Assembly (NCBI RefSeq): GCF_026212465.1
Contig: NC_080058.1
Span: forward strand, 21,022,200-21,086,199
Length of the DNA stretch: 64,000 bases
Direction: 5' to 3'
DNA from: Amaranthus tricolor
Taxonomy: Eukaryota > Streptophyta > Magnoliopsida > Caryophyllales > Amaranthaceae
Shown here: piece after piece, positions 1-64,000 of the stretch
Layout: the number at the start of each line of letters is the position of its first letter
Numbering within the stretch: position 1 is the stretch's first letter
Position numbers and translations under genes: made by a program
Notes under the pieces: generated by a model
Told to the model about the DNA's origin: nothing
The model's database searches: none
Seen by the model: the letters and a program-made list of their open reading frames with translations, nothing else

Positions 1-1339
1 TTGGTATATATTATTGTGTTGAAGTGGATAGAATTGAAAAGCATAGTTATATGCTAGAAATTACGTGTTAAGTTGCGATTTTATGCGTTTTTAAACGTTT
101 TTGTCAATTTCGCGCGTAAAGTAGCTCAAACTTGTTCTGTTATGCACGAAACATGGCACACAACACTATTTGGTATATATTATTGTGTTGAAGTGGTTAG
201 AATTTAAAATCATAGTCATATGCTAGAAATTAAAAGTTAAATTGCGATTTTATGCGTTTTGAACCATTATTGACACTAACATCTATTTTCTCTTAGTGCT
301 TTCAACAACCTTCTTCCGTTGAATGCGGCTACTACAAATGATCATGATAAAATCACGAAACAACCACAAATACATAGAAAATTCTAATCTACCAAACTGT
401 CGAGCAGCCTTCCCTTAGCTCAGCTTCTAGGAGTCCACGGGGATTGTTAGAATGGTTTTAGGACCTTGATAACTAGATCCAAGTACCAAGATTCCATTTC
501 CACTTTAGCCTAGGTCTTGGATGCATAGGTTTGGTCTTCACGTGTCGTGCAAGGTGGTCTGGTCACTAGTTTGCTGCTGTGTCGTGAGGTCTATATACAT
601 CCTTGTGTGGGTTCCTTTGGCATCTTCATTTTATACAACCACATTTGTATCAGATTTGCACGAAACTTGGCACACAACACTCTTTGGTATATATTATTGT
701 GTTGAGGAGGATAGAATTGAAAACCATAGTCATATGCTAGAAATTACGTGTTATGTTGCGATTTTATGCGTTTTTAACCGTTTTTGTTAATTTCGCGCGT
801 AAAGTAGCTCAAACTTGGTTTGTTATGCATGAAACTTGGCACACAACACAATTTGGTATATTATTGTGTTGAAGTGGTTAGAATTGAAAATCATAGTCAT
901 ATGCTAGAAATTAAAAGTTAAGTTGCAATTTTATGCGTTTTTAACCATTATTGACACTAACATCTATTTTCTCTTAGTGCTTTCAACAACCTTCTTCTGT
1001 TGAATGCGGCTACTACAAATGATCATGAAAAAAACACGAAACAACCACAAACATTTAGACAATTGTAATCCACCAAACAGTCGAGCAGCCTTCCTTTAGC
1101 TCAGCTTCTAGGAGTCCACGGCGATTGTTAGAATGGTGTTAGGACCTTGATAACTAGATCCAAGTAGCAAAAATCCATTTCCACTTTAGCCTAGGTCTTG
1201 GATGCATAGGTTTGGTCTACACGTGTCGTGCAAGGTAATCAGGTCACTAGTTTGCTGCTGTGTCGTGAGGTCTGTATGCAGCCTTGTCTGGGCTCCTTTG
1301 GTATCTTCATTTTATACAACCACATTTGTATCAGATTTG

Positions 1340-1640
1340 CACGAAACTTGGTGCACAACACTCTTTGGAATATATTATTGTGTTGAAGTGGATAGACTTG
1401 AAAAGCATAGTCATATGCTAGTAATTACGTGTTAAGTTGCGATTTTATGCGTTTTTAAACGTTTTTGTCAATTTCGCGCGTAAAGTAGCTCAAACTTGGT
1501 TTGTTATGCACGAAACTTGGCACACAACACTATTTGGTATATATTATTGTGTTGAAGTGGTTAGAATTGAAAATCATAGTCATATGCTAGAAATTAAAAG
1601 TTAAGTTGCGATTTTATGCATTATTAACCATTATTGACAC
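1340..1640 (+). repeat. representative pair of ~169-bp subrepeats inside one satellite monomer
   Basis: Two copies of the same unit start at about 1340 and 1509. Shared blocks include CACGAAACTTGG, TTTGGTATATATTATTGTG, CATAGTCATATGCTAGAAATT and AAGTTGCGATTTTATGCG. The same unit occurs, without the rest of the monomer, in the ORF2 intron of the forward CACTA copy (40,720-42,070) and, reverse-complemented, in the matching intron of the reverse copy (57,430-57,956 and 59,480-59,890). The subrepeat is therefore older than the 683-bp satellite and native to the transposon intron. Confidence 0.9.
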
Positions 1641-1660
1641 TAACATCTATTTTCTCTTAG

Positions 1661-1699
1661 TGCTTTCAACAACCTTTTTCCGTTGAATGCGGCTACTAC
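1661..1699 (+). pseudogene. Ulp1 catalytic-Cys exon start, present in each satellite monomer (one example)
   Basis: After the splice-acceptor-like TTTTCTCTTAG, the frame reads CFQQPFSVECGYY and then leaves the homology. Transposon copies in this window continue here into CGYYALKFMDDI or [13 protein letters not shown], which is the Cys box of plant Ulp1/C48 proteases. In the monomer the exon is cut after the two tyrosines and followed by AAATGATCATG, which closes the frame. Other monomers have CFQQPSSVECGYY, or changes such as Glu to Lys before the Cys. Nothing suggests that the protein fragment is maintained. It is a fossil that marks where the satellite came from. Confidence 0.88.
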
Positions 1700-1884
1700 A
1701 TATGATCATGAAAAAAACACGAAACAACCACAAACATTTAGACAATTGTAATCTACCAAACTGTCGAGCAGCCTTCCTTTAGCTCAGCTTCTAGGAGTCC
1801 ACGGGGATTGTTAGAATGGTGTTAGGACCTTGATAACTAGATCCAAGTACCAAGAATGCATTTCCACTTTAGCCTAGGTCTTGG

Positions 1885-4800
1885 ATGCATAGTTTTGGTC
1901 TACACGTGTCGTGCAAGCTGGTCTGGTCACTAGTTTGCTGCTATGTCGTGAGGTCTGTATGCAGCCTTGTCTTGGCTCCTTTGGTATCTTCATTTTATAC
2001 AACCACATTTGTATCAGATTTGCACGAAACTTGGCACACAACACTCTTTGGAATATATTATTGTGTTGAAGTGGATAGAATTGAAAAGCATAGTCATATG
2101 CTAGTAATTACGTGTTAAGTTGCGATTTTATGCGTTTTTAAACGTTTTTGTCAATTTCGCGCGTAAAGTAGCTCAAACTTCGTTTGTTATGCACGCAACT
2201 TAGCACACAACACTATTTGGTATATATTATTGTGTTGAAGTGGTTAGAATTGAAAATCATAGTCATATGCTAGAAATTAAAAGTTAAGTTGCGATTTTAT
2301 GCATTATTAACCATTATTGACACTAACATCTATTTTCTCTTAGTGCTTTCAACAACCTTCTTCCGTTGAATGCGGCTACTACAAATTGTCATGAAAAAAA
2401 CACGAAACAACCACAAACATTTAGACAATTCTAATCTACCAAACTGTCGAGTAGCCTTCCTTTAGCTCAGCTTCTAGGAGTCCACGGGGATTGTTAGAAT
2501 GGTTTTAGGACCTTGATAGCTAGATCCAAGTACCAAGATTCCATTTCCACTTTAGCTTAGGTCCTGTATGCATAGGTTTGGTCTACACGTGTCGTGCAAG
2601 GTGGTCTGGTCACTAGTTTGCTGCTATGTCGTGAGGTCTGTATGTAGCCTTGTCTGGGCTCCTTTGGTATCTTCATTTTATACAACCACATTTGTATCAG
2701 ATTTGCACGAAACATGGCACACAACACTCTTTGGAATATATTATTGCGTTGAAGTGGATAGAATTGAAAAGCATAGTCATATGCTAGAAATTACGTGTTA
2801 AGTTGCGATTTTATGCGTTTTTAAACGTTTTTGTCAATTTCGCTCGTAAAGTAGCTCAAACTTGGTTTGTTATGCACGAAACTTGGCACACAACACTATT
2901 TGGTATATATTATTGTGTTGAAGTGGTTAGAATTGAAAATCATAGTCATATGCTAGAAATTAAAAGTTAAGTTGCGATTTTATGCATTATTAACCATTAT
3001 TGACACTAACATCTATTTTCTCTTAGTGCTTTCAACAACCTTCTTCCGTTAAATGCGGCTACTACAAATGATCATGAAAAAAACACGAAACAACCACAAA
3101 CATTTAGACAATTCTAATCTACCAAACTGTCGAGTAGCCTTCCTTTAGCTCAGCTTCTAGGAGTCCACGGGGATTGTTAGAATGGTTTTAGGACCTTGAT
3201 AGCTAGATCCAAGTACCAAGATTCCATTTCCACTTTAGCCTAGGTCCTGGATGCATAGGTTTGGTCTCCACGTGTCGTGCTAGGTGGTTTGGTCACTAGT
3301 TTGCTGCTGTGTCGTGAGGTCTGTATGCACCCTTGTGTGGGCTCCCTTGGTATCTTCATTTTATAGAACCACATTAGTATCAAATTTGCACGAAACTTGG
3401 CACACAACACTCTTTGGTATATATTATTGTGTTGAAGTGGATAGAATTGAAAATCATAGTCATATGCTAGAAATTACGTGTTAAGTTGCGATTTTATGCG
3501 TTTTTAAACGTTTTTGTCAATTTTGCGCGTAAAGTAGCTCAAACTTGGTTTGTTATGCACGAAACTTGGCACACAACATTATTTGGTATATATTCTTGTG
3601 TTGAAGTGGTTAGAATTGAAAATCATAGTCATATGCTAGAAATTAAAAGTTAAGTTGCGCTTTTATGCGTTTTTAACCATTATTGACACTAACATCTATT
3701 TTCTCTTAGTGCTTTCAACAACCTTCTTCCGTTGAATGCGGCTACTACAAATGATCATGAAAAAATCACGAAACAACCACAAACACTTAGACAATTCTAA
3801 TCTACCAAACTGTCGAGCAGTCTTCCTTTAGCTCAACTTCTAGGAGTCCACGAGGATTGTTAGAATGGTTTTAGGACCTTGATAGCTAGATCGAAGTACC
3901 AAGATTCCATTTCCACTTTAGCCTAGGTCCTGGATGCATAGGATTTGTCTTCACGTGTCGTGCAAGGTGATCTAGTCACTAGTTTGCTGCTGTGTCGTGA
4001 GGTCTGTATGCAGCCTTGTGTGGGCTCCTTTGGTATCTTCATTTTATACAACCACATTTGTATCAGATTTGCACGAAACTTTGTGCACAACACTCTTTGG
4101 AATATATTATTGTGTTGAAGTGGATAGACTTGAAAAGCATAGTCATATGCTAGTAATTACGTGTTAAGTTGCGATTTTATGCGTTTTTAAACGTTTTTGT
4201 CATTTTCGCGCGTAAAGTAGCTCAAACTTGGTTTGTTATGCACGAAACTTGGCACACAACACTATTTGGTATATATTATTGTGTTGAAGTGGTTAGAATT
4301 GAAAATCATAGTCATATGCTAGAAATTAAAAGTTAAGTTGCGATTTTATGCATTATTAACCATTATTGACACTAACATCTATTTTCTCTTAGTGCTTTCA
4401 ACAACCTTCTTCCGTTGAATGCGGCTACTACATATGATCATGAAAAAAACACGAAACAACCACAAACATTTAGACAATTGTAATCTACCAAACTGTCGAG
4501 CAGCCTTCCTTTAGCTCAGCTTCTAGGAGTCCACGGGGATTGTTAGAATGGTGTTAGGACCTTGATAACTAGATCCAAGTACCAAGAATGCATTTCCACT
4601 TTAGCCTAGGTCTTGGATGCATAGTTTTGGTCTACACGTGTCGTGCAAGCTGGTCTGGTCACTAGTTTGCTGCTATGTCGTGAGGTCTGTATGCAGCCTT
4701 GTCTTGGCTCCTTTGGTATCTTCATTTTATACAACCACATTTGTATCAGATTTGCACGAAACTTGGCACACAACACTCTTTGGAATATATTATTGTGTTG

Positions 4801-7800
4801 AAGTGGATAGAATTGAAAAGCATAGTCATATGCTAGTAATTACGTGTTAAGTTGCGATTTTATGCGTTTTTAAACGTTTTTGTCAATTTCACGCGTAAAG
4901 TAGCTCAAACTTCGTTTGTTATGCACGCAACTTAGCACACAACACTATTTGGTATATATTATTGTGTTGAAGTGGTTAGAATTGAAAATCATAGTCATAT
5001 GCTAGAAATTAAAAGTTAAGTTGCGATTTTATGCATTATTAACCATTATTGACACTAACATCTATTTTCTCTTAGTGCTTTCAACAACCTTCTTCCGTTG
5101 AATGCGGCTACTACAAATTATCATGAAAAAAACACGAAACAACCACAAACATTTAGACAATTCTAATCTACCAAACTGTCGAGTAGCCTTCCTTTAGCTC
5201 AGCTTCTAGGAGTCCACGGGGATTGTTAGAATGGTTTTAGGACCTTGATAGCTAGATCCAAGTACCAAGATTCCATTTCCACTTTAGCTTAGGTCCTGTA
5301 TGCATAGGTTTGGTCTACACGTGTCGTGCAAGGTGGTCTGGTCACTAGTTTGCTGCTATGTCGTGAGGTCTGTATGCAGCCTTGTCTGGGCTCCTTTGGT
5401 ATCTTCATTTTATACAACCACATTTGTATCAGATTTGCACGAAACATGGCACACAACACTCTTTGGAATATATTATTGCGTTGAAGTGCATAGAATTGAA
5501 AAGCATAGTCATATGCTAGAAATTACGTGTTAAGTTGCGATTTTATGCGTTTTTAAACGTTTTTGTCAATTTCGCTCGTAAAGTAGCTCAAACTTGGTTT
5601 GTTATGCACGAAACTTGGCACACAGCACTATTTGGTATATATTATTGTGTTGAAGTGGTTAGAATTGAAAATCATAGTCATATGCTAGAAATTAAAAGTT
5701 AAGTTGCGATTTTATGCATTATTAACCATTATTGACACTAACATCTATTTTCTCTTAGTGCTTTCAACAACCTTCTTCCGTTAAATGCGGCTACTACAAA
5801 TGATCATGAAAAAAACACGAAACAACCACAAACATTTAGACAATTCTAATCTACCAAACTGTCGAGTAGACTTCCTTTAGCTCAGCTTCTAGGAGTCCAC
5901 GGGGATTGTTAGAATGGTTTTAGGACCTTGATAGCTAGATCCAAGTACCAAGATTCCATTTCCACTTTAGCCTAGGTCCTGGATGCATAGGTTTGGTCTC
6001 CACGTGTCGTGCTAGGTGGTTTGGTCACTAGTTTGCTGCTGTGTCGTGAGGTCTGTATGCACCCTTGTGTGGGCTCCCTTGGTATCTTCATTTTATAGAA
6101 CCACATTAGTATCAAATTTGCACGAAACTTGGCACACAACACTCTTTGGTATATATTATTGTGTTGAAGTGGATAGAATTGAAAATCATAGTCATATGCT
6201 AGAAATTACGTGTTAAGTTGCGATTTTATGCGTTTTTAAACGTTTTTGTCAATTTTGCGCGTAAAGTAGCTCAAACTTGGTTTGTTATGCACGAAACTTG
6301 GCACACAACATTATTTGGTATATATTCTTGTGTTGAAGTGGTTAGAATTGAAAATCATAGTCATATGCTAGAAATTAAAAGTTAAGTTGCGCTTTTATGC
6401 GTTTTTAACCATTATTGACACTAACATCTATTTTCTCTTAGTGCTTTCAACAACCTTCTTCCGTTGAATGCGGCTACTACAAATGATCATGAAAAAATCA
6501 CGAAACAACCACAAACACTTAGACAATTCTAATCTACCAAACTGTCGAGCAGTCTTCCTTTAGCTCAACTTCTAGGAGTCCACGAGGATTGTTAGAATGG
6601 TTTTAGGACCTTGATAGCTAGATCGAAGTACCAAGATTCCATTTCCACTTTAGCCTAGGTCCTGGATGCATAGGATTTGTCTTCACGTGTCGTGCAAGGT
6701 GATCTAGTCACTAGTTTGCTGCTGTGTCGTGAGGTCTGTATGCAGCCTTGTGTGGGCTCCTTTGGTATCTTCATTTTATACAACCACATTTGTATCAGAT
6801 TTGCACGAAACTTGGTGCACAACACTCTTTGGAATATATTATTGTGTTGAAGTGGATAGACTTGAAAAGCATAGTCATATGCTAGTAATTACGTGTTAAG
6901 TTGCGATTTTATGCGTTTTTAAACGTTTTTCTCAATTTCGCGCGTAAAGTAGCTCAAACTTGGTTTGTTATGCACGAAACTTGGCACACAACACTATTTG
7001 GTATATATTATTGTGTTGAAGTGGTTAGAATTGAAAATCATAGTCATATGCTAGAAATTAAAAGTTAAGTTGCGATTTTATGCATTATTAACCATTATTG
7101 ACACTAACATCTATTTTCTCTTAGTGATTTCAACAACCTTCTTCCGTTGAATGCGGCTACTACAAATTATCATGAAAAAAACACGAAACAACCACAAACA
7201 TTTAGACAATTCTAATCTACCAAACTGTCGAGTAGCCTTCCTTTAGCTCAGCTTCTAGGAGTCCACGGGGATTGTTAGAATGGTGTTAGGACCTTGATAA
7301 CTAGATCCAAGTACCAAGAATGCATTTCCACTTTAGCCTAGGTCTTGGATGCATAGTTTTGGTCTACACGTGTCGTGCAAGCTGGTCTGGTCACTAGTTT
7401 GCTGCTATGTCGTGAGGTCTGTATGCAGCCTTGTCTTGGCTCCTTTGGTATCTTCATTTTATACAACCACATTTGTATCAGATTTGCACGAAACTTGGCA
7501 CACAACACTCTTTGGAATATATTATTGTGTTGAACTGGATAGAATTGAAAAGCATAGTCATATGCTAGTAATTACGTGTTAAGTTGCGATTTTATGTGTT
7601 TTTAAACGTTTTTGTCAATTTCGCGCGTAAAGTAGCTCAAACTTCGTTTGTTATGCACGCAACTTAGCACACAACACTATTTGGTATATATTATTGTGTT
7701 GAAGTGGTTAGAATTGAAAATCATAGTCATATGCTAGAAATTAAAAGTTAAGTTGCGATTTTATGCATTATTAACCATTATTGACACTAACATCTATTTT

Positions 7801-9397
7801 CTCTTAGTGCTTTCAACAACCTTCTTCCGTTGAATGCGGCTACTACAAATTATCATGAAAAAAACACGAAACAACCACAAACATTTAGACAATTCTAATC
7901 TACCAAACTGTCGAGTAGCCTTCCTTTAGCTCAGCTTCTAGGAGTCCACGGGGATTGTTAGAATGGTTTTAGGACCTTGATAGCTAGATCCAAGTACCAA
8001 GATTCCATTTCCACTTTAGCTTAGGTCCTGTATGCATAGGTTTGGTCTACACGTGTCGTGCAAGGTGGTCTGGTCACTAGTTTGCTGCTATGTCGTGAGG
8101 TCTGTATGCAGCCTTGTCTGGGCTCCTTTGGTATCTTCATTTTATACAACCACATTTGTATCAGATTTGCACGAAACATGGCACACAACACTCTTTGGAA
8201 TATATTATTGCGTTGAAGTGGATAGAATTGAAAAGCATAGTCATATGCTAGAAATTACGTGTTAAGTTGCGATTTTATGCGTTTTTAAACGTTTTTGTCA
8301 ATTTCGCTCGTAAAGTAGCTCAAACTTGGTTTGTTATGCACGAAACTTGGCACACAACACTATTTGGTATATATTATTGTGTTGAAGTGGTTAGAATTGA
8401 AAATCATAGTCATATGCTAGAAATTAAAAGTTAAGTTGCGATTTTATGCATTATTAACCATTATTGACACTAACATCTATTTTCTCTTAGTGCTTTCAAC
8501 AACCTTCTTCCGTTAAATGCGGCTACTACAAATGATCATGAAAAAAACACGAAACAACCACAAACATTTAGACAATTCTAATCTACCAAACTGTCGAGTA
8601 GCCTTCCTTTAGCTCAGCTTCTAGGAGTCCACGGGGATTGTTAGAATGGTTTTAGGACCTTGATAGCTAGATCCAAGTACCAAGATTCCATTTCCACTTT
8701 AGCCTAGGTCCTGGATGCATAGGTTTGGTCTCCACGTGTCGTGCTAGGTGGTTTGGTCACTAGTTTGTTGCTGTGTCGTGAGGTCTGTATGCACCCTTGT
8801 GTGGGCTCCCTTGGTATCTTCATTTTATAGAACCACATTAGTATCAAATTTGCACGAAACTTGGCACACAACACTCTTTGGTATATATTATTGTGTTGAA
8901 GTGGATAGAATTGAAAATCATAGTCATATGCTAGAAATTACGTGTTAAGTTGCGATTTTATGCGTTTTTAAACGTTTTTGTCAATTTTGCGCGTAAAGTA
9001 GCTCAAACTTGGTTTGTTATGCACGAAACTTGGCACACAACATTATTTGGTATATATTCTTGTGTTGAAGTGGTTAGAATTGAAAATCATAGTCATATGC
9101 TAGAAATTAAAAGTTAAGTTGCGCTTTTATGCGTTTTTAACCATTATTGACACTAACATCTATTTTCTCTTAGTGCTTTCAACAACCTTCTTCCGTTGTA
9201 TGCGGCTACTACAAATGATCATGAAAAAATCACGAAACAACCACAAACACTTAGACAATTCTAATCTACCAAACTGTCGAGCAGTCTTCCTTTAGCTCAA
9301 CTTCTAGGAGTCCACGAGGATTGTTAGAATGGTTTTAGGACCTTGATAGCTAGATCCAAGTACCAAGATTCCATTTCCACTTTAGCCTAGGTCTTGG
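1885..9397. repeat. tetrameric higher-order repeat A, period 2,732 bp
   Basis: Monomers four apart are nearly identical while neighbours differ. The diagnostic monomer at 1885 (GCATAGTTTTGG, GCAAGCTGGTC) recurs at 4617 and 7349. The monomer at 3251, with a mutated first ATG context and TTTTATAGAACC, recurs at 5983 and 8715. The spacing is 2,732 bp, which is 4 x 683. About 2.75 copies are present before the pattern changes near 9,398. Confidence 0.88.
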
Positions 9398-12300
9398 ATG
9401 CATAGGTTTTCTCTTCACGTGTCGTGCAAGGTGGTCTGGTCACTAGTATGCTGCTGTGTCGTGAGGTCTGTATGCAGCCTTATGTGGGCTCCTTTGGTAT
9501 CTTCATTTTATACAACCACATTTGTATCAGATTTGCACGAAACTTGGCACACAACACTCTTTGGTATATATTATTGTGTTGAAATGGATAGAGTTGAAAA
9601 GCATAGTCATATGCTAGAAATTACGTGTTAAGTTGCGATTTTATGCGTTTTTAAACTTTTTTGTTAATTTCGCGCGTAAAGTAGCTCAAACTTGGGTTGT
9701 TATGCACGAAACTTGGCACACAACACTATTTGGTATATATTATTATGTTGAATTGGTTAGAATTGGAAATCATAGTCATATGCTAGAAATTAAAAGTTAA
9801 GTTGTGATTTTAGTCGTTATTAACCATTATTGACACTAACATCTATTTTCTCTTAGTGCTTTCAACAACCTTCTTCCGTTGAATGCGGCTACTACAAATG
9901 ATCATGAAAAAAACACGAAACAACCACAAGCATTTAGAGAATTGTAATCTACCAAACTGTCGAGCAGCCTTCCTTTAGCTCAGCTTCTAGGAGTCCACGG
10001 GGATTGTTAGAATGGTTTTAGGACCTTGATAGCTAGATCCAAGTACCAAGATTCCATTTCCACTTTAGCCTAGGTCTTGGATGTATAGGTTTGGTCTTCA
10101 CGTGTCGTGCAAGGTGGTCTGGTCACTAGTTTGCTGCTGTGTCGTGAGGTCTGTATGCAGCCTTGTCTGGGCTCCTTTGGTATCTTCATTTTATACAACC
10201 ACATTTGTATCAGATTTGCACGAAACTTGGCACACAACACTCTTTGGAATATATTATTGTGTTGAACTGCATAGATTTGAAAAGCATAGTCATATGCTAG
10301 AAATTACGTGTTAAGTTGCGATTTTATGCATTTTTAAACGTTTTTGTCAATTTCGCGCGTAAAGTAGCTCAAACTTGGTTTGTTATGCACGAAACTTGGC
10401 ACACAACACTATTTGGTATATATTATTGTGTTGAAGTGGTTAGAAATGAAAATCATAGTCATATGCTAGAAATTAAAAGTTAAGTTGCGATTTTATGCGT
10501 TTTTAGCCATTATTGACACTAACATCTATTTTCTCTTAGTACTTTCAACAACCTTCTTCCGTTGAATGCGGCTACTACAAATGATCATGAAAAAATAACG
10601 AAACAACCACAAACACTTAGAAAATTCTAATCTAGCAAACTGTCGAGCAGCCTTCTTTTAGCTCAGCTTCTAGGAGTCCACCGGGATTGTTAGAATGGTT
10701 TTAGGACCTTGATAGCTAGATCCAAGTACCAAGATTCCATTTCCACTTTAGCCTAGGTTATGGATGCATAGGTTTGGTCTTCACGTGTCGTGCAAGGTGG
10801 TCTGGTCACTAGTTTGCTGCTGTGTCGTGAGGTCTGTATGCAGCCTTGTCTGGGCTCCTTTGGTATCTTCATTTTATACAACCACATTTGTATCAGATTT
10901 GCACGAAACTTGGCACACAACACTCTTTAGAATATATTATTGTGTTGAACTAGATGGATTTGAAAAGCATAGTCATATGCTAGAAATTACGTGTTAAGTT
11001 GCGATTTTATGCGTTTTTAAACGATTTTGTCAATTTCGCGCGTAAAGTAGCTACAACTTGGTTTGTTATGCACGAAACTTGGCACACAACACTATTTGGT
11101 ATATATTATTGTGTTGAAGTGGTTAGAATTGAAAATCATAGTCATATGCTAGAAATTAAAAGTTAAGTTGCGATTTTATGCGTTTTTAACCATTATTAAC
11201 ACTAACATCTATTTTCTCTTAGTGCTTTCAACAACCTTCATCCGTTGAATGCGGCTACTACAAATGATCATGAAAAAATCACGAAACAACCACAAACACT
11301 TAGAAAATTCTAATCTACCAAACTATCGAGCAACCTTCCTTTAGCTCAGCTTCTAGGAGTCCACCGGGATTGTTAGAATGGTTTTAGGACCTTGATAGCT
11401 AGATCGAAGTACCAAGATTCCATTTCCACTTTAGCCTAGGTCTTGGATGCATAGGTTTGGTCTTCACGTGTCGTGCAAGGTGGTCTGGTCACTAGTTTGC
11501 TGCTGTGTCGTGAGGTCTGTATGCAGCCTTGTCTAGGCTCCTTTGGTATCTTCATTTTATACAACCATATTTGTATCAGATTTGCACGAAACTTGGCACA
11601 CAACACTCTTTAGAATATATTATTGTGTTGAACTAGATAGATTTGAAAAGCATAGTCATATGCTAGAAATTACGTGTTAAGTTGCGATTTTATGCGTTTT
11701 TAAACGTTTTAGTCAATTTCGCGCGTAAAGTAGCTCAAACTTGGTTTGTTATGCACGAAACTTGGCACACAACACTATTTGGTATATATTATTGTGTTCA
11801 AGTGGTTAGAATTGAAAATCATAGTCATATGCTAGAAATTAAAAGTTAAGTTGCGATTTTATGCGTTTTTAACCATTATTGACACTAACATCTATTTTCT
11901 CTTAGTGCTTTCAACAACCTTCTTCTGTTGAATGCGGCTACTACAAATGATCATGAAAAAATCACGAAACAACCACAAACACTTAGACAATTCTAATCTA
12001 CCAAACTGTCGAGCAGTCTTCCTTTAGCTCAGCTTCTAGGAGTCCACGGGGATTGTTAGAATGGTTTTAGGACCTTGATAGCTAGATCCAAGTACCAAGA
12101 TTCCATTTCCACTTTAGCCTAGGTCTTGGATGCATAGGTTTTCTCTTCACGTGTCGTGCAAGGTGGTCTGGTCACTAGTATGCTGCAGTGTCGTGAGGTC
12201 TGTATGCAGCCTTATGTGGGCTCCTTTGGTATCTTCATTTTATACAACCACATTTGTATCAGATTTGCACGAAACTTGGCACACAACACTCTTTGGTATA

Positions 12301-14861
12301 TATTATTGTGTTGAAATGGATAGAGTTGAAAAGCATAGTCATATGCTAGAAATTACGTGTTAAGTTGCGATTTTATGCGTTTTTAAACTTTTTTGTTAAT
12401 TTCGCGCGTAAAGTAGCTCAAACTTGGGTTGTTATGCACGAAACTTGGCACACAACACTATTTGGTACATATTATTATGTTGAATTGGTTAGAATTGAAA
12501 ATCATAGTCATATGCTAGAAATTAAAAGTTAAGTTGTGATTTTAGTCGTTGTTAACCATTATTGACACTAACATCTATTTTCTCTTAGTGCTTTCAACAA
12601 CCTTCTTCCGTTGAATGCGGCTACTACAAATGATCATGAAAAAAACACGAAACAACCACAAGCATTTAGAGAATTGTAATCTACCAAACTGTCGAGCAGC
12701 CTTCCTTTAGCTCAGCTTCTAGGAGTCCACGGGGATTGTTAGAATGGTTTTAGGACCTTGATAGCTAGATCCAAGTACCAAGATTCCATTTCCACTTTAG
12801 CCTAGGTCTTGGATGCATAGGTTTGGTCTTCACGTGTCGTGCAAGGTGGTCTGGTCACTAGTTTGCTGCTGTGTCGTGAGGTCTGTATGCAGCCTTGTCT
12901 GGGCTCCTTTGGTATCTTCATTTTATACAACCACATTTGTATCAGATTTGCACGAAACTTGGCACACAACACTCTTTGGAATATATTATTGTGTTGAACT
13001 GCATAGATTTGAAAAGCATAGTCAAAGGCTAGAAATTACGTGTTAAGTTGCGATTTTATGCATTTTTAAACGTTTTTGTCAATTTCGCGCGTAAAGTAGC
13101 TCAAACTTGGTTTGTTATGCACGAAACTTGCCACACAACACTATTTGGTATATATTATTGTGTTAAAGTGGTTAGAAATGAAAATCATAGTCATATGCTA
13201 GAAATTAAAAGTTAAGTTGCGATTTTATGCGTTTTTAGCCATTATTGACACTAACATCTATTTTCTCTTAGTACTTTCAACAACCTTCTTCCGTTGAATG
13301 CGGCTACTACAAATGATCATGAAAAAATAACGAAACAACCACAAACACTTAGAAAATTCTAATCTAGCAAACTGTCGAGCAGCCTTCTTTTAGCTCAGCT
13401 TCTAGGAGTCCACCGGGATTGTTAGAATGGTTTTAGGACCTTGATAGCTAGATCCAAGTACCAAGATTCCATTTCCACTTTAGCCTAGGTTATGGATGCA
13501 TAGGTTTGGTCTTCACGTGTCGTGCAAGGTGGTCTGGTCACTAGTTTGCTGCTGTGTCGTGAGGTCTGTATGCAGCCTTGTCTGGGCTCCTTTGGTATCT
13601 TCATTTTATACAACCACATTTGTATCAGATTTGCACGAAACTTGGCACACAACACTCTTTAGAATATATTATTGTGTTGAACTAGATAGATTTGAAAAGC
13701 ATAGTCATATGCTAGAAATTACGTGTTAAGTTGCGATTTTATGCGTTTTTAAACGATTTTGTCAATTTCGCGCGTAAAGTAGCTAAAACTTGGTTTGTTA
13801 TGCACGAAACTTGGCACACAACACTATTTGGTATATATTATTGTGTTGAAGTGGTTAGAATTGAAAATCATAGTCATATGCTAGAAATTAAAAGTTAAGT
13901 TGCGATTTTATGCGTTTTTAACCATTATTGACACTAACATCTATTTTCTCTTAGTGCTTTCAACAACCTTCTTCCGTTGAATGCGGCTACTAAAAATGAT
14001 CATGAAAAAATCACGAAACAACCACAAACACTTAGAAAATTCTAATCTACCAAACTATCGAGCAGCCTTCCTTTAGCTCAGCTTCTAGGAGTCCACCGGG
14101 ATTGTTAGAATGGTTTTAGGACCTTGATAGCTAGATCGAAGTACCAAGATTCCATTTCCACTTTAGCCTAGGTCTTGGATGCATAGGTTTGGTCTTCACG
14201 TGTCGTGCAAGGTGGTCTGGTCACTAGTTTGCTGCTGTGTCGTGAGGTCTGTATGCAGCCTTGTCTGGGCTCCTTTGGTATCTTCATTTTATACAACCAC
14301 ATTTGTATCAGATTTGCACGAAACTTGGCACACAACACTCTTTGGAATATATAATTGTGTTGAACTGGATAGATTTGAAAAGCATAGTCATATGCTAGAA
14401 ATTACGTGTTAAGTTGCGATTTTATGCGTTTTTAAACGATTTTGTCAATTTCGCGCGTAAAGTAGCTACAACTTGGTTTGTTATGCACGAAACTTGGCAC
14501 ACAACACTATTTGGTATATATTATTGTGTTGAAGTGGTTAGAATTGAAAGTAATAGTCATATGCTAGAAATTAAAAGTTAAGTTGCGATTTTATGCGTTT
14601 TTAACCATTATTGACACTAACATCTATTTTCTCTTAGTGCTTTCAACAACCTTCTTCCGTTGAATGCGGCTACTACAAATGATCATGAAAAAATCACGAA
14701 AGAACCACAAACACTTAGAAAATTCTAATTTAGCAAACTGTCGAGCAGCCTTCCTTTAGCTCAGCTTCTAGGAGTCCACCGGGATTGTTAGAATGGTTTT
14801 AGGACCTTGATAGCTAGATCCAAGTACAAAGATTCCATTTCCACTTTAGCCTAGGTTATGG
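9398..14861. repeat. tetrameric higher-order repeat B, two copies, period 2,732 bp
   Basis: A second set of four monomers repeats at the same spacing: 9398 matches 12,130 (GGTTTTCTCTTCACG), 10,081 matches 12,813 (GAACTGCATAGATTTG), 10,764 matches 13,496 (GCCTAGGTTATGG) and 11,447 matches 14,179. The variants differ from block A, so the two blocks were homogenised separately. Confidence 0.85.
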
Positions 14862-15544
14862 ATGCATAGGTTTGGTCTTCACGTGTCGTGCAACGTGGTC
14901 TGGTCACTAGTTTGCTGCTGTGTCGTGAGGTCTGTATGCAGCCTTGTCTGGGCTCCTTTGGTATCTTCATTTTATACAACCACATTTGTATCAGATTTGC
15001 ACGAAACTTGGCACACAACACTCTTTGGTATATATTATTGTGTTGAAATGGATAGAGTTGAAAAGCATAGTCATATGCTAGAAATTACGTGTTAAGTTGC
15101 GATTTTATGCGTTTTTAAACGTTTTTGTCAATTTCGCGCGTAAAGTAGCTCAAACTTGGTTTGTTATGCACGAAACATGGCACACAACACTATTTGGTAC
15201 ATATTATTGTGTTGAAGTGGTTAGAATTGAAAATCATAGTCATATGCTAGAAATTAAAAGTTAAGTTGCGATTTTATGCGTTTTTAACCATTATTGACAC
15301 TAACATCTATTTTCTCTTAGTGCTTTCAACAACCTTCTTCCGTTGAATGCAGCTACTACAAATGATCATGAAAAAATCACGAAACAACCACAAACACTTA
15401 GACAATTCTAATCTACCAAATCGTAGAGCAGTCTTTCTTTAGCTCAGCTTCTAGGAGTCCACGGGGATTGTTAGAAAGGTTTTAGGACCTTGATAGCTAG
15501 ATCCAAGTACCAAGATTCCATTTCCACTTTAGCCTAGGTCCTGG

Positions 15545-16396
15545 ATGCATAGGTTTGGTCTTCACGTGTCGTGCTAGGTGGTCTAGTCACTAGTTTGCTG
15601 CAGTGTCGTGAGGTCTGTATGCAGCCTTGTGTGGGCTCCTTTGGTATCTTCATTTTATACAACCACATTTGTATCAGATTTGCACGAAACTTGGCACACA
15701 ACACTCTTTGCTATATATTATTATGTTGAAGTGGATAGAATTGAAAAGCATAGTCATATGCTAGAAATTACGTGTTAAGTTGCGATTTTATGCGTTTTTA
15801 AACGTTTTTGTCAATTTCACGCGTAAAGTAGTTCAAACTTTGTTTGTTATGCACGAAACTTGGAACACAACACTCTTTGGTATATATTATTGTGTTGAAA
15901 TGGATAGAGTTGAAAAGCATAGTCATATGCTAGAAATTACGTGTTAAGTTGCGATTTTATGCGTTTTTAAACGTTTTTGTCAATTTCGCGCGTAAAGTAG
16001 CTCAAACTTGGTTTGTTATGCACGAAACATGGCACACAACACTATTTGGTACATATTATTGTGTTGAAGTGGTTAGAATTGAAAATCATAGTCATATGCT
16101 AGAAATTAAAAGTTAAGTTGCGATTTTATGCGTTTTTAACCGTTTTTTACACTAACATCTATTTTCTCTTAGTGCTTTCAACAACCTTCTTCCGTTGAAT
16201 GCGGCTACTACATATGATCATGAAAAAATAACGAAACAACCACAAACACTTAGAAAATTCTAATCTACCAAACTGTCGAGCAGCCTTCTTTTAGCTCTGC
16301 TTCTAGGAGTCCACCGGGATTGTTAGAATGGTTTTAGGACCTTGATAGCTAGATCCAAGTACCAAGATTCCATTTCCACTTTAGCCTAGGTTATGG
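15545..16396. repeat. 852-bp variant monomer with three subrepeats
   Basis: The landmark interval is 852 bp here, 169 bp longer than normal. Three subrepeat starts are seen, near 15,687, 15,855 and 16,023, instead of two. The extra unit equals one subrepeat, as expected from unequal exchange between subrepeats within the array. Confidence 0.85.
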
Positions 16397-19300
16397 ATGC
16401 ATAGGTTTGGTCTTCACGTGTCGTGCAAGGTGGTCTGGTCACTAGTTTGCTGCTGTGTCGTGAGGTCTGTATACAGCCTTGTGTGGGCTCCTTTGGTATC
16501 TTCATTTTATACAACCACATTTGTATCAGATTTGCACGAAACTTGGCACACAACACTCTTTGGTATATATTATTGTGTTGAAGTGGATAGAATTGAAAAG
16601 AATAGTCATATGCTAGAAATTACGTGTTAAGTTGCGATTTTATGCGTTTTTAAACGTTTTTGTCAATTTCGCGCGTAAAGTAGCTCAAACTTGGTTTGTT
16701 ATTTACGAAACATGGCACACAACACTATTTGGTACATATTATTGTGTTGAAGTGGTTAGAATTGAAAATCATAGTCATATGCTAGAAATTAAAAGTTAAG
16801 TTGCGATTTTATGCGTTTTTAACCATTATTGACACTAACATCTATTTTCTCTTAGTGCTTTCAACAACCTTCTTCCGTTGAATGCGGCTACTACAAATGA
16901 TCATGAAAAAATCACGAAACAACCACAAACACTTAGGAAATTCTAATCTACCAAACTGTCGAGTAGCCTTCCTTTAGCTCAGCTTCTAGGAGTCCACCGG
17001 GATTGTTAGAATGGTTTTAGGACCTTGATAGCTAGATCCAAGTACCAAGATTCCATTTCCACTTTAGCCTAGGTCTTGGATGCATAGGTTTGGTCTTCAC
17101 GTGTCGTGCAAGGTGGTCTGGTCACTAGTTTGCTGCTGTGTCGTGAGGTCTGTATACAGCCTTGTGTGGGCTCCTTTGGTATCTTCATTTTATACAACCA
17201 CATTTGTATCAGATTTGCACGAAACTTGGCACACGACACTCTTTGGTATATATTATTGTGTTGAAATGGATAGAGTTGAAAAGCATAGTCATATGCTAGA
17301 AATTACGTGTTAAGTTGCGATTTAATGCGTTTTTAAACTTTTTTGTTAATTTCGCGCGTAAAGTAGCTCAAACTTGGTTTGTTATGCACGAAACTTGGCA
17401 CACAACACCATTTGGTATATATTATTGTGTTGAAGTGGTTTGAATTGAAAATCATAGTCATATGCTAGAAATTAAAAGTTATGTTGCGATTTTAAGCGTT
17501 ATTAACCATTATTGACACTAACATCTATTTTCTCTTAGTGCTTTCAACAACCTTCTTCCGTTGAATGCGGCTACTACAAATGATCATGAAAAAAACACTA
17601 AACTACCACAAACATGTAGACAATTGTAATCTACCAAACTGTCGAGCAGCCTTCCTTTAGCTCAGCTTCTAGGAGTCCACGGGGATTGTTAGAATGGTTT
17701 TAGGACCTTGATAGCTAGATCCAAGTACCAAGATTCCATTTCCACTTTAGCCTAGGTCTTGGATGCATAGGTTTGGTCTTCACGTGTCGTGCAAGGTGGT
17801 CTGGTCACTAGTTTGCTGCTTTGTCGTGAGGTTTGTATGCAGCTTTGTCTGGGCTCCTTTGGTATCTTCATTTTATACAACCACATTTGTATCAGATTTG
17901 CACGAAACTTGGCACACAACACTCTTTGGAATATATTATTGTGTTGAACTGGATAGATTTAAAAAGCATAATCATATGCTAGAAATTACATGTTAACTTG
18001 CGATTTTATGCGTTTTTAAACGTTTTTGTCAATTTCGCGCGTAAAGTAGCTCAAACTTGGTTTGTTATGCACGAAACATGGCACACAACACTATTTGGTA
18101 CATATTATTGTGTTGAAGTGGTTAGAATTGAAAATCATAGTCATATGCTAGAAATTAAAAGTTAAGTTGCGATTTTATGCGTTTTTAACCATTATTGACA
18201 CTAACATCTATTTTCTCTTAGTGCTTTCAACAACCTTCTTCCGTTGAATGCGGCTACTACAAATGATCATGAAAAAATCACGAAACAACCACAAACACTT
18301 AGAAAATTCTAATCTACCAAACTGTCGAGCAGCCTTCCTTTAGCTCAGCTTCTAGGAGTCCACCGGGATTGTTAGAATGGTTTTAGGACCTTGATAGCTA
18401 GATCCAAGTACCAAGATTCCATTTCCACTTTAGCCTAGGTCTTGCATGCATAGGTTTGGTCTTCACGTGTCGTGCAAGGTTGTCTGGTCACTAGTTTGCT
18501 GCTGTGTCGTGAGGTCTGTATGCAGCCTTGTGTGGGCTCCTTTGGTATCTTCATTTTATACAACCACATTTGTATCAGATTTGCACGAAACTTGGCACAC
18601 AACGCTCTTTGGAATATATTATTGTGTTGAACTGGATAGATTTGAAAAGCATAGTCATATGCTAGAAATTATGTGTTAAGTTGCGATTTTATGCGTTTTT
18701 AAACGATTTTGTCAATTTCGCGCGTAAAGTAGTTCAAACTTGGTTTGTTATGCACGAAACATGGTACACAACACTATTTGGCATATATCATTGTGTTGAA
18801 GTGGTTAGAATTGAAAATCATAGTCATATGCTAGAAATTAAAAGTTAAGTTGCTATTTTATGCGTTATTAACCATTATTGACACTAACATCTATTTTCTC
18901 TTAGTGCTTTCAACAACCATCTTCCGTTGAATGCGGCTACTACAAATGATCATGAAAAAATCACGAAACAACCACAAACACTTAGAAAATTCTAATCTAC
19001 CAAACTGTCGAGCAGCCTTCCTTTAGCTCAGCTTCTAGGAGTCCACCGGGATTGTTAGAATGGTTTTAGGACCTTGATAGCTAGATCCAAGTACCAAGAT
19101 TCCATTTCCACTTTAGCCTGGGTCTTGCATGCATAGGTTTGGTCTTCACGTGTCGTGCAAGGTTGTCTGGTCACTAGTTTGCTGCTGTGTCGTGAGGTCT
19201 GTATGCAGCCTTGTGTGGGCTCCTTTGGTATCTTCATTTTATACAACCACATTTGTATCAGATTTGCACGAAACTTGGCACACAACACTCTTTGGTATAT

Positions 19301-20494
19301 ATTATTGTGTTGAAATGGATAGAATTGAAAAGCATAGTCATATGCTAGAAATTACGTGTTAAGTTGCGATTTTATGCGTTTTTAAACTTTTTTGTTAATT
19401 ATGCGCGTAAAGTAGCTCAAACTTGGTTTGTTATGCACGAAACTTGGCACACAACACAATTTGGTATATATCATTGTGTTGAAGTGGTTAGAATTGAAAA
19501 TCATAGTCATATGCTAGAAATTAAAAGTTAAGTTGCAATTTTATGCGTTTTTAACCATTATTGACACTAACATCTATTTTCTCTTAGTGCTTTCAACAAC
19601 CTTCTTCCGTTGAATGCGGCTACTACAAATGATCATGAAAAAATCACAAAACAACCACAAACACTTAGAAAATTCTAATCTACCAAACTGTCGAGCAGCC
19701 TTCCTTTAGCTCAGCTTCTAGGAGTCCACCGGGATTGTTAGAATGGTTTTAGGACCTTGATAGCTAGATCCAAGTACCAAGATTGCATTTCCACTTTAGC
19801 CTGGGTCTTGCATGCATAGGTTTGGTCTTCACGTGTTGTGCAAGGTTGTCTGGTCACTAGTTTGCTGCTGTGTCGTGAGGTCTGTATGCAGCCTAGTGTG
19901 GGCTCCTTTGGTATCTTCATTTTATACAACCACATTTGTATCAGATTTGCACGAAACTTGGCACACAACACTCTTTGGTATATATTATTGTGTTGAAATG
20001 GATAGAATTGAAAAGCATAGTTATATGCTAGAAATTACGTGTTAAGTTGCGATTTTATGCGTTTTTAAACTTTTTTGTTAATTTTGCGCGTAAAGTAGCT
20101 CAAACTTGGTTTGTTATGCACGAAACTTGGCACACAACACTATTTTGTATATATTGTTGTGTTGAAGTGGTTAGAATTGAAAATCATAGTCATATGCTAG
20201 AAATTAAAAGTTAAGTTGCGATTTTAAGCGTTATTAACCATTATTGACACTAACATCTATTTTCTCTTAGTGCTTTCAACAACCTTCTTCCGTTGAATGC
20301 GGCTACTACAAATGATCATGAAAAAAACACGAAACAACCACAAACATTTAGACAATTGTAATCTACCAAACTGTCAAGCAGCCTTCCTTTAGCTCAGCTT
20401 CTAGGAGTCCACGGGGATTGTTAGAATGGTTTTAGCACCTTGATAGCTAGATCCAAGTACCAAGATTCCATTTCCACTTTAGCCTAGGTCTTGG

Positions 20495-23400
20495 ATGCAT
20501 AGGTTTTTTCTTCACGTGTCGTGCAAGGTGGTCTGGTCACTAGTTTGCTGCTGTGTCGTGAGGTCTGTATGCAGCCTTGTGTGGGCTCCTTTGGTATTTT
20601 CATTTTATACAACCACAATTGTATCAGATTTGCACGAAACTTGGCACACAACACTCTTTGGTATATATTATTGTGTTGAAGTGGATAGAATTGAAAAGCA
20701 TAGTCATATGCAAGAAATTACGAGTTAAGTTGCGATTTTATGCGTTTTTAAACGTTTTTGTCAATTTCGCGCGTAAAGTAGCTCAAACTTGGTTTGTTAT
20801 GCACGAAACTTGGCACACAACACTACTTGGTATATATTATTGTGTTGAAGTGGTTAGAATTGAAAATCATAGTCATATGCTAGAAATTAAAAGTTAAGTT
20901 GCGATTTTATGCGTTATTAACCATTATTGACACTAACATCTATTTTCTCTTAGTGCTTTCAACAACCTTCTTCCGTTGAATGCGGCTACTACAAATGATC
21001 ATGAAAAAAACACTAAACTACCACAAACATTTAGACAATTGTAATCTACCAAACTGTCGAGCAGCCTTCCTTTAGCTCAGTTTCTAGGAGTCCACGGGGA
21101 TTGTTAGAATGGTTTTAGGACCTTGATAGCTAGATCCAAGTACCAAGATTCCATTTCCACTTTAGCCTAGGTCTTGGATGCATAGGTTTTGTATTCACGT
21201 GTCGTGCAAGGTGGTCTGGTCACTAGTTTGCTGCTGTGTCGTGAGGTCTGTATGCAGCCTTGTCTGGGCTCCTTTGGTATCTTCATTTTATACAACCACA
21301 TTTGTATCAGATTTGCACGAAACTTGGCACACAACACTCTTTGGGATATATTATTGTGTTGAACTGGATAAATTTGAAAAGCATAGTCATATGCTAGAAA
21401 TTACGTGTTAAGTTGCGATTTTATGCGTTTTTAAACGATTTTGTCAATTTCGCGCGTAAAGTAGCTCAAACTTGGTTTGTTATGCACGAAACTTGGTACA
21501 CAACACTATTTGGTATATATCATTGTGTTGAAGTGGTTAGAATTGCAAATCATAGTCATATGCTAGAAATTAAAAGTTAAGTTGCTATTTTATGCGTTAT
21601 TAACCATTATTGATACTAACATCTATTTTCTCTCAGTGCTTTCAACAACCTTCTTCCGTTGAATGCGACTACTACAAATGATCATGAAAAAAACTCGAAA
21701 CAACCACAAACATTTAGACAATTCTAATCTACCAAACTGTCGAGCAACCTTCCTTTAGCTCAGCTTCTAGGAGTCCACGGGGATTGTTAGAATGGTTTTA
21801 GGACCTTGATAGCTAGATCCAAGTACCAAGATTCCATTTCCACTTTAGCCTAGGTCCTGGATGCATAATTTGGTCTTCACATGTCGTGCAAGGTGGTCTG
21901 GTCACTAGTTTGCTGCTGTGTCGTGAGGTCTGTATGCAGCCTTGTGTGGGCTCCTTTGGTATCTTCATTTTATACAACCACATTTGTATCAGATTTGCAC
22001 GAAACTTGGCACACAACACTCTTTGGTATATATTATTGTGTTGAAGTGGATAGAATTGAAAAGCATAGTCATATGCAAGAAATTACGAGTTAAGTTGCGA
22101 TTTTATGCGTTTTTAAACGTTTTTGTCAATTTCGCGCGTAAAGTAGCTCAAACTTGGTTTGTTATGCACGAAACTTGGCACACAACACTATTTGGTATAT
22201 ATTATTGTGTTGAAGTGGTTAGAATTGAAAATCATAGTCATATGCTAGAAATTAAAAGTTAAGTTGCGATTTTATGCGTTATTAACCATTATTGACACTA
22301 ACATCTATTTTCTCTTAGTGCTTTCAACAACCTTCTTCTGTTGAATGCGGCTACTACAAATGATCATGAAAAAAACACTAAACTACCACAAACATTTAGA
22401 CAATTGTAATCTACCAAACTGTCGAGCAGCCTTCCTTTAGCTCAGCTTCTAGGAGTCCACGAGGATTGTTAGAATGGTTTTAGGACCTTGATAGCTAGAT
22501 CCAAGTACCAAGATTCCATTTTCACTTTAGCCTAAGTCTTGGATGCATAGGTTTGGTCTTCACGTGTCGTGCAAGGTGGTCTGGTCACTAGTTTGCTGCT
22601 GTGTCGTGAGGTCTGTATGCAGCCTTGTCTGGGCTCCATTGGTATCTTCATTTTATACAACCACATTTGTATCAGATTTGCACGAAACTTGGCACACAAC
22701 ACTCTTTGGAATATATTATTGTGTTGAACTGGATAGATTTGAAAAGCATAGTCATATGCTAGAATTTACGTGTTAAGTTGCGATTTTATGCGTTTGTAAA
22801 CGATTTTGTCAATTTCGCGCGTAAAATAGCTCAAACTTGGTTTGTTATGCACGAAACTTCGTACACAAGACTATTTGGTATATATCATTGTGTTGAAGTG
22901 GTTAGAATTGCCAATCATAGTCATATGCTAGAAATTAAAAGTTAAGTTGCTATTTTATGCGTTATTAACCATTATTGACACTAACATCTATTTTCTCTTA
23001 GTGCTTTCAACAACCTTCTTCCGTTGAATGCGGCTACTACAAATGATCATGAAAAAAACTCGAAACAACCACAAACATTTAGACAATTCTAATCTACCAA
23101 ACTGTCGAGCAACCTTCCTTTAGCTCAGCTTCTAGGAGTCCACGGGGATTGTTAGAATGGTTTTAGGACCTTGATAGCTAGATCCAAGTACAAAGATTCC
23201 ATTTCCACTTTAGCCTAGGTCCTGGATGCATAATTTGGTCTTCACATGTCGTGCAAGGTGGTCTGGTCACTAGTTTGCTGCTGTGTCGTGAGGTCTGTAT
23301 GCAGCCTTGTGTGGGCTCCTTTGGTATCTTCATTTTATACAACCACATTTGTATCAGATTTGCACGAAACTTGGCACACAACACTCTTTGGTATATATTA

Positions 23401-23906
23401 TTGTGTTGAAGTGGATAGAATTGAAAAGCATAGTCATATGCTAGAAATTACGTGTTAAGTTGCGATTTTATGCGTTTTTAAACGTTTTTGTCAATTTCGC
23501 GCGTAAAGTAGCTCAAACTTGGTTTGTTATGCACGAAACTTGGCACACAACAATATTTGATATATATTATTGTGTTGAAGTGGTTAGAATTTAAAATCAT
23601 AGTCATATGCTAGAAATTAAAAGTTAAGTTGCTATTTTATGCGTTATTAACCATTATTGACACTAACATCTATTTTTTCTTAGTGCTTTCAACAACCTTC
23701 TTCCGTGGAATGCGACTACTACAAATGATCATGAAAAAATCACGAAACAACCAAAACACTTAGACAATTCTAATCTACCAAACTGTCGAGCAGCCTTCCT
23801 TTAGCTCAGCTTCTAGGAGTCCACGAGGATTGTTAGAATGGTTTTAGGACCTTGATAGCTAGATCCAAGTACCAAGATTCCATTTCCACTTTAGCCTAGG
23901 TCCTGG
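20495..23906. repeat. dimeric higher-order repeat, period about 1,365 bp
   Basis: Monomers at 20,495, 21,861 and 23,226 resemble each other (the latter two share GGATGCATAATTTGG), and 21,178 resembles 22,543 (GAACTGGATAAATTTG versus GAACTGGATAGATTTG). The spacing is about 1,365 bp, two monomers. This block shows a different local homogenisation unit from the tetramers further left. Confidence 0.75.
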
Positions 23907-24871
23907 ATGCATAGTTTTGGTCTTCACATGTCGTGCAAGGTGGTCTGGTCACTAGTTTGCTGCTGTGTCGTGAGGTGTCTATGCAGCCTTGTGTGGGCTC
24001 CTTTGGTATCTTCATTTTATACATCCACATTTGTATCAGATTTGCACGAAACTTGGCACACAACACTCTTTGGTATATATTATTGTGTTGAAGTGGATAG
24101 AATTGAAAAGCATAGTCATATGCTAGAAATTACGTGTTAAGTTGCGATTTTATGCGTTTTTAAACGTTTTTGTCAATTTCGCGCGTAAAGTAGCTCAAAC
24201 TTGGTTTGTTATGCACGAAACTTGGCACACAACACTATTTGGTATATATTATTGTGTTGAAGTGGTTTGAATTGAACATCATAGTCATATACTAGAAATT
24301 AAAAGTTCAGTTTCGTTTTTATGCGTTTTTAACCATTTTTGACACTAACATCTATTTTCTGTTAGTGCTTTCAACAACCTTCTTCCGTTGAATGCGGCTA
24401 CTACAAATGATCATGCAAAGAACACGAAACAACCACAAACACCTAGAAAATTCTAATTTAGCAAACTATCGAGCAGCCCTCCTTCAGCTCAGCTTCTAGG
24501 AGTCCACGGGGATTGTTAGAATGGTTTTAGGACCTTGATAGGTAGATCCAAGTACCAAGATTCCATTTCCACTTTAGCCTAGGTCATGGATGCATAGGTT
24601 TGGTCTCCACTTGTCGTGCAAGGTGGGCTGGTCACTAGTTTGCTGCTGTGTCGTTAGGTTTGTATGCAGCCTTGTGTGGGCTCCTTTGGTATCTACATTT
24701 CATACAACCACATTTGTATCAGATTTGCACGAAACTTGGCACACAACACTCTTTAGTATATATTATTGTGTTGAAGTGGATAGAATTGAAAATCATAGTC
24801 AGATGCTCGAAATTACGTGTTAAGTTGCGATTTTATGCGTTTTTAAACGCTTTTGTCAATTTTTATATATT

Positions 24872-25100
24872 AATGCGGTTACTATGCGCTGGAGTTGAAA
24901 ATATTGATGCCGTAAGTATTTGTTAAATTCTTAAATAATTATTCTTAAAATCTAATTTTGATATATTAATCGTTTCTTTTTATATTATATTATAGGTTTT
25001 CAACGAAACTCCGAGAGAAACACGCCTTTTGAGAAGTGGAGAGATGTGCGAATTAAAAGTCAAGATTGCAGCGTATCTTGCTAATTTTTGTCCTTTATAA
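24872..25100 (+). pseudogene. Ulp1-type ORF2, last two exons (copy 1)
   Basis: The Cys box survives as CGYYAL (Cys codon 24,874-24,876) but an internal deletion joins it directly to the exon end at 24,911, losing most of the MDDI-to-VEN segment. The preceding codon is a stop. A GTAAGT donor follows at 24,912, the intron ends TTATAG at 24,995, and the last exon, 24,996-25,100, encodes a 34-residue tail beginning VFNETPRETRLLRSGEMCEL and ending FCPL. The tail matches the other copies closely. It is not functional. Confidence 0.82.
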
Positions 25101-25138
25101 ATTGTAATTAGTATATATTATTATTTAGGACTTTAATG

Positions 25139-25781
<643 letters not shown>

Positions 25782-25951
25782 CTGTATTTGTACGTACATA
25801 ATATTATATTATATATACGAGAGCGAGAGTTTATTATTACAAAGAGATTATTGTTGATTATTTGTGATTATCATTGGATTAATCATTTTTATTACATTGT
25901 ATTATTATTGGATTATTATAAGGAAAAAACGAAAAAAGAAAAAAAAATAGA

Positions 25952-26211
25952 AGTATTTGCTGCGGTTAGAGGCAATACCGCAGCAAATAATGCCCAATTA
26001 TTTGCTGCGGTTTTGCCTCTGACCGCAGCAAATACTCCTCCTTATTTGCTGCGGTTTTGTGTTGACTGGAGCAAATAATGCCCTTTTTTGCTGCGGTTTT
26101 TAACCACAACATTTAAAGTAGAACTTTTGCTGCTATGACTATTGCTAGGGGCCAAAACCGCAGCAAATAATGGCAAAAAAACCATAGCGAACGAGGTTTT
26201 TTTCACTAGTG
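25952..26211 (+). repeat. CACTA 3' subterminal repeats and terminal inverted repeat (copy 1)
   Basis: Alternating TTTGCTGCGGT and ACCGCAGCAAAT motifs form short inverted pairs, for example around 25,955-25,988 and 26,000-26,035. The region ends GAGGTTTTTTTCACTAGTG; its reverse complement starts with the canonical CACTA terminus. Subterminal repeats of this kind are where transposase binds in En/Spm-type elements. Confidence 0.88.
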
Positions 26212-29200
26212 ATTGTTCATTGATTATTGATCCTTGTTCATTGTTCAACTTCATCATTCGTTGTTCAATATTCATTTTTCAATGATTATTGATCCTTCCA
26301 CATTATTCATCATTCATTGTTCTTTGTTCATTATTCATTTTTCATGGATCATTGATCCTTGTTCATTGTTCATCGCTCGCTGTTCATTGATTATTGATCA
26401 TTGTTCATTTTTTATTGTTCCTTGTTCATTGTTCATTGTCCATCATTTGTTGTTCCTTGTTTATTGTTCATTGTTCGTTTTTATTGATCAACTATCCATC
26501 TTTAATGTTCATCGTTCATTGTTCATTAATCATTGATCCTTGTTCATTGTTAAACGGTCATTGTTCATTGTTAATTATTGATCGCTAATTGTTCATAGAA
26601 CAACTTAACGTGTTCATTGTTCATTGTTAAAAATTTATTGATTATTGATTCTTGTTCATTGTTCATCAATCATTGTTTAATTATCAATGATCCTTGTTCA
26701 TTGTTCATCATTGATTGTTCTGTGTTTATTGTTCATTTTTCATCTTTCATTGTTCATTGATCATTGAAGCTTATTCGTTGTTCATGTATTGTTCATTGAA
26801 CATAATTCCTTTTTCATTTTTCGTCTTTCATCTTTCATTGTTTATTGATCGCGGTTCCTTATTCATTTTTCATTGTTCATTGTCCATTCATTATTGATTC
26901 TTGTTCATTGTTCATCATTCATTGTTCTTTGTTCATTAATCATTGTTTATTGATCAATGATCCTTGTTTATTGTTCATCATTCATTGTTCGTTGATTATT
27001 GATTATTGTTCATTATTCCTTATTTATTGTTGATTATTCGTTGTTTATTGTTCATCGTTCATTGATCAATTATTATTGATCCTTGTTCATTGTTCATTGA
27101 TCATTGATCCTAATTCATTATTCGTTGTTCATCATTCGTTGTTCAATGTTCTATTGTTATTTGATCTACTATCGTTCTTCATTTTTTCATCGTTCATTTT
27201 TCATTGATCATTGATCCTTTGCATTGTTCATCATTCATTGTTCATCACTCATTATTCATTGATCAAAAGTCCTTCTTCTTAGTTCATTGTTCATTTTTTA
27301 TTTATCATTGATCCTTGTTCATTATTCATCAATCATTGTCAATTAATCAATGATCCTTTTTCGTTGTTCTTCATTCATTGTTTATTGTTCATTGTTCATC
27401 GTTAATCATTTATTTTTAATTCATCATTGATCCTTCTTCACTGTTCATCAATTATTGTTCGTTGATCATTGATCCTTTTTTGTTGTTCATGATTCATGAT
27501 TCATTCATTATTGATCATTGATTCTTGTTCCTTATTCGTTGTTCATCGTTCATTGTTCATTGATCATTGATTCTTGTTCGTTGTTCATCATACATTGTTC
27601 ATTGTTCATTATTCATTGATCATTGATCCTTGTTCATTGCTCTTTTTTCATCATTCGTTGTTCATTGTTCATTGCTCATCGTTCATCATTCATTGAACAT
27701 TGATGCTTATTCATTATTCATCATTCATTGTTAATTGATCATTGATCTTTTTTAATTGTTTATTGTTCTTTGTTCATTGTTAATTTTTCACAGTTGTTCA
27801 TTGATCATTGATCCTTGTTCATTGTTCATTGTTCAGTATTCGTTCTTCATTGTTCATTGTTTATCGATCATTGTTCATTGTTTATTGTTCATCGCTCATT
27901 GTTCATTGATAAACTTTCATTGTTCATTGCTCTTTGTTCATCGCTTATTGTTCATTGATCATTGATCCTTGTTTATCGTTCATCCTTCATTTTTTATTGA
28001 TCATTGATCCTTGTTCATCGTTTATCATTCATTGTTCATTGTTTATTGTTCTTCGTTTATTGTTCATTGTTCATTGTTCATTGTTTATTCTTCTTCGTTT
28101 ATTTTTAATAATTCAATGTTCATTGATAATTGATCGTTGTTCATAGTTCATCATTCATTGTTCATTGATCAATGATCCTTGTTCATTGCTCGTTGTTCAT
28201 GGTTCGTGGTTCAATGTTCCATTGTTTATTGATCAACTATGCTTCTTCATTGTTTATTGTTCATTTTTCATTGATCATTGATCCTTGTTCATTGTTCATC
28301 ATTCATTGTTCATCACTCATTATTGATTGATCAACTTTATTTCTTCATTGTTCATTGTATATTAAAATTGGTTCTTTTTCATAGTTCATCAATCATTGTT
28401 AATTGATCAATAAACCTTTTTCATTGTTCATAATTCATTGTTCATTTTTCATTGTTCATTATTAATCATTCGTGTTTAAATGATAACTGATCCTTGTTCA
28501 CTGTTTATCATTTAATGTTCATTGATCATTGATCCTTTTTCAATGTTCATCATTCATCTTTGATTGTTTATTCATCATTGATCCTTGTTCAATGTTCATC
28601 GTTCATTCATCATTGAACATTATTCCTTTTTACTTTTTCATCATTCATCTTTCATTGTTTATTGATCATTGATCCTTTTTTATTTTTCATCGTTGATTGT
28701 TCATTGATCATTGATTATTGTTCATTGTTCATCGTTCATTGTTCTTTGTTCATCAATCACTGTTTATTGATCAATTATCCTTGTTCATTGTTCATTGTTC
28801 ATTGTTCATCGTTCATTGCTAATTGTATAGTTCATTTTTCATTGTTATTGTTCATTGATCATTGATTAATGATTCTTGTTCATTGTTCATCATTCATTGT
28901 TCATTGATAATTTATCCTTGTTCATAGTTCAACAATCATTGTTAATAGATCATTGATCCATGTTCATTGCTTGTTGTTCATTATTCATTTATCAACTATC
29001 CTTCTTCATTGTTCATCGTTCATATTTCATTGATCATTGATGGTTGATCATTGTTCATCATTCATTGTTCATCGCTCATTATTCATTGATCAAATATCTT
29101 TGTACATGGTTTATTGATCATTGATCCTTGTTCATTGTTCATCCATCATTGTTAATTGATCAATGATCCTTATTCGTTGTTCATGATTCATTGTTCATTT

Positions 29201-29451
29201 TTCATTGCTAATTGTTCATTGTTCATTGTTCATTGTTCGTTGTTATTGTTCATTGATCATTGATTAATGATATTTGTTCATTGTTCATCATTCATTGTTC
29301 ATTGATAATTTATCCTTGTTTATAGTTCAACATTCATTGTTAATTGATCATTGATCCTTGTTCATTGTTTTTTGTTCATCATTCGTTGTTCAATGTTCCG
29401 TTGTTAATTGTTCATTATTCATTTATCAACTATCCTTCTTCATTGTTCATC
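26212..29451. repeat. degenerate TTCATTG heptamer array, segment 1
   Basis: The sequence can be read almost entirely as 7-bp words close to TTCATTG: TTCATTG, ATCATTG, ATCCTTG, TTCATCA, TTCATCG, TTCATTA. Because 7 and 3 share no factor, the perfect repeat gives the same seven-residue protein repeat (F-I-V-H-C-S-L) in all three + frames. That explains the many open frames there. No gene is seen. A ~400-bp pair of similar blocks is visible at about 28,850-29,340. Confidence 0.92.
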
Positions 29452-29670
29452 GATTTTACGGGTTTTTAACCGTTGTTGGCACTTTTGCGCATAAAGTAGC
29501 TCAAACTTGGTTTGTTTTGCACGCAATTTGGCACATAACACTATTTGGTTTTATTATTGTGTTGAAGTGGTTTGAATTGAAAATCATAGTCATATGCTAG
29601 AAATTACGTATTAAGTTGCGATTTTATGCGTTTTTATGCTTCTTTGGCACGAACATCTATTTTCTTTTAG

Positions 29671-29930
29671 TGCTGTCGACAACCTTCTATTTCCGTTGAT
29701 TGCGGCTACTACACTCTCAAATACATGGACGATATCTTAAAATCCGTGAAGGAGGTTGGAGTCGAAAACATAGATGCCGTAAGTATTTGTTACGTTCTTA
29801 AATTATTATTATTGGTAAAATCTAATATTTATTAATCTTTTGATTTTATATTATATTATAGGTTTTATACGACATTCAGAGTGAAACACGACCTCGGAGA
29901 AGTGGAGAGATGCGCGAATTAAAAGACTAG
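29671..29930 (+). pseudogene. Ulp1-type ORF2, last two exons (copy 2)
   Basis: The acceptor TTTTCTTTTAG precedes an intact 36-codon Cys exon at 29,671-29,778 ([17 protein letters not shown] in the middle), followed by a GTAAGT donor. The final exon starts at 29,862 with VLYDIQSETRPRRSGEM and stops early at 29,928-29,930, where the Lys codon AAG of the other copies is TAG. Upstream exons are missing, so this cannot encode a protease. Confidence 0.85.
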
Positions 29931-30194
29931 ATTGCCGCGTATCTTGCTAATTTTTGTCCTTGATAAATTGTAATTAGTATAGATTTTTTAGGACATTAAT
30001 GTATATTGTATATATATGTACATACATAATATAATATTATACATACGATCGAGAGTTTATTATTACAAAGAGATTATTGGTGATTATTTGTTATCATCAT
30101 TGGATTATTATTGGATTAATCATTGTTATTACATTGTACAATATTATTGGATTATTATTAGTATAAAATGAAAAAAGAAAAAAAATAATAATAA

Positions 30195-30411
30195 CTATTT
30201 GCTGCGGTCATCCCCCAAAACCACAGAAAATAAGTCCAATTATTTGCTGCGGTTTTGGGGGCTGACCGCAGCAAATAATGCCCTTTTTTGCTGCGGTGTT
30301 AAACCGCAACATTTAAAATCGGCCATTTGCTGCTATCACTATTGCTTGGGGCGAAAACCGCAGCAAATAATGGCAAAAAAACCGCAGCAAATGAGGTTTT
30401 TTCCAATAGTG
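30195..30411 (+). repeat. CACTA 3' subterminal repeats and terminus (copy 2)
   Basis: TTTGCTGCGGT/ACCGCAGCAAAT pairs as in copy 1, with GAGGTTTTTTCCAATAGTG at the very end. The sequence resumes as the heptamer array at ATCATTCATTG. Confidence 0.85.
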
Positions 30412-32250
30412 ATCATTCATTGTTCGTTCATCATTGAACATTGTTCATTGTTAATTATTCAATTTTTATTGTTCAATATTCATTGTTTATTGTTCATCGT
30501 TCATTGCTCATTGATTATTGAACTTTGTTCATTGTTCATCATTTATTGTTCATTCATCATTGATCCTTTTCAATTATTCGTTGTTCATTATTCGTTGTTC
30601 AATGTTCCATAGTTATTTGATCAACTATCCTTCTTCATTTGTTCATCGTTCATTTTTCATTGATCATGGATCCTTTTCAATGTTCATCTTTCATTGTTCA
30701 TCACTCATTATTCATTGATTAACTATCTTTCTTCTTAGTTCATTGTTCATTGTTTATTTATCATTGATCCTTGTTCATTATTCATCAATTGATCAATGAT
30801 CCTTTTTTGTTGTTCATCATTCATTGTTCATTGTTCATTGTTCGTTGCTCATTCTTCATTGTTAATCATTCATTTTTAAGTGAACATTGATCCTTCTTCA
30901 CTGTTCATCAATTATTATTCGTTGATCAATAATCCTTTTTCATTGTTCATCATTCATCATTCATTGTTTATCCATCATTGATCCTTCTTCCTTATTCGTT
31001 GTTTATCGTTCATTGTTCATTGTTCTTCATTCATTGTTCTTTGTTCATTATTCATTGAATATTGATCCTTGTTCATTGTTCTTTGTTCATCATTTGTTGT
31101 TCATTGTTCATTGTTTATTGCTCATCGTTCATTGTTCATTGCTCATTAATCCTTATTCATTGTTCATCATTCATTGTTCATTGATCGTTGATCCTTGTTC
31201 ACTGTTCATTGTTCATCATTATTGTTCATTGTTCATTGTTTATTTTTCATGGATCATTGATCCTTGATCATTGTTCATTGTTCATCGTTCATTGTTCATT
31301 CATCAACTATCCTTTTTCATTGTTCATCGTTCATAGTTCATTGATCGTTTATCCTTATTCATTGTTATTCGCTCATTGTTCATTCCTCATTGTTCATCGC
31401 TAGTTGTTCATTGATCAACTTTACTTGTTCATTGTTCATTGTACATTGTTTATTGATCATTGATCCTTGTTCATTGTTCGTCAATCATTGTTTATTGATC
31501 AATAATCCTTGTTCATTGTTTAGGATTCATTGTTCATGGATCATTGATCCTTATTCATTGTTCATTTATTGTACATTGAACATGTATCCTTTTATATTTT
31601 TCATCATTCGTCTTTCGTCGTTTATTGATCATTGATCCTTGTTCATTTTGATCGTTCATTGTTCATTGATCATTGATTCGTGTTCATTGTTCTTCATTCA
31701 TTGTTCTTTGTTCATCAATCATTGTTTATTGATCAATGATCCTTGTTCATTGTTCATCATTCATTGTTTGTTGATCATTGATCCTTGTTCATCGTTCATC
31801 ATTCTTTGTTCATTGTTCATTATTCATTAATTTTTGTTCATTGTTCATTGTTTATTGTTCATCGTTCATTGATCATTGATTATTGATCCTTGTTCATTAT
31901 TCATCATTAATTGTTTATTGATCATTGATCCTTGTTCATAATTCATGATTCATTGTTCATTGATCATTGATCCTTGTTCATTATTCGTGGTTCATCATTC
32001 GTTGTTCAATGTTCCATTGTTCATTGATCAATTATCCTTGTTCATTGTTCATCGTTCATTTTTCATTGATCATTGATGCTTTTCATTGTTCATCATTCAT
32101 TGTTCATCACTCATTATTCATTGATCAACTTTCTTTCTTCTTTTTTATTGTTCATTGTTTATTGATCATGGATCGTTGTTCATTGTTCATCAATCATTGT
32201 TAATTGATCAATGATCCTTTTTCGTTTTTGCATCATTCATTGTTCATTGT
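30412..32250. repeat. degenerate TTCATTG heptamer array, segment 2
   Basis: Same heptamer words as segment 1, with frequent TGATCA palindromes (ATTGATCATTGATCC). No gene or RNA is seen. It ends in ATTGT, the target duplication of the solo LTR. Confidence 0.92.
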
Positions 32251-33495
32251 TGATAACTGGCGTCTAGCACGTCGTCAATACTAAAAGCCTTGGCTACGTA
32301 AAAAATATTTATAATCACCGTGATACTACTTCAACGAGTATAACGGTAAGTCCGCGGTCGAACCATAAGGACAAGGGATGCTAAACTAAATACTCGGTGT
32401 GGGAAGGTTATATGAAAGTTTTGTTGCTGGGTGAACTTAACTAATAACAAGAATAAAAAGGGGAATTCAACAATGAAAGAAAAGTGAGGACTAGAATACG
32501 TCCACCCTAAGACGGTTTATTGGAAATAAAGATAAGCTAGTTCAAGGGAGTTCGAACAATAATCCACCAAGACACTTTAGACATCCAGAGGAAGTTGGTA
32601 ACCCTATAAGCCACGCGAACGACCTATAATCGCCGTATGTCTCTCTGGGAGTGGCAAGACAAGATTCGAATTGAATATCTATCAACAACCATCATCAACG
32701 TCAACCCTAATCCTAACATACTAGAGATAAAAGCAATAAACAGGGAAACCATTAAAGGAATTGAAGAACATGAAAGCATTAAATCTAAACTAAGAAAGCA
32801 TTAAATGAAAGCATTAATGGAAAGCAATAGGAGAAAGCAATAGAGGAAAGCAATAAAGACATCAAAGCATTAAAGAAATAAACTTACATAAATGAAGTGA
32901 CATGAAAGTAGATGAAAGCATAAATGAAGAACAATAAATCTACACTATGGCAAAAAGTAAAGAAAAGCAATGAAAGAGTGATGTTCTAGAGTGAGGGACA
33001 AAGGCACCCATACTAGGCATCATGGGTTTTATAGAAATGATAGGTACTTATAAGGTACGGGACAAAAGGGGTAAAAAGCCCTAAAAGCCCTCGAGAATAA
33101 ACTTGGGAAAAAAACAAGTTGCGTAGAAAAAGACCCCCATTCGGCCAAATGGAGGTGTCATTCGATCGAATGACGGCTCATTCGACCGAATGGGGCTTCA
33201 TTAGCCATTTCCAGCATGTTTCAGCACATTTTCTTGAAGTTCTAAGCCCTTGACCCAAACGAATCTTTGAAGGCTTAGATGGCTCCAATACATGCCTCTA
33301 ATCTTCGATCAAAGCGTCTAAATGTCGTAGCAATGTAAAATACCTTAAAATCTACAAAAATACCTGAAATTACCTCAAAACACCATGGACACAAGAATAA
33401 GGTAAAATCATGGGTAAAGTGTATAAAAACATTTTAAATCGCGAGACTTGACAATACAATGAGGAGATAAATGTGCTCTAAAAAAGAGCACATCA
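32251..33495 (-). mobile_element. solo LTR, reverse orientation
   Basis: It starts TGATAACTGGCGTC and ends GAGCACATCA, so both ends are TG...CA. It is flanked by perfect 5-bp duplications ATTGT (32,246-32,250 and 33,496-33,500). Its reverse complement matches the LTRs of the element at 33,827-47,701, including the start TGATGTGCTC, the TTTAATGCTTTC-rich part and the end GACGACGTGCTAGACGCC. No internal region remains, as expected after LTR-LTR recombination. Confidence 0.93.
33027..33033 (-). promoter_or_regulatory. TATA box of the solo LTR
   Basis: TATAAAA on the minus strand, at the position matching the TATAAATA of the related LTRs, just before the TTCTAGAACATCA-like region. The assignment rests on alignment with the other two LTRs. 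Confidence 0.55.
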
Positions 33496-33826
33496 ATTGT
33501 TCATTGTTAATCATTCATTTTTAATTGATTATTGATCATTGATCCTTTTTCATTGTTCCTCATTCAACTTTAATTGTTTATTGATCATTGATTCTTGTTC
33601 TTTGTTCGTTGTTCATCATTCATTATTCATTGATCATGAATTCTTGTTCATTATTCATCATTCGTTGTTCTTTGTTTATTCAATTATTATTGATCCTTGT
33701 TCATTGTTCTTTGTTCATCATTTGTTGTTCATTGTTCATTGTTCAATGTTCGTCGTTCATTGTTCATTGATCATTGATCCTTATTCATTATTCATCTTTC
33801 ATTGTTCATTTTTCATTGCTCATCGT
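33496..33826. repeat. degenerate TTCATTG heptamer array, segment 3
   Basis: About 330 bp of heptamer array between the solo LTR and the full LTR element. It begins with the ATTGT duplication and ends with ATCGT, the target site of the next element. Confidence 0.9.
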
Positions 33827-34130
33827 TGATGTGCTCGATTTTTAAGCACATTTATCTTCTCATTGTAGTGTCGAGTCTCGCGTTTCAGAATAGTTTTGAC
33901 ACACTTTACGGATGATTTTACCTTGTCCTTGTCTCCATTGTATTTTGAGGTAATTTCAGGTATTTTCGGAGAGTTCGAGATATTTTACGTTGCGTACGAA
34001 ACTTAAATGCTTTGATCGAAGATTAGACATGTGTATCGAAGCTTTCCTAAGCATTCGAAGTCTTTTGCAAAATCCTCACAAAGCCCGTAAGCCATCTCGA
34101 GCTTCAAAGATACAATTATGCTAAGGAAAG

Positions 34131-34310
34131 AACTCATTCGGCCGAGCCACAACTCCATTCGGGCGAAGCAAGATACGATTCGGGCGAATGGCTTTTAGAA
34201 CTCAAGGAAATGTGCCAAGACTTGCTGGGAACCCCGAATGAAGCCCCATTCGGTCGAATGGGTGCCCATTCGGGCAAATGCACCTCCAATTTGGTCGAAT
34301 GAAAGCCCCA
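34131..34310 (+). promoter_or_regulatory. cluster of CATTCGGNCGAATG-type palindromes in U3
   Basis: Several copies of CATTCGG..CGAATG occur, for example CCATTCGGTCGAATGGG near 34,248, plus half sites. Related clusters lie in the solo LTR (33,136-33,205, with CATTCGATCGAATG and CATTCGACCGAATG) and in the 3' LTR (46,520-46,760). They lie 80-260 bp upstream of the TATA box, a reasonable place for activator or repressor sites, but no factor can be named. Confidence 0.5.
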
Positions 34311-34385
34311 GACTCCGCGACTTCTTTTCTTCGCAAACCAAACTTCGAGGGCTTTTAGGGCATTTTCCCATTTTGTTTCTTAGCT

Positions 34386-34393
34386 TATAAATA
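34386..34393 (+). promoter_or_regulatory. TATA box of the 5' LTR
   Basis: TATAAATA in CTTATAAATATCCCACATTTC. The same context is found in the 3' LTR at 46,837. It is likely the element's transcription start region, now cut off from the internal part by the CACTA insertion. Confidence 0.65.
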
Positions 34394-34765
34394 TCCCACA
34401 TTTCTGTAAAAATGGGGGATTCCTAGTTTGAGTGCCTTTGTGCCTCATTTTAGAACATCAACCCCTTTAATGCTTTCTCAAGTTTTTCCCCTAATATGGA
34501 TTTGTAGTTGTTCATTCATGCTTTCATCTACTTTCATGTCACTTCATTTATGTAAGTTTATTTCTTTAATGCTTTAAGGTCTTTATTGCTTTCCTTTATT
34601 GCTTTCTTCTATCGCTTCCCTTTAATGCTTTCATTTAATGCTTTCTTAGTTTAGATTTAATGCTTTCATGTTCTTCAATTGCTTTAATGCTTTCCTTCTT
34701 TATTGCTTTTACCTCTAGTATGTTAGAATAGTTTCTTTAGGGGTTTTAGGTTAGAGAAACCCTAG

Positions 34766-34975
34766 AACTAGTGGAAAAACACGTATCTGCTGCGGTTTTC
34801 TTTAGACGCAGCATTAAATAGCAAAAAAAAAGGAAAAAGAAATAATCTACAAATGCTGCGGTTTTCTTAAAGCCCGCAGCATATAAGTTATTAAATGTTG
34901 CGGTTTTTCTTAGCCCGCAGCATATAATCAATTATATGCTGCGGTTTTGCTCAACCCGCTGCAAATAGCCTTATT
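34766..34975 (+). repeat. CACTA 5' terminal inverted repeat and subterminal repeats (copy 3)
   Basis: After the terminus, motifs GCTGCGGTTTTC and GCCCGCAGCATATAA alternate up to about 34,970. Most copies here have GCAGCATAT where copies 1, 2 and 4 have GCAGCAAAT, and the 3' subterminal region of the same element also uses GCAGCATAT. Copy 3 therefore seems to belong to a separate subfamily. Confidence 0.85.
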
Positions 34976-35830
34976 TCTGAAAATTTAAAACCCGCGATGC
35001 AACGATCATTTGCTCAAAACCTTCATAAACTGTTGTATTCTCGCTTAAACCCACGACTCTTGTTCTTCAAGTTCTTTAATTTCTTCAAGTTCTTAAAATT
35101 TCTTCAAAAACCTATAAAAATCTGTTCTTCTCTTCAATCTGTTCTTCAAAAACGCTATGGTGTTCTTCGTTTTCTTCAATACGACTGTTCTTCAATCTGT
35201 ACTTGTTCTTCATTTTCCTTAAACCCATACGACATTTGCTTCTCCATTCTTCCTGCTTCTTCTTCCTCATAAACCCACGACATAAGTTTTTTGCAAGTTC
35301 AACACATAAGAATTTTTGGACTAATTACATAACCCACGAAATCAAGGTAATTTCTATTTGTTTTGTAAATTTGCAAGTTTATATTTTTATTTTTTCACTT
35401 GTAATTTAGTAATTTAGTTAAAAATGTAGTTTGTTTATTATTTGCATATTTAGTAATTATTTGTGAATGTGGTTTGTGTGGTTTATTAATTATTTGTATA
35501 TTTTGTTAAAAATATGGTTTGTTGTTATTCTTGTCTTTAATTTTTAGAATTAAAATACTTATATTTCTAAGGTTAAATGATTTAATTTTATTATTTATAT
35601 TTAGAATATGATTTTATTTATAATGTAGTGCTTAATATGTTTGGTTATATAGAATTAGAATATGTTTGGTTATATAGAATTAGAATATGAAGTATATGAA
35701 GTATGAAGTATACAATGTTAATTATTCAAAGTATATATTTTTAGGTTTAAATATGTTTGTTATAAATAAGTATATATGTTAAAAGTTGTGTATTAAATTT
35801 GTTTTGAATTAATTAATCACACTAATTAGG
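34976..35830 (+). other. CACTA 5' leader and probable leader intron
   Basis: No protein homology is seen. A CT-rich stretch with repeated TTCTTCAAGTTCTT (35,050-35,250) resembles a transcribed leader. A GTAATTT donor at about 35,346 and an ATTAG acceptor just before the ORF1 ATG at 35,831 would bound a ~480-bp AT-rich leader intron. The short open frames here are not convincing. Confidence 0.4.
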
Positions 35831-38639
35831 ATGACAAAAGATCGTTCTTGGATGTATGGAAGCATTGAATCGTCAGAATTTATTGATGACGTATTAGAAT
35901 TTTGTAGTATTGCGGTTGAACTTCAAGTTAGAACGGGGGGAGTTGGTTTTTATTGCCCATGTGACACTTGTGGCAATGTGTCAAAGGTAGATAGTCTTGT
36001 ATCCTTGGGGAGCACATACTTCGACGTGGGTTTAGGCCTCAATATCATGTTTGGGTTTGGCATGGTGAGGAAAGAGTTTACAAAGAGAAAAGTGTTGTTG
36101 AGGACGTCAATAATGTGGCTGATGTCAATGAGGATGTAGTAGATCAAGTTGATGGGTATGAGATAGATGAAGAGAATGTCGAAGAGCATGTGGATCGTGT
36201 TGATGAGATGATGGAGGGAGTCGAGGATGAGTTAAGAAAACGTCCTCGTGTTTTTGACTTGTTGACAGAGGCTTCTCAAAAGCCTTTGTACCCTGGATGT
36301 ACAAAGTTCACCAAACTAACAGCAGTGTTGACAATTTTCAACATTAAGTCAAAGTTCAATTGGAGTGACGCTAGATTCACAATGTTATTAGAAGTGTTAG
36401 GTGAGATGCTTCCTGAAGGAAATGAACTTCCAAAATCGACATATTATGCCAAAAAGCTCATGTGTCCTTTCGAATTAGAGCACCAGACGATTCATGCGTG
36501 TGTTGTATCGGAATGAAAACGAGAACTTAGAAGAGTGTCCTAGGTGTGGGTTATCGCGTTACAAGCGTAAAGGGGCTCGAGATGCTAAAGGGCCCCCGGC
36601 TAAGGTATTGTGGTATCTTCCAATAATACCTAAATCTAAGCGCTTGTTTTCTATAAAGAAAGATGTGTTAAATTTGAGGTGGCATGCAGATATGGTGAAG
36701 AAAGTTCACTTGCTCACACATCCATCTGATTCTCCGGAGTGAAAGATTATTGATAGGTTGCATAAGACTTTTGGGGGATGAGGTTTGCATTTTAAGGCTC
36801 GGGCTGTATACTAATGGAATGAACCCATTCGGCAATCTTAGTTCTCAACATAGTACTTGGCCGGTACAGTTAGTGATCTATAATTTGCCACCTTGGTTGT
36901 GTATGAAGCGTAAGTACATTATGCTTTCGCTTCTTACCTTGGGTCCTAAACAACCTGGTAATGACATAGATGTATACCTTGCAACTCTCGTTGAGGATTT
37001 GAGAAAGATGTGGGATGAAGGCGTTTCCGTGTTTGATGCATATGCTAATGAGGAGTTCACCTTGCGTGCAATGCTTTTATGCACCGTTAATAATTTTCCG
37101 GCATATGTCAACTTATCGGGGTATAAGCACAAAGGGAACAAAGCATGCCCAATATGTATCGATGACATGGAATCCACATGGATTCCTAAGTGCAAACACG
37201 TATTCATGCACCATCGAAAGTTCCTCCCACAAGACCACTAATATCGTAAAAAAAAGAAGTTGTTCAACGGGGAGGTTGAGGACCGTGTAGCTCGTCGACC
37301 GTTGACCGGTTATGAGGTTTATGAACAGGTTAAGGTAGTTGAGACTGTATTTGGTAAAACGGGGCAAGTGCAAGGGGGTGAAGACCGATTATGGAAAAAA
37401 GAATCAATCTTTTGGAAGCTTCCATATTGGAGAGATCTACAAGTTAGGCATTGTCTTAACGTTATGCATATAGAGAAAAATGTATGCGATGCCAAACTCG
37501 GAACTCTCATGAACATTCCGGGTAAGACAAAGGATGTTAAGGCCGTGCGAGATTGTTTTGAATATAAGGGTCTTCATCCAGAGTTAATGGCACATGTTAA
37601 GGTGAGTAAGAAAAGAAATAGAGCTGATGAAGTTGGTGGCAGTAACAAGGGAAAGGGCGGTAAGAAGAAGATGAGTAATGACAAAGTTTATTTGCCTCCA
37701 GCTTGCTACACATTGTCCAAAGTAGAGAAGCGGACATTTTGTGAGTCTTTGTATGGCATTAAGGTTCCGTCTGGGTACTCATCCAACATGAAGAGATTTG
37801 TGAGCCTAAATGGTGAGTTGAAGTTGGGAAGCATGAAATCACACGATTGCCATGTAATGATGCAAGTGTTCTTACCAATTGCAATCCGTGGAATACAGCC
37901 AAAACATGTGGGATATGCTATTACCGAGCTATGTTCGTTCTTCAACACAATTTGTAGTAAGTTCTTGATCCCTTTAATCTTTATGCAAGTTTGAGATGTA
38001 TTTTCCACCTTCGTTCATTGACATAATGGTTCATCTTATTGTCCATCTCGTTCGTCAGATCAAGCTTTTGGGTCCAGTTTTTTTAAGCTGGTGTTATCCT
38101 TTTGAAAGACACATGGGCTTTTTACAAAACGAGGTGAGGAATCCAGCACAACCCAAGGGGAGTATGATTCAAGGCACAGTGAACGATGAGATTAGTAACT
38201 TTATAGCCGAGTATTTGGCCATGGCAAAGCCTATTGGACTTCCCACCTCTCAACATGAAGGAAGGCTTGAGGGAAATGGAACAATTGGTTCCAAATCGGT
38301 CACACCTCCTCAAGACAGCCTTTTTTACAAGCACACTTGTATATGTTGCATCATATTCCGGAAGTTCATCCTTTTTTGAGTGAGCATCTTGATATATTGC
38401 AAAAACATCATTCTGAAGGGGATAGGGCATTGATGCAGTTGTATAACAAGATGTTTATTAATTGGTTTCATAATTGAGTAATATGCGAAGAACTCAAGGG
38501 TGTATCCGAAAGTGTTAAGTGGTTAGCTTTTGGTCCTCGTGATGATGTCCACAAATATGAGGGTTACGATGTCAATGGGTTCACATTTTGGACTGAGGGT
38601 CAAGACAAGAAGTCATCTTATCTACAGAATAGTGGGGTT
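35831..38639 (+). pseudogene. CACTA ORF1, tnp2-family transposase, decayed
   Basis: The start MTKDRSWMYGSIESSEFIDD opens the transposase-associated N-terminal domain, with a CPCDTCGN zinc-type motif. Then come CPRCGLSRYK, the tnp2 core (NPFGN, NDIDVYL, FTLRAMLLCTVNNFPAY, CPICIDD), VMHIEKNVCD, and DUF4218 (PPSFIDIMVHL, YPFERHMGFL). A DUF4216-like start (GYDVNGFTFWTEGQDKK) breaks off at about 38,639. Damage: a one-base loss in a G run near 36,006; a ~13-bp loss near 36,500; TGA at 36,740; a frame change at the G run 36,773-36,777; TAA at 37,239; a missing stretch near 37,960-37,995; TGA at 38,475. The usual Asp of the DG.NPFG block is Asn (TNGMNPFG), which may by itself remove a catalytic acid. 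The family role is cutting and joining element ends. Confidence 0.92.
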
Positions 38640-40719
38640 CACATTGGGTCAACCTTGCGGAAAATGGCGTAGGCAATATGAAAAACAAATGGGCCTTTGT
38701 ATCCGCAAGATTTCCATATTGCACGCATGGAACGAGGATCCAGAGGGTTTCAAGAACTCTCTATGGAATGATACTGTGGTAAGCAACTTTACTATTTTTA
38801 TTCATTTAGTTTAATTTTAAAATTAATTTAATTGACACTAATAAATATAATTTTTTTCGTAGAATCTTTTTCACATCGAGAGCGATGAGGAGAAGAAGAA
38901 TGTGTTTCTTTCAGCTGTTGCCGAAAAATTCAGAGATTTCAAATCCAAGCTAGTAATTGACTGGATCACGAAAAAACGTGCCCGTACGATCAAAAAGGTT
39001 AAAACGGGAAACGAAGATGGAGAGCAAGCACCATCGAAGATTCCCTACGAAATATGGGGTCACATATCGAAGAGGGAATGGGAGGCTTTTGTTGCCAAAA
39101 GAACCACTCCCATTGAAGTTGTAAGTATTTCATATTATATTATAGTTTTTAATTTGAATTTACTTCTTTTGATAGAATCATTAAACTAATATATGACATT
39201 TGATTTCTATTGAATAATTAGGAAAAGTGTGTTAAAGCTTCTGAATCAGTAAGCAAAAGGACGTTTTACCATCGCTTGGGCCCAAAAACGTACGATGAGG
39301 TTCGAAAAGAGTGGGTGGATACTGCTGCTGGAGATCGGGTGCGAGATTGGTATTGCGAGCTTCATTCCCGAGATGCAAGTGGTATATTTACCATTAATGA
39401 TCCGGTAACGAAGAAGGTTGCTGATGTTGTGGTGAGTTTTGAAATTATTAAGTATATTCTTGATTTTTTTTGTATTCTTTGGCTTTGATTTACATATACT
39501 AATTCTTATATATGTCACTTTTTATTTGAACAAATGGGCTGGAAGGAAAAAGAAGCTACGAGGGTGTTCACCCCAAGAGGCAATGTTGACGCATTGCATA
39601 TGGTCTTAGGGAAAGACCATAGAGGGCAGGTAGTCGGAAAAGGAGGCATCCGCGTGGGGTTAAAGAAGGCATTCGGCAAAGAGTGTGTTGCTACTCAATC
39701 CCGAATGATGCTACGGAATGAAGTAGCAACCTTCTGAGCAGAAATTACGAGGGACGTTCTCGCCAAACTGGCACTCGTGTTGCAGAAGATGGGAGCACCC
39801 ATTGTTGACTTGGCAAACCTGATTGTCGAGGATCAGGAAAGTCAACATGCGGATCCTAATGCTTCGGTCGAGCCAACACCCGAGCCCATTACCCCCGTAG
39901 CACCCCAGCCCATTACTACCCCTGAAGGGAAAAACCCCACACCGGAGACCATAAACTTCGTTGCTCAAAATCCGGAACCAACTCCGGAGCCAGTGGTAGA
40001 CATAATTTTCAGGAGGCGACTCCTTGTTCTCTTTTGCTGCCTCAGTTAGTTGTTGCTAGTGATGGCGACTTAACTGAGGTTGCATATGGTGTGGCCCAGC
40101 CAACCAAAGAGGGCCAAACAGTGCATTCGATGCCTGTTACAAGTGGCCACATCAGTGTGACCGTGGTAACTATTCTAAAGGGGTTTGAAGAATTCTCACT
40201 CCCGGTTCCAATGCCAGAATGGAGCCTTGAGAAACTATCAGACGCCCTAGGTAGTTTCGTCACATGGCCATATGTTTGGGTCCGATTCACTAAAATGGTA
40301 ATAATCATTTGTACCTTATTTATTTTTATTGTTTTATTTGCATGCTTGCACTAATTTAATTGTACAAATTGGAATAGCAAAAGACTCCGAAGGGATCTAG
40401 GAGAGAGATCGGTTCCTCAGCAAAGGTGTCGACTGGGTCAAAGTCGATGCCAAGCACTGCAATTTTGAATAATGCGGAGCTAAAAGATCTCTCTCAAGAT
40501 TGCAAATGGCTGCACACTTGTGCATCTCGCATTAGTGAGGAGGACCCAATCATTCTAAACCTGTAGAAGGAACAATTCTACTTTGTAGAGAGCCCATTTG
40601 TAATTATTGGTCCTAGTGACATTGGGCAATTTTTGAGAGGAGATATGCTGAGCATAGCTCTTATCCATGTCCACATGAGGTAATGTTCATTATCTTACAA
40701 GTTAGGCATTGTTGTTTAT

Positions 40720-42070
40720 TCGATTTTATGGGTTTTTAAGCTTTTTTTGGACTTTCGCGCATAAAGTAGCTCAAAACTTGGTTTGTTTGCACACAACTTT
40801 GCACACAACACTATTGGGTATATATTATTAAGTTGAAGTGGTTAGAATTGTAAATCATAGTCATATGCTAGAAATTACGTGTTAAGTTGCGGTTTGAACA
40901 GTTTTTTAACCGTTTTTGGCACTTTTGCGCATAAAGTAGCTCAAACTTGGTTTGTTTTGCACGAAACTCTATTTGGTATATATTATTGTGTTGAAGTGGT
41001 TAGAATTATAAATCATAAGCTAGAAATTACGTGTTAAGTTGAGATTTTAAGAGCTTTTAAGGGTTTTTAAGCGTTTTTGGCACTTTTGCGCATAAAATAG
41101 CTCAAACCTTGTTTGTTTAGCACGAAACTTGGCACAAAACACTATTTGGAATATATTATTGTGTTGAAGTGGTTAGAATTGTAAGTCATAGTCATATGCT
41201 AGAAATTATGTGTTAAGTTGCGATTTTATGCGCTTTTAAGCGTTTTTGACACTTTTGCGCATAAAGTGAGAATTCTTATTAATCACAAAACTTAATCCAT
41301 ATACATGAGAAACAACCTATATTAAAAACAACTCAACAATTTGGGCTCTAATCAGCACTGATCAGTGACTGGGCCACCTTGCGCTCGTATCGTAGTGAAC
41401 TGTGTGCACCACAATCATGGTTCTTGGGCCTTGATGGCTTGGTCCATGTATGGAGATCACGTTTCCATGGTTTTTTGGCTCCAGGTCTCCTTGCTTAAGG
41501 CTCAAACCAAGCGGCAAGGTAGGTTGGTCAGCGGGTAAGTTGTTGTTCTGATCTGCCCTTTTTGTCGTTTCTTGGTTTGTTATTGCTAGCTCAAACTTGG
41601 TTTGTTTTGCACGAAACTTGGCACACAACAATATTTGGTATATATTATTGTGTTGAAGTGGTTAGAATTGTAAATCATAGTCATATGCTAGAAATTACGT
41701 GTTAAGTTGCGATTTTATGCGTTTTGAAGCTTTTTTGGCACTTTCGCGCATAAAGTTGCTCAAACTTGGTTTGTTTTGCACGCAACTTGGCACACAACAC
41801 TATTTGGTATATATTATTGTGTTGACGCGGTTAGAAATGTAAATCATAATCATACGCTAGAAATTACGTATTAAGTTGCGATTTTTTGCGTTTTTAAGCT
41901 TTTTTGGCACTTTCGCGTATAAAGTAGCTCAAACTTGGTTTGTTTTGCACGAAACTTGGCACACAATACTATTTGGTATATATTATTTTGTTGAAGTGTT
42001 TAGTATTGAAAATCATAGTCATATGCTAGAAATTACGTGTTAATTTGAGATTTTATGTGTTTTTAAGTTT
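40720..42070 (+). repeat. ~169-bp intronic subrepeats in CACTA copy 3
   Basis: About seven to eight units related to the satellite subrepeats lie head to tail in the intron before the Cys exon (GCGCATAAAGTAGCTCAAAC, TTGGTATATATTATTGTG, CATATGCTAGAAATTACG). They are more diverged from one another than the satellite monomers are, and they are interrupted by a 319-bp insert. Confidence 0.9.
41268..41586. other. 319-bp insert within the intronic subrepeats
   Basis: It splits a subrepeat between CATAAAGT and TAGCTCAAAC. No terminal repeats or long target duplication are obvious. It contains GGTCCATGTATGGAGATCAC and flanking bases (41,434-41,485), which match a motif in the satellite insert, at 50,822-50,865 and at 59,125-59,165. 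It resembles the 3' internal part of a retrotransposon, but I cannot name it. Confidence 0.6.
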
Positions 42071-42219
42071 TTTTGGCACTAACATCTATTTTCGCTTAAT
42101 GCGTTCGAAAACCTTCAAATTCCGTTGATTGCGGGTACTACACTCTGAAATACATGGACGATATTTTGAAATCCGTGAAGGAGATTGAAGTCGAAAATAT
42201 AGATGTTGTAAGTATTTGT

Positions 42220-42515
<296 letters not shown>

Positions 42516-42879
42516 CTATTATTATTGGTAAAATGTTTATTAATCTTTTAATTTTATATTATATTATAGGTTTTATACGACATTCCAAGGGAAACATGCC
42601 CTTTGAGAAATGGAGAAATGTGCGAATTAAAAGACAAGATTGCCGCGTATCATGCTAATTTTTATCTTTGGTAAATTGTAATTAGTTTAGATTTTTTAGG
42701 ACTTTAATATATATGTACGTACGTATTATTATATATATATGATCGAGAGTTTAATATTACAAAGAGATTATTGGTGATTATTTGTGATTATCATTGCATT
42801 ATTGGATTAATCATTGTTTGTTACATTCTACATTATTATTGGATTATTTTTAGTATAAACGAAAAAACAAAAAAAAATT

Positions 42880-43098
42880 AAACTATATGCTGCGGGCCAT
42901 CAAAAAACCGCAGCATATAGCGTTCTTCTATGTGCTGCGTTTTTCTTGTGGCCCGCAGCATTTGGTTCCCTTTTCTACTACGGTTTAAAACCGCAGCATT
43001 TAAAATAGGCCATCTACTACTATCACTAATGCTTGGGGCCAAAACCGCAACATATTATGGCCAAAAAACCACAGCAAATGAGGTTTTTTCCGCTAGTG
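42880..43098 (+). repeat. CACTA 3' subterminal repeats and terminal inverted repeat (copy 3)
   Basis: TATGCTGCGGGCC, ACCGCAGCATATAGC and related motifs form inverted pairs. The terminus reads GAGGTTTTTTCCGCTAGTG and is followed by the TAG duplication. Confidence 0.9.
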
Positions 43099-43561
43099 TA
43101 GGTTTGGTCTTGTCTTCAATGTTTAGGATTAAGGTTGAGATTGATGATGGTTGTTGATAGATATTATATTCGAATCTTGTCCTGCTACTCCTAGAGAGAC
43201 ATAGGGCGATTACAGGTTGTTCGCGTGGCTTATATGGTTACCAACTTCCTCTCGATACCTAGAGTGTCTTGATTGATTATCGTTCGAACTCCCTTGACCT
43301 AGCTTATCTTTATTTCCAATAGACCATCCTAGGGTGGACATAGTCTACTCCCCGCTTGTCTTTCATTGTTGAGTTTCGCTTTTTATTCTTGTTATTAGTT
43401 AAGTTCACCCACCAACCAACCTTCCATATAACCTTCCCACACCAAGTCTTTAGTCTATCATCCCTTGTCCTTGTGGTTCCACCCCCGACTTACCATTACA
43501 CTCGTGGTAGTAGTATCAGAGTGATTATAAATATTGTTTGTATAACTAGGGTTTGAGTATT
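43099..43561 (+). repeat. 5' LTR, part 2 (right of the CACTA insertion)
   Basis: Continues the 5' LTR from TAGGTTTGGTCTTGTC and matches 47,214-47,676 of the 3' LTR. The match ends at GAGTATTA. The last ~25 bp of the LTR and the primer-binding site are missing and are replaced directly by CACCGGGGACAAGGCATTTC, the edge of the internal deletion. Confidence 0.88.
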
Positions 43562-46214
43562 ACACCGGGGACAAGGCATTTCTTTAGATTTTAGTTTTGT
43601 TGTGCTTTGTGAATAGCTTTTATTTTTGAAATTTTTGTTTTTCTCCACGGTTTGGTATCCCATGCATCAATACGAGCATGAATCATTTTCTCCCGTTAAG
43701 GTTCCACTAGCATACCCTTTTATCGATTACACATATGGTGATACACCAATGGGGGATGCGTTGGGGAGAACATATGGTGATACACCAACTTCTGTTGTTG
43801 TGGGGAGTGAGTTTGACAAACTCCTCCGGAGTTTGACTCACTATATAGTGAGTCAGGTCTAGCTAAAGACATTATAGAAGTGCTTGTTGGGAGGCAACCC
43901 CATTGTAGATATTAGTTTTTGTTTAATTTTTGTTCTCTTTCGTTGCATTGCATTTTTGCTTGTTAGTGCTCACGTTTGGTTTATAGTGTTGTTTGTTAGA
44001 ACTTGCAGATCCAAATGACCATTAGCATTGACCCTCGACTTGTTTGTGATTGATTTGATGATGTTGAGGGGGTCAATGCTAGCGGTCCTGAAAGGGCAAG
44101 GAAGAGAAGAAAGGAGGCTCAAAAGATGAATGCATCAAAAATCAAGAATATAGCTTCACCCTGGCTTGGGGGAGGCAATCACTCTAGCCTCGCGCTTCTT
44201 GCCTCAACTTCTTCCAAGGAGCGGAGAGTTCTGTGCCCATTATGATGGTGGTAATGGAAGTGCTACGAGGGAAAGCCCTCCTAGCCTAGGTATGACCTTC
44301 TTCCCTCTCTACTATTGACTAGTTTTTGTTTGTGTTGGGTATTGTGATAATCTTTTTGACCTCTGTTTTTAACGGTTCATCTTTTCCTTCTCTCTCCTTC
44401 TTTGCTAGAGACTAGCAAAGGTTTGGCTTGGGCGAGAGTTGGTCAACACTGTTGTCACTCTTACCCATTTTTTTGTGCATTTAGTGTCATTTAGATCTAG
44501 GTTAGTGCATGGCATGTTTTATTTTGTATATATTTTACATGTTCGCCTTGCATTCATGACATACTGTATATATTGCATATTCATGCTTTGTTTTTCTATT
44601 TTCAATAAAAATGTTTTGAGTTGTTAAACTAGCATGCAAGCTTCTAGTGTGTACATTTGTGGCCTTATGCATACTCATATTTTCTTAGCCCTGTGCCTCT
44701 TTTGGGACCAACTAATAGACCGTTTTCCGCCTGACTTGGGGGATTTGGGTTTACGTGGATAGTGGCTTGGATATCTACCTTTTGAGGCACATTTCGACCA
44801 GCCTGTGAGGATTGAGCCTTTTTTGACTCCTTGCGAGTTCCATTCATTTTGAGTGCTAGTTAGGGGGTCTAAGTATTGTGTTTGTGCTCCTCCAGCATAG
44901 TCTGCTTTTCCTAGGGCCAGGGATGATAACACGTTTGTTAGATTTAAACTAAGTAGCCAAATTGCCTACTATGGACGTAAATTGACTTTAGGTTAAGCCA
45001 AGTTCTTGCCTTTACCTTTTCTTTTGTAGCCACGCTATTTAAACTCCACATGAGCCAAATATTCCCTCTTTTGACCTAGAGGATAGCGTAGTGATGGTGG
45101 GGTTGGTGTGAGTTACATTGTGTTGTGGGCTTTTTGTTTAGTTCAGTGGTTGTTGGTTTATCATGACTCTATTCATTCATTTGTTGCTCATATTATTTCT
45201 CCCTTTTTCTGTTGTGCTTCACATAGTTATTATCACATTTATATACATACACATTCATTGAGTGAGGACACCTTCCTCTTGTTTTTCATATATATAATGG
45301 GTAATATTTGAGTGAGGAAATCTATACTTTCATTTGGGAAATGAGCTTGAAAACACAAATTGTGATAAAATTCAAAATTTTTCATGCTGTTTTATGATAG
45401 ACTGCATTCGTGCATATTGGTGATTTTTTGGTTGATATCATTATTTGATACGGTGTTTAATGGTTTTTCATGAGGTGTTTGTGGTATCTTTAGTCTTGGC
45501 TCACTTGCTATCTTCTACTTTAGCACCACATTCCCAAATGTATCCCACCTTAACCCAAAGCCAAAGTTATAACCCTTCATAAACCTGTTCGACTTGGTCT
45601 TATTAGTATGTTCTGTGCTGGAGTGTAGATATGACACAATCCCCAAGATTTGCCCCTATTAGGTGTTTGATTCCCGACTCATCTTTAGTCGGATGATTAT
45701 GAGCGAAACACGAACCATAATCAAACACATGAGCGTTATTGCATATTTCTCACATCTTTTCAGAAATGACCCGGGGAGCGTAGACTCGTGACCTCTCTAG
45801 GTAGTGGGTGGCATAGCCTGTGTTGTAGCTTACCTAGTGATCTCGAGTCCTTGGAGTTGGTCATTCTTCTTGGTATTGCGCTGTTTTGAAACCATTGTAC
45901 TTGCAAACCCATGGCTAGGGAAGAGTATTGCATGTGCACAGCTTGCGTTGCTTTGATTTCCTCTCATCATGTATGTTTGTATTGGTTTTGTGGGTTTCCT
46001 TCTGAAAACCCTCATGAGACATTACTAGTCCTCTACGGGAGACCTAGGGGTTTAAAGGGCTTGTCGCACATGCTAAGCACGACCGTGATCCCTACGAAAG
46101 TGAGTCTTAGGTTGTATTGTTTTTTGCAGATTAGATTTCTTTTTTGCCCCGTACTTTAATGTTGTCCTGCTAGTTCATTTGCTAGGGACTAGCATAGGTT
46201 TGGCTTGCGGGAGT
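43562..46214 (+). other. internal remnant of the LTR retrotransposon, non-coding
   Basis: No gag, protease, reverse transcriptase or integrase similarity is visible on either strand. Contents: a short tandem (ACATATGGTGATACACCAA twice, 43,730-43,790); a strong inverted repeat around CTCCTCCGGAG (about 43,808-43,845); the gypsy-type block TGCTTGTTGGGAGGCAACCC (43,881); and the stem CTAGAGACTAGC followed by AAAGGTTTGGCTTGGGCGAG near 44,405-44,440. A similar stem and GCTTGCGGGAGT, the probable polypurine tract, lie just before the 3' LTR. The duplicate suggests internal rearrangement. Confidence 0.6.
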
Positions 46215-47701
46215 TGATGTCCTCGTTTTTAGAGCACATTTATCTCCTCATTGTAGTGTCTAGTCTCGTGTTTCTTAATAGTTTTTGTAAACTTTACGGA
46301 TGATTTTACCTTGTTCTTGTCTCCATGGTGTTTTGAGGTAATTTCAGGTATTTTCGGAAAGTTCAAGATATTTTACGTTGCGTATGAGACTTAGATGCTT
46401 TGATCGAAGATTAGACACGTGTATCGAAGCTTTCGTAATTATTCAAAGTCTTCCACAAGGTCTTCGCAAAGCCCGTAAGCCATCTAGAGCTTTAAAGATA
46501 CAATTATGCCAAGGAAAGAACTCATTCGGCTGAGCCACAACTCCATTCGGGCGAATGGCTGAAGCTTTGGGCGAACCAAGATACGACTCGGCCGAATGGC
46601 TGAAGCTTTGGGCGAACCAAGATACGACTCGGGTGAATGGCTTTTGGAACTGAAGGAAATGTGCCTAGACTTGCTACAAATACCACGAATGAAGCCCTAT
46701 TCGGTCAAATGGCTGTCCATTCGGGCAAATGCAAATCCAATTCAGTCGAATGAAAGCCCTAGACTGCGCGACTTCTTTTCTTCGCAAACCAAACTCCGAG
46801 GGCTTTATGGCATTTTACCCCTTTTTTTTCTTAGCTTATAAATACCCCTCATTTCTGTAAAAATGGGGGATGCCTAGTTTGAGTGCCTTTGTGCCTCATT
46901 TTAGAACATCAACCCCTTTAATGCTTTCTCAAGTTTTTGCCCTCATATGGATTTGTAGTTCTTCATTCATGCTTTCATCTTCTTTCATATCACTTCATTT
47001 ATGTAAGTTTATTTCTTTAATGCTTTGATGTCTTTATTGCTTTCTTTCATTGCTTTCTTCTATTGCTTCCCTTTAATGCTTTCATTTAATGCTTTCTTAG
47101 CTTAGATTTAATGCTTTCATGTTCTTGAATTCCTTTAATGCTTTCCTTGTTTATTAGTTTGAGCTCTAGTATGTTAGAATAGTTTCTTTAGGGGCTTTAG
47201 GTTAGAGAAACCCTAGGTTTGGTCTTGTCTTCAATGTTTAGGATTAAGGTTGAGATTGATGATGGTTGTTGATAGATATTCGATTCGAATCTTGTCCTGC
47301 CACTCCTAGAGAGACATAAGGCGATTAAAGATTGTTCGCGTGGCTTATAGGGTTACCAACTTCCTCTCGATACCTAGAGTGTCTTGATTGATTATTGTTC
47401 GAACTCCCTTGATCTAGCTTATCTTTATTTCCAATAGACCATCTAGGGTGGACATAGTCTACTCCTCGCTTGTCTTTCATTGTTGAGTTTTGCTTTTTAT
47501 TCTTGTTATTAGTTAAGTTCACCCACCAACCAACCTTCCATATAACCTTACCACACCAAGTCTTTTGTCTAGCATCCCTTATACTTGTGGTTCGACCCCC
47601 AACTTACCATTACACTCGTTGTAGTAGTATCAGGGTGATTATAAATATTATTTGCATAGCTAGGCTTTTAGTATTAACGACGTACTAGAAGCCGGTTGTC
47701 T
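46215..47701 (+). repeat. 3' LTR, uninterrupted
   Basis: 1,487 bp from TGATGTCCTCG to GGTTGTCT. It differs from the 5' LTR by scattered substitutions and by a ~45-bp tandem duplication near 46,557-46,650 (GGCTGAAGCTTTGGGCGAAC twice). It carries the empty CACTA target CCCTAGGTTTGG at 47,211. Confidence 0.93.
46837..46844 (+). promoter_or_regulatory. TATA box of the 3' LTR
   Basis: TATAAATA in CTTATAAATACCCCTC, matching the 5' LTR copy. It could drive read-out transcription into the neighbouring heptamer array. Confidence 0.6.
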
Positions 47702-49286
47702 ATCGTTCATTGTTCATTTTTCATTGATCCTAATTCATTGTTCATCGTTCATGTTTCATTGATCGTTGATCCTTGTTCATTGTTCATTATTCTTCGTTCG
47801 TTGTTAATTATTCATAGTTGTTAATTAATCATTGGTCATTGTTCATTGTTCATCAATTATTGTTAATTATTCATTGTTCGTTGTTCATTTTTCATTGATC
47901 ATTGATCCTTGTTCATTGTTCATTGTTCTTTGTTCATTATTAATTGTTCGTTGTTCATTCATCAACTATCCTTCTTCAATGTTCATCGTTCATTGTTCAT
48001 TGATCATTGATCCTTGTTCATTGCTCATTACTCATTGCTCATTCCTCATTGTTAATCGCTCATTGTTCATTGATCAACTTTACTTGCTAATTGTTCATTG
48101 TTCATTGTTTATTGATCAATGATCCTTGTTCATTCTTCATCAATCATTATTTATTTATCCATGATCCTTGATCATTGTTTATGATTCATTGTTCACGGAT
48201 CATTGATCCTTATTCATTGTTCATTTATTGTTTATTAATCATTAATCCTTGTTCATTGTTCATCGCTCATTGTTCATTCCTCATTGTTCATCGCTCATTA
48301 TTCATTGAGCAACTATCTTTGTTAATTGTTCATTGTTCATTGTTTATCGATCATTGATCCTTGTTCATTGTTCATCAATCATTTTTAATTGAACAATGAT
48401 GCTTGTGAATTGTTCATCATTCATTGTTCATTGTTCATCATTCATTGTTCATTAACTATTGATCCTTATTCATTATTCATTTATTGTTCATTGAACATAG
48501 ATCCTTTTTCATTTTTCGTCATTCTTCTTTTATTGTTTATTGATCAGTGATCGTTGTTCATTTTCATCGTTCATTGTTAATTGTTAATTATTCATTGTTG
48601 ATTGTTGATTGTTCATTGTTCATTGTTCATTGTTCGTTAATCATTGCTTATTGATCCTTGTACATCATTCATTGTTCATTGATCATTGATCCTTGTTCAT
48701 TATTCGTTGTTCATCATTAGTTGTTCAATGTTCCATTGTTCATTGATCAACTATCCTTCTTTATTGTTCATCGTTCATTTTTCATTGATCATTGATCCTT
48801 GTTCATTGTTTATCATTTATTGTTCATCACTCATTATTCATTGATCAACTATCTTTATTCAATTCTCATTGTTCATTTTTTATCGATCATTGATCCTTGT
48901 TCATTGTTCATCAATCATTGTTAATTGATCAATGATCCTTTTTAATTTTTTATCATTCATTGTTCATTGTTAATCATTCATTTTTAATTGATCAGTCATC
49001 CTTATTCAATGTTTATCAATTATTGTGCATTGATCATTGATCCTTTTTCATTGTTCATCATTCAGCTTTCATTGTTTATTGATCATTGATGCTTGTTCAT
49101 TATTCATCGTTGATTGTTCATTGATCATTAATTCTTTTTCATTGTTCACCATTAATTGTTCTTTGTTAATTATTCATTTATCATTGATCATTGTTAATTG
49201 TTCATTGTTCATCATTCGTTGTTCATTGTTCACTGTTCATTTTTCATTGTTCATTGCTCATCATTCATTGTTCATTGATCATTGAT
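47702..49286. repeat. degenerate TTCATTG heptamer array, segment 4
   Basis: Begins with the ATCGT target duplication and continues the heptamer pattern. No gene is seen. It ends where ATTATAACCAAGACTACTC of a retrotransposon remnant begins. Confidence 0.92.
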
Positions 49287-49410
49287 CATTATTATAACCA
49301 AGACTACTCTCAGCTATACAAAGGTGATGATCTTGCACTACTCAAGACCGTTGAATGTTTATACACACTAAAGGAAGACAAAGGAAATGCATCCAATGAT
49401 ATTAATGATC
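49287..49410 (-). repeat. fragment of the 3' LTR of the gypsy remnant
   Basis: Matches about 50,442-50,566 at high identity (ACAAAGGTGATGATCTTGCA, GGAAATGCATCCAATGATAT versus GGAAATGCATCCAATAATAT). Both edges are truncations, so no target duplication can be recognised. Confidence 0.87.
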
Positions 49411-49414
49411 AAAA

Positions 49415-49893
49415 ACAATCTCACCCAAGCCTAAATGTATTAGGCTACAGATTTGTTTCCTTGAGTCCAGGTACTCCATTGCATGGACAATTTCTGTGTG
49501 TATTTGCCAAAGTACATACTTCCTCCTAAGTTTCTTTTTTAGTTTTTCCCATGAATCATTCTTCCCCTTACCCTCTCTGACCCTCTGTCTTTGAACCCCA
49601 TCCAACTAGGTTGCAGCCCATTTGGTGAGTTTTACCTTAGCCATCTTGTATTGCTTATCCTCTAGGGTGTCCTTATATTCAAAATAACTCTCAAGACTAG
49701 CCTTCCAATCAATATACCCCTCAGGATTTAAGGATTGTCTAGTGAACTCAGCAACATCAACTCTTAAACTTCTATCCTCAATGTTTCCGTTTTGATCAAC
49801 CCTCTCCTGGTTAAAGACTCCCAATTCCGCAAGCCTACGGTTCATGATTTCTAAGGTCTCTTCTATCAAAACTCTCCTATCCTCAGCATTCAT
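49415..49893 (-). pseudogene. Ty3/gypsy gag N-terminal fragment
   Basis: From MNAEDRRVLIEETLEIMNRR the frame reads through LNPEGYIDWKASLESYFEYK and KMAKVKLTKWAAT, then meets TAG at 49,606-49,608 where a Trp codon would be expected. It resumes with VRE.KGKNDSWEKLKKKLRR. After a frame change, YTQKLSMQW and QGNKSVA follow, with further stops. This order (D(W/A)..E.FFEYK, W..L...R...GK..I..W..(M/L)KK.LR.(R/K)(F/Y)) is that of the retrotransposon gag domain of chromovirus-like elements. The zinc knuckle and everything beyond are deleted. Non-functional. Confidence 0.85.
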
Positions 49894-50230
49894 AACGAAA
49901 CACAGAAAAGAAACTACCACACAAACGCACAGAGAATTTTCAGAGAAAAGAAAAACCGCCTGATCACAGAAAACCTGTATTTTCAGGTTGAATATTCCAA
50001 AACCTGTATTTTCAGGTTGAAATCGTGTTGCACAACAACAAATGTACAGCACAAAACCGATTTGTGATGATAAGAAAATGAAATTGTAAAGCAAACCTTT
50101 AAAGCACCTGATCACTGTGAACAAATCTTCTTCTACAAAGAAATATAACAGAAAGTCTTACCAGACGATTGCAGAATTATTTTTCTAAACAATCAAGATT
50201 TTCTTGATTTTCCGTTCACTCCAACCAGAA

Positions 50231-50242
50231 GCTCTAATACCA
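50231..50242 (-). other. primer-binding site, initiator tRNA-Met type
   Basis: TGGTATTAGAGC on the minus strand differs by one base from TGGTATCAGAGC, complementary to the 3' end of plant initiator tRNA-Met. It lies eight bases inside the LTR end, as expected. Confidence 0.8.
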
Positions 50243-50250
50243 AATTAGAC

Positions 50251-50743
50251 TGAATTTGGGGTGGAAATCTTCAAGGCTAACTGGTGATTAAGGCAGCCCT
50301 TCAAGAACTTTGATTAGCAGTGTTGAAACCCCAAAAACGATGACCCCAAGTGTGCCTCTTGACAAAGGCAGAACACATAGTGTGGGTGTTTCTTGAATTG
50401 TCTTACTCGAATATGAATACTCCAACACAGCCAATTCCCTTATTATAACCAAGACTACTCTCAACTATACAAAGGTGATGATCTTGCACTACTCAAGACC
50501 CTTGAATATTCATACACAATCAAGGAAGATAAAGGAAATGCATCCAATAATATTAATGATCAAATACAAAAACCAAATTTTTTTAAATGTTGCGGCCTCT
50601 TATTTATAAGCATATGAACGAGACAAATAACACTAAGACTATCAAAAATTAAGTCAACTAACTAGCACGGCTAAAAAGAGTCATGTGTCAAACACGTGCA
50701 CACTTAAAAGAATAAAAATAAGCCAGAATAAGGCTGATTAACA
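50251..50743 (-). repeat. LTR of the gypsy remnant (probable 493 bp)
   Basis: On the minus strand it starts TGTTAATCAGCC and ends CCCCAAATTCA, just before the primer-binding site. A TATTTATA/TATAAATA box lies at about 50,601-50,608 (CTTATAAATAAGAGG on the minus strand). The inner end is well supported. The outer end at 50,743 is chosen only because of the TGTTA start. Confidence 0.62.
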
Positions 50744-51104
50744 CTGTCAGACAAAAAAGGTTGACTACATGAACTTCAGCTCTACTTCTTGGGGCCTCCT
50801 ATGATTTTCAAGAGGAACTTTGGGCTTTGACAGAAAGGTCCATGTATAGAGATTCCATTTCCATCTTTCATGTCTCCCAAGAAGCTCAGGTTAGCTCTGG
50901 CTAGGCTCTACAAGGTCTGCCTAATTATTTGTTGCGTGTTTATTGTGCAAATGCTACGGGTTTTGCGTTATTTGCTGCGGTTCTGTATTCTTTTGTGAAT
51001 TTGTTCCTGTTACTGAATTGTCTTTACTTGCTGGCTCATCTTCTGCTTCCAATCTTTCTTCATTGTCCTATGTTTCCTCATTTGATCTATCAAGAATTAG
51101 TTTG
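50744..51104. other. unassigned segment beside the gypsy LTR
   Basis: Holds the shared motif GGAATCTCTATACATGGACC (minus strand, around 50,836-50,858) and an isolated TTATTTGCTGCGGTT like a CACTA subterminal word near 50,968. A short Ser-rich + frame (about 51,000-51,100) has no recognised family. It may be the 3' internal end of a second retrotransposon copy fused to the LTR. It gives way to the heptamer array at about 51,105. Confidence 0.45.
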
Positions 51105-54100
51105 TCATTGTTCATTGATCAACTTTACTTGTTCATTATTCATTGTTCATTGTTCATTAATCCTTGATCCTTGTTCATTGTTCAAGAATCATTGTTTATT
51201 GATCAATGATCCTTGTTCATTGTTCATCATTCATTGTTCATTGATCATTGATTCTTATTCATTATTCATCTATTGTTCATTAAACATTGATCTTTTTCAT
51301 TTTTCATCATTCATCTTTCAATGTTTATTGATCATTGATCCTTGTTCATTTTTCATCGTTCGTTGTTCATTGATCATTGATCCTTGTTCATTGTTCATCA
51401 ATCATTGTTCATTGATCAATGATCCTTGTTCATTGTTTATTGTTCATCGCTGATTGTTCATTATACATTGTTTATTGTTGTTGTTCATTGATCATTGATT
51501 AATGGTTCTTGTTCATTGTTAATAATTCATTGTTAATTGATAATTTATCCTTGTTCATAGTTAAACATTCATTGTTAATAGATCATTGATCCCTGTTCAT
51601 TGCTCGTTGTTCATCATTCGTTGTTCAATGTTCCGTTATTAATTGTTCATTATTCATTTATCAACTATCCTTCTCCATTGTTCTTCGTTTATTTTTCATT
51701 AATCATTGATCCTTGTTCATTGTTCATCATTCACTGTTCATCGCTCATTATTCATTGATCAAATATCTTTATTCATTGTTTATTGACCATTGATCCTTGT
51801 TCATTGTTCATCCATCAATGTTAATTGATAATTGTTCAATGATAATTGATCAATGTTCATTGTTCATTGTTCATTCTTAATTATTCATTTTTATTGTTCA
51901 TGGTTCATTAATCATTGATTATTGATCATTGTCCATTGTTGATCATTCATTGTTCATTGATCATTGATCCTTGTTCATTGTACATCATTCATCGTTCATT
52001 GTTAATTGTTGATTGTCCATCATTCATAGTTCATTGTTCGTCGCTCATTGTTCATTATTCATTGATCCTTGTTCGTTGTTCAATTATCATTGATCCATGT
52101 TCATTATTCACCATTCATTGTTCATTATTCGATGTTCATTGTACATATTTTATTGTTTATTGTTCTTTATTCATTGTTCATTGCTTATTGTGTATTGTTC
52201 ATTGTTCATCGTAGCATTTATCATTGATTATTGTTCCCTGTTCATTTTTCATCATTCATCTTTCATTGTTTTTTGAGCATTGATTCTTGTTCATTTTTCA
52301 TCGTTCATTGTTCATTGATCATTGATCATTGATCATTGATCGTTGTTCATTGTTCATTATTCATTGTTCATCGTTCATTGTTCATTGTTCATTGATCATT
52401 GATCCTTGTTTATCTTTCATAATTCATTGTTCATTGTTTATTTTTCATTGTTTATAGTTCATTCTTCATTGATTATTGATTATGGATCCTTGTTCATTAT
52501 TCATCATTCATTGTTCAATGATAAGTATCCTTGTTTATAGTTCATCATTCATTGTTCAATGATAATTGATCCTTGTTTATAGTACATCATTCTTTGTTCA
52601 TTGATCATTGATATTTGTTCATTGCTCGTTGTTCATCATTCGTTGTTTAATGTTCCACTGTTCTTTCTATATTGGTCAACTATGATTTTTTATTGTTCGT
52701 CATTTAATTTTCATTGATCATTGACCCTTGTTCATTGTTCATCATTCATTGTTCATTTCTCATTATTCATTGATCAAATATATTTGTTCATTGTTTATTG
52801 ATCATTGATCCTTGTTCATTGTTCGTCGTTTAATTTTCGTTGATCATTGATCCTTGTTCATTATTCATCGCTCCTTATTCATTGATCAAATATATTAGTT
52901 CAATGTTTCTTGATCATTGATCCTTGTTCATTGTTCATCCATCATTGTTAATTGATCAATGATCCTTGTTCATTGTTCATTGTTCATTGATCATTGTTCA
53001 TCGCTAATTGTTCATTGCTCAATGTTAATTTTCATTTATCATTAATTAATGATTCTTGTTCATTGTTCATCATTCATTGTTGATTGATAATTTATCCTTG
53101 TTCATAGTTCAACATTTATTGTTAATAGATCATTGATCCTTGTTCATTGCTCGTTGTTCATCATTCGTTGTTCAATGTTCCATTGTTAATTATTCATTAT
53201 TCATTTGTCAACTATCCTTCTTCTTTTTTCATCGTTCATTATTCATCGATCATTGATCCTTATTCATTTTTCATCATTCACTGTTCATCGCTTATTATTC
53301 ATTGATCAAATATATTTTTTCATTGTTAATTGATCAATGATCCTTGTTCATTGTTCATTTTTCATCGCTAATTGTTCATTATTCATTATTCATTATTCTT
53401 TGTTCATTGTTATTGTTCATTGATAATTGATTAATGATTCTTGTACATTGTTAATCATTCATTGTTAATTGATAATTTATCCTTGTTCATAGTTAAACAT
53501 TCATTGTAAATAGATCATTGATCCTTGTTCATTGCTCGTTATTCATCATTCATTGTTGAATGTTTTGTTGTTAATTGTTCATTATTCATTTATCAACTAT
53601 CCTTCTTCATTGTTCATCGTTCATTTTTCATTGATCATTCATCCTTGTTCATTGTTCATCATTCACTGTTCATCGCTCATTATTCATTGATCAAATATCT
53701 TTGTCCATTGTTTATTTATCATTGATTCTTGTTCATTGTTCATCAATCATTGTTAATTGATCAATGATCCTTGTTCATTGTTTATTGTTCATCAGTAATT
53801 GTTCATTATACATTGTTTATTGTTGTTGTTCATTGATCATTGATTAATGGTTCTTGTTCATTCTTAATAATTCATTGTTAATTGATAATTTATCCTTGTT
53901 CATAGTTAAACATTCATTGTTAATAGATCATTGATCCCTGTTCATTGCTCGTTGTTCCTCATTCGTTGTTCAATGTTCCGTTATTAATTGTTCATTATTC
54001 ATTTTTCAACTATCCTTCTCCATTGTTCTTCGTTTATTTTTCATTGATCATTGATCCTTGTTCATTGTCCATCATTCACTGTTCATCGCTCATTATTCAT

Positions 54101-56566
54101 TGATCAAATATCTTTATTCATTATTTATTGATCATTGATCCTTGTTCATTGTTCATCTATCAATGTTAATTGATAATTGTTCAATGTTTATTGTTCATTG
54201 TTCTTTCTTAATTAGTCATTTTTAATTGTTCATGGTTCATTAATCATTGATTATTGATCATTTTCCATTGTTGATCATTCATTGTTCATTGATCATTGAT
54301 CCTTGTTCATTGTACATCATTCATCGTTCATTGTTAATTGTTGATTGTCAGTCATTCATAGTTCATTGTTCATCGTTCATTGTTCATTGTTCATTGATCT
54401 TTGTTCATTGTTCAATTATCGTTGATCCATGTTCATTATTCACCATTCATTGTTCATTATTCGATGTTCATTGTACATTGTTTATTGTTTATTGTTCTTT
54501 ATTCATTGTTCATTGCTTATTGTGTATTGTTCATTGTTCATCGTAGCATTTATCATTGATTATTGTTCCCTGTTCATTTTTCATCATTCATCTTTCATTG
54601 TTTTTTGAGCATTGATCCTTGTTCATTTTTCATCGTTCATTTTTCATCGTTCATTGTTCATCGATCATTGATCATTGATCATTGATCGTTGTTCATTGTT
54701 CATCATTCATTGTTCATCGTTCATCGTTCATTGTTCATTGATCATTGATCCTTGTTTATCTTTCATAATTCATTGTTCATTGTTTATTTTTCATTGTTTA
54801 TAGTTCATTCTTCATTGATTATTGATTTTGGATCCTTGTTCATTGTTCATCATTCATTGTTCAATGATAATTGATCCTTGTTTATAGTTCATCATTCATT
54901 GTTCAATGATAATTGATCCTTGTTTATAGTACATCATTGTTTGTTCATTGATCATTGATATTTGTTCATTGCTCGTTGTTCATCATTCGTTGTTTAATGT
55001 TCCACTGTTCTTTCTATATTGGTCAACTATGATTTTTTATTGTTCGTCATTTAATTTTCATTGATCTTTGATCCTTGTTCATTGTTCATCATTCATTGTT
55101 CATTTCTCATTATTCATTGATCAAATATATTTGTTCATTGTTTATTGATCATTGATCCTTGTTCATTGTTCGTCGTTTAATTTTCGTTGATCATTGATCC
55201 TTGTTCATTATTCATCGCTCCTTATTCATTGATCAAATATATTAGTTCATTGTTTCTTGATCATTGATCCTTGTTCATTGTTCATCCATCATTGTTAATT
55301 GATCAATGATCCTTGTTCATTGTTCATTGTTCATTGATCATTGTTCATCGCTAATTGTTCATTGCTCATTGTTAATTTTCATTTATCATTGATTAATGAT
55401 TCTCGTTCATTGTTCATCATTCATTGTTGATTGATAATTTATCCTTGTTCATAGTTCAACATTCATTGTTAATCGATCATTGATCCTTGTTCATTGCTCG
55501 TTGTTAATCATTCGTTGTTCAATGTTCCGTTGTTAATTATTCATTATTCATTTATCAACTATCCTTCTTCTTTTTTAATCATTCATTATTCATCGATCAT
55601 TGATCCTTATTCATTGTTCATCATTCACTGTTCATCGCTTATTATTCATTGATCAAATATATTTTTTCATTGTTAATTGATCAATGATCCTTGTTCATTG
55701 TTCATTTTTCATCGCTAATTGTTCATTATTCATTGTTCATTTTTATTGTTCATTGATAATTGATTAATGATTCTTGTACATTGTTAATCATTCATTGTTA
55801 ATTGATAATTTATCCTTGTTCATAGTTAAACATTCATTGTAAATAGATCATTGATCCTTGTTCATTGCTCTTTATTCATCATTCATTGTTCAATGTTTCG
55901 TTGTTAATTGTTCATTATTCATTTATCAACTATCCTTCTTCATTGTTCATCGTTCATCTTTCATTGATCATTCATCCTTGTTCATTGTTCATCATTCACT
56001 GTTCATCGCTCATTATTCATTGATCAAATATCTTTGTCCATTGTTTATTTATCATTGATACTTGTTCATTGTTCATCAATCATTGTTAATTGATCAATGA
56101 TCCTTGTTCATTGTTTATTGTTCATCGCTAATTGTTCATTATACATTGTTTATTGTTGTTGTTCATTGATCATTGATTAATGGTTCTTGTTCATTGTTAA
56201 TAATTCATTGTTAATTGATAATTTATCCTTGTTCATAGTTAAACATTCATTGTTAATAGATCATTGATCCCTGTTCATTGCTCGTTGTTCATCATTCGTT
56301 GTTCAATGTTCCGTTATTAATTGTTCATTATTCATTTATCAACTATCCTTCTCCATTGTTCTTCGTTTATTTTTCATTGATCATTGATCCTTGTTCATTG
56401 TTCATCATTCACTGTTCATCGCTAATTATTCATTGATCAAATATCTTTATTCATTGTTTATTGACCATTGATCCTTGTTCATTGTTCATCCATCAATGTT
56501 AATTCATAATTGTTCAATGTTAATTGATCAATGTTCATTGTTCATTGTTCATTGTTCATTGTTATT
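51105..56566. repeat. degenerate TTCATTG heptamer array, segment 5
   Basis: Longest uninterrupted heptamer segment, 5.5 kb. Words are as elsewhere, with added TTAATTGATAATTTATCC and TAATGATTCTTG variants that mark the higher-order repeat described separately. It ends at GTTATT against the CACTA terminus. Confidence 0.92.
51433..56112. repeat. ~2.34-kb tandem duplication within the heptamer array
   Basis: The block starting TTGTTTATTGTTCATC...ATTATACATTGTTTATTG occurs at 51,433, 53,776 and 56,113. Internal markers repeat at the same distance: ATTGATTATTGATCATT at about 51,915 and 54,247; TTATCATTGATTATTGTTCC at about 52,210 and 54,550; the ATTGCTCGTTATTC / ATTGCTCTTTATTC region at about 53,533 and 55,866. 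Two full units and a third, partial one cut by the CACTA element at 56,567 are present. Confidence 0.88.
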
Positions 56567-56830
56567 CACTAGTGGAAAAAACATCAATTGCTGCGGTTTT
56601 TTTGCCATTATTTGCTGCGTTTTTGGCCCCCAGCAATTGTGATAGCAGCAAATGTCGTACTTTAATTGCCGCGGTTCGAAACCGCAACAAATATGGGCCT
56701 TATTTGCTGCGGTCATAGGCATAAACCGCAGCAAATAAAGAGTGTTATTTGCTGCGGTCATGGTTAAAAACCGCAGCAAATAACACTCTTTATTTGCTGC
56801 GGTCATGTTCAAAACCGCAGCAACTACCTC
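56567..56830 (-). repeat. CACTA terminal inverted repeat and subterminal repeats (copy 4)
   Basis: CACTAGTGGAAAAAAC, then several TTTGCTGCGGT / ACCGCAGCAAAT pairs separated by 15-25 bp, for example 56,703-56,738 and 56,747-56,785. It uses the GCAGCAAAT variant, as copies 1 and 2 do. Confidence 0.9.
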
Positions 56831-56985
56831 TTTTTTTTTTTTCTTTTTCTGTTTTATCTTTATAATAATGCAATAATAATACAATGTAATAATAGTGATT
56901 AATCCAATGATAATCACATTAATCAACATTATAATAATGCAATATTAATAATAAACTCTCGCTCGTATATATAATATAATATTAC

Positions 56986-57089
<104 letters not shown>

Positions 57090-57956
57090 GTATAAAAAAT
57101 CAAATCTACTATAATTACAATTTATCAAGGACAAATATTAGCAAGATGCACGGCAATCTTGTCTTTTATTTCGCGCATCTCTTCACTTCTCAAAGGGCGT
57201 GTTTCCTTCGGAATGTCGTTTAAAACCTATATATAATATTAAAATAAAAGATTAATATTAACATTAGATTTTACCAATAATATATTTAATTAAGAACGTA
57301 ACAAATACTTACGGCATCTATATTTTCGACTCCAAAGTCCTTCACGGAATTTATAATATCATCCATAAACTTCAGCGCGTAGTAGCCGCAGTCAACGGAA
57401 GAAGAAGGTTGTTGAAAGCACTAAGAGAAAATAGATGTTAGATAGTGTCAAAAACGGTTAAAAACGCATAAAATCGCAACTTATAACGTAAATTCTAGAA
57501 TATGACTATGATTTTAAATTCTAACAACTTCTACACAATAATACATACCAAATAGTGTTGTGTGCCAACTTTCGTGCAAAACAAACAAAGTTTGAGCTAC
57601 TTTACGCGCGAAATTGACAAAAACGCTTAAAAACCTTAAAATCGCAACTTAACACCTAATTTCTATCATATGACTATTATTTTCAATTCTAACCATTTCA
57701 ACACAATAATATATGCCAAATAGTGTTGTGTGCCAAGTTTCGTGCATAACAAACCATGTTTGACCTACTTTACGCGCGAAATTGACAAAAACGTTTAAAA
57801 ACCCTTAAAATCGCAACATAACTTTTAATTTCTAGCATATGACTATTATTTTCAATTCTAACCATTTCAACACAATAATATATGCCAAATAGTGTTGAGT
57901 GCCAAGTTTCGTGCATAACAAACCATGTTTGACCTACTTTACGCGCGAAATTGACA

Positions 57957-59479
57957 CAGCGGACATTGAACCCAATTGTGCTGTGCTTTTGATTGTTATA
58001 GTACCCTTGGTACTATTTTACAATTGAAACATCACATTATTTGCTGCTGTTAGAAAGTGTCAAATTATTTGTGCATGTTTTTGAACATTAACAACTAAGA
58101 ACATATTGCTGAAACCTCTGAGTAATTTGCGTTCCTTGCTACTGCCAACAAGCATAACTTACCTTCCTGCTGTGTTATTGATATTGTCTGAGCACCTAAG
58201 TCTTTAATCAAAGTTTTGTTTTTGTTTGTATTAAAAGAATTATTGTTCTTAGTTTTATTTTGGTTATTTTCATAAATTACATATTTCTTCAACAAAAATT
58301 TAATTTTTAGAAGGAATTGTGTTTATGTGTGTGTGTGTGTGTTTTTTTTTTTTAGTTTTCATGATTTATAATTCTTTAACAAAAATTTAATTTGTTAGAA
58401 GAATTAAGTCATGAGTTATTTTATATATTTCTTTTTCCATGATATACAATCCTTTAAAAAAATTTAATTTGTTAGAGGAATTTTATACTGTGATGTGAAT
58501 GATGTTCATTCTATGGTAGATAAGAAAGCAAACTATGTCTTGAATAAGAGTGAATGCTACAAAGGGTTTCAGGAGGAGAGGAAATCTGTGCATATGTCCA
58601 CCACAGAAATTAGTGAGAACAAAGTCCAACAGCAGACCAACCTAGACATTGATGCTACTAACCTAGACATGGTTGCACCTACTGATTTGGGCAAGTCAAC
58701 CAAGGAAGACCATCTCCAATATAGACCAAACATGAGTATTAAAGCATGGCAAGATCATGAGGTACCAAGACCTCTCAGCAGCACGCAAACAGAATAGAAG
58801 CATACACAGAAGCATACAAACAATAACGCAACCATCTGACGACCAGCCTACCTTGCGCACAATGGAACACCTGGTCTGGTGCATGTATCAACATAAAAAC
58901 ACAAGGGATGGCATCTTTAGACATGAAAGAAGAAGCCAAAACTCAGAGTTAGCACGTAGAGTTCTCATGGAGCCCACAAGATCAGCCCCAAGGTCGTGTG
59001 TTCGCCTGACGTTTGATAATGGATGATCCAGAACTGCCATCCATCACATGCTGAGCAGCAAACCTTCGAGCCCTTCCACAAAGTCAACTTAAGCATCCTA
59101 GGATACACCAAGGGTAGTTTTGGAATCTCTATACATGGACCTTTCCATCAACACCTTAAGTGCCTCCTTACGATCACAGTAAGACACCAAGAATTGATAC
59201 TGAAGGTGGCGTGTTCAAACGGATAGTACAACAGCATGAATTACACATTCTTTTTCTGATCTCTGACTTTTTAAACGTGTACATGATAGCCACGTGTTAC
59301 TTTTAGCCGTTATTATTGTTTGGCTGCATAAACACTAGGCTTAGCTCTTTTTAGAAGGTCTCATAACTCTATAAATAAGAGCCCTAATCCCTTGTAATAG
59401 TTCAGTTCTGAATATTCAATTGAGATTTTTCTTCAAGTAATTGTAGTTGCAATTGTAGTTGAAGGTCTCATAACTCTAT
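57957..59479 (+). other. 1.5-kb foreign insert in the ORF2 intron, retrotransposon-like
   Basis: It interrupts a subrepeat between GAAATTGACA and AACCATGTTTGACC. The left part is AT-rich and holds a three-copy tandem. A 100-codon + frame (58,495-58,797) begins MNDVHSMVDKKANYVLNK and matches no family I recognise. GGAATCTCTATACATGGACC lies at about 59,130. Near the right end a TATAAATAAGAGCCC box and polypyrimidine leader resemble an LTR. AAGGTCTCATAACTCTATAA appears at 59,356 and again at the right junction (59,462), which hints at a repair-type duplication. No clean TG...CA ends were found. Confidence 0.55.
58255..58485 (+). repeat. three-copy ~85-bp tandem repeat in the insert
   Basis: The unit TTCATGATTTATAATTCTTT followed by AACAAAAATTTAATTTGTTAG and GAAGAATT recurs three times with mismatches, near 58,265, 58,355 and 58,438. 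It is AT-rich with no coding content. A (GT)n/(T)n run lies between the first two copies (58,325-58,355). Confidence 0.7.
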
Positions 59480-60001
59480 AAACCATGTTTGACCTACGTT
59501 ACGCGCGAAATTGACAAAAACGCTTAAAAACCCTTAAAATCGCAACTTAACACCTAATTTCTAGCATATGACTATTATTTTTAATTCTAACCATTTCAAC
59601 ACAATAATATATGCCAAATAGTGTTGTGTGCCTAGTTTCGTGCATAACAAACCATGTTTGACCTACTTTACGCGCAAAATTGACAAAAACGCTTAAAAAC
59701 ACTTAAAATCGCAACTTAACACCTAATTTCTAGCATATGACTATTATTTTCAATTCAAACCATTTCAACACAATAATATATCCCAAATAGTGTTGTGTGC
59801 CATGTTTCGTGCATAACAAACCATGTTTGACCTACGTTACGCGCGAAATTGACAAAAACGCTTAAAAACCATTAAAATCGCAACTTAAAATCGAATTTGT
59901 GTACCTTTCTTGCTATCCATTTTGGAAATGTGGCTCTAGATGTAGATCCCATTTGTCCACGCACTTTTTTCATTGCGCTGAAACGCATGCGAAAAGTAAT
60001 A

Positions 60002-60200
<199 letters not shown>

Positions 60201-63119
60201 ACACTTAATTAAATCAAATTGGTAAAATAATTAATGTTGCGTACGTATTCAACAACGATTTGAATCTTGTGTTGCGAGGTAGGCTTTGAGGTTTTTGTAA
60301 TGAGTCGAAGACGTGCACAGTGTTCGTTAAAGGACAAATGATCAAAAGTATCCAATGCAAACTACAAACACAAATTTAAAATCAACAAATTAGAGCTTAG
60401 GTGACTTTAAAAATCAAAAGATAAGTTCAATTTCAATAATAAAACTTACTCTTCCCAATATGGAGCCAGAATGAATGTGTGTTTAGATGCAAGGGAGTTA
60501 GTCAAAGCATTTTCAATGTATGCTCTGACCTGATCTGGATCATTTCTACATTTACTACCCGAAATCGACTCCGTACAAAACCATCCAATTTTTATTGGAG
60601 GTTCGCAAGAATTTAGCTCCTCGTAAGCCGCACTAAACTCACAAATAAGAGAATTTTGTTAGTAATTCGGTCATTAAAACAATTAAACGAACAACAATGC
60701 CTAACTTGTAAGATAATGAACATCACCTCATGTAGACATGGAAAAGAGCTACGTTCAGCAAATCTCCTCTCAAAAATTGCCCGATGTCACTAGGACCAAT
60801 AATTACAAACGGGCTCTCTATAAAGCAGTATTGCTCCTTCAGTAGGGGCAAAATGATTGGGTCCTCCTCACTTATGCGAGATGCACAATAATGCAGCCAT
60901 TTGCAATCTTGAGAGAGATCTTTTAGCTCCTCATCAGTCAAAATTGGAGTGCTTGGCATCGACTTTGACCCAGTCGACACCTTTGCTGAGGAACCGACCT
61001 CTCTCTAAGATCTCTTTGGACTTTTTTGCTATTTAAATTTATACAATTAAATTAGTGTGAGCATGCAATTAAAAAAATAAAAATAAATAAGGTACAAATG
61101 ATTCTTACCATGTTAGTGAATCGGACCCAAGCATATGGCCATGTGACGAAACTACCTAGGGCGTCTGATAGTTTCTCAAGGCTCCATGCTGGCATTGGAA
61201 TTGGGAGTGAGAAATCTTCAAACCCCTTTACAATAATCTCCACGGCCACACTGATGTGGCCACTTGTAACAGGCATTGAATACACTGTTTGGCCCTCTTT
61301 ATTTGGCTGGGCCACACCATATGGAACCTTAGTTAAGTCACCATCACTAGCAACACCTAACTGAGGCAGCAAAAGAGAACAAGGAGTCGCCTTTTGAAAA
61401 GTGTGTCGTTTAGTATAATAAGCATCATAATAAAATATTAATTACGCGTTGCAATTTAAATTAATAAGTGCTTATATATTTAAAAACTATGTACCTGTAG
61501 CATTGGCTCCGGAGTTGTCTCCGGATTTTGAGAAACGAGCTGGGGTGCTACGGGGGTAATGGGCTCAGGTGTTGGCTTGACCAAAGCGTTAGAATCCCCA
61601 TGTTGACTTTTCTGATCCTCGACAATCAGGTTTGCCAAGTCCACAATGGGTGCTCCCATCTTCTGCAACACGGCGGCCAGCTTGGCGAGAACGTCCTTCG
61701 TAATCTCCGCTCGGAGGGTTGCTGCTTCTTCCCGCAGTGCCGTTCGGGATTTAGTAGCAACACACTCTTTGCCGAATACCTTCTATAACCCCACGCGGAC
61801 GCCTCCTTTTCCGACTAACCGCCCACTGTGGTCTTTCCCTAAGACCATATGCAATGCGTCAACATTGCCTCTTGGGGTGAACTCCCCCGTAGCTTCTTTT
61901 TCCTTCCAGCCCATCTGTTCAAATAAAAAGTGACATATATAGCAATTAATATAAGTACATCAAAGCCAACGAATACAAAACAAATGAAAAATATACTTAA
62001 TAATTTCAAAACTCACCACAGCATCAGCAACCTTCTTCGTTCCCGGATCATTAATGGTAAATTTACCACTTGCATCTCGGGAATGAAGCCCGCAATACCA
62101 ATCACACACCCGATCTCCAGCAAGATTCACGGATGCGGAGGTAGTCGTAGATGAGGGCGTGGATGAACTTTGATTGGGGTGTAAACCCGCATCCACCCAC
62201 TCTTTTCGGTCCTCATCGTACGTTTTCTGGCCTAAGCGATGGTAAAACTTCCTTTTGCTTGCAGAATCAGAAGCTTTACCACGCTTTTCCTAATTAATCA
62301 ATAGAAATTGAATGTCACGTATTAGTTTAATGACTGAATCAAAAGAAGTAAATTCAAACTATAACATAATATGAAATACTTACAACTTCTATGGGAGTTG
62401 TTCTTTTGGCAACAAAGGCCTCCCAATCCCTCTTCGTTATGTGACCCCATATTTTGTAAGGCATCTTCGAAGGTGCTTGCTCTCCACCTTCGTTTCCCGT
62501 TTTGACCTTTTTGGTCGTACGGGCACGGCTCTTCGTAATCCAGCGAGTTACTAGCTTGGATTTGAAATCTCTAAATCTTTCAGCAACAGCTAAAAGAAAC
62601 ACATTCTTCTTGTCCTCATCGCTCTCGATGTGGAAAAGATTCTACAAAAAAAATTATATTTATTACTATCAATCAAATTAATTTTAAAATGAAAATAAAT
62701 GAGTAAAAATAGTAAAGTTGCTTACCACAGTATCATGCCATAGAGAGTTCTTCAAACCCTTTGGAACCTCGTTCCATACGTGCAATATGGAAAGCTTGCG
62801 GATACATAGACCCACTTGTTTTCCATATTGCCTACGCCATTTTCTGCAGGGTTGACCCAATGCATTGTATTCCAAATGCATGGGTTCTGTGACTTTGAGG
62901 TTATTTGTAGGACCTCGCCCTTTTCTTTTCTTACTGCTGGTAGTGGTGAGAGCATCCATTGGTGGGGCGTCTTCAGTTTCAAAATCATTGTCAATCGGTG
63001 GAGCGTCTTAAGCCATACGCTCGTATCTCACAATTTGGTCTTCTTCGCTGTCATTACTACGATGCTCATTATCCGAGGTCTCAATCTCGGGGACAATTTC
63101 GTCTCTGAATAAATGCATT

Positions 63120-63420
63120 GTATATCAGTACCTGAAAGAGCATAAATAGAAATATATTAGAACATAAGCTAAGTAATATTAAGAATATGACAAACAATTC
63201 TAATACGTTCAACACAATAATATATAACAAATAGTGTTATGTGCAATGTTTCATGCAAAACAAACCAAGTGCCAAAAAACATTAAAAAGCTTTAAATTCA
63301 TACCTTGGGAATCACTTAATTCAAATGTATTCCTTCCGTGTGATCTACACGCATATAACCAACATCTACATCATCTACATCATCTTGATCCACTGATTTT
63401 GGATAGAAAAAGGGAGGGGA
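63120..63420 (-). pseudogene. ORF1 C-terminal tail and ORF1-ORF2 spacer (copy 4)
   Basis: On the minus strand, 63,420-63,316 reads as an open tail with VDQDDVDDVDVGYMRVDHTE and stop TAA at 63,316-63,318, in the place and style of the acidic end of tnp2-type ORF1 proteins. The 200-bp spacer to the ORF2 ATG contains about half of an intronic-type subrepeat (63,190-63,290: TTCAACACAATAATATATAA, CAAATAGTGTTATGTGCAA). The ORF1 assignment is moderately supported, since copy 3 lacks this part. Confidence 0.5.
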
Positions 63421-64000
63421 TTCTTGTTTATTGTTCATCATTCATTGTTAATTGATAATTTATCCTTGTTCATAGTTCAACAATCATTGTTAATAGATCG
63501 TTGATCCTTGTTCATTGGTCGTTGTTCATCATTCGTTGTTCAATGCTCATTTGTTAATTGTTCATTATTCATTTATCAACCTTCTTCATTGTTCATCGTT
63601 TATTTTTCATTGATCATTGATCCTTGTTCATTGTTCATCCATCATTATTAATTGATCAATTATCCTTGTTCGTTGTTCATCATTCATTGTTTATTTTTTA
63701 TTGTTACTTATTCATTTTTCATTGTTCATAGTTCATTAATCATAGATTATTGATCCTTGTTCATTGTTCATCCTTTATTGTTCAATGATAATTGATCCTT
63801 GTTTATATTTTATCATTCATTGTTCATTGATCATTGATCCTCGTTCATTGCTCGTTGTTCATCATTCGTTGTTTAATGTTCCACTGTTCTTTCTTTATTG
63901 ATCAAATGTCCCTTTTCATTTTTCGTTGTTTAATTTTCATTGATCATTGATCCTTGTTCATTGTTCATGATTCATTGTTCATCCCTCATTATTCATTGAT
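63421..64000. repeat. degenerate TTCATTG heptamer array, segment 6
   Basis: The heptamer array resumes after CACTA copy 4 and runs off the right edge. Its opening words (TTGATAATTTATCCTTG, CAACAATCATTGTTAATAG) resemble those near 28,900 and 53,100. No other feature is seen. Confidence 0.92.

Follow-up and report, generated by a model that had tools for sequence, protein, structure and literature searches.

A 683-bp tandem array inside a CACTA transposon of Amaranthus tricolor, probably amplified in place from the element's own protease gene

The first tandem copies of satellites are rarely caught arising, because their source is usually lost. The window analyzed here, a stretch of 64,000 nucleotides from Amaranthus tricolor, begins with a tandem array whose monomers carry a splice acceptor and codons of a transposon gene, which raises the question of how the array arose. 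Autocorrelation over bases 1-24800 gave a peak at 683 bp (0.87), and monomer alignment and a junction pattern search placed this composite array at 1-24862 on the plus strand, running on upstream to C12:21007508 on the contig that holds the window. The whole array (C12:21007508-21047061; 39,554 bp, or 39.6 kb) contained 57 exon copies, 36 of which lay within the window; a preliminary description had put the amplification at about 36 times or more.

The acceptor-bearing repeats in the window (36, from 286 to 24355) included 35 complete monomers with a mean pairwise identity of 95.5%; 34 of these were 681-683 bp long, and one measured 852 bp (15310-16161, plus strand), with three 169-bp units through an extra unit. 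The window monomers otherwise each contained two ~169-bp units, the second truncated at the acceptor. Every monomer had been said to hold two units, the acceptor and the codons; the units were present, but the acceptor TTTTCTCTTAG was exact in 33 of the 36 window repeats and CFQQPSSVECGYY in 24 of 36. The pairwise identity matrix further revealed a higher-order repeat in monomers 3-13 (1650-9162, plus strand), in which 2732 bp corresponds to four monomers and identity reaches 98.8-99.9% at offsets 4 and 8.

The array was located inside one CACTA element of 54,837 bp that retains both ends (copy 1), and CACTA sequence flanks it on both sides. The termini were CACTAGTGG...CACTAGTG, with the 3-bp target duplication ATT on both sides and the terminal inverted repeats CACTAGTGGAAAAAAA at C12:20993574 and TTTTTTTCACTAGTG ending at 21048410. 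Subterminal GCTGCGG-bearing repeats of ~44 bp were found at the 3' end, and the motif alone at the 5' end; pieces homologous to the coding region of another copy in the window (copy 2) lie on either side of a nested Copia element. The left flank of the array is CACTA coding sequence and the right flank is the remainder of the exon with the catalytic cysteine (Cys exon). At this right edge (24863-24911, plus strand), alignment with the exons of copies 2-4 showed TTATATATT, then what remains of the element's own Cys exon (AATGCGGTTACTATGCGCTG..GATGCC), in which an internal deletion has occurred, and then the 5' splice site GTAAGT. The rest of copy 1 (24912-26211, plus strand) consists of the last exon, a TA tract, the GCTGCGG subterminal repeats and the 3' terminus CACTAGTG (26204-26211), followed by ATT. 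A 7-bp-based satellite matching the published AmC9 adjoins copy 1 (26199-29452, no strand assigned), the match reaching a few bases into the element. The preliminary description had missed both that the array still sits in its parent element and that, by the junction search, it is confined to one locus. The 169-bp unit is the published satellite AmC4.

Tandem arrays are often misassembled, and the C3 array described below abuts a 100-N gap. An assembly artefact is nonetheless scarcely credible here, since the monomers differ by ~5% in ordered blocks, the borders are not array sequence and a clean target duplication bounds the element.

The Cys exon is part of a Peptidase_C48 domain (PF02902, E 5.1e-12 for the joined copy-4 exons), as the earlier assignment to the Cys box of C48 (Ulp1) proteases had proposed, and three A. 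tricolor proteins (P0001-P0003) showed 74-92% identity over 88-100% of the query. The catalytic residue roles are those that we take to apply to this protease. The order of units, acceptor and Cys exon was confirmed in CACTA copies 2, 3 and 4, although the copy 2 acceptor reads TTTTCGCTTAA and has lost its AG. Copy 3 (29451-30411, plus strand) is 5'-truncated and retains one 169-bp unit, the acceptor, the Cys exon, the last exon and the 3' end. Copy 2 (35767-43098, plus strand, 5' limit approximate) encodes Transposase_21 (PF02992, the tnp2 transposase; 36699-37238, plus strand, E 1.7e-61) and DUF4218 (37978-38376, plus strand, E 4.3e-27) ahead of its Cys exon (42100-42207, plus strand) and 3' end. 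Copy 4 (56567-63418, minus strand) carries the C48 gene exons, 169-bp units and Cys exon (57421 downwards), with its terminus at 56567. In both copies 2 and 4, unit blocks stand on both sides of an interruption: AmC4-type 169-bp units flank 319 bp (41268-41586) in the copy 2 intron (40721-42080, plus strand), a sequence distantly similar to the insert of the monomer, and ~1.5 kb in the copy 4 intron (57441-59888, minus strand).

The monomer had been explained as intron repeats, a truncated exon and a ~320-bp foreign insert that were assembled and then amplified. The insert does look foreign within the window, where it is only weakly similar to copies 2 and 4: its local score against the copy 2 interruption was 28.3 (shuffles, 11.5 +/- 1.7), its outer thirds were not significant alone in the same comparison (39 and 40 of 300 shuffles scored at least as high), and the copy 2 and copy 4 interruptions were themselves weakly alike (2/300 shuffles as high). 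Beyond the window, however, the insert proved to be a block of the same CACTA intron, 90-97% identical in 16/16 extracted intron interruptions, and the 107 bp to the left of the array matched the upstream part of this block in the same 16 copies (89-97% over 67-99 bases). Moreover, locus L002 on C13 holds the whole monomer contiguously: an 855-bp intron and exon stretch aligned with the 683-bp consensus at 660/683 positions (96.6%), the length difference amounting to one 169-bp unit plus one codon. On these two grounds the foreign-insert model of the preliminary description was rejected, and we consider it extremely improbable. The intron block also shows a distant resemblance, 67% over 95 bp, to LTR-like sequence around window positions 50774-50868.

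The L002 exon reads CFQQPSSSVECGYYALKYMDD, and three units precede its acceptor, as in the 852-bp monomer, whereas most monomers have two. CACTA coding sequence was not found upstream of L002 within the 3 kb examined. In unit trees of ~112 columns, without outgroup and with 35 of 62 inner branches below 80, array unit A grouped with the unit that follows the insert in L002 (97/75), and array unit B fell in a group with the L002 acceptor-proximal unit (98/79). L002 is a sister locus, not an ancestor. The L002 alignment, the intron copies and the unit tree agree with the proposed descent from a C48 Cys exon and upstream CACTA intron. The contiguity of the monomer in L002, together with the presence of the block within the intron copies, indicates tandem duplication of a single contiguous segment at its original site.

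The monomer junction showed a 5-bp microhomology, ACTAC. Of 24 loci with an identified block start, 16 had the form ACTAC/AAATG and 8 differed there, and the left flank of copy 1 reads ACTAG, not ACTAC; the microhomology is therefore read from sister loci. Sharing of 5 bp is expected in 0.65% and 0.84% of random breakpoint pairs (about 0.7-0.8%). A search for the junction pattern with up to 3 mismatches placed 57/57 matches in the C12 array, and the reversed control gave 0. The array is therefore at a single locus, and the name satellite DNA, given to it earlier, suits a long head-to-tail array but overstates a sequence that lacks the several genomic loci of a satellite.

Capture and transport of a pre-existing 683-bp satellite by the CACTA element would follow the published reading of a C. 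quinoa 171-bp array as captured by CACTA (PMC8978399, in the part covered). Such an origin is very improbable for the present array, since its junction was found at one locus only (up to 3 mismatches), its monomer contains codons from the gene and one of its splice sites, and on each side the array passes into element sequence at homologous positions. Capture of the introns from an existing satellite, which the preliminary description had named as grounds for abandoning its account, is very improbable for the 683-bp unit and is a live reading for the 169-bp unit (AmC4) only.

These results strongly suggest, with a probability of about 90%, that the array formed where it stands, by tandem amplification within a single CACTA transposon of A. 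tricolor. Just before its Cys exon, the C48 (Ulp1-like) gene of the element has an intron in which a ~370-bp block breaks up the AmC4-type 169-bp units. In the proposed course, the duplicated stretch would have run from ACTAC in the intron block through the units and the splice acceptor to ACTAC in the Cys exon (...GGCTACTAC), and its ends may have been joined head to tail through the 5-bp microhomology within one element. Unequal exchange could then have brought the unit to 57 copies, with local homogenization of the array; one 169-bp unit and one serine codon were presumably lost before or early in amplification. The array is carried by its element. The contiguity of the monomer at another locus, the borders inside the element, the shared junction bases and the single locus are direct observations, and the higher-order blocks among monomers support the amplification. 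The later deletion at the right border counts against this account.

Selective constraint on the array exon was also considered, and no firm case for it was obtained. Exon diversity over 39 bp was 0.026 (mean, 0.046), but 9.9% of 39-bp windows were equally low, and non-synonymous changes made up 8 of the 12 distinct ones in the exon (94 of 117 among possible changes). The dating of the exon piece that had been claimed earlier was not borne out.

The origin of the 169-bp unit is a separate matter. Comparison with the AmC4 probe gave 111 HSPs in the array at 82.6-89.9% identity, and the period is the same. AmC4 is described, in the passages covered, as an abundant pericentromeric satellite of A. 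cruentus and A. hypochondriacus by FISH, and AmT1 of A. tricolor as 91% identical to it (PMC11678860, PMC12651990). This published abundance suits a unit that was first pericentromeric AmC4/AmT1 and later entered the CACTA intron by capture, so that only the 683-bp step went from transposon to array. A pure 169-bp array filling C3:4648001-4668000 points the same way: it has 119 units, all on the minus strand, with steps between starts of at most 185 bp, no Cys exon on either strand and nothing that matches the coding or tail parts of CACTA. Its minus strand gave 10 loose matches to the terminus pattern (up to 2 mismatches); with unit starts never more than 184 bp apart, these were tentatively read as a variant of the unit. 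A further intron of copy 4 holds a single degenerate AmC4-type unit (63174-63270, minus strand; counterpart in copy 1 at C12:21006866-21006968), which is likewise in favor of capture. Acceptor-proximal units of six element copies, however, formed one clade (99/97), as old intron residents would, although 4/10 such units fell outside it. Units were present in the intron of 30/30 fetched CACTA copies on 14 contigs, and copies without units numbered 0/30, a count that favors unit-bearing copies because the query contained intron sequence. Taken together, capture of the 169-bp unit has close to an even chance.

The same 30 copies also accord with birth of the pericentromeric satellite from the CACTA intron, as do the grouping of AmC4 and 9/10 sampled pure-C3-array units with internal intron units (86/87) and a second composite array at C3, whose 1.9-kb unit also bears this Cys exon and which shows element pieces turning into long arrays. 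The tree has no outgroup and also fits capture or exchange, and we regard birth from the intron as possible but somewhat doubtful. Our equally tentative view is that AmC4/AmT1, the main pericentromeric satellite of Amaranthus, and the CACTA protease intron may be one population in continuing exchange, in which element units repeatedly seed composite arrays, such as the 683-bp array on C12 and the 1.9-kb one on C3, and the satellite itself began as, or is refilled from, the intron.

For the 683-bp array, the parent element, both borders, the junction and a locus with the contiguous source segment are all present in one assembled genome. In addition, a single intron connects a published pericentromeric satellite with a mobile element, which makes transposon seeding or feeding of such satellites in Amaranthaceae directly testable.

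Transposon-derived satellites are already known, including a CACTA-derived one in Chenopodium; a full-text search of openly licensed literature, in the passages covered, yielded no paper recognized as linking a CACTA C48 intron to a satellite. The comparisons that follow likewise hold for the covered parts of each source. The Chenopodium satellite CficCl-61-40 stems from a ~40-bp tnp2 transposase piece of deletion derivatives of the CACTA element Jozin and forms arrays in several species (Belyayev 2020, PMC7320549). By description it resembles the present case in plant family, in the passage of a CACTA coding piece into a satellite and in an array that begins beside a parent fragment; here, in contrast, the source is a 683-bp intron, acceptor and Cys-exon piece of a C48 gene, in an element with both ends and at one locus. 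The C. quinoa 171-bp array is likewise enclosed in a CACTA element with ends, at a position close to the 3' terminus, and its authors found no sign that the element made it (Belyayev 2022, PMC8978399), whereas the monomer described here is the element's own contiguous sequence; the 171-bp unit had no match in the window at E 1e-4. AmC4, AmH9 and AmT1 share family and period with the 169-bp units, and the passages covered tie them to no transposon, while here AmC4 fills a CACTA gene intron and makes up nearly half of the 683-bp composite (PMC11678860, PMC12651990). PisTR-A, from 3'UTR repeats of Ogre retrotransposons (PMC9659126, a review), similarly shows tandem repeats already within a transposon seeding a satellite, but from a retrotransposon untranslated region instead of a DNA transposon intron and exon. 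Finally, the rye arrays pSc200 and pSc250 were co-amplified with adjacent transposons, and short microhomology was discussed for the transposon/array joins (PMC4857426); there, unlike here, the transposons neighbor an existing satellite.

The array consisted of head-to-tail repeats with a period of 683 bp at window positions 1-24862 (autocorrelation 0.87), and each monomer comprised 169-bp units, a splice acceptor, an insert, and the Cys exon, an exon of the C48 (Ulp1-like) protease gene of a CACTA transposon. Thirty-six acceptor-bearing repeats lay in the window; the 35 complete monomers showed a mean pairwise identity of 95.5%, and one monomer measured 852 bp through an additional 169-bp unit. 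The acceptor TTTTCTCTTAG was exact in 33 of the 36 repeats and CFQQPSSVECGYY in 24. Monomers 3-13 formed a higher-order repeat of four monomers, with identities of 98.8-99.9% at offsets 4 and 8. With the upstream sequence of the same contig, the whole array reached back to C12:21007508 and measured 39,554 bp, with 57 exon copies and a mean pairwise identity of 95.2% among 56 monomers; near its upstream end, four monomer pairs spaced five monomers apart were more than 99% identical. No sign of an array function was found in the exon diversity, which was low yet ordinary for the exon length, or in the codon changes, 8 of 12 distinct ones being protein-altering.

The array is located within its parent CACTA element (copy 1). 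At the right edge, the last monomer ended inside a 169-bp unit, and past TTATATATT the element's own Cys exon, internally deleted, picked up again (AATGCGGTTACTATGCGCTG), followed by the splice site, the last exon, the subterminal repeats, and the terminus CACTAGTG (window 26204-26211). At the left edge, the insert of the first monomer ran on for approximately 100 more bases and then gave way to coding sequence belonging to this CACTA family, which matched copy 4, another element in the window, at 92%. The 5' terminus CACTAGTGGAAAAAA was located at C12:20993574, and ATT stood at both outer ends. Copy 1 was 54,837 bp long, of which the array made up 72%, and contained a nested Copia retrotransposon (C12:20995473-21005455; LTRs of 1.19 kb, 95.3% identical). 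Similar A. tricolor proteins to the window's transposon protein were P0001, P0003, and P0004.

Copy 1 adjoined a 7-bp-based satellite matching the published AmC9 (window 26199-29452), which also lay at window 30412-32254, 33496-33830, 47696-49293, 51105-56563, and 63419-64000. The centromere repeat proposed for A. tricolor, in the part of the source available, is 126 bp; since this is three times the 42 bp of AmC9, the two may be one family. Window 49290-51104 held an LTR-like stretch that contained two similar pieces of approximately 120 bp and distantly resembled the intron block. Long TA tracts lay inside several CACTA copies (window 25139-25817, 42220-42512, 56966-57085, and 60003-60200), in agreement with the AT-tandem richness reported, in the text available, for A. 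tricolor. Closely alike CACTA unit layouts at C10:14763131, 14792291, and 14821071, spaced approximately 29 kb apart, are perhaps a large segmental tandem duplication.

The source of the monomer was sought in the assembly (519,850,330 bases in 45 contigs; the window being C12:21022200-21086199), where the Cys-exon region gave 1501 first-look candidates, of which 40 were scored and listed and the best 30 of these 40 fetched. On the intron side, every one of the 30 had between 3 and 9 AmC4-type units (approximately 3.2 kb examined per locus), with a query that held 43 bases of intron, so that unit-free copies may have escaped. The intron block start AAATGATCATG was located in 24 of the 30 loci. 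The intron interruption was extracted from 16 of the 30, and the array insert matched it in all 16 (90-97% over 185-250 bases), which indicates that the insert is a block of the transposon's own intron; the 3' end of the array insert was approximately 70 bases longer than in these interruptions. A further locus, L002 on C13, found as a hit of the unit search, had the longer 3' form as in the array. Here a single contiguous stretch of 855 bp, from the block start to the exon's GGCTACTAC, agreed with the consensus monomer in 660 of its 683 positions (96.6%), the length differences being one 169-bp unit and one codon. Its exon read CFQQPSSSVECGYYALKYMDD, and the VEC reading was common to L002 and the array. 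Within the 3 kb examined, the Cys exon and tail were present and no upstream CACTA coding sequence was found. In the CACTA intron at L002 (C13:18024825-18027911), the block and units occurred twice without the exon, 913 bp apart, which may be the beginning of another array at a two-copy stage.

The monomer junction was GGCTACTAC|AAATGATC. Because ACTAC preceded the block (in 16 of the 24 loci with a block start, and in L002) and the exon read GGCTACTAC, 5 bp were shared at the junction, a degree of sharing expected for 0.84% of the breakpoint pairs drawn at random in L002 and, in a shuffle, for 0.65%. The left flank of copy 1 was ACTAG, one change from ACTAC. A junction search allowing up to 3 mismatches gave 57 matches, every one in the array, while neither the other strand nor the reversed control gave any, which indicates an array at a single locus rather than a dispersed satellite. 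We propose that a microhomology-mediated duplication would have come first, with unequal exchange following it.

A tree was built from 68 units (112 columns), and many of its forks were weak. In it, array unit A clustered with the L002 unit after the insert (97/75), and array unit B grouped with the L002 acceptor-proximal unit (98/79). One clade comprised the acceptor-proximal units of six copies and one unit of a composite array on C3 (99/97); 4 of 10 acceptor-proximal units fell outside it. Together with the contiguity at L002, the tree supports the transposon as the source of the arrayed 683-bp unit.

The 169-bp unit itself is the known satellite AmC4. The AmC4 FISH probe, described in the available text as 169 bp, 1.0% in A. 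cruentus, and pericentromeric (PMC11678860, PMC12651990), matched the array units at 82.6-89.9% and also the unit blocks in the window's CACTA copies 2, 3, and 4; for AmT1, its A. tricolor counterpart, an identity of 91% is reported in the same text (PMC11678860, PMC12651990). No tie to a transposon is stated in the available parts of these two papers (PMC11678860, PMC12651990). A pure 169-bp array filled the span C3:4648001-4668000 (minus strand, 119 units); the Cys exon was absent on either strand, and CACTA coding and tail sequences were unmatched. AmC4 clustered with internal intron units (86/87), as did 9 of the 10 units sampled from this pure array; the remaining one clustered with unit A of the 683-bp array. 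The intron may have captured the satellite, the satellite may have been born from the intron, or exchange may have run both ways. A degenerate AmC4-type unit was also seen in a second, upstream intron, at window 63174-63270 (minus strand) in copy 4 and C12:21006866-21006968 in copy 1.

Beyond a 100-N gap from the pure array, the C3 composite array started at C3:4668645, with a period of approximately 1.9 kb and the order 169-bp units, acceptor position, Cys exon, last exon, 3' terminus CACTAGTG, and units again (mean identity 99.1% among 15 monomers). The layout was alike in both stretches examined (4668645-4698000 and 4796001-4816000; loci L053-L056 and L058), and the array may span approximately 147 kb if continuous between them. 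The C12 and C3 arrays together indicate that the Cys-exon region of this CACTA family turned into a tandem array on at least two occasions, through different joins. The AG of the acceptor before the Cys exon was lost, reading AA, in copy 2 (window 42090-42099) and in one C3 composite unit inspected, and splicing should not be expected at these sites.

Satellites derived from transposons are well known (PMC9659126, in the part available), and two cases are described in the same plant family, in the available text: a satellite that derives from a CACTA element (PMC7320549) and one whose array lies within such an element (PMC8978399). As far as the literature search shows, four features are new: a monomer of intron, splice site, and exon; a parent element with the array borders; a locus keeping the source segment contiguous; and a tie between a CACTA intron and a published pericentromeric satellite.
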